Part shown: positions 1 to 64,000 of the stretch, piece by piece | How the letters are laid out: every line of letters begins with the position of its first letter | Position numbering within the stretch: position 1 is the stretch's first letter | Assembly (NCBI GenBank): GCA_028622995.1 | Contig: JAJQJQ010000071.1 | Span: 372,001 to 436,000 of the forward strand | Origin: Panagrolaimus kolymaensis | Taxonomy: Eukaryota; Nematoda; Chromadorea; Rhabditida; Panagrolaimidae | Direction of reading: 5' to 3' | DNA: 64,000 nt | The notes under the pieces: generated by a model | Told to the model about the DNA's origin: nothing | What the model saw: the letters and a program-made list of their open reading frames with translations, nothing else | The model's database searches: none | Translations under genes and position numbers: made by a program

Positions 1-1535
1 TTTTTAGATATTGAAACAATAGTTATAAGCTTTAATGAAAAAATCACTCGATTAAAGGTATTTTTTTGTTTTCAAATTTTTTTCATATTCTGAATATTTG
101 GTAATCTTTAATTTTTCAGAAGCTTCTTATTATTAATCAAGCCAATAAAAGACACCTTATTTTGGGTTTTCCAAAAAGACGAGAGTCTAAAGAAATTTAC
201 GACGATATTTAAAGAAAAAAAGTTTGTTTCATTCCGAAATCTTTTTTCTAATTTAAACTTATTTGTTTGTTTGTTTTAGTCTTCTCAATCAGATGCTCTT
301 GGGCAAGATGAAGAGTTTCTAAAAAAATTTCTTCAGCGTTTGATTGAAGAAATTCAAACGATTGAATTAAAAAAACAGCGGTTGCAAGATTATGCTGATG
401 TTATTTTAAAATCTTTGCCCACAGAAAAGCAAAAAAATTATCAAGCTATTTTCAATGAATTTCAAATGGAAAATATTTTTAAGTTTTCTATCGTCGAGGC
501 CATCATTCCTTTTAATGATAACAATAACAATAATGATAATGAAAATCAAGTAAGATTAATTAATTATTTTTATAGTCGCCAGGAAAAAAAGTAAACGGAT
601 TTTTAGAATATCGAAAATAGAAACCATAATGGCGTGAGCAATGACAAAATCATTGAAAGGTAAGTAAGTATCTCCAAAAAAGCTTGGATTTTGGCGTTTT
701 TTTGAAAATATAAATTTAAAAAATTCCAACAATGCCTTTGTATTTGTACATTTATTTTTCGTTAGTGAAATTTGCATATATTTAAACAAAAACTTTCAAG
801 TTTTGGTTGATCGATTATTATATGATTTTTTATTTTGGAAAAATCTATAAAACCCCTTTGATAAAAATATATGAAATAAAGCTCTAAATTTTTCTTTTAC
901 TTATATTTTTAGAACATCAAACGCTGAAGTTTTACCTGTAAATCCAACAACTAAAAAGGCTCAATTAAAGCCCAAAAGAAGCAGAAGTGTTACTTTTTCT
1001 GAAAACGTTACAATACATCGTTCGAACTCACCTCCGTCCCAAACTTCTGAATCTTCGAAGCATAATAATTTTGAAAATGTAAATGAAACTCGAAATGTTG
1101 CCGCTGCACCATCACATTCTTCTGATCATGTAGAACCACAATATCAGCGGCGGCGATCACAACTATCACTAAATATTGATGAGAATGAAAAAATTGTACA
1201 ACGTGAAAATTTTGAAATAAAGCTTATTTATCGATGGGGCGATCAAAGAAAAACTCTTTTTGTTTATTTGGATGATGACAAAACCATGTATTATGAATAT
1301 TATCTTCGATCAGCAGGATATATTTGTCCAAAATGTACGCCAAAAAAAACTGTCACAGCTAAAGTTATTTTAAATCGAAATAATGAACCCGATTTTGTTT
1401 TATTAAGTAAAATTCAACATATTTGTGAGCCTCAAAAAGTATGTTAAATTCGATTTACTAATAATAAAAATATTGGAAAATAAAATTTATTTTTAGATTC
1501 TACAAACTATGGCAAATTTCTTTTCTTCAGATTAA
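1..1535 (+). CDS. 3' part of a gene ending in a FLYWCH-like zinc-binding domain; contains an in-frame stop
   Basis: Exons read as 1-57, 120-221, 280-549, 607-659, 913-1438 and 1497-1535 (stop TAA 1533-1535), and every splice junction keeps one reading frame. The 5' end lies outside the window. The N-terminal part (from 280) is a charged, helical stretch, then an Asn-rich run, then a basic segment with RSVTF, which fits the RVxF docking pattern of protein phosphatase 1 (inference). The C-terminal part (about 1180-1430) has a hydrophobic FVYLDDD...YYEYYLRSAGYICPKC...HICEP arrangement resembling a FLYWCH zinc finger, but the second Cys is missing and the final His-x-His reads His-x-Cys. Oddity: TAA at 210-212 lies in frame, three codons before the exon end, and exon 280 has no early in-frame ATG. 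The gene is therefore either broken, misassembled, or two adjacent genes. Exon structure is fairly sure; function is not. Confidence 0.55.
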
Positions 1536-2159
1536 TAATGGCAAACATAATCCATAAAAGAAATTAATATTGTGTTTTTTTAAACTCTTTTTGTTGAGTG
1601 ATACAGTTATTGTTATTGCTATGAACAAACCACTATTAAATTTTAAATATTATTTATATTTTTACTCTATCATAGTTTCCTCGAATTTTAAACATTTTTT
1701 TTTCAAAGAGAAATTTTATAACGTTGATTTATTTATAATGCTAGACTTCTTTGATACATCTGATTCAAAATAATTTTGAAGAACAGAACCAAAACGATTG
1801 AATATAATAATAATATGACGGGTTTTAGAAAAAATAACTATCGAAACTTTTCAATATATGGCAGTTTTTCGAGGATAATTTCAAGAGAAGCAAAAAATTT
1901 GCTTTCGTTAAAAAGTTTAAAGTGGGTGAATTAAATGGTTTAATTAATTTCGATATTTTTCTCAATCATTAAAAATAAATTTTGTTAAAGAAAAATTCAA
2001 TAAAAATCAAAACAAATACAATAAAATAAGGATGAACCAAAAAACAACATCGTATTTTATTACAAAAATAAAAAAAGTGATTTATTTTTATTTTTAGAGA
2101 TTACATACATATTCATTTCACTTTAATAATTTTCAATTTGGATGAGCAACTGTCCCGAA
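1536..2159. other. Convergent intergenic spacer, no gene seen
   Basis: AT-rich spacer between two genes whose 3' ends face each other. It holds the presumed 3' UTRs and several AATAAA-like strings. The short open frame inside is low in complexity and has no support. Confidence 0.5.
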
Positions 2160-4197
2160 TTAATTTGGTGATTCATTTTCATTTGCACCAATGTTTTCTT
2201 CTGGAGTCTTAGTGGTGGTGTATTTAAATTTTCCATCATCAAAGAGATAATTCTTTAAAAATCCAAATTTTTCATCATTTAATTTTCCTTCATCGTTTTT
2301 AGAATATTTGTTTAAAAAATGAATTAAATATGCAGCAGTTTTTTCATTTCCACTTTCTTTAAGCTTTTTAATTTCATCATCCAATTCATTTAAAGGAGTT
2401 TTAAGGAACAAAATTTTTTTCGGTCTTTCACTTTTAACAGAATTTTTGATTAGTTTGTTGGAATTTAGTTTTAATTCTTCCACTTTAAATAATGTTTTGT
2501 ACCATTTTGATAAAACATCCAATTTCTTTCCTGGGGTATTAAATCGAGCTTTTAAATTAGGAAGATTAACAGTTTGGAAAAAATTTAAAATTATTTCTTC
2601 GCGTTCAATTTCATTAAATTTTTCATAATCGGATCCCAAAATTTTTCTTTCAAACCAATCTTTTGAATTTCCTTCAATGAATGCTCTATTATGTTTCAAC
2701 CATGGAATGAATTCCCATGGAGGCATTAAACGTATTTTTTCAATTAATAATTCTTTGTTTTCATAAGGCTTTTTTAATAATTCACAAATTCCTTCGGGAC
2801 ATTTTTTATATTTGCTTAAAACCATTTCAAAAGTATGATAATCCAATTTTGAAAGTTGTTGATAAATAAATTCCATATCTTTTTCATTGATAAAAATGGT
2901 TTTAAAAAACAAATTTGGAATTCGATTTGGATTTACTTTTAAAAAATTTGCAAGTTTTTTGCGCACTTCTTTTCCAAAATTTCTTTCATCTTTTGATTCA
3001 ATATTCCATGGATCCATGGATAAATTTAATTCTTTGGTATGGTTTCTTAAAATATTCCATGCATCTTTAAACTAAAAAAAATATAAAAATTATAATTTTA
3101 TATTTAAACAAATTTTTGTTTTTTAAACTTACTAATTTAGTTTGAGCGTGTTCGAAAATGTTTTCTATATTTTCTTTGTGGTTTGTATCAAAAATATTTG
3201 TAGTAGCAATTTCCTCATCATCACTGATTCCAATAACAACTTCATCAACGCTTTTTTCATTATTGGTTGGCTCTGCTAATTTTTTCGTTTTTAAATAATT
3301 AAATTCTTCTTCGTCATCTTCAATTATTATTTCGCTTGGAATTCGTTTTCGCTTTCTTAAAAAAGTTATTTAGCGATAAAAAAAAATAATGAATTTAAAT
3401 ATTGCTTACAATTTTGCTTCATTTTTTTCTGTTCGATTTGGATCGGTAATATTGGTAGCCATGCTTTTTGAAGAATTTTCAACAACAATAGTTTTGTTTA
3501 ATTTTGTCGAAGAAGAAACTTTTGTTGCTGGCTTAAAAAGCGAATACACTTTTTCTTTTGCGACAGAAGTGGAAGCTGCTGCAATATTATTAGTTGCCTG
3601 GGATTTTTTTAAATCAGAAACAATTTCAGCAATTTTAGGATTATATTCTTGATCAATCAAAGGTTTAAAAAATTTTTCATCGAATAATTGTTGTTTGTGG
3701 ATGGCCGAGATGGTAGTTTCTTGATTGGAAGTCTAAATTTTTTTTTAATTTTGCTATTTTTTTTATGAAAAGTTTTTGGACTAAAAGCCACTGCTGCTAT
3801 ATTACTAACCTTATATTTTCCCACGCAATCCATAATTTTTTTACAAACGGATTCATTTTTGAAAATGATAGAAAAAATAAGAACTTTTTTAAGGGAAAAT
3901 ACACATAAAACATGCTAAAAAAAAGAAGAAGTGTTTTTAATAAACTTTATCAATGATAAAAAAGTTATATGCACATACTTTTTCTTGAATAAATATTGAA
4001 TCAAATGAAGCTGATATGGGTTTTAAATCTAAAACTTAGAGAAATAAATTAAAGTTCCATTAAATATAGTACTATTGGTTACCTTCATTAATTGGATCAA
4101 AAGTTAAATATTTTGATAAAGCATTGACTTTAATATTACAAAATCCTCCATAGCAAAGTTTATGTTCGTCATCGGAAGTTAAGAATTGAGCAGACAT
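2160..4197 (-). CDS. Unrecognised 575-residue protein, probably nuclear
   Basis: Six exons, all in phase: 4083-4197 (ATG at 4197), 3979-4028, 3810-3914, 3410-3732, 3133-3355 and 2160-3071. They sum to 1,728 nt. The first ~90 residues look like a folded domain with alternating hydrophobic strands (LCYGGFCNIKV..., HVLCVFSLKKVLIFSIIF), perhaps PH-like, ending in a CVGKYK segment. A low-complexity Ser/Thr/Lys linker follows, then a basic RKRKRIP stretch that could be a nuclear localisation signal, then acidic blocks (EDDEEE, SDDEE). The C-terminal ~300 residues are helical and Lys-rich with two Trp-containing motifs (PPWEFIPWLKHN). A 3' splice-site-like CTAAAAAA (minus-strand TTTTTTAG) ends at 4211, leaving a 13-nt leader before the ATG, which fits a trans-splice site. 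I do not recognise the family. Confidence 0.75.
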
Positions 4198-4209
4198 TTA
4201 TTTCACTAA

Positions 4210-4212
4210 TCT
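4210..4212 (-). promoter_or_regulatory. Likely trans-splice acceptor of the gene at 2160-4197
   Basis: Minus-strand TTTTTTAG ends here, leaving 13 nt before the ATG at 4197. No matching upstream donor exon is apparent. Confidence 0.45.
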
Positions 4213-4481
4213 AAAAAATAAATACTTTTATGAAGCAATTGTTTTCAATCAAAAGTTTCAAATTGATTTATTTCTTTGCCTAAAAAAATAGGAAAATAAA
4301 AGTTCTTATTACTATTTTTTGAACTTTGAAAAACAACTAAAAGTTTTTTTTGTCTTTTTTTTTGAGGGCTATTTTTTGTTTTTCTTGCAACAGAAGATTC
4401 TTTTAAGGGCATCCTTCATATTATTATTTCTTCTTTTTTGTTCTTCCAAAAAACTGACCAAATATCCAAAAGGCATATAAT

Positions 4482-4597
4482 CCCTCGGCTCGGCGTTCCA
4501 ACAGACGGCAGTTGGCAAGGTTGGCAAGTCAAAAAAAAATTTTCTTTGTTAAAACTTGCCGACCAGTTGCCGACTGTTCGAATGCCGAGCCGAGGGA
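4482..4597. repeat. GC-rich foldback (inverted-repeat) element
   Basis: Two arms of about 40 bp mirror each other around an AT-rich centre of about 25 bp. The left arm begins CCCTCGGCTCGGCGTTC and the right arm, read on the opposite strand, begins CCCTCGGCTCGGCATTC. Both continue through AACAG-CGGCA and GGCAAGT with a small indel. The arms are GC-rich in a strongly AT-rich setting, suggesting a recently inserted MITE-like or foldback element. I see no clear target-site duplication. Confidence 0.7.
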
Positions 4598-5161
4598 ATG
4601 TAGCTATTATTTTCTCTTGTCATTCTTAAAAATATCTTGTCAAAATTAGAGAAAGAAATAATCTTTGCCTAAAGATTTTTTATAAATGAATGGAAGATTT
4701 ATAAAATCAATTGAAATCCACGAAGGTTTTGAAAACAGTTTTTTGAATGCTATATTTGGCTCTTTTTTGTTAATTAAAATTAAATAAATATTTTTTAACT
4801 TTGGTTTTCAATTGTTGTTTTTTTACTTTTCGATCACTTTTTTTGCGCTTCCGTTAGATTAATTTGATTTTTTTTCTTTCATTTTGTTGTTTTTTAAAAA
4901 TATTAATTTTAAAATTTTATTGTAAGTAAACGCAAAAAATAAAAATTGGCTGTGACAATAATGAAAGAATAAATTCAATAAATGATAATAATAAACAATT
5001 TTTAAAATAAAAAGTTAAAACTCAACAAGCATCATTTTTTATAAAGGCAAAGTAAAAAAAATTTATTTAAAATAAATGCGAGTTGAGTTTGCACTCGAGA
5101 GAAAAAAAAACAAAACATAAAAAAGTGTGTGTGTTTGTTAAATATATAATTAATATAAGTT

Positions 5162-5236
5162 AGCGTCCCTGGACTTGAGGATCGTATGATTGTCGGTGGT
5201 CGTAGAAAAGAAAAATTTGCATACAAAAAAAATAGT
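5162..5236 (-). other. Possible alternative C-terminal exon of the cadherin
   Basis: After an acceptor-like AATTTATTAG (minus strand), a phase-0 open frame of 27 codons ends in YDHRQSYDPQVQGR-stop. The last 45 bp are richer in GC than the surrounding UTR. It could replace the 24-nt final exon at 5531-5554, or be part of the 3' UTR. Weakly supported. Confidence 0.2.
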
Positions 5237-5530
5237 GATAAAGCTAATAAATTTATTGGAAAAAATGGGTTAAAATAAAATAGGAAATATAAAAAAAAAA
5301 TGTTAGGCAGTTTATTTCGAAAGTAAAAAACTATAATAACGATAAAATAAAAAATGATATTTGGAAAAAAACAAAACAAAGAAAAGCTAATAATGTACAA
5401 AAAAAATTTTTTATAATAAAATGAGTAAAAAGCAATTGCGGCAAATATAAAATGGCAAGAGCATGAGCACCAGATTTTGAATTGAATATTATTTTATAAA
5501 AAAAAGTGAAGGGAGAAGAGATGAATGAAT

Positions 5531-8500
5531 TTATCGTTCAAAACCGCGATTCCACTAAAAAATCAAAAATAAAACCCTTTTCCAAAAAATTAATTTATTT
5601 TAAATACTTACATCTCTATTATCAATATTACCCGGAGCATGTTGAGCTGAATCTAATGATTCTAAAGATAATGTAGATTGATTATCTCCTTCAACATTAT
5701 ACATTCTTAATTCATCATATGGGCCAACATTTGGATCAGTTTCTAAATCATTTACAGCTGCATTAAGTCCATCATCGGGTGCTGGCCTGGATTGGGGATA
5801 AACTTTAGATCCTCCATTCACATCCAAAGGCATAACGGGTTTTCTGAGATTAGCCAAATTGTGTCGGTTATTATCTGCTTCTCCACCTCCTTCAATTCCA
5901 TATTGACGAAGAGTATCTCGATTCATTTCTTCTGGACGAACAGGTTCAAATTTAGTATGTCGACGAGCAACAAATGCAATAAGGAAAATGAGGACCAGGA
6001 GAAGGCCAATGGCAGTGAGAATAAGGGCGATAGCAGATCGAGTAATTCCAAGGCTTGAAACCGCTGCAGCTGCATCACACATAGCTAAAGTTCCATCTTC
6101 TCGAAGAGTCGGTCGGACATTTTCAGGGCAAGTACACATTGGACCTTTCCAGAAATCAACACAAATAAATCCAGCTTGGCAGAAATCACTGCCCAATCGG
6201 TCACAAGTCATTTTTTCTGGACATCCTCGAGTTACACCTTTCACATCAGTGATATTTATTTTAGCTTGAGTATTTAATGGAGCTCTTCTTCTTCGAAGAT
6301 TATTAGCATTTTGAGATCCTTGATTGTATGCTTCTTCATCCATCAATGGAGCATAAGTAAATCGATCCATTCTGAATGTTCCAATACACCCAGTAAAACC
6401 ATTGCCATTTTGATTACCCAAAAATAAATTAACTAAATTAATATTAAATGGAGTTTGTTTGGGATCGAGAAGTTCAGTTTTAACATTATAATCATCCACC
6501 GATAATGAAATTTTAGTTGGATCTCGTTCAAAATGAATCCAATAACTGCTATTATAAATTAATGGCAATCGATCAAGATCCACTTCGGTATTAGAATTAG
6601 TTCCATAAGCTTGAAATTCTCCATGTGCTCGTTGTCCAACTACGCTGGTTCGAATATGAGCTTCACCTCTACCAGATTCTCCATAGGCTAATAGAAAACT
6701 TTCAGCAGAATTTTGTCCAGGCATAACCAATATTTCCATATCCGTTGTTTTAGATGAAAACATTCCAATATCCGTTATATAACTTATTAAACCATTAGGA
6801 GAAAATTGAACCCATTCAATTGGAGTTTGACAATCTTCACCTGAATATCCTGGATCACAAATGCATTTTCGAATTCCATTTGCATTAGCTATGCAATCAC
6901 CATGATGGCATACGGTCATTTTGCCGACAATATTAGAATCACATGCTCCATTAAATAGTTTACAACCGGGTATGGAATTTTCTGATCGAGCTGGGGAATG
7001 AAGGTCATAAAGCTAAAAAATTTAAATATATATAATTTTAAAATCAAATTTATGTCTAAAAACTTACATCATAATTAACTCTCATATTTCTAATGCATCC
7101 ATTAAAATTATCACTGTTTTGAATAAATTCAGGATAGGCTTGTCCATTAGTCAATGAAGCAACTCCACCAAGTTGTAGAGCACCCATAATATTTAATCTT
7201 TCATCATCATCAATGGAGCTAACTTCCATGGCGCATGTGCTATTTGCAGAACTTGCAGATTGAAGGCTTCCACAATTATCAGCAATTAATCGAATCTTTT
7301 TGCCTATTTGAGTTAAAGAAACTTCATGCCATTCACCATCATTAAAAACTCCGGGAAGGGTTAATCGAGTTTGAGTAAAACCATTATTAAAACTTAAATC
7401 CGCTGTAAGTTGGCCGCCTTGAAGTTGAATGGCAATAAAATCATTATATTCTGCTTGGCCTCGTGATGAATTGGTTTGAGAAATGGGTCCATTATAAAGT
7501 AAAATTCCATCAAGCCGTTGAGTCATAAATGAGAATGAAATATTCAACGAAGTGCATGCTGGCATGGGTTTATACCAAGCATATCCATTTCCATCAAATG
7601 ATCGAGTGGTTCCTTGACATCGAATTCCTTTAAGCATATCATTTCGACATTCACAGAAAGTTCCTGGATATGTATTATGGCATACTCCACCATTATAACA
7701 AAGATTGGATTCGCAAGATTGGGGTGGAACAAATACAGGGCAAGTGCAATCATCAAATGCTGTAGCATTTACTCCAACAATAACCGTTTGATTTGCACTT
7801 ACAACCACGCCATTCTGAAATTATTAAAAATTTAGTAAAAATTTACATAATAGTTGATTTCGAAAAGATTTTTTTAGGTCTAGAAGGGAAAAATTACTTA
7901 CATAATCAGCTTTGTTAATAGTTCTGCAACCATTATCACAAGTGGTAAACTTGCACATATCAATTCCAGCTGAAACAATGGTAGCTCCAAGAGCTCGTTC
8001 AAATTCAATTTGATTTAAAGAAATAATGGAATTCATATTTACTGGATCCAAATATCCATTTGAAGTTCGTCCAAAGAATCGAACATCAATGGCAGAAACA
8101 TAAGCGGATTGAAGAACCACAACTGATTCCTTAATAGAGAAAATTGTAATATCTGCGTCATCAAGTTTCGAGGAGAGTAAATCTTTAAAAATTTGAAGCC
8201 TTGATTCTCCGCCATTTCCTTGAGGGGATTTAAGAAAATCTGTGCCATCTCGAACTCCAGTATTTTGATCAACCAAAATTCGAATTGCACCTTGCTTTTC
8301 AAATTCAGTTTGTTTAACTTCAATTACTTGAATATTTACTGTGCCAACAGCCTTTTCATTTCGAACATGATCTTCAACATCCACAATTAATTTATATGAA
8401 CCTTGAGGTATTCCAGCAGGAAGATGAATTTCACCATTACTATCCACGTCAAATCCTGCATTTGATGGTGAACTTTCACGAAGGGTAAATTGTTTATCTC

Positions 8501-11500
8501 CTCGATCCCAATCATCTTTATCTGTAACATATACATATCCAATACTTGTGGATGTCATTTGTCCAAGATATGAATATACTGTAATATCCATGCTTCCATC
8601 CGTCATTGGATTATCATTCTGCAAAAAAAAAAAAGTAAAGTAAAAAGGTCATTTTTCAGAATTATGCAAATTAAATTTTTTCTTGAAAATCTCTTCAATC
8701 CCTCAACAAAACAAAAAAGAAGCGTTGAGTGGTTTTTTTGAGATCGTGGAATCATAAAAAAACACAAAAGCGGCTCTTTCTTCATATTTTTTTGCACAAA
8801 AAATAAAGGTCAAGAGTCAATCTTTAACGCAAATTTGCATATCGCTTCAATGAGCGCTTTATTCTTTTTTTGGTTTGCGACAATAGCGGTTTTTTAATGG
8901 TCGAGCAAAAAAAGAAGAGAAAAGCTCAAACCAATTTTTGGATTAACAAAAAAAGATTTTTGGTAACGCAGCGGAAAAATGCTTTTGAAAAAAAGCCGAA
9001 ATCAAAATTATGAGATTGCGAAATTTTTGTTTAATCATCGCTTGCTTTTTCTTTTGCTTTTGCAACGAAAATTCTAACATTTTTTAATTTTCTGATTATT
9101 GAAAGCAAAAATCTTACTTGATCACCAACGATGACATAAACGGATCTTTCAACAGATAATCCTCCAGCATCAGTAATAACTACAGGGATTTCAAGTTCTT
9201 TTCCAGGTGGAACTTGTTCACGATCAAAAGTTTGTTTGGCTCGTACAATCATGGAACCATTTCCACCATCACCCATTGCATCAAAACTAACATCCAAATA
9301 TTGGCTCCATTTAAAATCGCTTGCAGCTGACATTTTAAATGGTGGTCCATTAACTCGAGTATCACGATCATATGCACAAATTTCACATGCGGTTTGAGCT
9401 TCAGGTGGAGTATTTTCCATAAATATGCATTGGGCTGGTTTAGTGTATGGAATGGGAGCATTATCATTGACATCTTGAAGATAAATTTCAATTAATTGAT
9501 TTCCAGTATTTCCTGCTTGATCAAAGGCTTCCACGATGAGTTTATATTTATCGATGTCTTCTCGATCAAGACGTTGAGCAACTCGAAGGGCTCCATTTTG
9601 ATCAATTGAAAATTGACGTTTTGGATCGGATTCTCGATTGATTCGGAATCTAAAAATTAAAAATAATAATTTAGGTAATAGTTTATGAAAAATGGTAATT
9701 TTCGTGATGAAACTATGAGTCTCAAAACATGAATTAAATATTTTTTAGTCCCTCTTTTTTTGCTTCTCTCTCTTTCATCCTCCTTTAAAAAAATGCAATA
9801 ATAATAAAACTCAAAATTAAATTACATTTTAGCTGAGAGAATATTGAAACTATTTTTATTTTCATTTTATTATTTTACCCCAAAAATACATATGTATGTA
9901 TGCGCAAAAATAATATTCATTCCATTCCCCTTTTGGAATTTTTTTTTTGAATTGCATCCTTCCGTTTTTCTTCCACTTTATGAATTTAATTTTGTCTCTC
10001 GTTTGCCTTTCTTCCATTTTCTTTGGGTTAATAGTAAGAAGAAAAAAACTAATATTCGGATTAGGCGATAACTACCAATTACCTAACAAACATTCACTCA
10101 TTTTCGAGAGACCCAAAAAAATACTCTAATCAAGCTTTCATTCATTCAATGGAGCTAATCTGTGTGGGAATGCTTTCGATTTTTTTTCTTTTTCTCGAGT
10201 GAATCAAAGATTATCTAATGAACACCTTTTTTTACCTAATTAATGCCACAAAAAATTCTAGGTCAAACTAAAATTAGTCACTCAGAAAAGAAGAAAAATA
10301 GTGTAGTTTTGCATTTTCTTTTAAATGAAAATGAGTTCGATGAAGAGGCTTTCTTAATTTTAACTATTTGCAAAAAAGCAAAGTTTAAAAAAACTGGCAA
10401 CTGTAACACTTTTTTTTGGTGGCGCCATTAAAATATATTCTCTATTTGCTCCCTCAAAAATGCCAAAAACCTAAATGCAAATATTATACTATCCTTTTTG
10501 TTGGCATTCTCAGTTTGCTACAATTTTTTTTTCTCATTCATTCATTTATAAATTGTAAACATAAAAACAATACTAACTTCTTTTTTTTTACACCTGTGTA
10601 TATATAAATGCTACATATATACATATTTTTCGATCATATCTTTCTCTTCACCCCTCTCTCACGCTATGTATATTTTTATGCAAATATGGGTATTCGAAAA
10701 AAGAACAAAAGCATACATATCGCGCAGGAGCAGCAATTTTACCCAAATTTTTTATATTTTATTTTCGCTACCGATACTTTTCTTTCCTTCTCTTCGCTTC
10801 CTTTTTTTTTGTTTGGCTCCTCTCTTATTTCTTTTCTATGTTCCGTTCCATTTTCATTGAAAAAAAAAATAAAAGCTCGAAACACCAAAATGAATGAATA
10901 ACCCTTTTCTCTTTTGCGCTTGCTTTTCCTCTTCCCTTTCCTGGTCAAACATGTAAGTGAATGAGAATGAATAAATTCATTTTTTTTTTGGCACAATGAC
11001 AAATTTGAAACGAGAGAAGAGAGGTCGAAAAATGGACAAAAGACAGGAGTAATAATAAATTGCGCATCGTTAATTTTTTTTATTTTATTTTAAAAGAGAG
11101 CTTATGTCAACAATAAAGAAGCAAGCAGAGAAGAACGGGAAAAACTATAGCAAACTAAAGTAAATTTTTGCAAATGGTATAAATTTTTTTTGGTAATGGA
11201 TAAAAGCCTTGATTTATTGTTTGTTTTTTTGCAAGTTAGTTTAATTGAGCAAAAAAAATATCGAGATAAAAACAGATTTGCATATTTTAGTTTTTTAAAA
11301 TCCAGTGGCAAAGATTTTTCATAAAACCAAATTTTTTTTGTGCCCCTCTTTTTTTCAAATCAACATAACTCTCAATTTCTCAAATAAATATTTTTCTAAA
11401 TCCGTTTCCATTCTATTTTCTCATCGTTTAAAAAAACGTCAAAGAAAGAATCAAAGGAAAAAAACTCCTAAAAAGCTCATTTAACTTTTTTTCTTCTATT

Positions 11501-13231
11501 TTCTCATTGGGTCTTCTAATCGGTTTTCTTTAAATCTGTTTCTAAACTACTTTTTTTGCCATTATTTTTTTTTCTCTTTAATATCAAAAATAAAAAAATC
11601 TCATTCTCTCACACACATAAAAACTGCTTTGGTGCGCATAATCATCATCATCGTTGAAGTGGAAGGCAATTAGAGTTTTCTTTCTTTCTATTTTCTCATA
11701 AAGGATATTAGTAGGTAAAAAAGAAATGGACTTTTTTTTTATGGAAAATAAAAATGAATGAGGAAGACAAAAATAAGTAAATGGTTATGGACCTCCAAAA
11801 AAAAAAAAAATCCAAGGACGCTTTTTGCTTATATTTTTTTTTTGCTCAGCCGTTTTTGAAAAAGCCGACACAAAAAAAATTGCTGATGCAAATTATTTGT
11901 TTCGCTATATTTTTTTTGGATCACTCCTCTCAATTTTTTTGGAAATGAAACCACCAGCTTTTTCTAATGAAAAATAATGGCATCCATTTTTTCCATTGTT
12001 GCTAAAGAGCGCCATCGCTTTTTTTTTCTTTGCTTTTATCTATCTCAAAAAAATAGGAAGGAAGGAAACCCTTTTTGGAGAATGAGTGGCTATATTCCCA
12101 TTCAATGAGACCGATCTTCATTGTTGTCTCGTCGGCATAGGCTTTATGAAATTTGCCGTGTTTTTTCTCTTTTTCCCAAACAAAAAAATTATGTGTCTAT
12201 CATATATCGGGCGAGATACAATACAATAAAACAATTTTTTTTTCGTTGCTTTGCTTGTTTTTAGCGCACTTTTTTTGGTTGATGGAGAAAAAGTTTACTT
12301 TTGGCTGAATTAACTGACTGACCATGCCATGGCAAAAAGAAACGCCGAAAAGAAAGATGCAAAGATTTCCTTTTAAAAAAAGAAGTTAGTCCAAGATAGC
12401 GCCCGAACCAAAAACGAACGATCAAGTTACAAAAAAATAATAATTTTTTATCTTTGATTGGAAAAAAAATGGCGAAAGTGTATGTACAAACAACAACACA
12501 AAGATTTTTTTAAAAGCAAGAAGCAATCACTTTACTGCAATGATTCATAGATAAAATAAAACATTGCTATGCATGGAAGAAAAGAAGAACACTACTTTTT
12601 TTGGGAAACGAAAAAATGCTTAGTCAGAAAAAAATTTTGTTGGCATAAAAAAAGTAATTTTGGTGCTCGTCAAACTTTTATATTTTATTACTTAAAATAG
12701 CAATGAATTGCTTAGATTTTAAAATAAAGAAGTTATAAAAAAATAGTTCCGCGGCAAGACCAAAAATATAAAAAAGGTCTTGGAACTAAAGAGACCATAC
12801 AACTAACCATAATAAAAAATTCTCAACTGCGTCAAAAACCCCAACTTTGAAAAAAAAACTTACGTTAAATTATACGTTGGTGAATCTTTATCTTCAGCTC
12901 TAAACGTAGCCAATATTTCACCAATTGGCACATCTTCAGTAATATTTTTAATTAAAAAAACTTGAATATTTCTTGTGGATTTTCCCGAAGCAAAATTCAT
13001 AAACCTTGATTGTCCTACTCCAACTCCAAAAGGTAAACTTAATTCAGGTTGACAATGACCTGATTCCACCAAAAACATAAATAAAAATAAAATAGAAAAT
13101 ATAAATATTTTTGGTGATGAAAGAGAAAAGAGAGAAGCGTTTTTAAAGGTAAATTTAGAGGGCCCCGCTGATATTCTTTTATTATTTAATATATTTGGTT
13201 GAGGGTTAAACAACCTACACAATGATATCAT
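5531..13231 (-). CDS. Candidate short cadherin isoform from an internal start (HMR-1A-like)
   Basis: Exon 14 of the long cadherin (12864-13004) stays open upstream across the 214-bp intron (13005-13218) and into exon 13 in another frame. An ATG at 13231 (or 13237) starts MISLCRLF..., then a basic stretch, then a strongly hydrophobic run ([14 protein letters not shown]) followed by ESGHC-Q, which reads as a signal peptide with a plausible cleavage site. The frame continues directly into the cadherin repeat at [12 protein letters not shown]. Joined to exons 15-19 this gives 3,789 nt, 1,262 residues: signal peptide, about two to three cadherin repeats, EGF/laminin-G modules, membrane helix and catenin tail. 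C. elegans hmr-1 is known to produce such a short form from an internal promoter. The long n-region and overlap with exon 13 are weak points. Confidence 0.5.
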
Positions 13232-16200
13232 TTTCATCCAAATCGGTTGCAGTAAATTCTGCGATGAGTTCACGACGTTCAACATTTTCGAGGAGTGAAA
13301 TTTGTTTGGGTCCAATGATTTGTGGAGGTGAGTCGTTGATATCTTCGATTTCGACGCGAATGGTTGTGGTGGCATAGAATTTTCCATCAAAAACTCTGAT
13401 ATCGATGGAGAAGCCATTTCGTTGAGATGGATCTTCATAATCCAATTGCTTAAAATAAATGAAGATTGATTTTCAGCAGGCGGCAGGTTTTGATTCTTGA
13501 AGAAAAGGCCCCCTTTGTGAAAATAAAATATTTAAAAACCCCAAAAACGCTTTCTCTCTCTCTTTTTTAACTCTCTTAGTGAAGTAATAATTTCCCGTAA
13601 TATTCCAACAAATAAAAAAATAAGTGAAATATATTTTCAGAAATATAATAAAGAAGCCGACGGACGTTGAAGAATAAAGCTTTTTCACATAAATATCTTC
13701 AAAGCATTTATTTCAATGCCAAATGAAAACTAAAAAAATAGAATAAAAGATAAAGAACTAATAAATAATTTGCTTTAAAAGGGTTTAAAAAAACACGTCG
13801 GAGAATAGAGCGCAAAACGACAAAAGCAAAATATGAAGAAGAAAAAAATGCTATAAAAACTAAAGAAAAAAAATAATAATGATAAGGCAGAAAAGAAAGA
13901 CAGACGACACTGAAAATTGTAGATGAAAAAAAAGTTGTAGAATGTGATTCAAAAAAAAAATAAAAGACGATCAATTTCTTCTTTTTGGTGACTGAGAACC
14001 AAGAGAGAAAGTTAAGAAAGCAAATCGGAGGCGTGTGGGGAAATATTATGAGTCATTTTTAAAATTAAAAAAATAGATAAATAGATAACAGCAAAAAAAT
14101 ATATAGGTGTGGAAGATTGAAAAAAGAATGATGCATAAATTAAACTTAAATAGAAATATTTTAATGGATTAGATTAAAAATAAAAATAGATAGCCTTTTT
14201 TTGTGAGTAATGGAATTGGAAGCTAATGAGTAAAAAAGAAAGTCTCCACCAAAAATGGACGACAACCTTGGCAATTAAGTGATGGAATACCAAATATTTT
14301 TTATTTATGATTTTGGGAAATGCCCTAATCTTATATTTTTGTTTTTCTTGGTAAAAGCTTTCAGAAAAACTAATGGACATTTTTTTAGCAGCAAAACAAA
14401 TCAAGAAAATCAACGAGTAGTAAAATATTCTAATTTCAAAAACTAATTTTCCACTCCACAAAATTTTTAACTCAAAAATCTTTGAAGAAGAAAAAATTAT
14501 TTTCTTTTTATAAGTAAAAGATGAGCGTCGGATATTCCAAGGAATTATCGCTATTTTTCTTCACCAGAAAAATAAAAAAATCGAGGTCACGGAAAAAGAA
14601 AAAATTGAGAAAGGAAAGAATTTATATTCAAAAAAAAAGAAGGTTTCTGGGAAACTCAACAACGCAGAAAGAAAAAAAATACAACGACAGTGCGCTGCCG
14701 CTGCAGGCCGCCACCGCTCATTCACGGCGCGTCGTTCTTGTTGTTATTGGTCGTGGCAATGACCACTACTACGAACAATTATAACTACCACATGGAGAGA
14801 GAGGAAGAAAAAAGGGAGAGGTAAAGAAAGATGGGTGCCGATTTCATCGCGAGTATGCCAAACCAAAAAAGGGAAGCATAAAAAAAAGGAAAGGCGGGTT
14901 TGGTTATTTTTTGGATGATGCATCTGTCAACAAAACAGCCTAACAATTACACCTGAGTTTTTTGGCAGGAAGATTGAAGATGAGCAGTGCAGTAAGTATG
15001 GGTTTGATTTTTAAAAAAGAAGAAAGGAAAAAGGCTATAATTTTAAGATATTTAAAAAAAGAGAAAAGTTAATGATGATGTTATTGCTACTACCTGTTGC
15101 TGAGATAGGTTCCCAAAAAAACCATAATATTTTTTTCTAAAAAAGAGACCATCTGTGATTTTTCATTTTAAGCTAGCGAAGACTTCTATTTTTTAAACTT
15201 TTTAAAATTCATTTATTTTCTTGAAAACTCATAAAAATAAAACTTATTTTTAATTATTAATTTTTCTTTTCTTTTAATTTCATTTCTATTATCGCAATCG
15301 CTTACGCTCCAATTTCCAACTTCCAAAAGAATAGATTTTCATAAATAAGAAAGAAAGAAAGAAAGAAATATGAGGATTAGAATTCATTATTTTAATATAT
15401 TTTTTAAATTTATCTTCAACAAAAAAAACTTTAATCGTTTTTTAAAATTTTTCTCAAATTTCAACCTTCAAAAAAACTTTGAAAAAAAAATAGAGGGGAA
15501 TAAAGTCAAATGATTTTAAAGTCACAAAAAAACTGTAAAAAAAGAAAAAAAAATACTATGAAATCGATGATGACCTCGAAGGAGTATCATCAATTTTTTT
15601 AAACTATTTTTTGCTCCTCGATAGGTTTAATAAAAACTATTTTTTTGAAGACGAATGAATAAGAAAAAAAGAAAAGTCAAACACGAACAACGAACAACCA
15701 GCATAGCAACAACACGCATGGGTTTTTTTAGGAGGATTTTCAAGGCCGATTAGTAGAATCATCTTTTTATTTTTTTGGGTTTAATTTTTTTTTTTGTACA
15801 ATAAAAAAATAAAGGGAACGAACCATAAAAAAGCCTGTTTTTTTTTTCTAAAGCAAAGCAAGGAAAAAAACGAGAGAAGATACGAACGACGACGACAAAG
15901 TCAACTTTTAATTTTTTCTTCTTATTCTTCTTCTTTTTTGCTGTCATCATCTCCCTTGGGTGTTATTCAATTCATTTTTTTTTTGGTTTAGTTTATATGT
16001 ACATATTCGGGTAAAATCGATTTTTTTTATAAAGAAAAAAGTTTAGTTTTTTTTATTCTTTTTTCGCGCAAATGAAGAAACTGCGTAACATCATTATTGC
16101 GTGTCTTTCAAGTGGACAACGGTCAAAAACGAAAATATAAAAAAATAAAGGATGAATAAATAGAGAAGAACGACGAGGCAAAGAGCGAAATAGGAGAGAG

Positions 16201-19200
16201 ATGATGATGAAAAGGAAAGATATATAATATTTTCTTCTTCTCTTTTTTATTTTTTCACTAAAAAGGAATATAATAAAAATATAAAAAAGGACCGCTCGAA
16301 AAAAGGCAAGAAGAAAGAAAGTCAAAAAGAAGGAACGTGAGCGAGTGAAAGTCAAAAAAAAAGTCAGTTAGTTAGAGATGGTCAGAACAACAAGAAGAAG
16401 CTATCATCTATCTATCTAGCTGTTGCTTGCTTGTTGTAAGGAGTTTCGAACAATATTTTTTTAAGGAAAAATGGAGATGGTGTTGGTTTTTATATTATTT
16501 TTTGAATGAATGTCCATCATCAATGTTCCCAAAAAAGCGATCTTTATTGACAGAAAAATCTTTAAGTTAGCATTTAAAAAAGGGTGGTTTAAATTATTAC
16601 TAAAAACAACGAAAAAAGCAAGGAAAAAGACAGTAACATTATATTTTCCAAAATATTGTAAAAAGTAAGTCACTAACTCGAGGAGAGTAAACAAATCATG
16701 ACAATAATTTTCAAAATTATGTTACTATTATTTTCTTTAAATACGCTTTAAGCAATTTTAGCAACAGAAAAAGTAGTTCGAAAAGGTATGTTACTTTACA
16801 AGGGAGACCTAATGACCACCATAAAAACTAAAATAATAAAAGTAATACAATTTTTAAATTTCAAATTTCTTCAAAAAAATAAGGGCAAAGAGAGAGAGAA
16901 ATAAATTTTAATGATTCACATACATTTTAAAAATAAAAAAAGCTTCAAGCCAAGGAAAAAAAAGAAGAGAAAATCACGCTCAATTGAGTCACAAAACTAA
17001 CGGACGACGAAAAATGTAAGGAAGAAAGAAAAAAAAGAGTGACCAAGACCTTTATTTTTATTTTTCAAACAAAAAAAAGAGAATGTTTTCCTTCCACCTT
17101 TTGCTCTTTCTTGCTTGCCTTTGCTTTCTTTCGTGCCTGACTGCAAACATTTATTTTCTCAATGCCCTTATAAAAAAACTACAACGAAAACAACGATGGT
17201 TATATTTTTTTTCTTTCGTTTGCCTTATTTTCTTTCTTCAAGGTCATCGGACTTGAGTCTCATTCTTCTTCTCCTCCGTCAAGGTGAGCTGGCCCAACCA
17301 TAAATAGCAAAGGACAGAAGATGAAAAATAAAAATAGGAAGAAAAAAAAGTGAGGGAAAAAAATAAAGTAAGTAAGTAAATGAATGAGTACACATACGCA
17401 AACAAAAAGGTGAAGGTTTGAGAGAGAGAGAAAAAATGGACTTCCATCAAAAAAAAAATAATGGACAAGAGAGAGAACAAACAGCTGAGTGAAAGAAATA
17501 GAAAATGGATTGGAATGGAATATTGAGACTAATTGCAAAAAATAACAAACACTTGCATTTGCAGTTGCTTTTTTTTTATTCGTTGCTGCCCTGAAGGATG
17601 GGAAGTCAAGTTGTGGTCAGTCGTCATCGTCACTAACACTCACTTAAAATAAAACTTGTTTGGGTTTTTTTCTAGCACTGATATTTGTGCAGAGAGATGG
17701 AAAGGAAAGCGATTTTTTAGTGAAAAAATATCCTTAAAAACATTTTTTTTTTCTTGCACTCTGAGATAAAATAAAAATGAAAATATCCTTATGGCTGTTA
17801 CTTTTTTTTTGTTTTTAAAAAGTCAGTCAATAAAGAAAATTATCGAAGCGAAAATAGTAAGTAAGTAGTTAGCGATGGTCAAAAAGTCAAAAAGCATTCG
17901 ATCAAAATTTTTTTTTCGATTTTCACAAAATTGCCTCTCTTAGAGCGGAAATCTTAATATCAATTAGTTATAAAAAAATGCTCTTCTAAAAATTTGAGCT
18001 CACAAATGTCTTCTTGCTAATTACTCCCAATTAACCCTTCACATGCGAAGCTTCATGAAATTCTAAACTTTCTTCCTTGCATCAAATTACTGTTATTTTC
18101 TATTAAAAAATCAAATCACAAATACGAGAATATGAATTTGAATGTGAACAGAAACAATTAATTTTTTTCAATCTCAAAAAAGTAATCCTTTTGTTCGAAA
18201 GAAAAAGGAAAAGATGATAGAAAAAAAGTCAGTAAAGGTTAAAGAAAAAAGAAAAATGGAAGAAAAAGAAGATTACTAAAAACGTAAAATCACTCCAGGA
18301 GGTCCAATTTCGTATGATCTGTGAGTAGTCACTTGACAGAGAGTCGGAGCAGAAACAGAAAGAATAATCATGACTTTCTGTTGTCGGCATAAATAAAATA
18401 TCAGGAATAAAAGGGATCAAAAACAGTGGTGGTGGAAATAGATTAACAAAATAGAAAGAAAAAAATGAGAACACAGTTACAAAGAAGAAGGATTGAAGAA
18501 TAAAATAAGATATATCGAGTAATGGCAGAGTGAATCATCAAATTTCGATGGTTAGGATTTTTTAATAAAGAAATAAAGAAGTTAATATAAAAAACGTAAC
18601 CAAAGAATATGTTTAGAGAAAAAAAAGAAAAATATTATCAAAACTTAAAAAAATTATGCACGCTGCAAAGAAGTTTTAAGTTTTTTTGTTTTTAATGTTT
18701 TTTCAAAAACCTGTAAATATTTGTTTAGTTACTCGCAGCGCAATCATTTTCAATCAAAGGCGGAGTACAAATGGCCAAACGCAACGTGCAATTTGTGGAT
18801 TTTTTAATTATTTTTTGATAGTTATCGCCATATTTAAAAATCTGGAATGGGTTTAGGAGAAAAGTGTTGAAAGGGCGTTTTTAAGTTAGGTAATTATCTA
18901 TCTTTTCGTACAAACGAATTTCAATTTCATAAAAAAACAAAAAAATGGTTCTGGACTAACTTTTTTGGTCCACATCTACTCCGCCATGATTACGCTGTGT
19001 GCTAGAAAAAAATATAAAAAAATTTGCCTCAGACGCTGAAGTTTTTGATCATAGACTTTTTTTGATACCTTTTAGGATTTACGCACAAAAGTATTCAGCA
19101 AAACCCCCAATATCTATCATCGGCGGGGATTCGAACCCAGCTCAAAGAGATCGCAAGAATCTCTTTTACCACTGAACCATGGATCAAACAAAATTTAACA

Positions 19201-22200
19201 TAAGAAAGTTTAAGGTATTAAAAAAGTATTTCAAAGAATTATTTTAGATACTATCATACTATCACTCTCAAAAATTCTAGTCAAAACCACAGCTTAAACT
19301 TTCTTAAATTTGTCAAATATTTATATTTTCTAAATTATTCAAAAAGTATCAAAAGTTTTTAAATTAAATTTGGAATTCTATGCAAATATTTTTTTATATC
19401 TCTCTAACCTTATTTGTCACTAACATATTTTTTTATACATTCACTCTAAAGCAACAACTACATCAGGTGTATCCATTCATTTCCAAGCGTATTTATATAT
19501 AAAAAATTACAAAAATAAAGAGTATCAAATTTAAGAAAGCTATTACATACATATATGGATTATAAAAAGTTTTAATTTTTTTATAAAAGGAAAAAAACAA
19601 GCAAAGGACTAAAAAGTTTTTAAGAAAAAAAGAAGAAAGAAATAAAAGTTTTTTTTGGTAATTTGAAACTTTCATAAAAATGGATGCAGAAAAAAAGAAA
19701 ATAAATTCTAAAAAGTAAAAATAGCTTTTTTTAATAAAAGTGAAAGAGATGTGGTAAAAAATTGATAGGGAATTGAAGAGGGCTTATAAATTTTTTTGGA
19801 GTCATGTAAAACTTTATTTAATATTTTAATAATCCAAATAAGTTCTCACTGCGAAAATTGCCTCTATACAAAAAATTAAAAATGTTAAAATTTACTAATT
19901 CTTAGAGTCTAAAATAATTTTCTATTTTCTTAAAAGCTAAATATTTTTGTTTAAAGCATGAATGGCTTTTTTCACACCTTTTTTTGAAAAAAAAACTATA
20001 ATTAGCGCATTTTTAACTCAAACACTTTTGTGGAATTATTTAAAGCACATTCACAAAAAAAGAAGAAGGTGTTGCTTGCTTGCAGATGCAGCTGCTTCAA
20101 TGACAACAAAAGCACAAGAAAAAGAAACAAAAGCAAAGAGTATTTATTCCCAAAACAAAGAACAAAAAAAAGAAAATGAGAGAGAGTCGAGTCAGTAAAA
20201 AAATTATTTTCAAAATGCCTGCGCAATTTTTCGAGGTTTGAGTTTAACAAAGGGAATTCATTGATTTTGGTTTCATTTCAGTTTGAACCTTTCGAGAGGA
20301 AAAAAATATCGGTAGATCAAAAAAATGCCGTTGAAGCCATAAATATTTTTAAACGGTTGTAAACCTTTCAAAAATGTTTTAAATGAAAACGAGAAAATCA
20401 GCAAGTAGGAGATAGTGAGTAAGAAGCTCAAGAAAAAAAAAAGGAAAAGTGAGTGGTGAATGACCGTTCTTTTTTCCCAAATAAAAAAATAATCAACCGC
20501 CGACTCAAAAGTGGGAGTTTGACGGTGTAAGCGAAGGTGTTGGTAGTGGTCGCAGGTTCGAAGGCTATAGTGTTGAAACAAGCATAAATGAAATGGGAAA
20601 GGCGAGACTAGTCAAGCGATGATGCATGCATGTTTTTGGTTGTTTTTGTAAAAAGCTCGCGATTTTTCTTCTTCACATTCTCCAACAACCAAAAAAAAAC
20701 ATGCAGAAAACGAACAACGAAAGCAAAAAGAAAGTGTCCCTTCCTTCACCTTTGCTTATTTCCTTTCTTTAAAGAAAAATAAATGTGAATCATGAATTTT
20801 TTCATGTTTTTTTTATAATCCTAAAATCTAAAAGCTTTAAAGCTTTTCCTTTCTCAATTTTTCAAACTTTTTTTTGAAGCTTTCATTTAAAAACAAAAAA
20901 CTATCAAATGATTTTTTTTATTGTAAAATAGTTGTTTATCGCCTTTAGGTGTCATAAAATAAAAAAGAAATAAAGAATGAAATCGTAGAATCGAACGAAA
21001 AACGATAAACGTCAAGGTCAGAAAACAAAACAATCTCTTAAGACTTTTAAAAAAATGATTCACAATTTCTTCTTCTTCTTCGATTTTACAATAATAAAAA
21101 TAAAAAAGTGTGTAAATACATGAAAGATTTTTTGATTTGATTTTGACACGGGAGAAAAATATGTAAATATGTATGTGTTTGAGAAGATTGAGATTGTAAA
21201 AGGAAACCTTTTATTATTATTTTTGTTTTTGTGAATGAATGTAAAAAAAGGTAAAAGAGAAATAAAATGAAGATTATTGCTACCGGAAATTTGAGAAATA
21301 TAAAAATTTATGGTTTAATAAAAAAAAATTTTATATGGCAGAAATTTGAGTGAGTCTTAGAATGAAAACTATTTTTGAGATAAAAACATTAAGAAATTAT
21401 CCAAAAATGTTTACTTCATTTTTTTAGCTATCTTGCATCAAATCCAAAAGTGAGGTCAAAGTCAAAACCCACAGAAAAAAAAACTATTGCATTTTTTTCT
21501 CTCCATTTTTTTAAAGGTAAATCACAAAAGCAAACATATATAGCCGACCCGTTAATTTTTTTTTTCACTCAAATAATGTTGATCCTCTACTCTCCTTTCT
21601 CTATGGTTTGAATTATAAAAATGCACAGGGAAAAATAAGAAGAAAAAAAATGTTTGAACAAGAGGACAAGAAAAATATATGAGGTGACCAACAACAACAG
21701 TCAGGTCAAACACTAAACAAAAGAAGAAGAAAAAAAGTCAAATAAAAAGTGAGAAGGAATTAGAATTAGAAAATCGTAGTTTTTTTTGGCAAAAAAAAAT
21801 ATACTAAAATACTAAGAAAATTTTCAATTGCATTCCAATGTTTATTAGTTATTTTGTGCCAAAGACAAAAAAAAATATTTTTCTCACAAGTTTATGTTTT
21901 CCGTTATTTTTTTTATTTTTATTTTAAGACATAAAGAAAAAAACCGGCACTTTTGCTTTCACCCTTTTGTGGACTGGACTTCTTCCAGCCAAAAAGAAAA
22001 AAAGAACTAGCATCTTTAAAAAAATGAAGGAGGCAAGCAAGAACAAAAACTTTCTTTTGGCGAAGACAAACGAGTCCAAAAAAATCTAACACGTCAAAAC
22101 AACGACGAGCATTTTTTTGTTAGCGCAAAAAATAAAAAGTTTTTTTCTTAACAAAAAAAAACTTAACATAGTGGTGCTTCTTCTTCGTCTTTAAGATGGA

Positions 22201-25200
22201 TGGTCCAAAGACAAGAGGAAGAAGAAGACGAAGACAACAAAAAAAACCTCTATACTTCTTGTTCTTTTTTTTGAGGATGGTGCCATCCGCCATTGCCTTC
22301 AACTATCCATCCATGCTTGTAGTTTTTTGAGTCTTGAGGCGAGAAGAAATAAATTGTCAACACTTGTTTTTTTTTATTTTTAGAGACCTGCGAGTAAAAA
22401 AAATATGAAAGAGAAAGGAATGAGTTAAAGTTAGTTTTTGAATGCTAGAAAAGATTATGCTTCTTTTTTTTACGAGAGTGGGGTTCTTGTTTATTTGGAC
22501 AATGGTCAAATAATACAAGTCCATAAAAATAAAATCAAAAGCAACAAAAAAGCGGCTTCCGTTGACGCGGGCTGCTTTCATTTAATCCAAAAGCTTTGAA
22601 AAAGTCTTTGCCACGGAATAAAAAAAAATGCATCGGCCAAAAAACTATTACCGAATTAAGTTTTCTTTTTTTTTTATTCCTCGTAAAAAAGTCAACGGCT
22701 TTTTTTTTGTTGCTAAAAGCAAAAAAAAGTTGCCAATTTTCGCACTTTTTCTTTTCGTTTTTTAAGAAAAGACAGAAGGCGAAGAAGAAAAAGAAAAGTT
22801 GAAAGACAAACGATTTTTTAAATGCCCAAGTCTAAGTATAGGAAGACTTCCACGTCGGCGTCCATTTTTATTTTTTTTTTTACATGAAATTTTTCTTTTA
22901 TTTTATAGCATAAAAAATGTCCGAGACTATAGTCATCCACTATTAAAAAGTGGCTACTATATAAAGATTAAGAATGGCTTCAAGGTAGAAAGTAAAAAAA
23001 GGACAACATAAAAGATGAATTGGTTGAATTAACTAATAATTTTCCAGCAAATTTAAGTAAATTTTGGGGCTAAAACTGCTCCAAAAAAACCTTTACAATT
23101 GAAAAAGAATAAAAAATTAGATCCAATCGTTCTTCCTCCAAAAAAAATTCTTTTTTCTTCCTATTTTTTTAATTTTCAAAAAGGCTAGTTTCATAAAAAG
23201 AAAAAAATTCAATCAATTTTTTTTCTAACTCTTCCAACAATTTTCAAGGATAGAATACAAAAACTAAACAAAACAACGAAAAACGAGGAAAGGTCGTTTG
23301 AAGAATCGAGCAGCAACAATAAAACATGAAAAAAAAAATAAAAGAAATTTTCCTTCGTTCAGTATCCGAAAAAAAAATTTCAATCAAAAAAATCAAAAAG
23401 TGGTCATTTCGAGGTTCGATAGTTTTCAATTTTCCTCCTGTCGCGCGCTCATCGACTATGTAGCGAAAAAAAAGAGAAAAAAAGAGAGATATCAATTTTT
23501 TGTTTGCGGTCATTTTTATCCTTCATTCAACGAAGAAAAAAAACCATTGAATCCATTTTTTTTTTCTCTCCTTGATTCAATCGGTTCCGGTCATTGCAAA
23601 GCTGCTGCTTTTTTTTCTTTTCATTTTTTCCTCAGTTTCAATTTTTTTTTGTAAAATAAAAAAATAATTTTCAAGAGCTTTTTTCCTCCTTCTTTTTTTT
23701 CCATTGTTTTTTTTCTTTTGATTTAAAAGAATATGGAGAAAAATTTTAAGTGGTTTTTAAAAAAATAAAAAATGCTTTTTTATTTTTAGGAGAAGCTTAA
23801 AAAAATTTTCTTTCTGCTTACGGCTTTTAGCTATTTATTTTTACTATAACGAAAACATTAGTTTTTGAAGTAAAAAGTGTACAGAAAAAAAGTGGTGGCA
23901 TAATTAAGAAAGCTTTGGTAACAAAAAAATATATTGAAATTTTTTGCTTTGAAACTAGAAAAGTTTTCAAATTTTTAAATCCCAAAAATCTCAACGATTC
24001 TTCTCCATTTAAATTTTTCTTAAATTTTTAGTCATCTCATTCTCAAAGTTTCCAAGAAGAAAAAAAATATTCATAATTTATGCTAATTTTCCAGCAACCA
24101 TAAAAGACTGGATTTTTTACTCTCTCTCTATTTTTCCGTCAAAGTTGAAAATCAACTACTTCCCACGCTTTTTAAAATAAATTTGTATTTATGTAACCAC
24201 CAACAAAAAAAAGCATTACCATTTTTCATCAAAGGAAGAAAAAAATTGAAAAAAGAAAAATATAAAGTGTTTCCCAGGGAGATATAATATATCCCTCTTT
24301 TTTTAGTTTTATTCCATTTGAAAAAGAAATATTCAGGAAAAAAGCTACCAACGAAAAAGTAAGTGCTACTGGAAGCTTCAAAAGGAAGAGGAAGAAGCAG
24401 GAGGCTAAAAAAATGAAGGAAGACTTGTTTTTTTTTTGGTAATACAAAATAATGACCACCTGGAAAGATGCTTTTGGTTACTCTTTGCTTTTATATAAGT
24501 AAATTGTTTTTTTTATTGGCTTTTCCTAGATGATTTTTTTTTGTTGTCGGTCAAACCCACAAAAAATCCCATTAAGCCTCAAAGGTGGAAAAGGAAGGTG
24601 ACTGGCACGAAAGTAATAAAGGTCTAAAAAATTGCTGTGGAAAAATGTGAAATTTTAATGAAGTCAAAAAAATAAGTGTGGCAGCAGCGGCTATTGTTGT
24701 TGAACACAAAATTGAGAAAGAATAAGGTCAAGATTTGGAGTAAATTCCTCTTCCTCGTTAAATTAAATGAAGTTTTTTATGAGAAATTAAAAGCAAAGCA
24801 TTATGCTGCAATTAAAAAAAAGAAGGTGTTAATGATGAAACGAGTGTCCGCCTGAGAAATGATGCCGTTGAAAGGTACAAAGACAATAAAAAAATTTGAG
24901 AAACATATAAATCAGCAATAAATTTGGAACAATTAATGTCAGTAAAAGCCATAAAACTTTTTTTGATTTTTATGGTCGAGAAATAAGACGGTCAGCTTTA
25001 GTTTTGTGCCGCAACGAAATTTATTAAACTTAATCATTTTTAACTTCAAAATTTCTTAACCAAAATGAAAAAACTTCCTCGGTGTATTTAAAATTATAAT
25101 AAAAAAAGTATAGTTAAATGGCTTTAGTTAAAAATTCAGGTAAACAAAATTCGAAGTTCGAACTCAAAGAATTTTGTAAATTTTTCATTCCAAAGCAGTC

Positions 25201-28200
25201 ATCAAAGAAAACTTTCCAAACCCTAGATGGCATAAATTAAAAACAAAAATCTTATTTTCGTTCCCATTCTGTCGCCCTCAAGTTTATGTATGCTTATTAG
25301 CTAAATAAGCATCCTTCGAATTTTCCCTTTAAGCTTTCATTCATTTTTCTTATATATTTACTCCTTCCAAACTCACTAACTAAAAATTTAGCAAGGAAGC
25401 AAACGTTCCGGAATCTCTCTCGCTCCTCTTCTCTCATTTTTTATTTGGTCCAAATAAATTTATGAAAACGCAGCAGCAGCAGCAAAAGTGACCAATGTCC
25501 ACTCCCTTCTTCTTGCATTTTTGCTTGCTGCTTCCGGTTGCACTCTCATTTTTTCTTTTCTAAGTTGCGCACTTTGGGAAGAAAGTCAAAATTCAAGACG
25601 ACTTTTTATTTTTCTCAAAAAGGTCGTTGTTCGTTCGTCGCTAAAGGGCAGGGCACTTGACGACAAACAACAACAAACATTTGATATTTGTAACTAAAAA
25701 CAAAATTTGGTATGTCTTTTTTGCTTTTCAAATAAAAAAATTTGTAACAATTTTTGATTTGGTTTTTGGTAGTGAAACAACTGTCTTCTTTGAACTCTCG
25801 AGAAGTAAGTTGATGATGATGAGCAAATTGATGGAAGGAAGGAAAAAGGCGTTAAATGACCATCATCACAACAGCCAACAACAGCAGGGGCGCAAAATGC
25901 AAAAAAAAAGTGTGATGATGCTCCTCTCGATGAGGAACTGTTCATGCCAATCAAGCTTGATGGTCAATTGCGTAATCTTGAGGGTGGTGGAAGAAGAAAT
26001 GTGTCATTCATTCATTCAGGAAAATAAAAAATGAAGTGCTATTAACTAATGATTTAAGACAAATGACAAGGCTAATGGAAGAGGGTAATGAATGTGAAAA
26101 TGTTGTAAAAAAAATTTGTGCAATAAAAAAAAGAAAAAAGTGTAAAATGACCTAAGCATTTTTGTCTTAAAAATAAATGTAATGAAAATTTAGTTTAAAA
26201 TTAACTAAAATTGAAACCAAATATAAAAAAGGTATAAGGAACAAAGGTCTTGAAGGCCGATTTACTACCACCAAATTCCAAGAAAAAAATGCTTAAGCTA
26301 CTTTTCTATTTTTTTAAGCCAATAAATACTCTAAAAAAACTATCTCCAACAAATTATTTTTATTTTCTTACCCATAAATTCATAGGCTCATGCATACTTG
26401 TACTTGTCATAAGTATGTATTACCTCCTTCAAGCTATGCAGCAAAAAAAAGTGAATTAGTTTTATTACTTTTCAAAAAAAAAATATAATAAAAATAGATG
26501 AAAGTGAATTGGAGACTTGGACAAAAGAAAGAAAGGAGAGCAGCAGCAACAAGTATATTTTATTAAGATCAAAACAAGCTTGCTTTTGCTTTGCTGCGCA
26601 TAAGTGGATTAAAAGGCAAAAAAAAAGAAATACGAAAGAAAAAAAAGCATGTGTTAGTTTTTTTTGTTCTTACATTCCATTACACTTTTTGGAAATCGGA
26701 AAAAGAGAGAGAGAGTTTAGGGGAAATTGATCATCATAAAAATTATTATTAATGTCAGGAAAAAAAGAATGAATTATTTGATGAAAGAAAAATATCCAAA
26801 AAAAAATTGCGCTAATAAATCAAGCTTTTGCCAAATATCAAATGCCGACGGGAAATAAAAGAAAGAAAGAAAAGAAACAATCATATCTTTTATATTTTTT
26901 TGAAAGGCGCGTTCGTCGATGACAACAAAAGAATAAAACAATAATAATAATAAAGATTATGACAAGAATGGATGGATGGATGTCTAGAAGACGACAAAAA
27001 GAAACACAGCTGTTTAGAAGAAAAAAAGAACGGAAATATTTTTAGAACTTGCAAGATTTGGCTTTTTTTAATTAAGAAATTAAATGATAATATTTTTTTG
27101 TAATGGTTACAAAATTCCTTAAAAAAGTTTTATTTTTTATGGAAATTTTTCTCTCGTGAAGTTGCTGCTACGATTATGGATTGGCAAAAAAATAAATAAG
27201 CGTGTCAAAAAGCAAGCGCAGCCCTTATGACACCTGCTTGTGCTTGTGTTTATGAGAAAAAGAGAGGCAAAACTTTTTTTGGCATCATTTTTCGGCACTC
27301 ATACTACCAACAACAAAAAAATTGAGAAAGAAAAGTGTTTATTTTTATCGTTCATTGCACATACCCACATTTTTGAATTTTTGCATTTTTCTTTCCTGAA
27401 AAAATAGATTCAGAAGAAAGGAAAAAAGGAAGAAAAAAGTTTTTAAAAATAAAAGCAAGCAGCCACAATAGCAAAAGCAATGGCTACTACTACCACCTCG
27501 CGCCACTTATATAATAAAATATGCTATAAGTGGTTGGGATGGTGGTAGCCAATGCATGAATCTAATATTCATATTCCACCAAGCTTCTCAAGTATCATTT
27601 TTTTCTTTTCCTGTCGTCTTTAATTTTTTTTTCTTTAAAAAGGATATAATCAGGGCTGTCAAATCGCATCGCAAAATGTCGACGCAATCGCAGCAGCGAC
27701 GCATTTTTCATTTTCGCAGCTGCGATGCGATGCGAAAAATTCAAAAAAAATGAAATCGCTGCTGCGACTTCAGCGATGTTGTCGCAGTTTGCAAATGCGA
27801 CGCTTTTTTTACGTGTCTTTTTTGAAATGCGATCGCAGCTGCGATGCGATTGAAAGCGTCGCATATGAAATGCGATGAAAATCGCGCAAGCTGCTGCGAA
27901 TCGCTGAAGTCGCAGTACACTTTTTCTTGCGTCGCATGCGAAAAATAGTGATTTGACAGCCCTGGATATAATATGGCTTTGATCGAAAAAGATGAAGCTT
28001 GTTTTGATATAACTAGTTTGATTTTAATCTCGAAAAATGAATTAATAAAAAAATGGATTAAATACTTTTAAAAATAGCGATTTCGAGAAGCAACTAACAA
28101 AATAGCTGGTAGGGAGAAAAAAAGGCTATCGATGCCGATTTATAAAATTTTTAAATAGATTTTTTCTTTGCCGATGAAAAGAATTTTTTTTGTAAAAAAA

Positions 28201-31200
28201 ACATTTAAAAAATTGATTTGTAATTTCCGTAAAAAAATATAAAGCTTTCACGTCTGCTGCCGCTTCCGAAAAACAACAACAATGGTTGCTTGCTTTTTGA
28301 ATTTAAAAAATTGCAGAAAAAAAACAAATTTCTTCTGATTTTTTCAAACACAATTAAAAAAGCTAACAAACAACGACAGACTGACCATTGTTTTGTTGTT
28401 TGTTACTTTTTTTGACTATAAAATAAAAGAGGAGAAAAAAATTGAATTACATAGAAATTTATTTTTATTGTTGTTGAGTAAATTTTTAAGCACCCTTGAT
28501 TTTGACTTTTTTTTGGCGGACAACGATGGAGGTCAGTCAAATTGAGGGAAACAAGGTAATGCAAAATTGAATGCTTTTTTGGTATTTGGTCTACATATTT
28601 GAGAAGAGAAAATACAAAATAAAGCAAAAAAATTTAATTAGACTAATTTCGGAAGCAAGCAACCACTATAAATTAAATAAATTTAAGGGGATAGAGTTTT
28701 AAAACGATGAAGCACAAAACAGTTTTGTTGCTTTTGAAATAACCTTTTTTTGGGAGAATAAAAGGTTAAAAATTAAATTGAGAAATAAATGCGTTTATAA
28801 ATTTTAGTTAAAAATAAAAAAAAAGGTTAAAAGCAGACGTAAACAGTTAAATATGTTAGTCGTCTGTCGATCATCGCAAAAATAATAAGCATCAAAAAAT
28901 ATGTTATGGAAACCGGAAATAAAGGTGATTCAGAGAGATCATAGTGCAAAAAGACATGAAAAATAAAGCGAAACAAAAAGATGCTTTGATAAACATGATA
29001 AAAAGTGACAGTAATTTTATTTTAAAAATAATTTCGAAAATTAAGTTACTATCATAAAATTTATCAAAAATTGCAAAAAAAAATTGAATCCCCTCAAATT
29101 ACTATTTTGTTATAAAGTATTTAACCATAAAGCCGTCGTTCTCTTCTTTATCTGTTGCCTTCCATTATATTTTTTGAAACGATTTCTTTCTTCTTCAAAG
29201 TAAAAATTTTTTTTTCTGAATGAAAAAAACAATATTGTTTTCAACTTTATTTTTTACGCTTAAAAAAGTTTTCTTTTTTTTTTATTGTTGTCGGAATGAG
29301 TCAAAGAAAAATGAATGCGCAGAAGAGAAGAAGAAGTAGGGAAGAAAGAAAGAAAAAAATGACCACACTTAAAAGCAGCCATTTATCAAAAAATGAAGTG
29401 GAAAAAAAATTGAAAAAGATGCAACAAGAAAAAAAACATGGAAGTTGGTTTCCAAAAGTGAGTTTTTTGAAGAAAAACAAAAAGTTGGTTGAAAAATCTT
29501 TTGTCAATTTTTTTTCTTTTCCTTTTTTGTCTTCAAAATTTCTTGTCATATATAGTAGTGTTCATATAAAATAGCGGCTATTTTGACAAATTTTTGAAGA
29601 GCGAAAGGAAAAAGGAAGAAATGCTTGCAAAAAGTTATCAAGAAAGATCGTCTCCCCAAACCCCAAAAGTGAGCATCGATGACTCCCTTGAGACAAAGGG
29701 TCATTTTCATTGGTGTGGTGGCGGAGGATGGCGGGGTATTTGTTTGTAGTAGTAGTAGTAAAAAAAATGAAGCTTTTTTTAAAATGTTTTGAATTTTGAA
29801 AGTTTTCAAAGAATGTATGTAAAAAAAGTTGAGATTAGTGGGAGAAAAGTGGAAGTAGCAGAAATGAATAATAACATGTATTAATCGAATAATAGTAAGT
29901 ACAGAGTGAACCATCAAATCTCGATGTTTTTGGCATTTGAATTAAAAATATGAAAGATATTATAAGGAGGTTAATCTAAAAATGCTTATTTGAAGCAAAG
30001 AATTTGCAAGCAAAAGTATAATAGAAATGTTAGGAAATTTTATTTGGACAAAGAGTCAAAAAGTGATAACATTTTCTGCCTTTTTAACTTTTTTTCTATG
30101 TTTCATATTGAAAATTTTAGCATAAAAAAATTTAAAAAATTTGCCTCAGACGCTAAAGTTTTTGATCATAGACTTTTTTGATACCTTTTAGGATTTACGC
30201 ACAAAAGTATTCAGCAAAAATGCACAATATCTATCATCGGCGTGGATTCGAACCCGGCTCAAACAGATTGCAAGAATCTCTTTTACCACTGAGCCATGGA
30301 TCAAACAAAGTCTACCAAGAAAAATTTGAACTAAATCACTTCAGAGAATTCTTACTAACCTTAAATAATCCAAGTTTGTATGTTTGAATACAAAAAATGC
30401 GAGAAAAAGATCCAAGAAAAAAGTGAATTGACAGTATCTCAAAGTTTATGAATATTGTTATAAAATTGTTACTATCATAGTACAATATTTTAACGGAAAT
30501 TTAGTTTCATATTTTTTTTGTTTTCAAAATTTATTACAATCTGGATAATTTCTAAGCGATGACTATTATTTTACAGAAATACATGAGAGCAAGCAAACAA
30601 CTGACCAAAAAATAAGAAAACAAAAAAAGTGATGACTAAAAACAAGCATTCGTTTGTTCGATCTCTCTTACATTTTTTGTTTTCTTCTTCTTCGATGATT
30701 TAATTCTAGAAACGTCGTGATTTTGTTTTTTGAAGAAGGAAAATAGAAGCAATGGTTTTTTTATAATGAATCACGGCGTTTGTACAAAAAAAGAAAGAAA
30801 TTTGTTTTCAATGTTCATCAAAGATTGGACGTAAAAATAAAATGGACAGGAAAAAAAATAAACATTTATCATATTTCTTATTATTATTTTTTTTGTATAA
30901 AAAATCCGCTTTCTTACTTGGCTTTTGAGAAGACAAGGAAAACGAGAAAATGAATGTGACAGAGATTAAAAGCAGTGAAGCAAGTGGAAAGAAAAAGAAA
31001 ATTATGGACTTTCAAGTTTTTGAGAAAAGAAAATTACAAAAAAGAACAGAGCGTTTTTGATGTAAAAAATAAATCTGGATCTTCTTGTTTTTTTTCTTCA
31101 TTATTCTTAAAAGGATAAAGACAGAAAATCTAGTCGATCAATCTTTCATTTTTTCAAGAAAGAAAAACGATTATCTTTGAGTTGAAAGAAAGCAACGTTG

Positions 31201-34200
31201 CGAAAATTAAATTAAAACATAGCAACTTTTTTTAATCGAAATATGAAGAAAAAAATATAAGAAAAAATAAAAAATTAATTAGACCTTTTTAAAACAGAAA
31301 TAGAGAAAAAATATATTTGGAACATTACGGAAGAATTATTACTTCTTTAGAGTTTTGAGAGAAAGCGTTTATTTTTATTTTTTACCCCATAGAAAAAAGT
31401 AAAAACAAAAACCAACCTTTTTAATTCTCAAAACACCGATACTTCCGCCGGTGGAACCTGGTTCAGTGGTCATGTAAAAATATTCATTGGATTTATCAAC
31501 CAATTCGTAAGTGAAAACGTTATCCCTAAAATTTTATTTTTCTTTTAGAAAAAATTATAACAAAAATAAGAAAATTCGTAGTAACTTTTTTATCCCAATA
31601 ATTCATAGTTTTTGATTACTGTCTTTTCATTCAAAATTTTAACTAACTACTAACCTGGCTTCATTATCTTTATCCAATGCTGCAACAGAAAACACGGCTT
31701 CCCCAGGCAATAAAGTTTCTGGAGTTAAAACTTCATATAAATTTTTTTCAAAATATGGTTCATTATCATTTACATCCGCCACGGTAATCGTGACATTACT
31801 TGATCCATCTTTGGGTGGTATGCCTTTATCTGTGGCTTGAACTTCAATCGTGAATTGTCTTTCAAAAAGTATTTCACGATCTAATCGTCGCATAGCAAAA
31901 ATTTTTCCATTTGATTTATCTATTCTAAAAACAGGCTGATTTTCAATTTCTTTATTCACAGAAATTGAATATTCAAGTTGGGCATTGAGAGTGGAAGGAT
32001 CGTCATAATCTACAGCGGTGGCCGTCATAACATAAGTTCCTTCATTTCCAGGTTCACGATTTTCATCAATATTTCCAAACATTTCAGATGGGAAAATTGG
32101 GGCATTATCATTTATATCTTTGAGAATTACATGGACATCTGCATATCCAATTAAACCCTTTCCATCATCATCGACAGTTTGAACAATAAATTTCCATGCT
32201 GGAACTCCATTAGGCAAATCTCGATTTAAGGGTTTTATAACATCTATGTGGCCATAAATATGATCAATCGTGAAATAATCTCCAACTCCCTGGCCTTCAA
32301 GTCGATATATAATTTTTTCACTTGCTTCATCTTTATCTGAATCAAAGGCTTTAACTGTAAATAATCGCTTTGGAACCTCTTCATCTTCTTCCTCGATGGT
32401 TATGGAATAAAGAGATCGTTCAAATTGAGGGGCATTATCATTTACATCTTCAATATAAATATATATTGAAGTTGTGGTATTATGTTTTCCATCGGTAACG
32501 GTCAATAATAAATGATAAACATTTTGTTGTTCATAATCCAATGATTCTTTAACAAATACCACGCCACTATCAGTTTTAACCGCAAATGGAATTCTCCCGC
32601 CATCGGGTGAATGTAAATCGTAGCGAAGGGTTGAATCTAAAAAAATATTGCCGAAAATTTAATAAATTTGGCCTCTAAAATTTAAAATAAACTTACGCCG
32701 ATCAAGATCTTGAGCTTTAACGGTTATAACATCAGTATAAATTTCAGCATTTTCTTTTATTCTTCCTTCATAGCGCTTTTCAGTAAAATATGGTGGATTA
32801 TCATTTATATCTCCAATAAATATTTGAACTTTTACAATATCTAAAAAATATTGGGGAAATCATTTTTGCTTATTTTTTATATTTTGATGAAAACATTTTC
32901 AAAAATCTGATAGTTATGAGAATTTTATATTTTTGGAATTTGCTATTTTTTTGCTAAAATCCGAGATAAATGCAAATATTTATTAAGCGATAATTAATAT
33001 TTCTGGGAATTTTAATAAAGCTAATTTTTATTTCTTTCAAAAAATATAAGCTTTTTAAAATTAAAATATTACCTTTGTTAGTTCCAGTTGCGCCGGGCAA
33101 GCTGGATTGCATGCTATCCATAGCTTCGACATCAAAAATAAATGAATCTTGAGCTTCTCGATCAAATTTATCCAATGGAAAAATTCCACCCGTAATTTCA
33201 TCCACTCGAAAATATTTCCATGCATTTGAATTTGAATCTTGAACAATAGCATAACGGATTTCACTTTGAAGTCCTTGAGCATCTGCATCTTCTGCTTTTA
33301 CGGTGGTTATGGGTTTTCCACCAAATTTTTCCATATATTCTATTGGGAGTTGTTCTTCATCGATGGTGCCTGTGAATCTATCAACAGTGAATCGAGGAAT
33401 GTTATCATTTTTATCTTTAATTATTACAGTAAATTGTTTAACCGTGGAAACTTGAGATCTAACATCTGTGGCTGCAATGGTTAAAGTATAATTTGAAGTT
33501 TCTTCATAATCGAGTGGTTCCATATTTCGAATTACAACCCAATCATTTCCAGATTCTTTGATTTGAAATTCTCTGAATTTTTGTTTATAATTTGTTCCAA
33601 GTTTTACGCCATTTGTCATTTTATATGAAATTTGTGATTTTTGATTTGCACTGCTCGCCCGACATTTAAAAAGTTCCGTGTAAACTGGAATATCTTCTTC
33701 GACAGCTATAGATTGTTTACATGATGGAGAACTTTGCCATATAGGTGCATTTTGAGCTTGTTCATGAACCACCACAATCACTTGAACCAATGATTGCCTT
33801 GATTCGGGTTTTCCATTATCGGAAGCCAAAACATTAAACATAAATCGTTTTCGATCTTGAGGAATTGATTTGACAAGGGTTATTTCTCCGGAAGATGGAG
33901 TTGTTAGAGTAAAAAATGAAATATCATCAAAATATTCAGGTGGCGCTGTTTCATCCGCTTCAATTTTATATGTAATTTTTGCATTGGGCGCTGAATCTCG
34001 ATCGTCTGCTAATACTGTGAGCACAGAAGCTCCAGGTTGAATGCTTCGGGAAATGGAAGTTTCATATAAAGGTCGCTCAAATTCTGGACTATTATCATTA
34101 AAATCAATTATTTGAACTGTGAATTGACAAAATCCAATTAAAGGTCGTTCACCTTTATCCGTGGCTTTTACGGTTACTTCTTCAAAAGCTTTTTGTTCTC

Positions 34201-37200
34201 GATCAAAAACAAAATGGGGCGATGGCCTTAATTCTCCTGTAACCGAATCAATAACAAATGGCTTCCGTGATTCACTTCTTGCATAATAAAGAGAATAAAT
34301 TATTTCTCCATTCGTTGAAGCATCATCATCCGTGGCTTTAACTTGAATAATTACGGGTGCTTCACCATGTCGATATTGACCTTCCTCAATTTTAGCTTTT
34401 TGACTATAACTTGAACATTCAGGAAATTCAGGTTTATTATTATTTACATCTGCAATTCCTATTCGAACTGTGGCAGTTTGAGTATGTTGAAGAGGGTTTT
34501 CTTCATCACAACACGATCCATCATCCTTGGCCACGACAGTCAAATTATATGGACTTCCATAATTTAGTAATTCCATAGGTGAAACATTTTCTTTGAGTCT
34601 GATTAAGCCCGTATCTTTATCAATTTCAAACAACTCTGTTTCACTTGTTTCAAAACCATATTCATCTAAAAATCCATAGGAAACTTGATCTCGATCTGGA
34701 TCAATTGCTTGTATTTGAAGCACGGGTGTTCCACCTTGAGCATCTTCAGCGATGGCAGTGGAATATTCTCGGGTTGGAACAAACATGGGTGGTTCATCAT
34801 TCGTGTTTTCAGTTCGAATATGAACGATCGCTGAACTTCGTTGTCGAGGCATGCCTCGATCTTCCGCAGTTACATTAAATCGATAAATAAAAAATCTTTC
34901 ACGATTTTGATCTGCATTTAATCTTCGACGAGCACTAATTTCACCGGAATCCGAAACAGAAAAATCTGGATGATCGACGGTGTAAACAATTCGAGAATTT
35001 TCAGAAGAATCTTTGTCAATGGCGCGAACTAAAAAAAATAACATATGTATTTTTATTAAATTTAAAATTGTAAGGTCCTTCTATAAAAAAAAATACCTTG
35101 CAAAATAGATTTTCCAATAGCAATATTTTCTTTTGTGGTTGCCGTGTAAAGAGGTTGAATAAATGTTGGAATATTATCATTAACATCTTCAATTTCAAAT
35201 TCCACGGTCACTGAATTCTCTTTTCCATCTTCTTTAACGACCGCTAAAAAAAGTTTTATGTTTGTTGAATTTTTTATAAGCAAATAAATTTTTTTTTAGC
35301 AAACCTCGAAGTTTAAAAATTTTTGGTATTGCTGGATCATCAAAATCCAAAGCTCTTTTGAGAGTTACTAAACCACTATTTTCGTCAATTGTAAAATATG
35401 GACTTTCATCATCTGTGAGTTCATTGAGAAGATAAAATTTTTGTGGAGCTTTAATTCGCCGCTCATCAATGGCTCGAAAAGTATGAGTTTCAATAAGTAA
35501 AAGACTATTTCCAACATTGGAATCTTCACGAATTTTTCGAGAATATTTTGAATTTAAAAATTGTGGAGGTCTATCACCCGCAAGTAATTCCAATACTGCA
35601 ATTTCACTTTGTTGTTGTTTTTGTTGTTTGAATGTGGTTGAATTATTATTATTATTTATATTTTTGGGTGTAGCATCTCGAGCTTGAACGTACAATTTAT
35701 AAATGGAACCTGGGGAATATTTTCTTTGAGCTGTTCGAACTGCTCCACTTTTAGCATCGATGGTAAAAGATCCAGAAGCTGAAAAAATTATTATTTTTTA
35801 TTGTAAAATTTAAATAATATTGTTCCAGGATTCTTTACACAAAATTTTATTCATTCTGTTTTTATTATTTTATGCAATTTTGCATACTTTGAATTAAGGA
35901 ATTTTTTATTTTTTTCAAGTTTTTTATCTCCCTTTTTTTGCTATCGTCTTTTTCGGTATAATCCAAAGAAAAAAGCTGCATTTTTTTCTTCTCCAAAAAA
36001 GGTTACTTGAGGCACAAAAAAGAATATATATTTTAGAAAAAAAGTAACACTATAAATTAGATTAAAAGCAGCTGCAAAAATAAAAAATAAAAATTGAGGA
36101 CATTGAGAATAGTATTTTCTGTATTTTTGTTTCTCAGCTTTTTTTAAAAGGATTTGAAGGGAAAAAATGAAGTAACTAACTAACACAAAAATTGGATTAG
36201 AGTATGGTCAGTGACTTTTTATTTTGTTTTGTTTATCCAAAAACAAAAATAAAAAAAATTAGTCGCGTTTGTTTAAAACAAAAAAATGGAGGACTTACGT
36301 TCAGAATTAATTAAGCGATATTCAATTTGTCCATTACCATCACCATTTTCATCTCGAGCAACAAATTGATATACTTGATATCCAAGTGGACGTTCATATG
36401 GTACTACAGCAAGAAAGGGTTTGGGTGAATTAAGGAATCTAGGAGGTTCATCAACATCCATAACTTCGAGATGGATAGTTTGAGAGCGTCCTGAAAGTTG
36501 GAAAAAGTTTAATCAGGTTTTTGAGAAGTTATCGATTATTTGGCTATTAACGATTTGGTTTTTGAAAGTTTTATGTATATAAAAATAAGCAATTTTTAAA
36601 TTGATGATAGTAATTCAAAAGTGACAATATTTCAAAAAATTAGGTTGCTATCATAAAGAGATTGAATATTTTTTAAAAGCTAATTTCTTTGTCGTTTTTA
36701 TTTTTATTTTTTGACGCTTCACTTTTTTTTGCAACATATTTTTCATAAATTTTGCATATTTTCAAAACCCCTGAATTCATTCAAACTTTATTTTACAACA
36801 AACTTCTTTCATTTTCTTTTCTTTCTTACATTTTTTTATTTAAAAACTTTAATTTACTTTTTGCTTTTTTAGTTTCTTTCTTTAAAAATGTTTCTTATTA
36901 GTTTGTTTCTGTTTCTTTCTTTCTTTTTTAAATTGAAACATTTTCAGGAAGTCCTCGACGACAACTTCCGGCGTTCCTTTGAATGAAAGAGTTTTGATAG
37001 ATTGCATGTGAATGAGCATGCATGCATGTTTCTTTTGTACATCAATTACTTTTTTTTGCTTGCCTTTCATCATTTTTTTATTTCTTTAAAAATTATTTTT
37101 AAAATTGTCCTTTTTCGCTAAACTGCGCAAGAAAAAAAAAGAATATAGAAAAGTCCCTTCATTTTTGAGTACTTAAAACTCAAGCTTCACCCGAAAAAAA

Positions 37201-40200
37201 GCTACAGTCAAAAAAAGTGTGCCATTTTTAGTTTCTAGTCGTTTGAAGGATGATTACAGGTGACCAAATCGGAAGAAAAAAGAAAGACAGCATTGTTGTT
37301 TGTTTTTTTTTTTTTTGCTTTTCTTGACCGTTTTGTCGTCGTCGTCGGATTTTTCTAATCCAATTATAGCCCTTTTTTGCCGATTTTTATTTTCAGTGAA
37401 AAGCAAGCACTAGGAACTAAATTAACAGCCGTAAAGCTGTACTTACTATTCACTCACTACCTTAGCAACAATTTGTATGGCACCCTGGTGTGAGACAAGA
37501 GAAAGGCAACTAAAAAAATTGGATGCTTAAAAAGGAAAGTAAAAAAATGAAGAAGAAAAAAATTGACCACCACGAAATAACCGTTTTTGTATTGTTCATT
37601 TTTCTTTTTTAACAATATAAAAAACGCTAACCACCTGGAAAATAGAGAAAATGATTGGTCATTGTAGAAGTCGCTGTTGGCGTCCACCATTTTTTTTGTC
37701 GATGCAATTTAGAATGAAAAAAAAAAATTATTTGAATAGAAAAAAGAAAAGTCAATCGGTCATATTCATTTTACATTCCGCTATTATGCAATCTCAGATT
37801 TTTTTCTCGAGATTTTGAAATATCCCTATTCAACCAAAAAAAAGCAGGCCAAAAGTAACAAACGATCCCCATGAAATAAAAAAACTATTTTCTTTACCCA
37901 AAAAAAAAACGGTTTCATTGTTTTCGCATTTTTTTACCATTCAATTGTTGTTAATTAAATTTTTGCAAAGCAACTGTCATCCCCGAAAAATCCCTCGATA
38001 TCTCATCATCATGAATTACTCACTCTCATTCATTCATCTTCATTCACCCAACAATATTGAAAATAGAAAAAAGCAGCAGCTTCAAGTCACTCAATTAAGC
38101 CCTTGTGTTCCAATTTACTTAAGTATTTTGTTAATAACACATTTTTTAATTTACTCATTTATTTATGCACAAATAGTAAGAAAAAAAATTATAAGCGATT
38201 GTTTTTGGAAACTCAAGAATTTATAATTTTGTTTGTCAGCCAAAAAATATTTTAACAAAAAAATTGCAAAAACTTTCGACCTTGGCAGGATTCGAACCTA
38301 CAATCTTCTGCTCCGTAGGCAGACGCGTTATCCATTGCGCCACAAGGCCACGCGAATTCCAACTGGTTCTATTGAACTGACATAATGCTTCCTATTGCTA
38401 TGAATTGGAGAGTTAGAAAAACAACGAAGTTGCTTGCTGCTGTTGCAATCTTTAAGTATGCATGTGCGCTTTCCTCTTTGCTTTCTGGCCCTAGCGTATC
38501 ATTCTTTTTTTTTGCAGTTGGTCCCTCAGTCTTTTTTTCCTTTCTTTTGGAAGCAAAAAAAAAAATGAATGGTCAATAAAGCGATCGAGCAAAAAACATA
38601 ATTAGACTGTTCCTTCCTACTCTTTTTTTGGTTTTCAAGAAACACAACAAAAAAAAAACAAAAGCTCATGTTCCGACAAAAAAAGAAGTGCGATAAGTAA
38701 AAAAAAGAAAGAAGATTCATCTGATTTGAGAAGATTGTTGTTGCTGTAAAAATTGTCACCTCTGTTTTTTATTTATTTTTTTTTTGCGGTTCACATGAAA
38801 AACTAAACTAATGCCGCTTTTGAAGTTGAGAGGAAAATGAAAAAATCGGAAAAGGAGTTATCTTTCATGCACGCGTCGTCGCTTGTTGTCAAAGATTGTT
38901 TGCAATTAAAAAAAAAAAAAAAAGATAGAAAGAAAGAGATTGCGCAAGAGAGCGTAAAAATAGAGATTGTAAAATTGTTTGCGGTCACAACAACGTTTAT
39001 GGCCCAGGAGAAAAAAAAAACATAGTTGACCAAAGAAGTTGTAAAATTTAGTCAAGCAAAAATAATAGTTTATGAACAAAATTGAGCAATTTGAATAATT
39101 TTGTGTTTAGAAGAAAAAAAGCTTGCAAATCTTAGACAAAATCTTTTTTATTATGGAAGAGAGTAATTTAAAATTAACAATATTTTGGTACATCTGCTTA
39201 CTATCGTTTATTGAAAGTAACGAATAATTGACGATGATTTTAAATATGGAATTATTATCATTTTTGAAATTTAAGAATTTTAGCTTGTTTTTGCTATTCC
39301 CTGAGCATCGAGAAATGGCAAATAATTTAATTGAGTCTTTTTTTTACTTGCATCTTCAAAATTAAAATTTTACGTTTCCCTTCATTTTTTATATATTTTT
39401 TCTTTTCTCTCGTTTTTTTTTCTTCTTCAAAATAAAATGACCAAAGGGTTGGCACGCAAAAAAAAAGTAGTATGAAGCCAAGAGACTTGCTTATTTCTAG
39501 ACTAATATTAATTAAATGACTCGAAGCTGCTGCTTTTTTTCTATTTCTGTTTTTATTTCATCATGAGTTTCCATTTTTTTTTTGTTGCAAAAATGACCAA
39601 ACAAATAAAGCCCTGTGTCTTCAACAGGCGAAAATGAATTCACAATTGCTTTATTTCATAAATTTAATTTAATTCAATTTTCTTTGTGTAGAAAGAAAGA
39701 AACAATGAATAAGAAAATAGTTCTCACAATAATGCTTAATGATAGTAATTGAAAATTGAAAAGTATTGTTTCAAAATGGTTACTTTCACAAAGAAAGATA
39801 CATAGAAACATAAAAAAGTGATAAAAAAATTATTTTTTGTTAATAAACTTATTTTTCCCCTCGAAATAACATTAAAAAAGATGCATGCCAAAAATACATA
39901 AAATTATTTTATTATGCATTACTAATAATCATCCGTCAATTTTTTTACGTCTCTTTTTTTCTAAAAATATCCCTTTTTTGACAAGTTCATGAACGACAAA
40001 AAAAAAAGAAAGTTTCATGTTTTTCTTTAATTTTTTTTTAGTCATTCATCCGTTTTTAAACTTCTTTCTTCGTTCGCTTTGAAGCAAATTTGCGTATTCA
40101 CTTGAACGCAAAAAGAAGATGGATTTAATCAAAAAACGAGCAACGACAGATTTAGTTTTGAGATAATTTGTGTGGAGACATGAAAAATGTTTTTAAGGAT

Positions 40201-43200
40201 GTGTTTAAAAAAAAGAAGTAAATTTGATTCAATAATGCGCGAAAAAATGGAAAAGGCTTAAGGCCGTAATCGGCTCATCAAAAAGAGAACGGCGGCAACT
40301 GCAATGCCATAGATAACTGCGCAAGAGCCCTTTAGGCATAATTTCAGAAGAGTGAAAAATAAAAGAAAATGAGCATTACAAACATTGATGCATGAAATTT
40401 GAGAGAAAATTTTAAACCATTTAAATATTTAATTTGTGCAGAAAAAAATGAAGATGGAAATAAATTTTTTGAAAAAAATTGAAAGAAAGTAACTCAATCT
40501 TGCAAAATATTGCTTAAATATCATTACTATCTCAATTTGATAGTATTAAAAATAACCAAAATATCGTCAAAAAATAATTACTATCTCAATGTGATAGTAA
40601 GCAAAGTTTGCAAATTATTGTTTTAAAATTTTTACTTTCAATGAAAGTAATCAAAATTCTCAAAATATTGTCATTTTTAACTTACTATTAAAGTCACCAG
40701 TAATTGGAATATTAACGTGAATTTCATTTTGCTTTTCATAATTTAAGCTTTTGATTAATTCGATTGAACCATTATTAAAAACTTTCAAATATTCTGAAGT
40801 TAAAGGTGCACCTTCAATACTTTCATCGGTAAAAAGTGCAATTTGTTGATTTAAAAATCCATTCGGGTGATCTTCTTTTAAAGCAATAAAAACATCACTC
40901 GCTCGATCTCTTTTAGCTGTTCGAGTTTTTCTTGATGATGATGATTTAAATAAAGCTGGAGAATCACTGCCGCCAACTATGACTTTAATTTTAGCTTTAC
41001 TTTCCTAAAAAAAATACTTTTATTTTAAGAACCAAAAAAAAATTAGGGATTCTAGGTACCTGTTCTAAAGCATCAACAGCAATAACAAAAAATTCATATA
41101 TTCCATTTTTTAATGTCGTTGTAGCAAATATATCTCCTGCAATTGGAGCAATATCAAATATACTTGATTCTGGATCAATTCGATAAAAAGCTGTTCCACG
41201 TGAGGCTCTGGAAAATATGTTTGTTATTAAAAGTTTATAGAATTTTGTGATTTTTACATTATTTTTGATTCAACTAAATTTTTAATAAATTTTAACTGAT
41301 TTTCAAGCGTCAGTCTAACTTCTTTAAAAATTTGTATTCTTTGGTTACTGTCATTTTTCATGTAACAAATCGATTACTCTCTTTTTTGTCTTTGATCTTC
41401 CTTCTTTTTTTCTTTTAGGTTGCAATTTTTTTTTGTTTTGTTTTTGATCCGATTACTACTTTCCCTTTTTTTTCTTTTCAATTTAATATCCGCTTCCTCC
41501 ATCATTTTTGTGTTTTTGTATTTATCCCTTTCTTTCTTCTTCCAACGAAAAAGATGACGACAAGAAAAAGCTTTAAAAAAAATCCAAGCAATAGCGGCGA
41601 CGATGACCTCGGCCAGTTTTGTTGAAAAAAATCGGGAAAAAACTTAAAAAGCTTTCTTTTTTTTTGCGTAAACAAACAAAACAAAAAAAAGAAGGAAGAA
41701 ACTGGAGAAAAAAGGGTCAAAGAAAAAAAGAAGCGAAAATAAGACAATAATAATAACTCATTTGTGAGGATTAGTTATTTTTGTAAGAAAAAAAACGGAA
41801 GCGATATATATGTATAATTGAAAAGGATTACATGCTACACAGATCGTTTTTTTTAGAAAAAAAATTATGGATATAAATAAACTCACTTTGCTTTAACTCT
41901 CAATAAAGTTAAATGAGCTTGAACACTTTTAATTTCAATAACATAAACATTCGATTCAAAAATAGGTGGCGCCAAAGAAGCACTTCGAATATCCACAATT
42001 AATTTTGTTATTGCCACTCGCTTTTGTTGTTGTCGACGATCAAAAGCTCCAATATAAATTTCTTTTTTGGTTTCATATTTTTTTGGCCGCCTTGAAAGAT
42101 AAATTTTTGCAAAAGATCCATGAAGATATTCTTTGGCATTAACAAAAGTAATAAAATCATTATCATTCGTCGTTACAGGGCCAAAATAAATTTCAGTGGA
42201 TGTTTCATTTTTAAGTGAAATTCTTCCGGGAAGTATTAATTCCGTTTCTGGAGCAGCTGTGAAATCAATGGAAGTGGTGTAAATTGGATGGAGAAATTGA
42301 GGCGCGATTCTGAAGCGACAAAAAATTTTAAACCGTAAAAAGACACATTTTTAGCGTAAAACTTACTCATTTTGAATTTCAGCAAATATAGTTAAAACCC
42401 TTTCATATGGTTTTCGTTCTGCAAGAATATTCAATAAAAATTTTTGACCCTTTAAAACTCCAAGTGGCGATGCCGAAAGAATTGTATGGTTTTCAACTTT
42501 AAAAAATACAGAATGTTCTGATTTTTGGATTGATAAATTTTCATGTTTATTACACACTCCATCGAATGCTAAATCAGCCAGCAACCAACCAATAGGGGCA
42601 TCAAATCGGATTGGATAAACCTGGAAAGTAATAAAAATTTTGAATTAATTGCTTAAATTTGTTTACTCTCATTGTCATTTTTTACATTTTTTTTATTTTT
42701 CACACTTTTTTTGTTTCATTTGCTGCTTTTTTGACCCTTTTTTGAAGAAGAAAAAAATCATCAATCGGGATCGAAGAAGCCCAAGCTACTAGCTCCCATA
42801 TAAGTGTAGTTTTGCAAGATGGTCATCGCCACTTACTCACTTCAAAAAAGCAAGGATCTATCTTCTTTTTTTTCTAGTTAGAATAGGAAATAAACTCTGG
42901 GAATGAATGAATGTCTGTTCTATAGAGAAAAAAACTAAACAAAACCCATTATCCTCTTGAAAATTTGCGCATCCGAGGAAACAAATAAATAAATTTAAAA
43001 AAATATAAAACAAAAGAATCGAAGAAGTAAGTGCAAGAAAATAAAAAATCAATCATTCATTACTCAATAATCTTTTCCGGATGATTGAATTTTAAAAGTG
43101 CCCATATTTTTAATATAAAAAAAAATAAATTACTCACCTTTGCAGCCAATGAAAAATTTAAATAAATAAAAATACAATAAAAAATTAATCTAATGCATGA

Positions 43201-43209
43201 TGATTTCAT
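5531..43209 (-). CDS. hmr-1: Classical N-type cadherin (long isoform), HMR-1/CadN family
   Basis: Calcium-dependent adhesion receptor that links through catenins to actin. Nineteen coding exons in phase: 43138-43209, 42367-42620, 41887-42309, 41060-41207, 40686-41004, 36299-36490, 35305-35778, 35097-35243, 33073-35028, 32697-32840, 31655-32636, 31417-31525, 13219-13448, 12864-13004, 9118-9649, 7902-8618, 7068-7814, 5612-7012, 5531-5554; 9,012 nt, 3,003 residues. Residues 1-24 are a signal peptide ([15 protein letters not shown]). Cadherin repeats with DxNDN linkers ([33 protein letters not shown]) run to about residue 2040. A nematode/arthropod-type membrane-proximal region, Cys-rich EGF modules and two laminin-G domains follow. 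The membrane helix is at about 2854-2878. The tail (~124 residues) has GGGEAD (p120 site) and [18 protein letters not shown] (beta-catenin site). The symbol is by homology and layout; the family assignment is firm. The last exon is tiny and ends in WNRGFER-stop, unlike the longer W-G-x-R-F-x-x-L-A ending usual in the family. Confidence 0.93.
9650..12863 (-). other. Cadherin intron between exons 14 and 15, no gene seen
   Basis: 3.2 kb of AT-rich sequence dense in A/T runs, with consensus splice ends (donor GTAAGT at 12863, acceptor TTTTTAG at 9650). Its open frames are low in complexity. I see no coding or RNA gene in it. Confidence 0.6.
16628..16730. repeat. Two tandem 49-bp mirrored modules
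   Basis: Unit 16682-16730 is GGAGAGTAA - 31 bp - TTACTATTA. Unit 16628-16676 starts AGACAGTAA, carries a CCAAAATATTG centre, and has a degraded right half. The step between units is 54 bp, as in the array at 40.5 kb. Confidence 0.6.
18525..19190 (-). mobile_element. tRNA-headed SINE, copy 1 (interrupted)
   Basis: Minus-strand element. Its 5' head (about 19117-19188) is tRNA-like: ATGGTTCAGTGGTAAAAGAG gives an A box and GGGTTCGAATCC a B box, with an AGAGAT/ATCTCT stem between them. The body reads through TTTAGGATTTACGCAC-like sequence (plus strand) to a 3' end at CAGAGTGAATCATCAAAT. The same head, body and end recur at 29901-30305. This copy carries an extra ~270 bp (18732-19005). Without a proper acceptor stem it is not a functional tRNA gene. 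Confidence 0.75.
18732..19005. repeat. Extra segment with inverted ends inside SINE copy 1
   Basis: Absent from the other SINE copy. Near its left end reads AGCGCAATCAT...GGCGGAGTA. Its right end, on the opposite strand, reads AGCGTAATCATGGCGGAGTA. The mirrored ends suggest a small DNA transposon nested in the SINE, though no target duplication is clear. Confidence 0.4.
27477..27555. other. Imperfect hairpin of about 79 nt
   Basis: Left arm GCAATGGCTAC...CCACTTATA pairs with right arm TATAAGTGG...GTAGCCAATGC around a short AT loop, with an internal mismatch region. Length and shape resemble a pre-miRNA, but a small foldback element is equally possible. It lies about 100 bp from the hAT element. 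Confidence 0.4.
27651..27964. mobile_element. Non-autonomous hAT element (MITE), 314 bp
   Basis: Perfect 15-bp terminal inverted repeats CAGGGCTGTCAAATC / GATTTGACAGCCCTG. An exact 8-bp target duplication GATATAAT sits at 27643-27650 and 27965-27972. An 8-bp duplication with CAGGG-type ends is diagnostic of the hAT superfamily. The interior codes for nothing and is built of GCGATGCGA-type strings in both orientations, far richer in GC than its surroundings. It sits in the giant cadherin intron. The perfect ends suggest a young insertion. Confidence 0.93.
29006..29054. repeat. 49-bp mirrored module
   Basis: TGACAGTAA at 29006-29014 and its mirror TTACTATCA at 29046-29054, 40 bp apart start to start. 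In the giant cadherin intron. Confidence 0.65.
29901..30305 (-). mobile_element. tRNA-headed SINE, copy 2
   Basis: Same family as 18525-19190 and same strand. The tRNA-like head is at 30234-30305 (ATGGCTCAGTGGTAAAAGAG, then GGGTTCGAATCC). The body shares a long near-identical stretch with copy 1 (TTTGCCTCAGACGCTAAAG on the plus strand), and the 3' end is at CAGAGTGAACCATCAAAT. It lacks the inner segment of copy 1. Confidence 0.75.
30429..30477. repeat. 49-bp mirrored module
   Basis: TGACAGTAT at 30429-30437 and TTACTATCA at 30469-30477, with GAATATTGT at the centre. Lies just downstream of SINE copy 2. Confidence 0.65.
31576..31624. repeat. 49-bp mirrored module (degenerate)
   Basis: TCGTAGTAA at 31576-31584 and TTACTGTCT at 31616-31624, inside the short intron between cadherin exons 11 and 12. 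Spacing is exact, half-sites imperfect. Confidence 0.4.
36605..36653. repeat. 49-bp mirrored module
   Basis: TGATAGTAA at 36605-36613 and TTGCTATCA at 36645-36653, with GACAATATTTC at the centre. Near the acceptor end of intron 5. Confidence 0.65.
38277..38349 (-). tRNA. tRNA-Arg(ACG)
   Basis: A 73-nt cloverleaf reads cleanly on the minus strand. The acceptor stem GGCCTTG pairs with CAAGGTC (one G-U), followed by a G discriminator. The D arm is GCG/CGC with loop AATGGATAA. The anticodon stem TCTGC/GCAGA encloses the loop CTACGGA with anticodon ACG. The T arm GTAGG/CCTGC encloses TTCGAAT. A and B boxes are intact and a T5 run follows 3' of the gene, as RNA polymerase III needs. It is intact and intron-less, nested on the same strand in cadherin intron 5. 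Confidence 0.93.
39158..39260. repeat. Two tandem 49-bp mirrored modules
   Basis: Unit 39158-39206 is AGAGAGTAA - 31 bp - TTACTATCG with AACAATATTTTGG at the centre. Unit 39212-39260 is TGAAAGTAA - 31 bp - TTATTATCA. The step is 54 bp. Confidence 0.65.
39740..39788. repeat. 49-bp mirrored module
   Basis: TGATAGTAA at 39740-39748 and TTACTTTCA at 39780-39788, with AAGTATTGTTTC at the centre. Confidence 0.65.
40262..40345 (-). other. GC-rich island in intron 5 encoding a membrane-helix-like peptide
   Basis: About 80 bp near half G+C inside AT-rich intron. In the cadherin sense it has an open frame reading [19 protein letters not shown], then RLRP-stop, like a membrane helix with a very short tail. 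A CCTAAAG acceptor-like site precedes it, but the phase does not match exon 5. Could be a rare alternative terminal exon, a microprotein fragment, a regulatory island or chance. Confidence 0.2.
40484..40690. repeat. Array of four 49-bp mirrored modules
   Basis: Units 40484-40532, 40538-40586, 40592-40640 and 40642-40690. Each is a GTAA-ending half (AGAAAGTAA, TGATAGTAT, TGATAGTAA, TGAAAGTAA), 31 bp, then a TTACT half (TTACTATCT, TTACTATCT, TTACTTTCA, TTACTATTA). Steps are 54, 54 and 50 bp. Centres repeat CAAAATATTG or close variants. The last half-site spans the exon 5 donor at 40685/40686. Confidence 0.8.
42623..42671. repeat. 49-bp mirrored module beside a splice acceptor
   Basis: GGAAAGTAA at 42623-42631 and TTACTCTCA at 42663-42671. 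Read in the cadherin direction, the first half forms the TTACTTTCC just before the AG acceptor of exon 2. Confidence 0.5.
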
Positions 43210-43484
43210 TTTAAATAAGAAAATAAATTAATATTTTTTACTCGTAGTTTTTTTCATTTAAAAAATTTTGTTTTAAAAAAAACTTAAATTTCGATGTCGA
43301 TGATGATAATATTTGTAAGTGATTATGGAATGTTTTTGAATTTACCAAATATAAATGATGCTATTATTACATGAGGCAAGAATGAAAATTAAATGTTTGA
43401 GAAATTATAGCTGAAATTTAAAAAAAGGATGATAGGAAAAAAATTATATTCAAAGTTTTATAAATTTTCTCACGAAACTATCAA

Positions 43485-43533
43485 TGATAGTAAGCAAAAA
43501 TGAACGATAATAAGGCAAATAGTGTTACTGGTA
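43485..43533. repeat. 49-bp mirrored module upstream of the cadherin start
   Basis: TGATAGTAA at 43485-43493 and TTACTGGTA at 43525-43533. An extra AAACTATCA half lies just before it at 43475-43483. About 280 bp upstream of the ATG. Confidence 0.55.
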
Positions 43534-44201
43534 ATTCCGTGTGTCGAGAATTATTTTTTGGGAAAGGCTTCGATGGCAATTAGAAAAAAAACTTTAAAAT
43601 CATAAAAACCGCGCACATAAAAAAATAAATGAATGGATCAATCATTAAAAAACCTCAAAAGAGAAAAAAAATTTTTACATAGAAAAAAAAGCAAAGCAGA
43701 AAAGGGCATGGTCATCTGAAAAAAAAAGAAGAAGAAAAAACGGCGGCAGAAATATAAGGGACGGGTGTAAAATTAAAAAAAAATATGGCGAGAAAAAGAT
43801 TTTACAACAACGCAGTGAAAATACAAAACAATGAAAAACAACAAAAGAAGCAAGTTGTTGGAATAAAAAAACCGAAACAAATTTCATCCCTCCTTTTTTT
43901 TGGTTTGACCTAAACCGCAACCAATATAAATGAAAAAGCAATTTTTTTTTCATCTAAAAATGGGTGTTTTGTTTTTTTTTTGGTAGGTTTTTGAATTAGT
44001 TTTTTTGAGAGAAGCAACAACAAAAATGCAACCTCGTTGTCCACGAACGGGTGTTAATGAAATTAGAAATTAAGGGTGGAGTTTGGTTGAAGCTCAAATT
44101 AAATAAAGTAAAAAGTTTATTTTTTTAAACAAAAAATGGAACAATACCAGTTTAAAAATTTTTTAGTGTTAATAAAGAAATTGGCGGTTTCAAATGGAAA
44201 A

Positions 44202-44250
44202 TGACAGTTATAAAATTATGCAAGAATTCTTACAGATTTTGTTACTATCA
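44202..44250. repeat. 49-bp mirrored module upstream of the cadherin start
   Basis: TGACAGTTA at 44202-44210 and TTACTATCA at 44242-44250. About 1 kb upstream of the cadherin ATG. Confidence 0.6.
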
Positions 44251-47200
44251 TTGATACTCCGTTAATTAAAGAAAAAATTTAAGCCGAAAAAAAGGCTTCA
44301 GTAATACTCTATTTTTTCCATTTATTTTTTGCAGAGTCAAACGCGGCAAAGCAAAAGAAAAGAAAAAAGTGTGAGTAAACACTACTAATCCTTTATTATG
44401 GAAGGAAGAAAAAAAGAAGCTTATTTCTAAAATACCCTTAAGCAATCTATTTGATACTTCTCTCTTTTCTGTCCTCTATTTTTTTTTTTCATTTCTTCGG
44501 CACTAGAAAAAAAGTAAAAAAAACGAATCTAAATAGTCTTATTTGGTCACTCATTTCTCTCTCTTAAAAAATTACGTTGCTTTTAATCATAAAAATTAAA
44601 AAACATGAAACTTCTCTAACTTTTTTGCTTGCATTTTAAAGATTTTTCATTTTTTAAGAGTAAGAAAAAAAACTGAAAAAAATCCAAAAAATAAAAAAAT
44701 ATGTTTTAAGCTTGAAAAGCCGGGAGGAGAAAAAGCAGAGGCATAAATAAATTGGGGATATATCTCATCTCATTCATTCCCATCCGGAGGAGGCAAAAAG
44801 CAGCAGCGGATGGCGCTAATTGATTTTAGACGAAGAAGGAAGAAGAAGGCACATTACACGCATTTCATTTTTTTTTTCAGCCGTCAAAAGCAAAAAAAAA
44901 AGCGCAAAATTCTTTCTTTTTTTAGAAGAATTAGGAGGAGGTTTAAAGGCTTTAAAAAAATAAAAAAAATGAAAGAAAAAAAATGGAGGAGAAGCAAATA
45001 ATGGTCACTCAAAAAATAAAAATTCCCTTATGGCAAATAACAACAACGTTCGGAAGAGAGAAAAGTCAAGTCAAATAATGACGACGACCAATGGCATTCT
45101 TTTATTTTACTTAAATTTTTGAATTAAAATAATATATGGGTGGCAGCAGTCAGCGTAAGTTAGTAGAAATGATATGGAAGAAGGTTAATTATGCAAATTC
45201 TAAAAATAGAAAGAAGCAAAATGAATGAATAAAAAATAAATAAATAAAAATAAAAACAAAAATAAATGCTGGACACAATTAAATTAATGTTAAAAAAGAT
45301 TAAAAATTGTTTTGCGAGCAAAAATTAAATATAGAAAACCTCAAATTTTTCTGGAATAATTTTGAAAAATTTTTTTAGAAGCCCTACAAAAATAAAAAAA
45401 CATCAAAAAGGGAGCGAGAAGTCAAGAATAATGGCTGCTGGCAGCTATTATTTATTTTAACCCTTTAAAAAAACCAACAACAAAAAACGTAACCAAAGCT
45501 CTGTAGAGAGATTAACATTAAGAAGAAGAAAAAAAAATGACTTGGCCTTTTTTTAAGTGGACATCACGCATACATACATAAAAAACAGAAGGGCAGTAAG
45601 ACATAAACATGGGAGTAGCTACTAACGAAAACCCGTCTTAACCTCACAATTAGAAAAGCACACATAAAAAAAGGGGGACGGGCGGAAATTCTTGGCAGGC
45701 AGTAAGTAATAAGGAGAAGAAAAAAAAGTGACCAGACTCGTGCCAAGGCGGAGTTCTTCGTTTTTTTGTTGAAGAGCTCGGGTGTGCGCGAATGATGATG
45801 AACGAATGAAGGCGGATTAAACAACAACACACGCAATCGAAGAAAAAAAATAAATAAGAAGAAGATGGATAAAGAAAAGAAAAGCATCCATCCTTATTAT
45901 TTTATTTTTAAGGAGTTTAATTCTTTTTAAACGATGATTATATAAACTCAAGCAACCGAGAGAGGGAGAGAAAAAAAGAGAAGGGATTAGCTGCGGATGC
46001 TGCCATCTTTTCCGTTTATAAGTATATTATTGAATAAATTCGGTAATGTGTGTGTTGGTAGTAAAATGATGCCAGCTTTTTTGCATCTTCATTTTCATTC
46101 AATCATTTATTACTCAAAAATAATTGAAAAAATAGGTGGTCATTGAAAAATGGAAAATATGGTTGCGCAAAAAGCTGTTTTTTATAAGTAAGGAAAATAA
46201 GCATAAACTCTTTTTTTTGAAGCTCTCTTTTTCAGTTAAAAATGGCAAAACCAAAAAGAGAAAGCAACATTTAAAAAACGGGCAGTAAAAAAGTTCAAAA
46301 ATTAGAGGTGGAAATCAAAAGCAAGAAAAAACTGAAAGTTGAAAGGGCAAAAGTTTTAAAAAAATAAGCGACGGAAAAAATGAAGGAAGGCTTGTCAATT
46401 TGTCGTCAATCTTTTGATTGGTTGGCAGATGGCGGCAGTGGTGGAATTAATAAAATAATAACATTTTGTTGTTGTTTTTCCCTCTTCTTTTTTGACCGAT
46501 TAACTGATTGATTTTGTTAACCTACGCTTTTGGAAAATCGGAAATGAAATAAAGAAGAAAAAAAATTATTATTAATTTAAGTTTGAAAAAAAGCTGTCAT
46601 ATTTTTTAGTTTTAAAAAAAATATTTTTGGGTATCGAAGGAAAAATGATAATCACAAGATTTAGAGAAAAAATGTATGTTACTGTTATTAAATAAGAAAT
46701 GAATGCAAAAAATTAAGGACAGATTCTTAAATAAAAAAAATCTCAACCGAAAATAATTTTCTTTTCCACATTTTTCCATCAACAACAACAACATCAAAAC
46801 CATTTATATTTTTTTTATTAAATAAATCTTTCCTTCCTGGATTACTTTTCTTAATTTCACTCCATTTATTTAATTTTATAACCAAAAATTCATATCCTTT
46901 TCTTTTCCTATGGCAGCATTGAATAAAGATAATCTTATTTTTTTTATTTTATCCTATTTTTGGGGTTTAGAGGCGCCTCAAAGCCGCCAACCAAGTGTCA
47001 ATGTTTTGAAACCGTTCGCTTTTTTCCATTTTTTCCATTGGCGCCATTTTTCTGATTTTTTTATTTTTGAATGAATAAAAATGCATCAAACAAAAACATT
47101 AACAACAAAAAAACGGAGTCAATAAAAAAACTTTTTTTATTATTTTGAAAATGAGTTTTGCGCAACAATGAGGCTAGCTATAAAAAAAAAGAAAGAAGAA

Positions 47201-50200
47201 AACATAACGGTGTAAAAAATAATCTTAAGAATAAATGAGGTTTCTTTATTGTGTGTTAATAAAAAAAATTTATGACTGCTACAAAAAAAATAATAAAAAT
47301 ATTATATTAAAAAATAAGTTCATTTTATGATTGCTGCTTGTGTCTTCTTCTTCGATATGAAAAATTAGAAGCTGGTGTTTTTTCATTTTTCATGCAATAT
47401 TATTGCAATTTGCAAAGAATAAACTATAAAAAAATATATAAAAATTTTTTTAGGTTAATTGAAACCAAATTTTTCCGGGGAATTTTTGCTAAAGTATGAG
47501 TGAGTTAATGGAAGCATAGAATTTTTTTATATCTGATAAAAAAATTTGGAAGAAGCCAACAAAAAAATCAGAAGCTCTGATTGGAGAGAAAAAAGAGAGA
47601 AATGGAGAGCCAAAATTTTTTTAATAACAAAAATAACTTTTAAAAAAATATTATACAGCTGAAAAAAAAATTGATGGTGCCAACCTTTTTTTTGTTACTC
47701 AATGTGTTTGTTTATTAATCTTTATAGAATCCAATGTGTAAAACAAAAAATGACCAAACACATTAGTTGTGTCTTTTTTTGCTGCTAAATGAAAAAGAAG
47801 AGATAAAATTCGACTGCAAAAAAATACATATGTATGTAAAAAAATAACACATATTTCCGGATTCAAAATGAAATAAATATATTTTTCTAATAAAATAACA
47901 CAGCTTTTTCGTCTAACCTTTAACGAAAAAAATAATATGTAATAGATTGAGGCAAAAATAGAAAAGTGGAGATTATAAACGTCGTTATTTTTGGTTTTTT
48001 GATGGTCATTATTTTTATAAGTCAAAAAGAAGAAAATAAAATATTAAAGATGTGAAACTATGGCAATGTTTTTGAAAGGAAAAAATAAAACCGGAAGAGT
48101 CAGTAAAAAAATGATAAATTACTATGAGACAGGCGAATGATGTAAAAAGGAGGGATAGAAAATATTTCAAAGCAAAAAATTATTGGAGGAGTAAATAAAT
48201 GCCACAAAAAAAAAAATAAAGCACAATAATAGACAAATTTGGTGGTGGAAGTTCCAAATCCAAGATATTTAATGGAAATAAAAATCCAAGTCAAATAGAT
48301 CCACAAAAAATAAAAATTCTGACCATCATTATTTAGACTAATAAAGATGATCACATAAAAAACAATTTTTTGTTTCGTATACAAAGATACCGTAAAGAAT
48401 AACATGGCACCCTAAAAACAAACAAGTAAATCTTCTTAAGATAAAAACTTTAATACTATTTTTTTAGCTTTTTACTTTACTTTATTTATTTTATTTTTCT
48501 TATCTATCTCATTCATTCTCATTACTACGATTTTTATTTTTTTGCCATCTTTTTCTTCTCTATTTTTTTTTAACCAATTTAAAATTCTTTAGATTAAAAC
48601 TAACACGTTTCCTTCTTCCTCTTCATTTTTTCTTCTTTTAAATTTCTTGATGCATCAGAAGAAAAAAATTTAACGCGCGCGAATGGCACCAGATGCATTT
48701 AATTTTTTCAAAAAAAAAAACGAGTATTACTTTTTTTTTAAATTTGACTTGACCACAGAGAAAGAAAAAAATGAAATGAAATGGCCAAAATAGCATACAA
48801 ACAACACGCAGCAAAAAAAGAAGGGGTATGGAAAAAAGTCATCGCCGTAATTGGGCGTGAAAAATGAAAAGGAATGAACGAATGAATAAAATAAAAGTGC
48901 CATCAGAAGATGAGATGAAAAATAAGCAAACATATGTATTAACCAAAGAAAGAAGAAGAAAAAAAGCAGAAGGAAAAGAAAGAGATAATGAGAAGAAAAA
49001 AATGAAAGGGAAACGAACGAAATGAAGGCAATTCAAATTTAAAGTCAAATAGTAAAGATGAAGCCAAGAAAAAAAGTAGTGTTAATTCTTGCTTGAAAAA
49101 AAATACATATGTCTTTTAAAAACGTAAGAGTTAAAGATATTATTAAAAAATAAGTCAATTCAAAAGAACAAAAGTTTCAGAATCATCAAAGAAAGTTTTA
49201 AAAAATATTAAGGCTAGGCAAAAATTTTAAATAGAAATTAAATTGAGAAGAATTTTTTTACGAGGAAAAAAAAATTGGTAAGCTGGAAAAATGTAAAATG
49301 AAAAATTAATTAAAACCATTTCTATAAATTTGAGCAGCACTTTTAAAATTTTCAAGCTTTAACTTTTACTTTTATATAATACACATATTAGAATATTCAT
49401 AATAATATGTATCTATCTATCGATATTTAAGTCAAATATCCACTTATATATTTTACAATATTCGCAACAACACCTGTCACCGGAAATCTTGTCAAAAATA
49501 AAAATAAAGTAATCGAAGCATGAGCTTTTTCATGTATTTTTTTTTTCACAAAAAAAGACGAATATAAAGAAAGAAAGAATAAAAAGGAATGACCGGAAAC
49601 AAACAACAAGCAAGCCAAAAGCAAAAAGCAAAAAAAAAAGAAAGAAATATGTGCGCAATTGACAGCGCGCGGTTGGCGGCAGTAGTCTAGGTAGGTTGTT
49701 GGTGGCTGCAATGGCTCATTTATATCCGTGAATGAGTTTATTTGAGTTAGTCAAAATGATGTAGTAGCAAAAAAAAGGAACATTTTTATTTAAATAACTA
49801 CCACCTTCATCAAGTAACTAACTAACTAACAAAAATGAAAAACAACAATCTCAGGTAAAATTATTTTATTATTATGGAAAGTAAAACAGCAGCCAGCAGC
49901 TAGCTTTGTTGTTTGTTGCTGATGCAAAGAAGTCGGACAACAAGCCTTTTCTTCTTCCTTTCAGTGACGACGAAAGCGATGAAACATAAGGATAAAAATA
50001 AATTTGGCTTCCATAAATGTGGATACTCAAAATAAAGAAATAAAAAAGGTGAAAATTTTTTAGTTAGATGTATTTTAACGTTAAAAACCAAATCAAAAAC
50101 ACCCAATAAAATGTTTTTCATTTTTTAATTTCTGTTTCCGGTCTCGCAGTGAATTTCTTGAAACAATAATTCAAGACTTTAGCAAAAGTTGTTCATTCAT

Positions 50201-50298
50201 TCAAAAAATTTTACTTCACCTTTTTGTATCGTGTATTTGCAAACCGAAGAAGCATCCTTCTCATCACCACTACCTAATTGATTGTTGCTAAAAATAAT

Positions 50299-51389
50299 AT
50301 GTTAAAGTGGATTCTAATTGGAGTTGGAAGTTTTATCATGTGAGTTTCTTATGCTTTCTGTTTGATTAAGCTTTTGCAATTGCTTTTAGTAGTAATCTTG
50401 TTTACTGGTATTGAATCATAAGCTATTATAATGCCTTCGCTTTTTAGAGTTCTTATAATTCTTGCTATAATTGTATGTATACTTCGAGACAAAATATTCA
50501 AGAAACGTCGACCAAAGAAACCATTACCTGACAAAAATAAGAATGGTCAAAGTGTTCAGCAACCAATGGAATCTTATTCAAATGCTAACGAATATCAACC
50601 TCCTCCAGTTATCATCGATTTACCAAAGAAAAAACAAAAACCCAAGGATGTTGCAATCAAAAATGATCCAAGAATTAGCTCGTAAGTTTATCTTGTTGAT
50701 AATCAGCACTTTATAAAATGGAAGATTGTTTTAGGATTCAAACAGCTGTTTTGCCTCCACAAGGATTACGAAGTATACGAAACACGGATGAGCTTTATCG
50801 GTTAGCTCTAACTTCTGAATCAAGTGAAGAAAGAAATGTGTATTTGGATGCGACGATGTATGGTTTTTTTTATCATGTTTCATTTTTACAAATTATCTGT
50901 TTTAGTGAAAGTGCAAATGAAGAAATTCAAGTATGGTCAAAATCAAAGCTATCTAAAGAAAATAATACTGCAACTTTACCAATAATTGCTCGACGGATGA
51001 TCAATGCGAAGAAAGCTGGAGTAAAATTAATAACGACTCATAATCCAACAAAGTTAATTCCTGAACAAATGGATGGTCTTACATATGAACAAATCAACGA
51101 TCTAGCATTAATTGAAATATATCCAAATGTTCGATATTCTCTTTTTGAAAGAGCTGTGTATGTTTAGCTTGCTTTTGTGTTACTTTAACATTTGGTTTTT
51201 AGGGAATTGATTAAAAGAGCTTTTGATGATGCTCCATCTGATGCGCAATTTGATAAAGAAAATCTTGATCCATTGTTGTATCAATATCAACGAGCAATCT
51301 TCGAAATCAATGAAGAACGTCCTGAAGCTGCACTACAAAGAAACAAACTTGTGGATGAAATTTTGTTGTTAAAGAATAAGCCCAAATAA
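50299..51389 (+). CDS. Single-pass membrane-anchored protein of unknown function
   Basis: Best model: exons 50299-50339, 50448-50681, 50735-50857, 50906-51157 and 51203-51389, 837 nt, 278 residues, all in phase. The first exon (MLKWILIGVGSFI) uses a GTGAGT donor and joins the acceptor CTTTTTAG at 50447, making one continuous hydrophobic helix WILIGVGSFIVLIILAIIV. A basic KKRRPKK stop-transfer follows. Alternative: start at 50431 (MPSLFR...), giving 270 residues and also a membrane segment, but this would put the start inside what looks like the acceptor tract. After a Lys/Pro-rich linker the rest is a soluble helical domain of about 190 residues. The orientation suggests a short N-terminal anchor with a cytosolic body. 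I do not recognise the family. An AATAAA-type signal follows at about 51425. Confidence 0.75.
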
Positions 51390-51644
51390 TTATTGTTATG
51401 TATGTATTAAATATTGTGGTTATAAATAAATTTGGTGTTTATGTTTACCTTTAAATGCTTTTCCTTGACGAGTTTTTGTTTTGGATGGGTGCTTCAAATC
51501 TTGGAACATTATCAACTTGGAAATGGACGGATTGCACACCATTGGATTATCTTTCCAATTTTATTTGATAAACAAATAGCATACGATCATAAGAACGAAA
51601 TGACAACAAGAATATCACGCAAAAAATTAACTTGCTAAAAATCG

Positions 51645-51833
51645 ATCCCGAGCTAGCGCAGTGGTTTGTGCATTCGATCTTCAGTCGAAGATCAGCAGTT
51701 CGAATCCCTTCCGATGATGAGAAGAAATTATTGACTTCAGCCTTCTGTTATCATAACCAGGGTTAATTCCCAGGTGTTGGTAATAGAAGTTCGTGATTCA
51801 GCTTCATCATTCTCTGAGGACATTTTTTTTTCA
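51645..51833 (+). mobile_element. tRNA-headed SINE, second family, copy 1
   Basis: Head with A box TAGCGCAGTGGT and B box AGTTCGAATCC flanking a GATCTTC/GAAGATC stem, but no closing acceptor stem. The body contains CTTCTGTTATCATAACCAGG and the unit ends GAGGACATTTTTTTT, a polymerase III-type T run. A diverged copy lies 430 bp downstream in the same direction. Confidence 0.7.
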
Positions 51834-52078
51834 CTTTTTTTAGTTTTAGAGATTCAATGAAAAATATTTTATTGCAAGTAGGATAATTCCATTCAATGCA
51901 AACATTTTTCATAAAGCAAAATAAACAAACAATTAAGACATTTAAAAAGAGAGATTATAAAACAGCAGGAAGCTGAGGCGAAAATAATGAAGGAAAAAAA
52001 TTTCTAATTCTTACAATAAACTACGTCCTTTTTAGCTTCTAACATGTGTAAAGATGGCAAGAAAAGGTTTGTTCAAAA

Positions 52079-52270
52079 TAGCTACCGAAATTGCGCAGTA
52101 GTTAGCGAGTCGATTTTTATTCTAAAATCGGTGTTTCGGTTCTTGTCCGATGAAAAAAAAATTATACTGATCTTTCGCTTTCTGTTATCATTCCTAGGTT
52201 GATTCCAAGGTTTGATAATAAAAAGTTTGTGATGTTGCTAAAAACACACACACATTTGAGGACATCTTTT
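52079..52270 (+). mobile_element. tRNA-headed SINE, second family, diverged copy 2
   Basis: Matches 51645-51833 along its length: head TTGCGCAGTAGTTAGCGAG, a decayed B box (GTTTCGGTTCTTGTCC), body TTTCTGTTATCATTCCTAGG, and end TTGAGGACATCTTTTTT. Carries a short CA run. Clearly older than copy 1. Confidence 0.65.
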
Positions 52271-52578
52271 TTAAATTTAATAGAGAAGAAATTTATAAAC
52301 TTTGAGAGTGTTTCATCGCTTACTTTTTTCCTTTTTCCTTGCTCTATTACAACTTTCATCGTACACGATGTAATCAATTTTTATTTTACTTAAAATTTTA
52401 TTATTATTTATTTTTTGATAACCAAAATCACAGGATTTTTAGGATTATATTCTTTCTATATTTATTTTTTTCTTCTTTATCTAATTTTGTAAAAATCCAT
52501 TTTTTCTTCTTCAAAATCATTTATTGGAAAGTTTTGAAATCTAAGACATAATGCATTTATTATTATAACAATATTTTA

Positions 52579-54140
52579 TTAGGTCACCAAATTAGAGCTA
52601 TTATTAAATGGAGAAACTCTTGATCGTTGCAAATTAATGCAACCAAAAGAAATAAATTTGATTAAACCTATTCGAAATTGAGGGCATAAAATAATAATGA
52701 TTGCAATGTTAGCAAAATGTTGTAAAATATAAAATAAATCTCCATAAGTAAATAAATGTCCCGCTAATACCCATGAAATTTTTTCCGTGCTTGCTCCAAC
52801 CATTCCAATGGAATATAATCCGAACATGCAACACAACAAAATAGAGGAAACGGTGGTTTGAACAATTAATCGACGTTCAATTTGAATATTTTTTTCCGAA
52901 ACTGATTTGGATGCACAAACAGATAAAACCACGGAAAGAATAACCAAAGCGCAAATAACCACGTTTACAATAAAACAACGAATAGCTAAATCTATTTTAA
53001 ATGGAAAACAAATAGGATCACGACTTTGAAGGAGGCAATGCAATTTTCCATATGTTGTGCAATTAATTATTAAAGGAAAAATTGTGATTAAAATGATACT
53101 GTAAAATGTTCGACGCATTGTCCAAATCTGAAAAATAAACAACAAAAATTATTTTTTTAAAGGAGATTTTTGTGTAACAAAAAACTTAAGAAATTGTGCT
53201 ATGCAAATTTTTGATAAATTATGCCAATCTTAATTTTGCTTAGACAATTTAAGTTTTTTTTATTTCTTAATTTTTTCTTCGGCTTTTTATTTTCACAAAA
53301 ATTAAGAGAATCGAGTATTTCTTTGCGATTAAGGTTTTTTGATCGACTAAAATAAATAAAGTTAACATTAAAGAGAAATAAAGGGATTTTTTCCTCCAAT
53401 TAAATTCAATGAACCTATCTATGTATGTATGTATTTGTCATCATTTTGAAAATTATTATTTCCCATATTTAGAAAATTGATTTGATTTAATTTACTAACA
53501 CAAATTAAAAAATTTTTAGCTTTTTTAAACTTTAAAATTAAATTAATATAGAAAAAAAAATATTTTATTAACGGTTTTTGGTGCATCATAATTCGTGCCA
53601 GCCATTTTTGCACTTATTTATAAAATAAAATAAAATTTTTTGTTTTAGAAACTTCTTTAAAATTTATTTAATTATAAAACTTTTTAGCATATAAAATTTA
53701 ATCTTTTTATTGCTTATTTTATTTTAATACAAAAGTTTAGAAAATAAACGAACTTTTGAATGCTTGAATGGAACCCAAATGGCTGTGGCTCGATTAAATG
53801 CTAACACCATATTCCAAAAACAATACCAAAAATCTGAATACCATTCAGCAATTCCAAAAGGAATAGCCAAAAAATTATCTCCATTATTAACTTTTTTTGA
53901 AATCCAAAATGGTGAAAAGCACACGAGATCCACAAAATATCCATAACTTAAAATAATAAAATATGCGGTGCGAAAGTTAGAATTTGTGTTTGTAAATTCT
54001 TTAAATAAAAATAATAAAACTGGTGCTTCCAATAATATTCCACCAGCGTTTGCAAAATCGGTAAGATAAATAAATATATAACCAAAAATATCTTCAATTG
54101 GAATAATTGTGACTGTGGTTGTTGTTGATTCGTTGCTCAT
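52579..54140 (-). CDS. Nematode-type serpentine (chemosensory) G-protein-coupled receptor
   Basis: Two coding exons, 53754-54140 (ATG at 54140) and 52579-53127, 936 nt, 311 residues. Several hydrophobic helices are evident, with an N-glycosylation-like NESTTT at the amino end. At the end of helix 3 the sequence FNRATAIWVPFKHSK-IW matches the NRxTxI..P..y.kiW signature of the nematode Srg superfamily (Srg, Srv, Srx, Srt, Sru). Helix 7 ends in CPQFR, like the NPxFR of these receptors. The IW is supplied by the second exon, supporting the junction, although its donor is the unusual GTTCGT. A TTTTTTTAG acceptor-like site lies about 40 nt before the ATG. Probably a plasma-membrane receptor in sensory neurons (family inference); subfamily not decided. 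Confidence 0.75.
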
Positions 54141-55183
54141 GGTCGCCGCCGCCACCGCAATTTAGTTAGTTGAATATTTCTAAAAAAATGTAAAATAAAA
54201 AAATATTTTCATTTTTAAAAGAATTACTATTGTAATTTTTAAGCACGTTTTAAAATCGGTGAGTTGAAAAGTTTGTTGGTATTAAAAAAATGCTTTAAAA
54301 ATAACAAAGTTTAAAAGGAAAAAATACAAAAAACATTTTAATTATGGCATAATTTTTTTTGTCGCAAAGGGAAATTAGAAGAATCATTAAAGTGGAAAAA
54401 AAGTTTTATCTTTAATCTGTTTTCTTTTTTGTCTTTTAGCTTTGAACTTTTATATTAAAAACTGTTTACAAAAAAAGAAAAAAAGCGTAAGAAAATAATG
54501 AGCATATATTTTTGGAAAATTTTAACGCTCTCTTTTTTCAAAACTAATCAAAAAGTACACATTTTTATGTTTGGATTTTTATGAAATTTAGCTGAAAAAT
54601 AAGTAAAGAAAATTTTTAAATTATCCCGAGATACAAAATTTATTCGAGCATCGAATATCAAAAACTTTGTTACTCTTTTTTTTCATTTTCTGCCATTTTG
54701 TGATTTGCTTTTGGTTACTCTTTTATTAAATAGAAAAAGGAAATTTATTTATATCCAATTTTGACTAATCAAATTTCATAAAAAATTTTATTAGATTACT
54801 TACAATTTTTTTATATAGCTATTAGCTAGAGAAAAACAACATATAAATGGCATCATGCTTTATTAACCAATTTGGTAAGCGCGATTTAATGAAAGCGGAA
54901 AATGGAAACAATAACACTTTTATTAACCCGCAAAAAAATATTTTCTTGTCATTTTTCTTTCCAAAATAATTTTAATTTTTTTTATAAAAGTGTAAACATA
55001 ATTTTGGACAATTTATTTAGAAAAAAATTTTACCATAACGTGACAAATGTGTATTTTTTATTTTTTGGAGTCATTTTTGGTTAATTATTTTCTCGATGAA
55101 CTTAAAATAGCTTTAATTTTATTCGAATTGACTACAGTAGTAGTATTTTTTTTATTAGATTTTTATTTTGGGATAAATACATA
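54141..55183. other. Intergenic spacer, nothing seen
   Basis: AT-rich spacer between the receptor gene and the 3' end of CLN3. It should hold the receptor promoter. Short open frames are low-complexity and unsupported. Confidence 0.5.
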
Positions 55184-57129
55184 TTATAATCTTTTTTGTT
55201 GTTGATGACAAATAAAATTATGCAATGGGATGGCAGTGAAAGCGCTGAAAACAATTCCAAAGGCATCGGAGACACACGCGGCGGATAAACTAAATTCTCG
55301 AATATCTGGTTCAATATCTTTGTGAATTCGATGGAAAGTATTCACGTAAGATAAACCTCCCAATAAACCCTCGAAAAGAATAATTCCAAAAATAATTAAA
55401 ATATGTGGAACAAAAAAATATATTGCATTGAAAATTAAAAATAGTGCATTTCCAAGCTAAAAATTAAATTTATAACATTATTTTTTTCAAGTTTTTAAAA
55501 AGCTGAAACGCACTTGTAAAACCGGAAGCAAATAGATAGCAGTCATGGGTAATTCAAAGAAGCTCACACTGGAGCGAGATAAAAATACTGAAAATTGGTA
55601 TAAAACTTGGAACCATCGATATTGAGATTGTTTGGATAATTGAAAACCATGAGAACAATCAAAATAAATTAATTCCAACTAAAAAAAATTAGAAAGTTTT
55701 TTTGAAACATTTTAAAAATTTTTTACGGTGGACTTACAACTCCTTGATTTATAAGATATTCACCAAAATATACCAAAGCTATCGGTAACATGTATTTCAG
55801 AAGTGGCTAAATATTGAATTTTATAAAAATTATTATTTAAGGAATTTTTTTAAAAGCTAATCTTAAACCCAAAATTATTTTCGTGAAGAGTATCGAATCC
55901 AGTAAAACTTTTTTTTGTAGCAACGATATTTTTGTTAAATTAACTAACCCCAAAAAGTCTAATTTTTTCATTAAAAGTTAAATGTCTTTGTTGGATTCTT
56001 TTTTCTTCTGGAAAATTTTCATCCTCTCCTTCTTTAGTCTCCAAAACATCCGCTCCTGAAATAGCTGAAACCGCCACTGGAGTATGATGATGTTCATTTT
56101 CGATTGCAGGTTGAGTTTCTTCAAGCCCGAGGTTTGTGTTTATAATATAAGTTCTTGGATCAAAAATATTTACTTTGTACACAGAACTTGGAAGGTCCAA
56201 AATTCCCCAAAATGTTCCACCATAAAGAATTGGAACAAAAAGCATAATTAATAATGTGGCTTTTAAAGATAAATTAATAAAATGAGGTTCGGTTAAAACT
56301 GCATAACATAATGATGCAATAATATGAGCTGAACCCGTTCCACTTGAATATGTGGCTACAGTAGTTTTAGGAAAATATGATGTTAACGCAAGACAATTTA
56401 TTACACCTATTCCAGAACCAAGCGCGGCAAATACAACGCCTAAAAAAATTAGGTATTATTTTATTTGATTGCTAATTTAAATAATAATATTAAGTACAAC
56501 AATGAAAACTTTGGGAAATTCTCAAAAGATTTAATCAAGAAAAATTAAAAAAAAATTTTTTGCCATTTTTCTTATTTTTAGAACATCCAAAACTTTAAAA
56601 TTTCATTTCATTTAAAAATTCACGAATCAAAATAATCAGACTCAATTTTTAGAATGTAAGTTCCCAAAAAAGAACAGAATTTGGTGACTCGTTTTCTTCA
56701 TCTCTTACCTGTCAAAGACATAGCAACACTTGAAGAAAAAGCAACAATAATAAAACTTAATATTTGACAAATTAAAACTGTTGCAGTTCGAATACCATAT
56801 GGAATTTTATGCATAAAAAAAGGAAATGTTAATTCCACAATAATCGTTGGTAAAATATCTGCTAGCAAAACAGCCCCGGTGGAAATAGAAGAGCAATGAG
56901 CTTCAGTAATTTTTTCCTAAAAAAAACTTTTAGAAATACTAAATTATAAAAAAAGAAAAAAATTTACATAACAAAAATCAGTTTCATTATTTTTAATTTT
57001 ATGATTTTGTTTTGCCATAATATCTTCTGCACCCGAAAGCATAATCACAAATGCAAAAGCATTACATAAACCAAGAATCCAAAATGCTAATGGATTCCTT
57101 ATTTTTGACCATTTTAAATTTTGGAACAT
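55184..57129 (-). CDS. cln-3: CLN3 (battenin), lysosomal membrane protein
   Basis: Six exons in phase: 56968-57129 (ATG at 57129), 56709-56916, 55949-56439, 55738-55806, 55514-55678 and 55184-55456. They total 1,368 nt, 455 residues, close to the human length. Family signatures are clear: FWILGLCNAFAFVIMLSGAE at the first helix, LLADILPTIIVELTFPFF, the Gly-rich GVVFAALGSGIGVINCLAL, and SSGTGSAHIIASL. A hydrophilic, acidic and Glu-rich loop (about residues 220-270) interrupts the helices, and the C-terminal half has EGLLGGLSYVNTFHRI. CLN3 is a multi-pass protein of late endosomes and lysosomes, linked to pH control, glycerophosphodiester export and neuronal ceroid lipofuscinosis when lost. A TTTTTTTAG site 11 nt before the ATG looks like a trans-splice acceptor. 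Confidence 0.93.
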
Positions 57130-59098
57130 TTTTTGTAACCCTAAAAAAATGAATCCGATTTAATTTTTTATAGTTGGAAAAAGAAGGAAGAAACAAAAAA
57201 TTGATTAAAAAAGGAAGCAAAAACAATAATGTCCATTTTTAGACTACAAGAAAAAAAATTGGCGGCAGCTCATTTTTTTCTGACTTGGGTTTTTTTGTTC
57301 ATTGATTTTTTCTCTCTTTCGACTTCCTTGGTTCAATGAGACGAAAAGAAAAGAAAGGAAGATAACGAGCGGATCAATAAAAAACAATGATTGATTGAAT
57401 GAATAAAGCAACAACAACAAAAAAAGAAGTGTTTTTTTTTAAAAACAAAATTCAAAGCGCCCAATAAACAATATTCATTTTAAAATAGCCACGAGAGGTT
57501 TAAACTAAAATCTTTTTCTTCTTTTTTTTTTGCAGTTTGTAGCGTGATTTCAATATGGTTAATCTTTGTTATTGTCTTCTTCTTTTTTGTTTTGTTAAGA
57601 AGTCTAATCACTTTAAAGATTAAAAAATATAAAAGCCTTAAAATGTATTTTGCAAATAAAAATATTACTAATTTACTTTGTTGTATTGAAAAAAGTTGGA
57701 ACAATTTTGATCAAAAATCTTATAATTCTTTTTGTTTTGACAAGAATGGATTGCAAGGATTTAAATTTTATTGGCATCTTGAAATATCAATATCCATTAA
57801 TCTTCCATGATTTGTTTTTGTATATCTTTTAAAGCTCCACAAATAAACTAATTTTTCAAAAGATTTTTTCTTGGAATGCTCATGGTTAAATTCTTAATAA
57901 AGATATTTGAAACTATTATAATATTATATCGTTTTTTAGAAATCAGTAACAAAAATTTAGAAAAAAAATTAAATTAAAAAATTCCAATAAAAAAGCATAA
58001 AAAATCGGACATAAAATTTTTTGATTCAATACCAAAGTTTCTTTTCCTTGTTTTAGAAGACTTTTTCTTTGCCCATCCTAGTTTTTTGTTTATCGGGTTT
58101 TCTTTTTTTTGTTGACTAACCTTTAGCTAGTCCATTTTTGCGCCGCCTTTCCATAATAATTTTATGGCAAGTAATACACATACATGTGTTGATGACTAAG
58201 TTTTGTGAAACCTTTGATCAAACAAACAACAATCATTTTGAGCGCAAAAAAAGAATGAAAGAAAAAGTAAAAAATTCAAAACACAGCAAAGGCAGCATTG
58301 TTAAAATTGATGGAAATGTGACAAAAAATCGAGCTTACTTTTTTGTGGTTTAATTTTGGAGTTTGAATCTCAAAAAAAAATTTGATATTGTAAATGGCTT
58401 ACACCCACCATCATTTTTTGTAAAAAAGGCATAATTCTTGTCTTTGAAAATATTTAGAAAAAATAGAAAAAATACATTTATTCAAAAAAAGCTTTTTTTC
58501 ACAAAAATTAACAAAATGATGATGAATAAAAATAGCAACAAAAAAAGATACATAGAGTTTTGGCATTCCTTTAAATGCTTTAAAGCTATTATTAAAAGCA
58601 GCTAAAATTGTTATGTAAACAACCCTGAATGAATGGAGACCAGTTAATTTTCAACGATTTTAGAGTTCCATAAAAAAAGATGTAGTGTGTAACGCTAATG
58701 GAAGATTGGTTTAATAAAAGTTAAACGGAAAACAAAATCTTTATATCTATCATTCACTCATATTCCTAACCTTTTAGATGGCGATAAAAGTCAATCATTA
58801 ATCGATGAACGAATACATGGACAAGCGTGGGCGTTTATGCATGAATGTAAATCCAATATTTAATATTATTTAAGAAAAAAATCAGTGCTTTAATAAAATC
58901 ATAATCTTTCGAGAAAAATAAGCTTTATAAAAGATCCAGTAAACACATGTGTAAAATAAACAAGATTTATTATTCTTACGTAACAACAAAACAAAACAAG
59001 GAAAAACATGTACATATTACATACAATATTAATAATGTAATATCAACATACAAAATACGATAATAGTTATACAAGCAAACAAAAAAAAAGATGAAAGC
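57130..59098. other. 2 kb intergenic region, no gene accepted
   Basis: Lies between the CLN3 start and the RFC3 stop, both on the minus strand. AT-rich. A hydrophobic plus-strand frame at 57544-57810 has no ATG at its head and no homology I recognise. Confidence 0.5.
57141..57142 (-). promoter_or_regulatory. Likely trans-splice acceptor of CLN3
   Basis: Minus-strand TTTTTTTAG, 11 nt before the ATG at 57129. Confidence 0.5.
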
Positions 59099-60484
59099 TT
59101 AATGACGACCCATAGTTTGATGATTCTTATAAACGGCCATAAAAGTTGCGACGAAAGCATCCAAATGATAGATATCCTTTGAGCCCAATACAGATGTATG
59201 TTCAAAATGTGCAGCAGCTTCAATAATTTTTCTTCGGATTTCAGCATGACAATAAGGGAGCAAAGCATCAAGAAGCTCTTCAAAGATTACAGAAGTTGGG
59301 ATACATCGAGTGAGCAGATCATACAAACGTTGACGAGTTTTGACAAGTCTGAAAATGAAAGGGAATACAAAGTTAGAAAACAAGGATATAAGAAAAAATT
59401 ACCCATCAGAGGAACAATTTTTAACAATGATAGCAGCAGTATCAATAATATATCGTTGCCAATCAGGTTCAATAACTTTATGTGCATCAAGTCTTTTTCC
59501 ACTAAAAAATACATCGCCATTAATCAAACTTTGTGAAAGAAAATAACATACTATTGCGCAGAAGCACTTTCTAATAAAAGCATCGCACGACGAAGATTAC
59601 CATTTGAACGTTCAGCAATTGAATCCAAGAAACGATCAGAAACGTCAACATTTTCACCATCAGCTGCAACACGAAGACAAGTTTTCAACTAAAATAATTA
59701 ACAGACATATAACTTATTAAACAAGAAAAAGACAAACATACTTCATCATTATTAGGAGCGCTAACCCGAACAACCATACATCGAGATCGAAGAGGTTCAA
59801 TAACTTTGCTAACAGAATTACAGCACATGATGATTTTGCATGTTCCAGCATACCTTTCCATAGTTCGACGAAGTGCATGTTGTGCATCCTTGGTAAGAGT
59901 ATCAGCTTCCATTAGAATTACGACTAAAAAAGAAAGTATTAGTAAGATGAGTAAGAGATAAAGTATGTTGTAAACATGCAAATCAAGTTAGCGTGGATAA
60001 TATTTTAACCAAAAAGCAACCAAATTTTATATATTCATTACCTTTGAATGGTTTTTGAGCAGCTGAGTCAATTTGTTGCGCTTGTGCCATCTGTTTGATA
60101 AGTTCTTGGACAATAATACGATCATGAATTCCAACATCACTAAAAATCAACAAAGAGACTAATAAAAGCAATAAAGAAAATGTAAACCAACCTTGGAATA
60201 ACTTCAATATGATACAAACTTGATAAAACCATTAATTCCAACTTTCGTCCAGAAGCAGATTCAAAGGATCTGTATTCCATTTTCATGTTCTCAGCTCCAT
60301 TGCCATATAGCTTCTTAAGAATACACCGAATTCTTGTACTTTTTCCAGCTCCATCAGGACCATAAAAGAGCAAATGTGGAAAGTTTCCAGCTTCAACCAA
60401 TTCACTCAAATTTTGAGTTAATTCTTGATGATAGTTGAGTGCAGATAATTGCGTTGGACGATATTTATCCACCCATAAAGCCAT
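59099..60484 (-). CDS. rfc-3: Replication factor C subunit 3 (clamp loader)
   Basis: Six exons in phase: 60192-60484 (ATG at 60484), 60042-60139, 59742-59923, 59552-59688, 59403-59501 and 59099-59348. They total 1,059 nt, 352 residues, the usual length of RFC3. AAA+ features in order: an N-terminal WVDKYRP box, Walker A GPDGAGKST, a Walker B region LMEADTLTKDAQHALRRTME, sensor-1 CNS, the SRC motif (RSRCMVVRV) with the arginine finger, sensor-2 NLRRAMLLLE, and the helical collar domain. The protein acts in the RFC complex that loads PCNA onto primed DNA in the nucleus. A TTTTTTTATAG site 12 nt upstream of the ATG looks like a trans-splice acceptor. Intergenic distances are too long for a standard operon with RNase H1. 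Confidence 0.95.
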
Positions 60485-61209
60485 AATTGATTATTGCTAT
60501 AAAAAAAGATGTTGAAAGGTTTCAAAGATGGAAATTGAATAAATGTTTGAAAGTGAAAAAGTTTTTGTTTGTTTTGAACCTCAAAGATTCGCGCAAATTT
60601 TTTGTTTATGTCAGTAAGCTACAGCTGAATTTGCGCATTAAGAAAATTATTTAAAGGCGGGGCTTTGAATAATTTTTTACTAACACATTTAGAAATTTTT
60701 CTTCGAATATTTTTTATATGTAATAATAAATTTTGATAAACTCTAAAAGATAAATTTATCTTTTTACTTTTTGCGTTCGTATTAACGAAAATTAAGCTTG
60801 AAAGTGCGCTAATAATTTTATGATTGTTTTTTTTTTAATATTTTGCAAATAACACAATTTTGCTCAATCGCCTTGCCGACGACTATGTTAGTTAATGGCT
60901 AACAGTATTCATAAACTAGTGGCTTTATTGCTTCTATATAACCCTTTTTCAAAACTTGATGATAAGCTTTTGAATGAGCATTAACAAGGTTAATCGACAA
61001 AGAAAAAGTGATGATGTAACAAAAATGTCTCTTGATAAAAGCTTTTCAAACTCAAATATTTCTCTAATGTTTAAACAAAACAAGCAAAAATCAAAAACAA
61101 ACATTTATTACAAAGACAAAACTCGAGACAGACAATATTATATTATAACAAAACAAAAAGTCAAAGAACAAAAGTAACAAAAAAGTAAAAATACAAATTT
61201 TTTCTTGAT
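60485..61209. other. Intergenic spacer between RNase H1 and RFC3
   Basis: Contains the RFC3 promoter region and the RNase H1 3' flank. A plus-strand frame of 67 codons (60974-61177) starts with ATG and is polar and Lys-rich, but nothing else supports it. Confidence 0.4.
60497..60498 (-). promoter_or_regulatory. Likely trans-splice acceptor of RFC3
   Basis: Minus-strand TTTTTTTATAG, 12 nt before the ATG at 60484. Confidence 0.5.
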
Positions 61210-62355
61210 TTATGAATCACCAGAAAGACCACGTTGAACCAGAAACTTTTTTGAACCAAGTATTGCAAGTTGATTTGCCATTTCGTTACCATGAACTCCA
61301 ACATGACCATTAACATGTTCAAATTGGACATTAACAACAGTTCTCATTTCATCGATAGCTACAATCAAATCTTTGTTAGCCACAGCTTTTCCATTTGCGT
61401 TCTTCCAATCGTTCTTCTTCCATTTTTGAATCCATTCATTCATTGATGAAACAAGATTCATTGAATCGGTGCGAATAATTAATCGACCATGGCCTTTATC
61501 ACGAGCTTGCTTAATTGCAATAAGAGCGGCTTCATATTCAGCTCGATTATTTGTTGGTGCACCAGTAGCTGGGAGGGAAAGATTGTTTGGATGATCATCG
61601 CCCCAGTAAACACCACAACCAGCTTTTGCTTTACTTCTACCGTTACATGAACATGCGCCATCAGTATAAACAATAGGTACACCAGCAGCAGCAATTGCAG
61701 GTCTAAAAAATAAATAAACGTAAGATGAAATAAAGTAATAATATTGTAGAGAAAAAACATAGCAAGCAAGCATCTCTTTTACATACAGACTAGCTGAGTT
61801 ACAATAGTAAAAAATAACCAACCTCTTTGGACTAATTTCTTCCATAGGCAAAGAACGTCGTTTGTTGGATGAAGGATTTGAGCTTGAATGAAAACGATTT
61901 TCTTCAACAAATTTCATCGCTTCTTCATAAGTATCAAACTTTCTAAATTTAGCACCAAAAAATCTATCTACAGATGCTCGACATTCACGATACGTACCAA
62001 AGACACCAATTTTTCTTCCTCTTGCAACAGCATAAAATAGACACGGAGAATTTGCAGCTGATATAGGTGTTGACGATTTACATGCAGGAAATGAAGACAT
62101 CATTGGTGTTTGAACTTGAGTGACAACAGGTGGAGCAGATTTGATTGGTTGAATAGTAGGCGATTCATTACGAGTTTCATCAGTGCCGTCAACAGTTTTT
62201 TCAGAAAAGTAAATGAGATGTCTAATCAATTTTAGAGCATCTTCAAAACAAAGAGATAAAGCAACGATTTTTGCAGGATCAGTTGTTTCTTGCGTTAAAT
62301 CGTGCCATTTCTTTTTGGCTTCATCCAGAAGAACTTTAGATAAAATATTATCCAT
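61210..62355 (-). CDS. rnh-1: Ribonuclease H1 with hybrid-binding domain
   Basis: Two exons, 61823-62355 (ATG at 62355, MDNIL) and 61210-61702, 1,026 nt, 341 residues. The frame extends two codons further upstream only to a TTG. After a helical N-terminal ~110 residues comes the RNA:DNA hybrid-binding domain (LFYAVARGRKIGVFGTYREC...DTYEEAMKFV), then a Ser-rich linker with KRR, then the RNase H fold: TDGAC (first Asp), NNRAEYEA (Glu), IRTDSMN (Asp) and HVNGHVGVHGNE. The usual fourth carboxylate (GNE-x-A-D) reads GNEMAN, an Asn. The enzyme cuts RNA in RNA:DNA hybrids, in R-loops and Okazaki primers. No obvious mitochondrial presequence. A TTTCAG acceptor lies 15 nt before the ATG. Confidence 0.94.
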   Translation of the reverse strand: MDNILSKVLLDEAKKKWHDLTQETTDPAKIVALSLCFEDALKLIRHLIYFSEKTVDGTDETRNESPTIQPIKSAPPVVTQVQTPMMSSFPACKSSTPISAANSPCLFYAVARGRKIGVFGTYRECRASVDRFFGAKFRKFDTYEEAMKFVEENRFHSSSNPSSNKRRSLPMEEISPKRLVIFYYCNSASLYVKEMLACYVFSLQYYYFISSYVYLFFRPAIAAAGVPIVYTDGACSCNGRSKAKAGCGVYWGDDHPNNLSLPATGAPTNNRAEYEAALIAIKQARDKGHGRLIIRTDSMNLVSSMNEWIQKWKKNDWKNANGKAVANKDLIVAIDEMRTVVNVQFEHVNGHVGVHGNEMANQLAILGSKKFLVQRGLSGDS

Positions 62356-63243
62356 TTTCAACGCTATAACCTGAAATTGAACACAAATAATTATTCATTC
62401 ATTTAAAATTTGAAGAAAAAAAAACGCGGAAGATGAAAGTAAAAAAAAAGTGTAAGAAGAAAATCTTTTAAACAAAAATGTTGCAAACGAGTGTTGTTGA
62501 ATGCTTGATTGATTTTGAGACATGCTTCGCCAAAAATTACTAACATTTTTAAACGTAAAGTTGTTTGGTTTAAAAATTATGGGAGGAAGTTTATTTAAAT
62601 AAATAAATATATATCTCTATCATTTTTTGTTGACGAATTATTTAAATAAAAAAAGAGAGTGACATGGCTCTCTGACTGAGGTTTAATTAAACCATAAACC
62701 TTTTTTTCGTCAGTCACTTACATTACTGTGACACTTTTATTTCAAACTTCTTGCTGCCAACAAATGGAGAGAAAAATAACTGCGGATGTTTACATTAAAT
62801 CCTGATCCATCTAAAAAAATGAAATGCTTATGTTGCAAATAATTCATTTCAAAACTATTTTTAAAATTATGAGTTGTTAAAAAAACTGAAAAACATTTTT
62901 TTTGTTGGCTTTCTCTAATCAAATTATGATTTGAATTTTATTTTTTCCAACATACCTTAGATTCAACTATTTGTAAGTCCCGTCTCTATAAATGAACAAA
63001 GCTTTTAAAATAAAAAATATAAATATAATTATCTTTATTCAAACAAAAAAATACAACAAACATAAACAATTCGAAAATACCTGACAAAATGTAAAAAGAA
63101 AATGCTGAACTTTTATTAAATATTTGTTTCTAAAATATACATATTTCATTACATCATTATACATGCTCAAAATGGGAAGTGTGTAAACTTAAAAATAACA
63201 GTTTAAGAACTAAGAAGAATGTCATATCGCGAAACGAGGGTTT
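62356..63243. other. Intergenic spacer, nothing coding seen
   Basis: Includes the RNase H1 5' flank with its likely trans-splice acceptor near 62371. At about 62675-62720 GACTGAGGTTTA and TAAACCT...CGTCAGTC can pair, but the hairpin is weak. Confidence 0.4.
62371..62372 (-). promoter_or_regulatory. Likely trans-splice acceptor of RNase H1
   Basis: Minus-strand TTCAATTTCAG, 15 nt before the ATG at 62355. Confidence 0.5.
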
Positions 63244-64000
63244 TTAAAAGTTACGAAATTGTTCAAATTTTGAAAATAAAAATTTTTTTAATTTGTTCTT
63301 TTTTGGTTCTTGGATCCAAAGGTTGTTTTCATTTGCGCTGTCAGAAATGGTGACCACAAAATCATATTCATCATATTTTTTGCATTTAAATTTTGCTGGC
63401 CTCGATGTCAATTTCATAAGTTCATTTTTCATGATTTCACTAGTTCCGTGACAAGAAAGGTAAATGCTAAAATTTTTAATTCTAAGAAGACAAAAAATAA
63501 AACACCAATAACTTACAATATTTTTTTAACCGGAAATAAAATGTCGACAAGCATGTTTATTTTTTGTTTCTGTTCTTCAACATCCATATCGAGTGAAAAT
63601 GAAATGAATAAGGAAATCTGCATAACATTGGGCCCAACTAAGTGCTTTAAAATTTCAATTTTATTGCTAATACCACCACTGACAGATAAACTTGAATAAG
63701 TTTTTAATATTCCGTTAAAAATATTTTCTTGAGGAGTTTTTTTAATATGAATACCCAAATGTCCAAAAACTTCCAGATTTTTATGAATAAAATTGTGAAT
63801 CATAATGCCAATCAAATCGCCTACCATATTAGTAGCTTTATCATAAACTCTTAAATTTTCCCTAACTTCTCGTTTTCGAGATAACCATTTTGTGCGTTGA
63901 TTAATTTGCGAAAAATTTAGGAGAGTTTGAGAATCACAGAGTTCAGCAAATCGTTCTTGAATCAATAATGGTAAATTTAAAAATGGAATTGATTTGTTTT
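63244..64000 (-). CDS. 3' end of an unrecognised gene
   Basis: Partial: an exon running in from beyond the window (63517-64000) and a last exon 63244-63481, joined in phase by a 35-nt intron with GTAAGT and TTCTTAG ends. The visible ~240 residues are soluble, mixed helix and strand, with a basic WLSRKREVREN segment and an apparent helical GDLIGIMIHNFIHKNLEVFG. The end is Lys-rich (KKNKLKKFLFSKFEQF). No membrane segment or known motif. The intron is very short even for a nematode. I do not recognise the family; coding status rests on the long frame and the clean junction. Confidence 0.65.

Follow-up and report, generated by a model that had tools for sequence, protein, structure and literature searches.

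The introns and 5' flank of hmr-1, a nematode cadherin gene of Panagrolaimus kolymaensis, contain copies of a 49-bp element of which hundreds more are dispersed through the genome. The element consists of mirrored half-sites, GANAGTAA ... TTACTNTC, whose starts are separated by 40 bp, or roughly four turns of the helix, and an off-centre core, AAAWTATTGTY, is located between the mirrored GANAGTAA half-sites. The element is on balance probably a long, oriented, bipartite protein-binding DNA site, whose clusters may mark or organise chromosome domains.

In the 64-kb stretch of DNA that was analysed (the window), the pattern TGAYAGTAA-N31-TTACTRTCA with up to 3 mismatches gave 16 matches, whereas 100 dinucleotide shuffles gave a mean of 0.08 and a maximum of 2. 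Fifteen of these matches are sites listed in a preliminary description, and the extra one, at 10029 (3 mismatches), has a chance-like score; the fixed-length pattern misses the listed site at 16628, which is degenerate and read as 51 bp. All 16 listed sites exist, 15 of them being exactly 49 bp long (Table 1). The excess of 40-bp spacing that the preliminary description proposed to look for is a sharp spike, far above shuffles and other spacings: at up to 3 mismatches a start spacing of 40 occurs 16 times (10029 included), compared with 0.29 on average for the remaining spacings between 10 and 200. The 15 elements reach 27-44 bits under their own matrix and 18-41 bits when each is left out in turn, and the next-best places in the window have 11.5 bits (10029) and then 6.3 bits; in simulated windows (n=20) the maximum score averages 8.0 bits and peaks at 16.9. 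A gapped profile of the window adds only 16629-16674, at 11.0 bits, ten simulated windows giving 7.6 bits or less. All 16 elements were placed in hmr-1 introns and 5' flank, in agreement with the earlier statement that the other genes of the window have none.

Table 1. Elements of the window and their host gene (extent and exons of hmr-1 are approximate, from open frames; the orientation choice for window copies had no null of its own, and the genome lists agree with it)
Feature	Position	Strand	Remarks
Host gene hmr-1, nematode cadherin	5600..43230	-	cadherin repeats, laminin G, Hmr-1 EGF, cytoplasmic tail
Degenerate copy, about 51 bp	16628..16678	+	2-bp insertion left of core, weak right half-site; profile 11.0 bits; start 54 bp ahead of neighbouring copy
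49-bp element	16682..16730	-	pattern, matrix 40.4 bits
49-bp element, perfect TGAYAGTAA/TTACTRTCA	29006..29054	-	matrix 44.3 bits; in both homeologs
49-bp element	30429..30477	+	pattern, matrix; counterpart in both homeologs
Weak 49-bp element	31576..31624	-	27.5 bits; starts about 30 bp inside a probable hmr-1 intron (donor from open frame)
49-bp element	36605..36653	-	pattern, matrix; right half-site better in both homeologs
49-bp element, tandem pair no. 1	39158..39206	-	C28 homeolog split by insert of about 460 bp
49-bp element, tandem pair no. 2, period 54	39212..39260	-	pattern, matrix
49-bp element	39740..39788	+	all three homeologs identical
49-bp element, tandem copy 1/4	40484..40532	+	pattern, matrix
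49-bp element, tandem copy 2/4	40538..40586	+	C28 homeolog without one 54-bp unit here
49-bp element, tandem copy 3/4	40592..40640	+	pattern, matrix
49-bp element, tandem copy 4/4	40642..40690	+	right half-site overlaps likely GTAAGT splice donor of hmr-1, minus strand (from open frame)
49-bp element	42623..42671	+	left end abuts AG of likely minus-strand hmr-1 3' splice site (acceptor from open frame)
49-bp element	43485..43533	-	upstream of presumed first exon, hmr-1 long form
49-bp element	44202..44250	-	upstream of presumed first exon, hmr-1 long form

The 266-Mb genome contains 235 perfect half-site pairs, 146 of them with exactly 31 bp between the half-sites, and reversed and scrambled half-site controls gave 0 matches over the whole genome; when up to 2 mismatches were allowed, the oriented pattern had 1,011 matches compared with 0 in its control. 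The genome-wide search suggested in the preliminary description was positive at the spacing specified there, and the supposed confinement to the cadherin locus, true inside the window, is false for the genome as a whole. The spacing, which had been given as exactly 40, is the most common one but it is not strict: among the first 50 of the 235 places it is 40 in 30, 39 or 41 in 11, 38 or 42 in 5 and another value in 4. In viral contigs, used as control, at least 120 half-site pairs were found and spacing 40 has no peak (3 of 120 among the matches listed).

The elements cluster by megabase region, as formally established on contig C1 only. Two clusters are located there, at 7.8-9.2 and 11.2-12.0 of 12.9 Mb (the ends of the contig may not be chromosome ends), and a stretch of 7.66 Mb is free of any of the 21 places of this contig (bound 1.4e-7). 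No elements were found in 240 kb sampled elsewhere in the genome, and the 220 places in the four lists that are complete include none on, for example, contigs C9, C11 and C15-C17. Direct tandem pairs show a period of 49-55 in 82 among the 100 listed of 107 found, with a pattern that does not permit periods above 55, and contig C19 contains eight near-identical tandem units of 53-54 bp, which shows repeat-like amplification. In everted pairs the commonest abutting junction is TTACTATCA-N-TGATAGTAA, of 19 bp (6 of 24). Half of the window copies (8/16) are solitary.

The preliminary description held that length and half-sites are constrained while the interior is free. The first part is well founded, the spacing being near fixed and the half-sites being kept except at position 4. 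With one arm changed, the genome counts at position 4 are 58 (to C) and 74 (to A), compared with 17 for G to A at position 6 and only 1 for A to G at position 5, the controls being 0 in all cases; equivalent transitions, T to C at position 4 and A to G at position 5, thus differ in tolerance. In both arms, constraint is nearly absent at position 4 and present at the neighbouring positions. As for the interior, it is mostly variable but carries a weak oriented consensus, with TATTG at the place of the core in 71 of the 146 perfect 49-bp genome pairs. Related to this, 28 of 30 listed 49-bp copies from other contigs (including two homeologous pairs) exceed, under the interior matrix of the window, the 95% level of window 31-mers, a background that is not A+T-matched. 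Elements of both orientations are present in hmr-1 alone.

Comparison of the hmr-1 homeologs gives slower change in the half-site core, an effect that is modest and concerns one locus. Changes affect 20/351 core positions (5.7%), 79/772 interior positions (10.2%) and 744/7588 flank positions (9.8%), with p = 0.009 for core against flank in a count which omits 39158 and 39212 against the C28 homeolog (an insert broke the alignment) and to which the unit missing on C28 still contributes a few aligned core letters. The comparisons with C28 and C72 share the window copy; taken per homeolog, core against flank is not significant for C28 alone (p = 0.22) and gives p = 0.02 for C72. If 39158 and 39212 are kept, C28 shows 19/183 (10.4%) in the core, 54/401 (13.5%) in the interior and 533/4099 (13.0%) in the flank, and a whole-region alignment to C28 alone, ending within 44202, shows 8/134, 26/293 and 208/1835, respectively. 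Omitting also the two weakest elements, 31576 and 43485, gives 11/295, 66/649 and 588/6228, a post hoc choice that is not relied on. The interior, despite its consensus, changes at a flank-like rate, and the length of the homeolog copies drifts (49 bp in 15 of 25 readings). Fourteen of the 16 window elements were compared with two homeologs each and lie in the same places, except for the loss of one tandem unit; no precise 49-bp absence was seen in these 28 homeolog comparisons, C28 lacking one 54-bp tandem unit. Single sites look dispensable, since on C28 this unit is lost and an insert interrupts another element.

The preliminary description offered a bound site for a symmetric factor, a structured element or a very short mobile unit. 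The first of these seems the best fit, because the half-sites are constrained with position 4 nearly free, the distance between them is almost fixed and one gene contains elements of either orientation. A dimeric chromosomal protein would bind the two half-sites from the same face of the helix, with the core perhaps contacted by a DNA-bending partner. Clusters of such sites might then mark or organise chromosome domains with a holocentromere, pairing or other chromatin function, and the hmr-1 introns would merely sit in one such domain, with room for sites.

The main rival to the protein-binding site, less probable but with an appreciable chance, is that the copies are remnants of a dispersed minisatellite or of a non-autonomous mobile element of very small size. 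Its unit, about 49 bp long and bounded by 9-bp inverted ends, would have spread long ago, partly via tandem duplication, and would now decay without function. The 9-bp mirrored ends do stand at a near-fixed distance (146 of 235 at one spacing), without covariation between them, and part of the constancy of the half-sites comes from ascertainment, copies being found through them. Dispersal in both orientations, regional accumulation, the prevalence of tandem units (the C19 array included) and the modest constraint between homeologs would also agree with relics. MITEs, which are usually far longer than 49 bp, share with the elements inverted ends, dispersal and near-fixed length, but no target-site duplication was noticed by eye flanking the solitary window copies and no empty site was found among the homeologs. 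Decay does not readily account for a position 4 that is nearly free in both arms when its neighbours are not, and the interiors of tandem neighbours in the window are only 0.48-0.58 alike, compared with a mean of 0.52 for any pair. Besides, the compared elements keep their place, and near-identical copies outside tandem arrays look like homeologs (by eye, in listings).

Root-knot nematodes (Meloidogyne) lack canonical telomere repeats, and many of their species reproduce without meiosis. It is improbable, though by analogy conceivable, that the elements belong to the system of the Meloidogyne holocentromere, in which the centromeric histone binds short tandem repeats that diverge in sequence but have a 19-bp box in common. 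These repeats and their conserved box were reportedly described by Despot-Slade et al. in 2021. The commonest abutting junction also has 19 bp, an agreement of length which may be coincidence; on the other hand, 8 of the 16 window copies stand alone, and contigs without elements in the lists would be odd for a holocentromere unless it were very uneven. As far as the part of PMC9673304 at hand describes them, the Meloidogyne repeats are divergent, form short arrays and carry the conserved 19-bp box; divergent units with a short conserved motif, uneven chromosomal domains and perhaps short arrays would be shared, whereas half of the window elements are isolated dyads of 49 bp, each made of two half-sites and the core between them. 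The portions available of PMC9673304 and PMC3694981 mention a single 17-bp CENP-B box-like motif in Meloidogyne satellites, compared with the human box YTTCGTTGGAARCGGGA; a short conserved motif in otherwise divergent repeats is common to both, but the elements have no such G+C-rich core.

Two further nematode motifs resemble the elements in some respects. In the sections of PMC9071541 on Caenorhabditis elegans, the 12-base motifs of pairing centres are enriched at one terminal segment and bound by the zinc-finger proteins HIM-8/ZIM. Common to both would be short motifs that are concentrated in parts of chromosomes and recognised by a protein (putative here), whereas the elements are 49-bp dyads whose 40-bp spacing is near fixed, and they occupy at least two regions of C1. 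The same source, in the part that deals with DNA elimination in Oscheius, describes a palindromic motif that marks DNA breaks with telomere addition; it is likewise a short palindromic nematode motif, but the elements have more than 1,000 dispersed copies. In the literature, searched by topic and by literal sequence, such an element was absent among the matches listed, so that the earlier remark that no described element has this layout holds within that literature.

A homotypic cluster of enhancer sites, local to hmr-1 and controlling its long isoform, is very unlikely. All the window copies belong to this gene, and a span this short has a chance of 6.5e-5 (uniform noncoding placement, exons approximate), but hundreds of copies lie elsewhere, clustering on C1 is of megabase scale and another coding frame on C1 is adjoined by 3 sites in 8 kb; the genome search largely refutes this explanation, and it was dropped. 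Two window copies, 42623 and 40642, lie at likely splice sites. The idea of mini-introns (half-sites resembling GTAAG and TTTCAG) was dropped, other copies being without the required terminal AG.

An RNA or DNA hairpin, for which the mirrored ends and 5 of 15 copies with a clear folding advantage over shuffles (29006, 39740, 40484, 40538 and 44202, each with z below -2) would speak, is barely credible because the arms do not co-vary: compensatory stem changes were sought among the 15 window copies and not found, positions 4/46 are paired in 2/15 (5.3 expected), the whole stem is 80.7% paired against 81.9% in shuffles, interior self-complementarity is 0.37, below the 0.46 against other copies, 10 of 15 copies do not pass z -2, two of these folding worse than the shuffle mean, and both orientations occur inside one gene. 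Rfam, at the gathering threshold, found only one tRNA in the whole window.

The elements follow a sharp sequence rule, in which the spacing is almost fixed and it is known which positions are free and which are not; this makes them searchable in any assembly and testable by pull-down or ChIP. If they were only an old repeat, this would still be a dispersed family of striking shortness whose ends are well kept and whose position-specific decay can be measured across homeologs. How holocentric nematode chromosomes site their specialised domains is, to our knowledge, poorly known. Related to this, it is suggested very tentatively, and with more doubt than for the binding site itself, that thousands of 49-bp dyads, read by a protein spanning four helical turns, could constitute an undescribed animal code for megabase chromosome domains, which, if true, would serve the holocentromere, homolog recognition or domain chromatin.

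All sixteen elements (TGAYAGTAA and its mirror TTACTRTCA, 40 bp from start to start) listed in the preliminary description are present in the window, fifteen being recovered by a fixed-length scan and that at 16628 by a gapped profile. With up to three mismatches the scan gave 16 matches, 15 of them on that list, against 0.08 in shuffles, and the proposed peak in half-site spacing was confirmed, with 16 pairs at 40 bp and about 0.3 at each other spacing. The element scores are bimodal: 15 lie at 27-44 bits (18-41 leave-one-out), followed by 11.5 and then 6.3. The sixteen copies span 27.6 kb of the 64-kb window, the chance of which is 3.5e-5 under uniform placement and 6.5e-5 under uniform noncoding placement (exons taken roughly from open frames). 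Eight of the 16 are solitary; between the starts of tandem neighbours there are 54 bp in four cases and 50 bp in one, and such neighbours resemble each other in the interior no more than other pairs do.

The consensus of fifteen copies, each in its best orientation, approximates TGATAGTAAcwmAATTTTnnAAAwTATTGTyaaaawTTnnTTACTnTCA. Positions 2, 3, 5-9, 41-45, 47 and 48 are near-fixed in these window copies, and position 4 and its mirror position 46 are close to free. The inner core AAAWTATTGTY sits off centre and thereby gives the element a direction, which is the same in seven window copies and reversed in the other eight.

The genome searched comprises 265.8 Mb in 807 contigs, the window being C70:372001-436000. 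Perfect half-sites separated by 16-46 bp occur at 235 places (reversed control 0, scrambled dyad 0), and the gap is exactly 31 bp in 146 of them, compared with about 8 for an even spread over the 31 lengths. TATTG lies exactly at the core's place, in one orientation, in 71 of these 146 perfect 49-bp pairs. The oriented pattern, with TATTG in place and up to two mismatches, has 1,011 matches in the genome (control 0) and recovers 6 of the 15 window copies. From this the family is put, very roughly and by extrapolation from one locus, at 2,500 copies, homeologous ones among them. Scored with an interior matrix built from the window, 28 of the 30 genome copies listed exceed the 95% level of window 31-mers, two homeologous pairs being among the 30 and the background being plain window 31-mers, not A+T-matched. 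Among the pairs listed from viral contigs with the same half-sites there is no peak at spacing 40 (3/120).

Direct half-site pairs number 107 in the genome against 12 in the control, with a period of 49-55 bp in 82 of the 100 listed (55 being the upper limit of the pattern). Eight of these 100 belong to a tandem row on contig C19, which is a young minisatellite. Everted pairs number 24 against 4, lie at most 7 bp apart in 21 and, in six, consist of two abutting elements forming TTACTATCA-N-TGATAGTAA, 19 bp in length.

Features located in the window and elsewhere in the searched genome (G000)
Feature	Sequence	Position	Strand	Remarks
hmr-1 short-form start; long-form exons	window	near 13.5 kb; ~31.4 to 43.2 kb	-	suggested by open frames
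Degenerate copy (16628)	window	16629-16674		sole addition by gapped profile
Dispersed repeat, two copies	window	19007-19213; 30124-30330		in large hmr-1 intron; 86% and 93% alike in two listed blocks
tRNA gene	window	38277-38349	-	within hmr-1 intron; Rfam, 61 bits
End of element 40642	window	40690		overlaps likely hmr-1 GTAAGT donor, judged from open frames
Left end of element 42623	window	42623		adjoins likely hmr-1 3' splice site, judged from open frames
Possible extra decayed unit	window	43430-43483		TGATAGGAA ... AAACTATCA, 54 bp; directly before element 43485; score under thresholds used
MITE-like insert, ~460 bp	C28 homeolog (L145)	about 3476-3935		inverted ends starting CCCAG; splits half-site of element 39158; absent from window and C72 copies
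Tandem row of element	C19	3566160-3566594		eight near-identical 53-54-bp units
Different direct half-site arrangement	C8; C8; C46	2305027; 2309236; 1432665		common interior; perhaps another small family
Tandem arrays	C1 start (L121); C2 start (L123)	1-5816; 1-10000		137- and 138-bp units; sequences differ; no telomere-type short repeat listed in either stretch

The family is unevenly distributed. Contig C1 has 21 places with no or one mismatch, of which 13 fall within 7.80-9.20 Mb, 7 within 11.19-11.95 Mb and a single one at 0.14 Mb. An uninterrupted 7.66 Mb of the contig is without any of them (analytic bound 1.4e-7). Three elements were found in 8 kb of a C1 cluster, in a stretch chosen around two known places. 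The four complete lists (220 places) contain none on C8-C11, C15-C17, C20, C22, C25, C30 or C33; pairs on C8, C10 and C30 do appear in other lists. Sampling of 24 10-kb stretches, located at contig starts or round coordinates, revealed no element (best score 8.4 bits), two of the contig-start stretches being largely satellite.

The host gene is hmr-1, read from the minus strand and identified by Pfam EGF_Hmr-1, cadherin repeats, laminin G and the cadherin tail, and its product also matches the C. elegans HMR-1 tail in PDB. The elements occupy its introns and the 5' flank of what is presumed to be the first exon of the long form. A 707-aa stretch of hmr-1 has two further copies in the genome, on C72 and C28, with 98% identity; these copies and the low G+C content suggest polyploidy.

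Fourteen of the 16 window elements, excluding the two at 16.6 kb, were compared with both homeologs, and no clean absence was found among them; C28 lacks one 54-bp tandem unit. Of 25 homeolog length readings, 10 depart from 49 bp, and in one of these the missing array unit distorts the reading. Elements 39158 and 39212 were omitted from the C28 comparison, where the insert breaks the alignment; in the rest, changed sites amount to 20/351 (5.7%) in half-site cores, 79/772 (10.2%) in interiors and 744/7588 (9.8%) in flanks. Slower change than in the surroundings is therefore seen in the half-sites but not in the interior, as had been proposed, the constraint being modest: for core against flank p = 0.009, an optimistic value because both comparisons share the window copy (C72, p = 0.02; C28, p = 0.22).

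Tolerance within the half-site was counted genome-wide with one arm changed and the spacing fixed, homeologous and duplicate contigs being included in all four counts and every control giving 0. Position 4 changed to C has 58 places and to A 74, position 6 from G to A has 17, and position 5 from A to G has one, so that equivalent transitions at positions 4 and 5 stand at 58 against 1. Judged from sequence, this pattern is that of a putative read motif in which a single base goes unread. It could also arise from a repeat if the source copies varied at position 4, and the family may be an old repeat that has kept its ends by chance. A hairpin was rejected: ends that pair, whether in RNA or in a DNA cruciform, should show matched changes, and in the 15 window copies none were found (80.7% of cells pair, 81.9% when shuffled), positions 4/46 pair in 2/15 copies against 5.3 expected, and an interior matches its own complement less well (0.37) than that of other copies (0.46). 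A folding z below -2 does occur in 5/15 copies, which is likely with mirrored ends.

A dimeric DNA-binding protein is predicted to bind the mirrored half-sites; their layout four turns apart around an inner core, the occurrence of both orientations within one gene, the single unread base in each half-site and the dispersed clusters would fit such a protein. On the reverse strand the core reads RACAATA, which we take to resemble HMG-box sites, and TGACAG is presumably like TALE homeodomain sites. The nearest published system, as far as its description goes, is the Meloidogyne holocentromere with its 19-bp box, and the equal length of the junction between everted elements may be chance. The clustering of the family in domains points to a possible role at the level of the chromosome.
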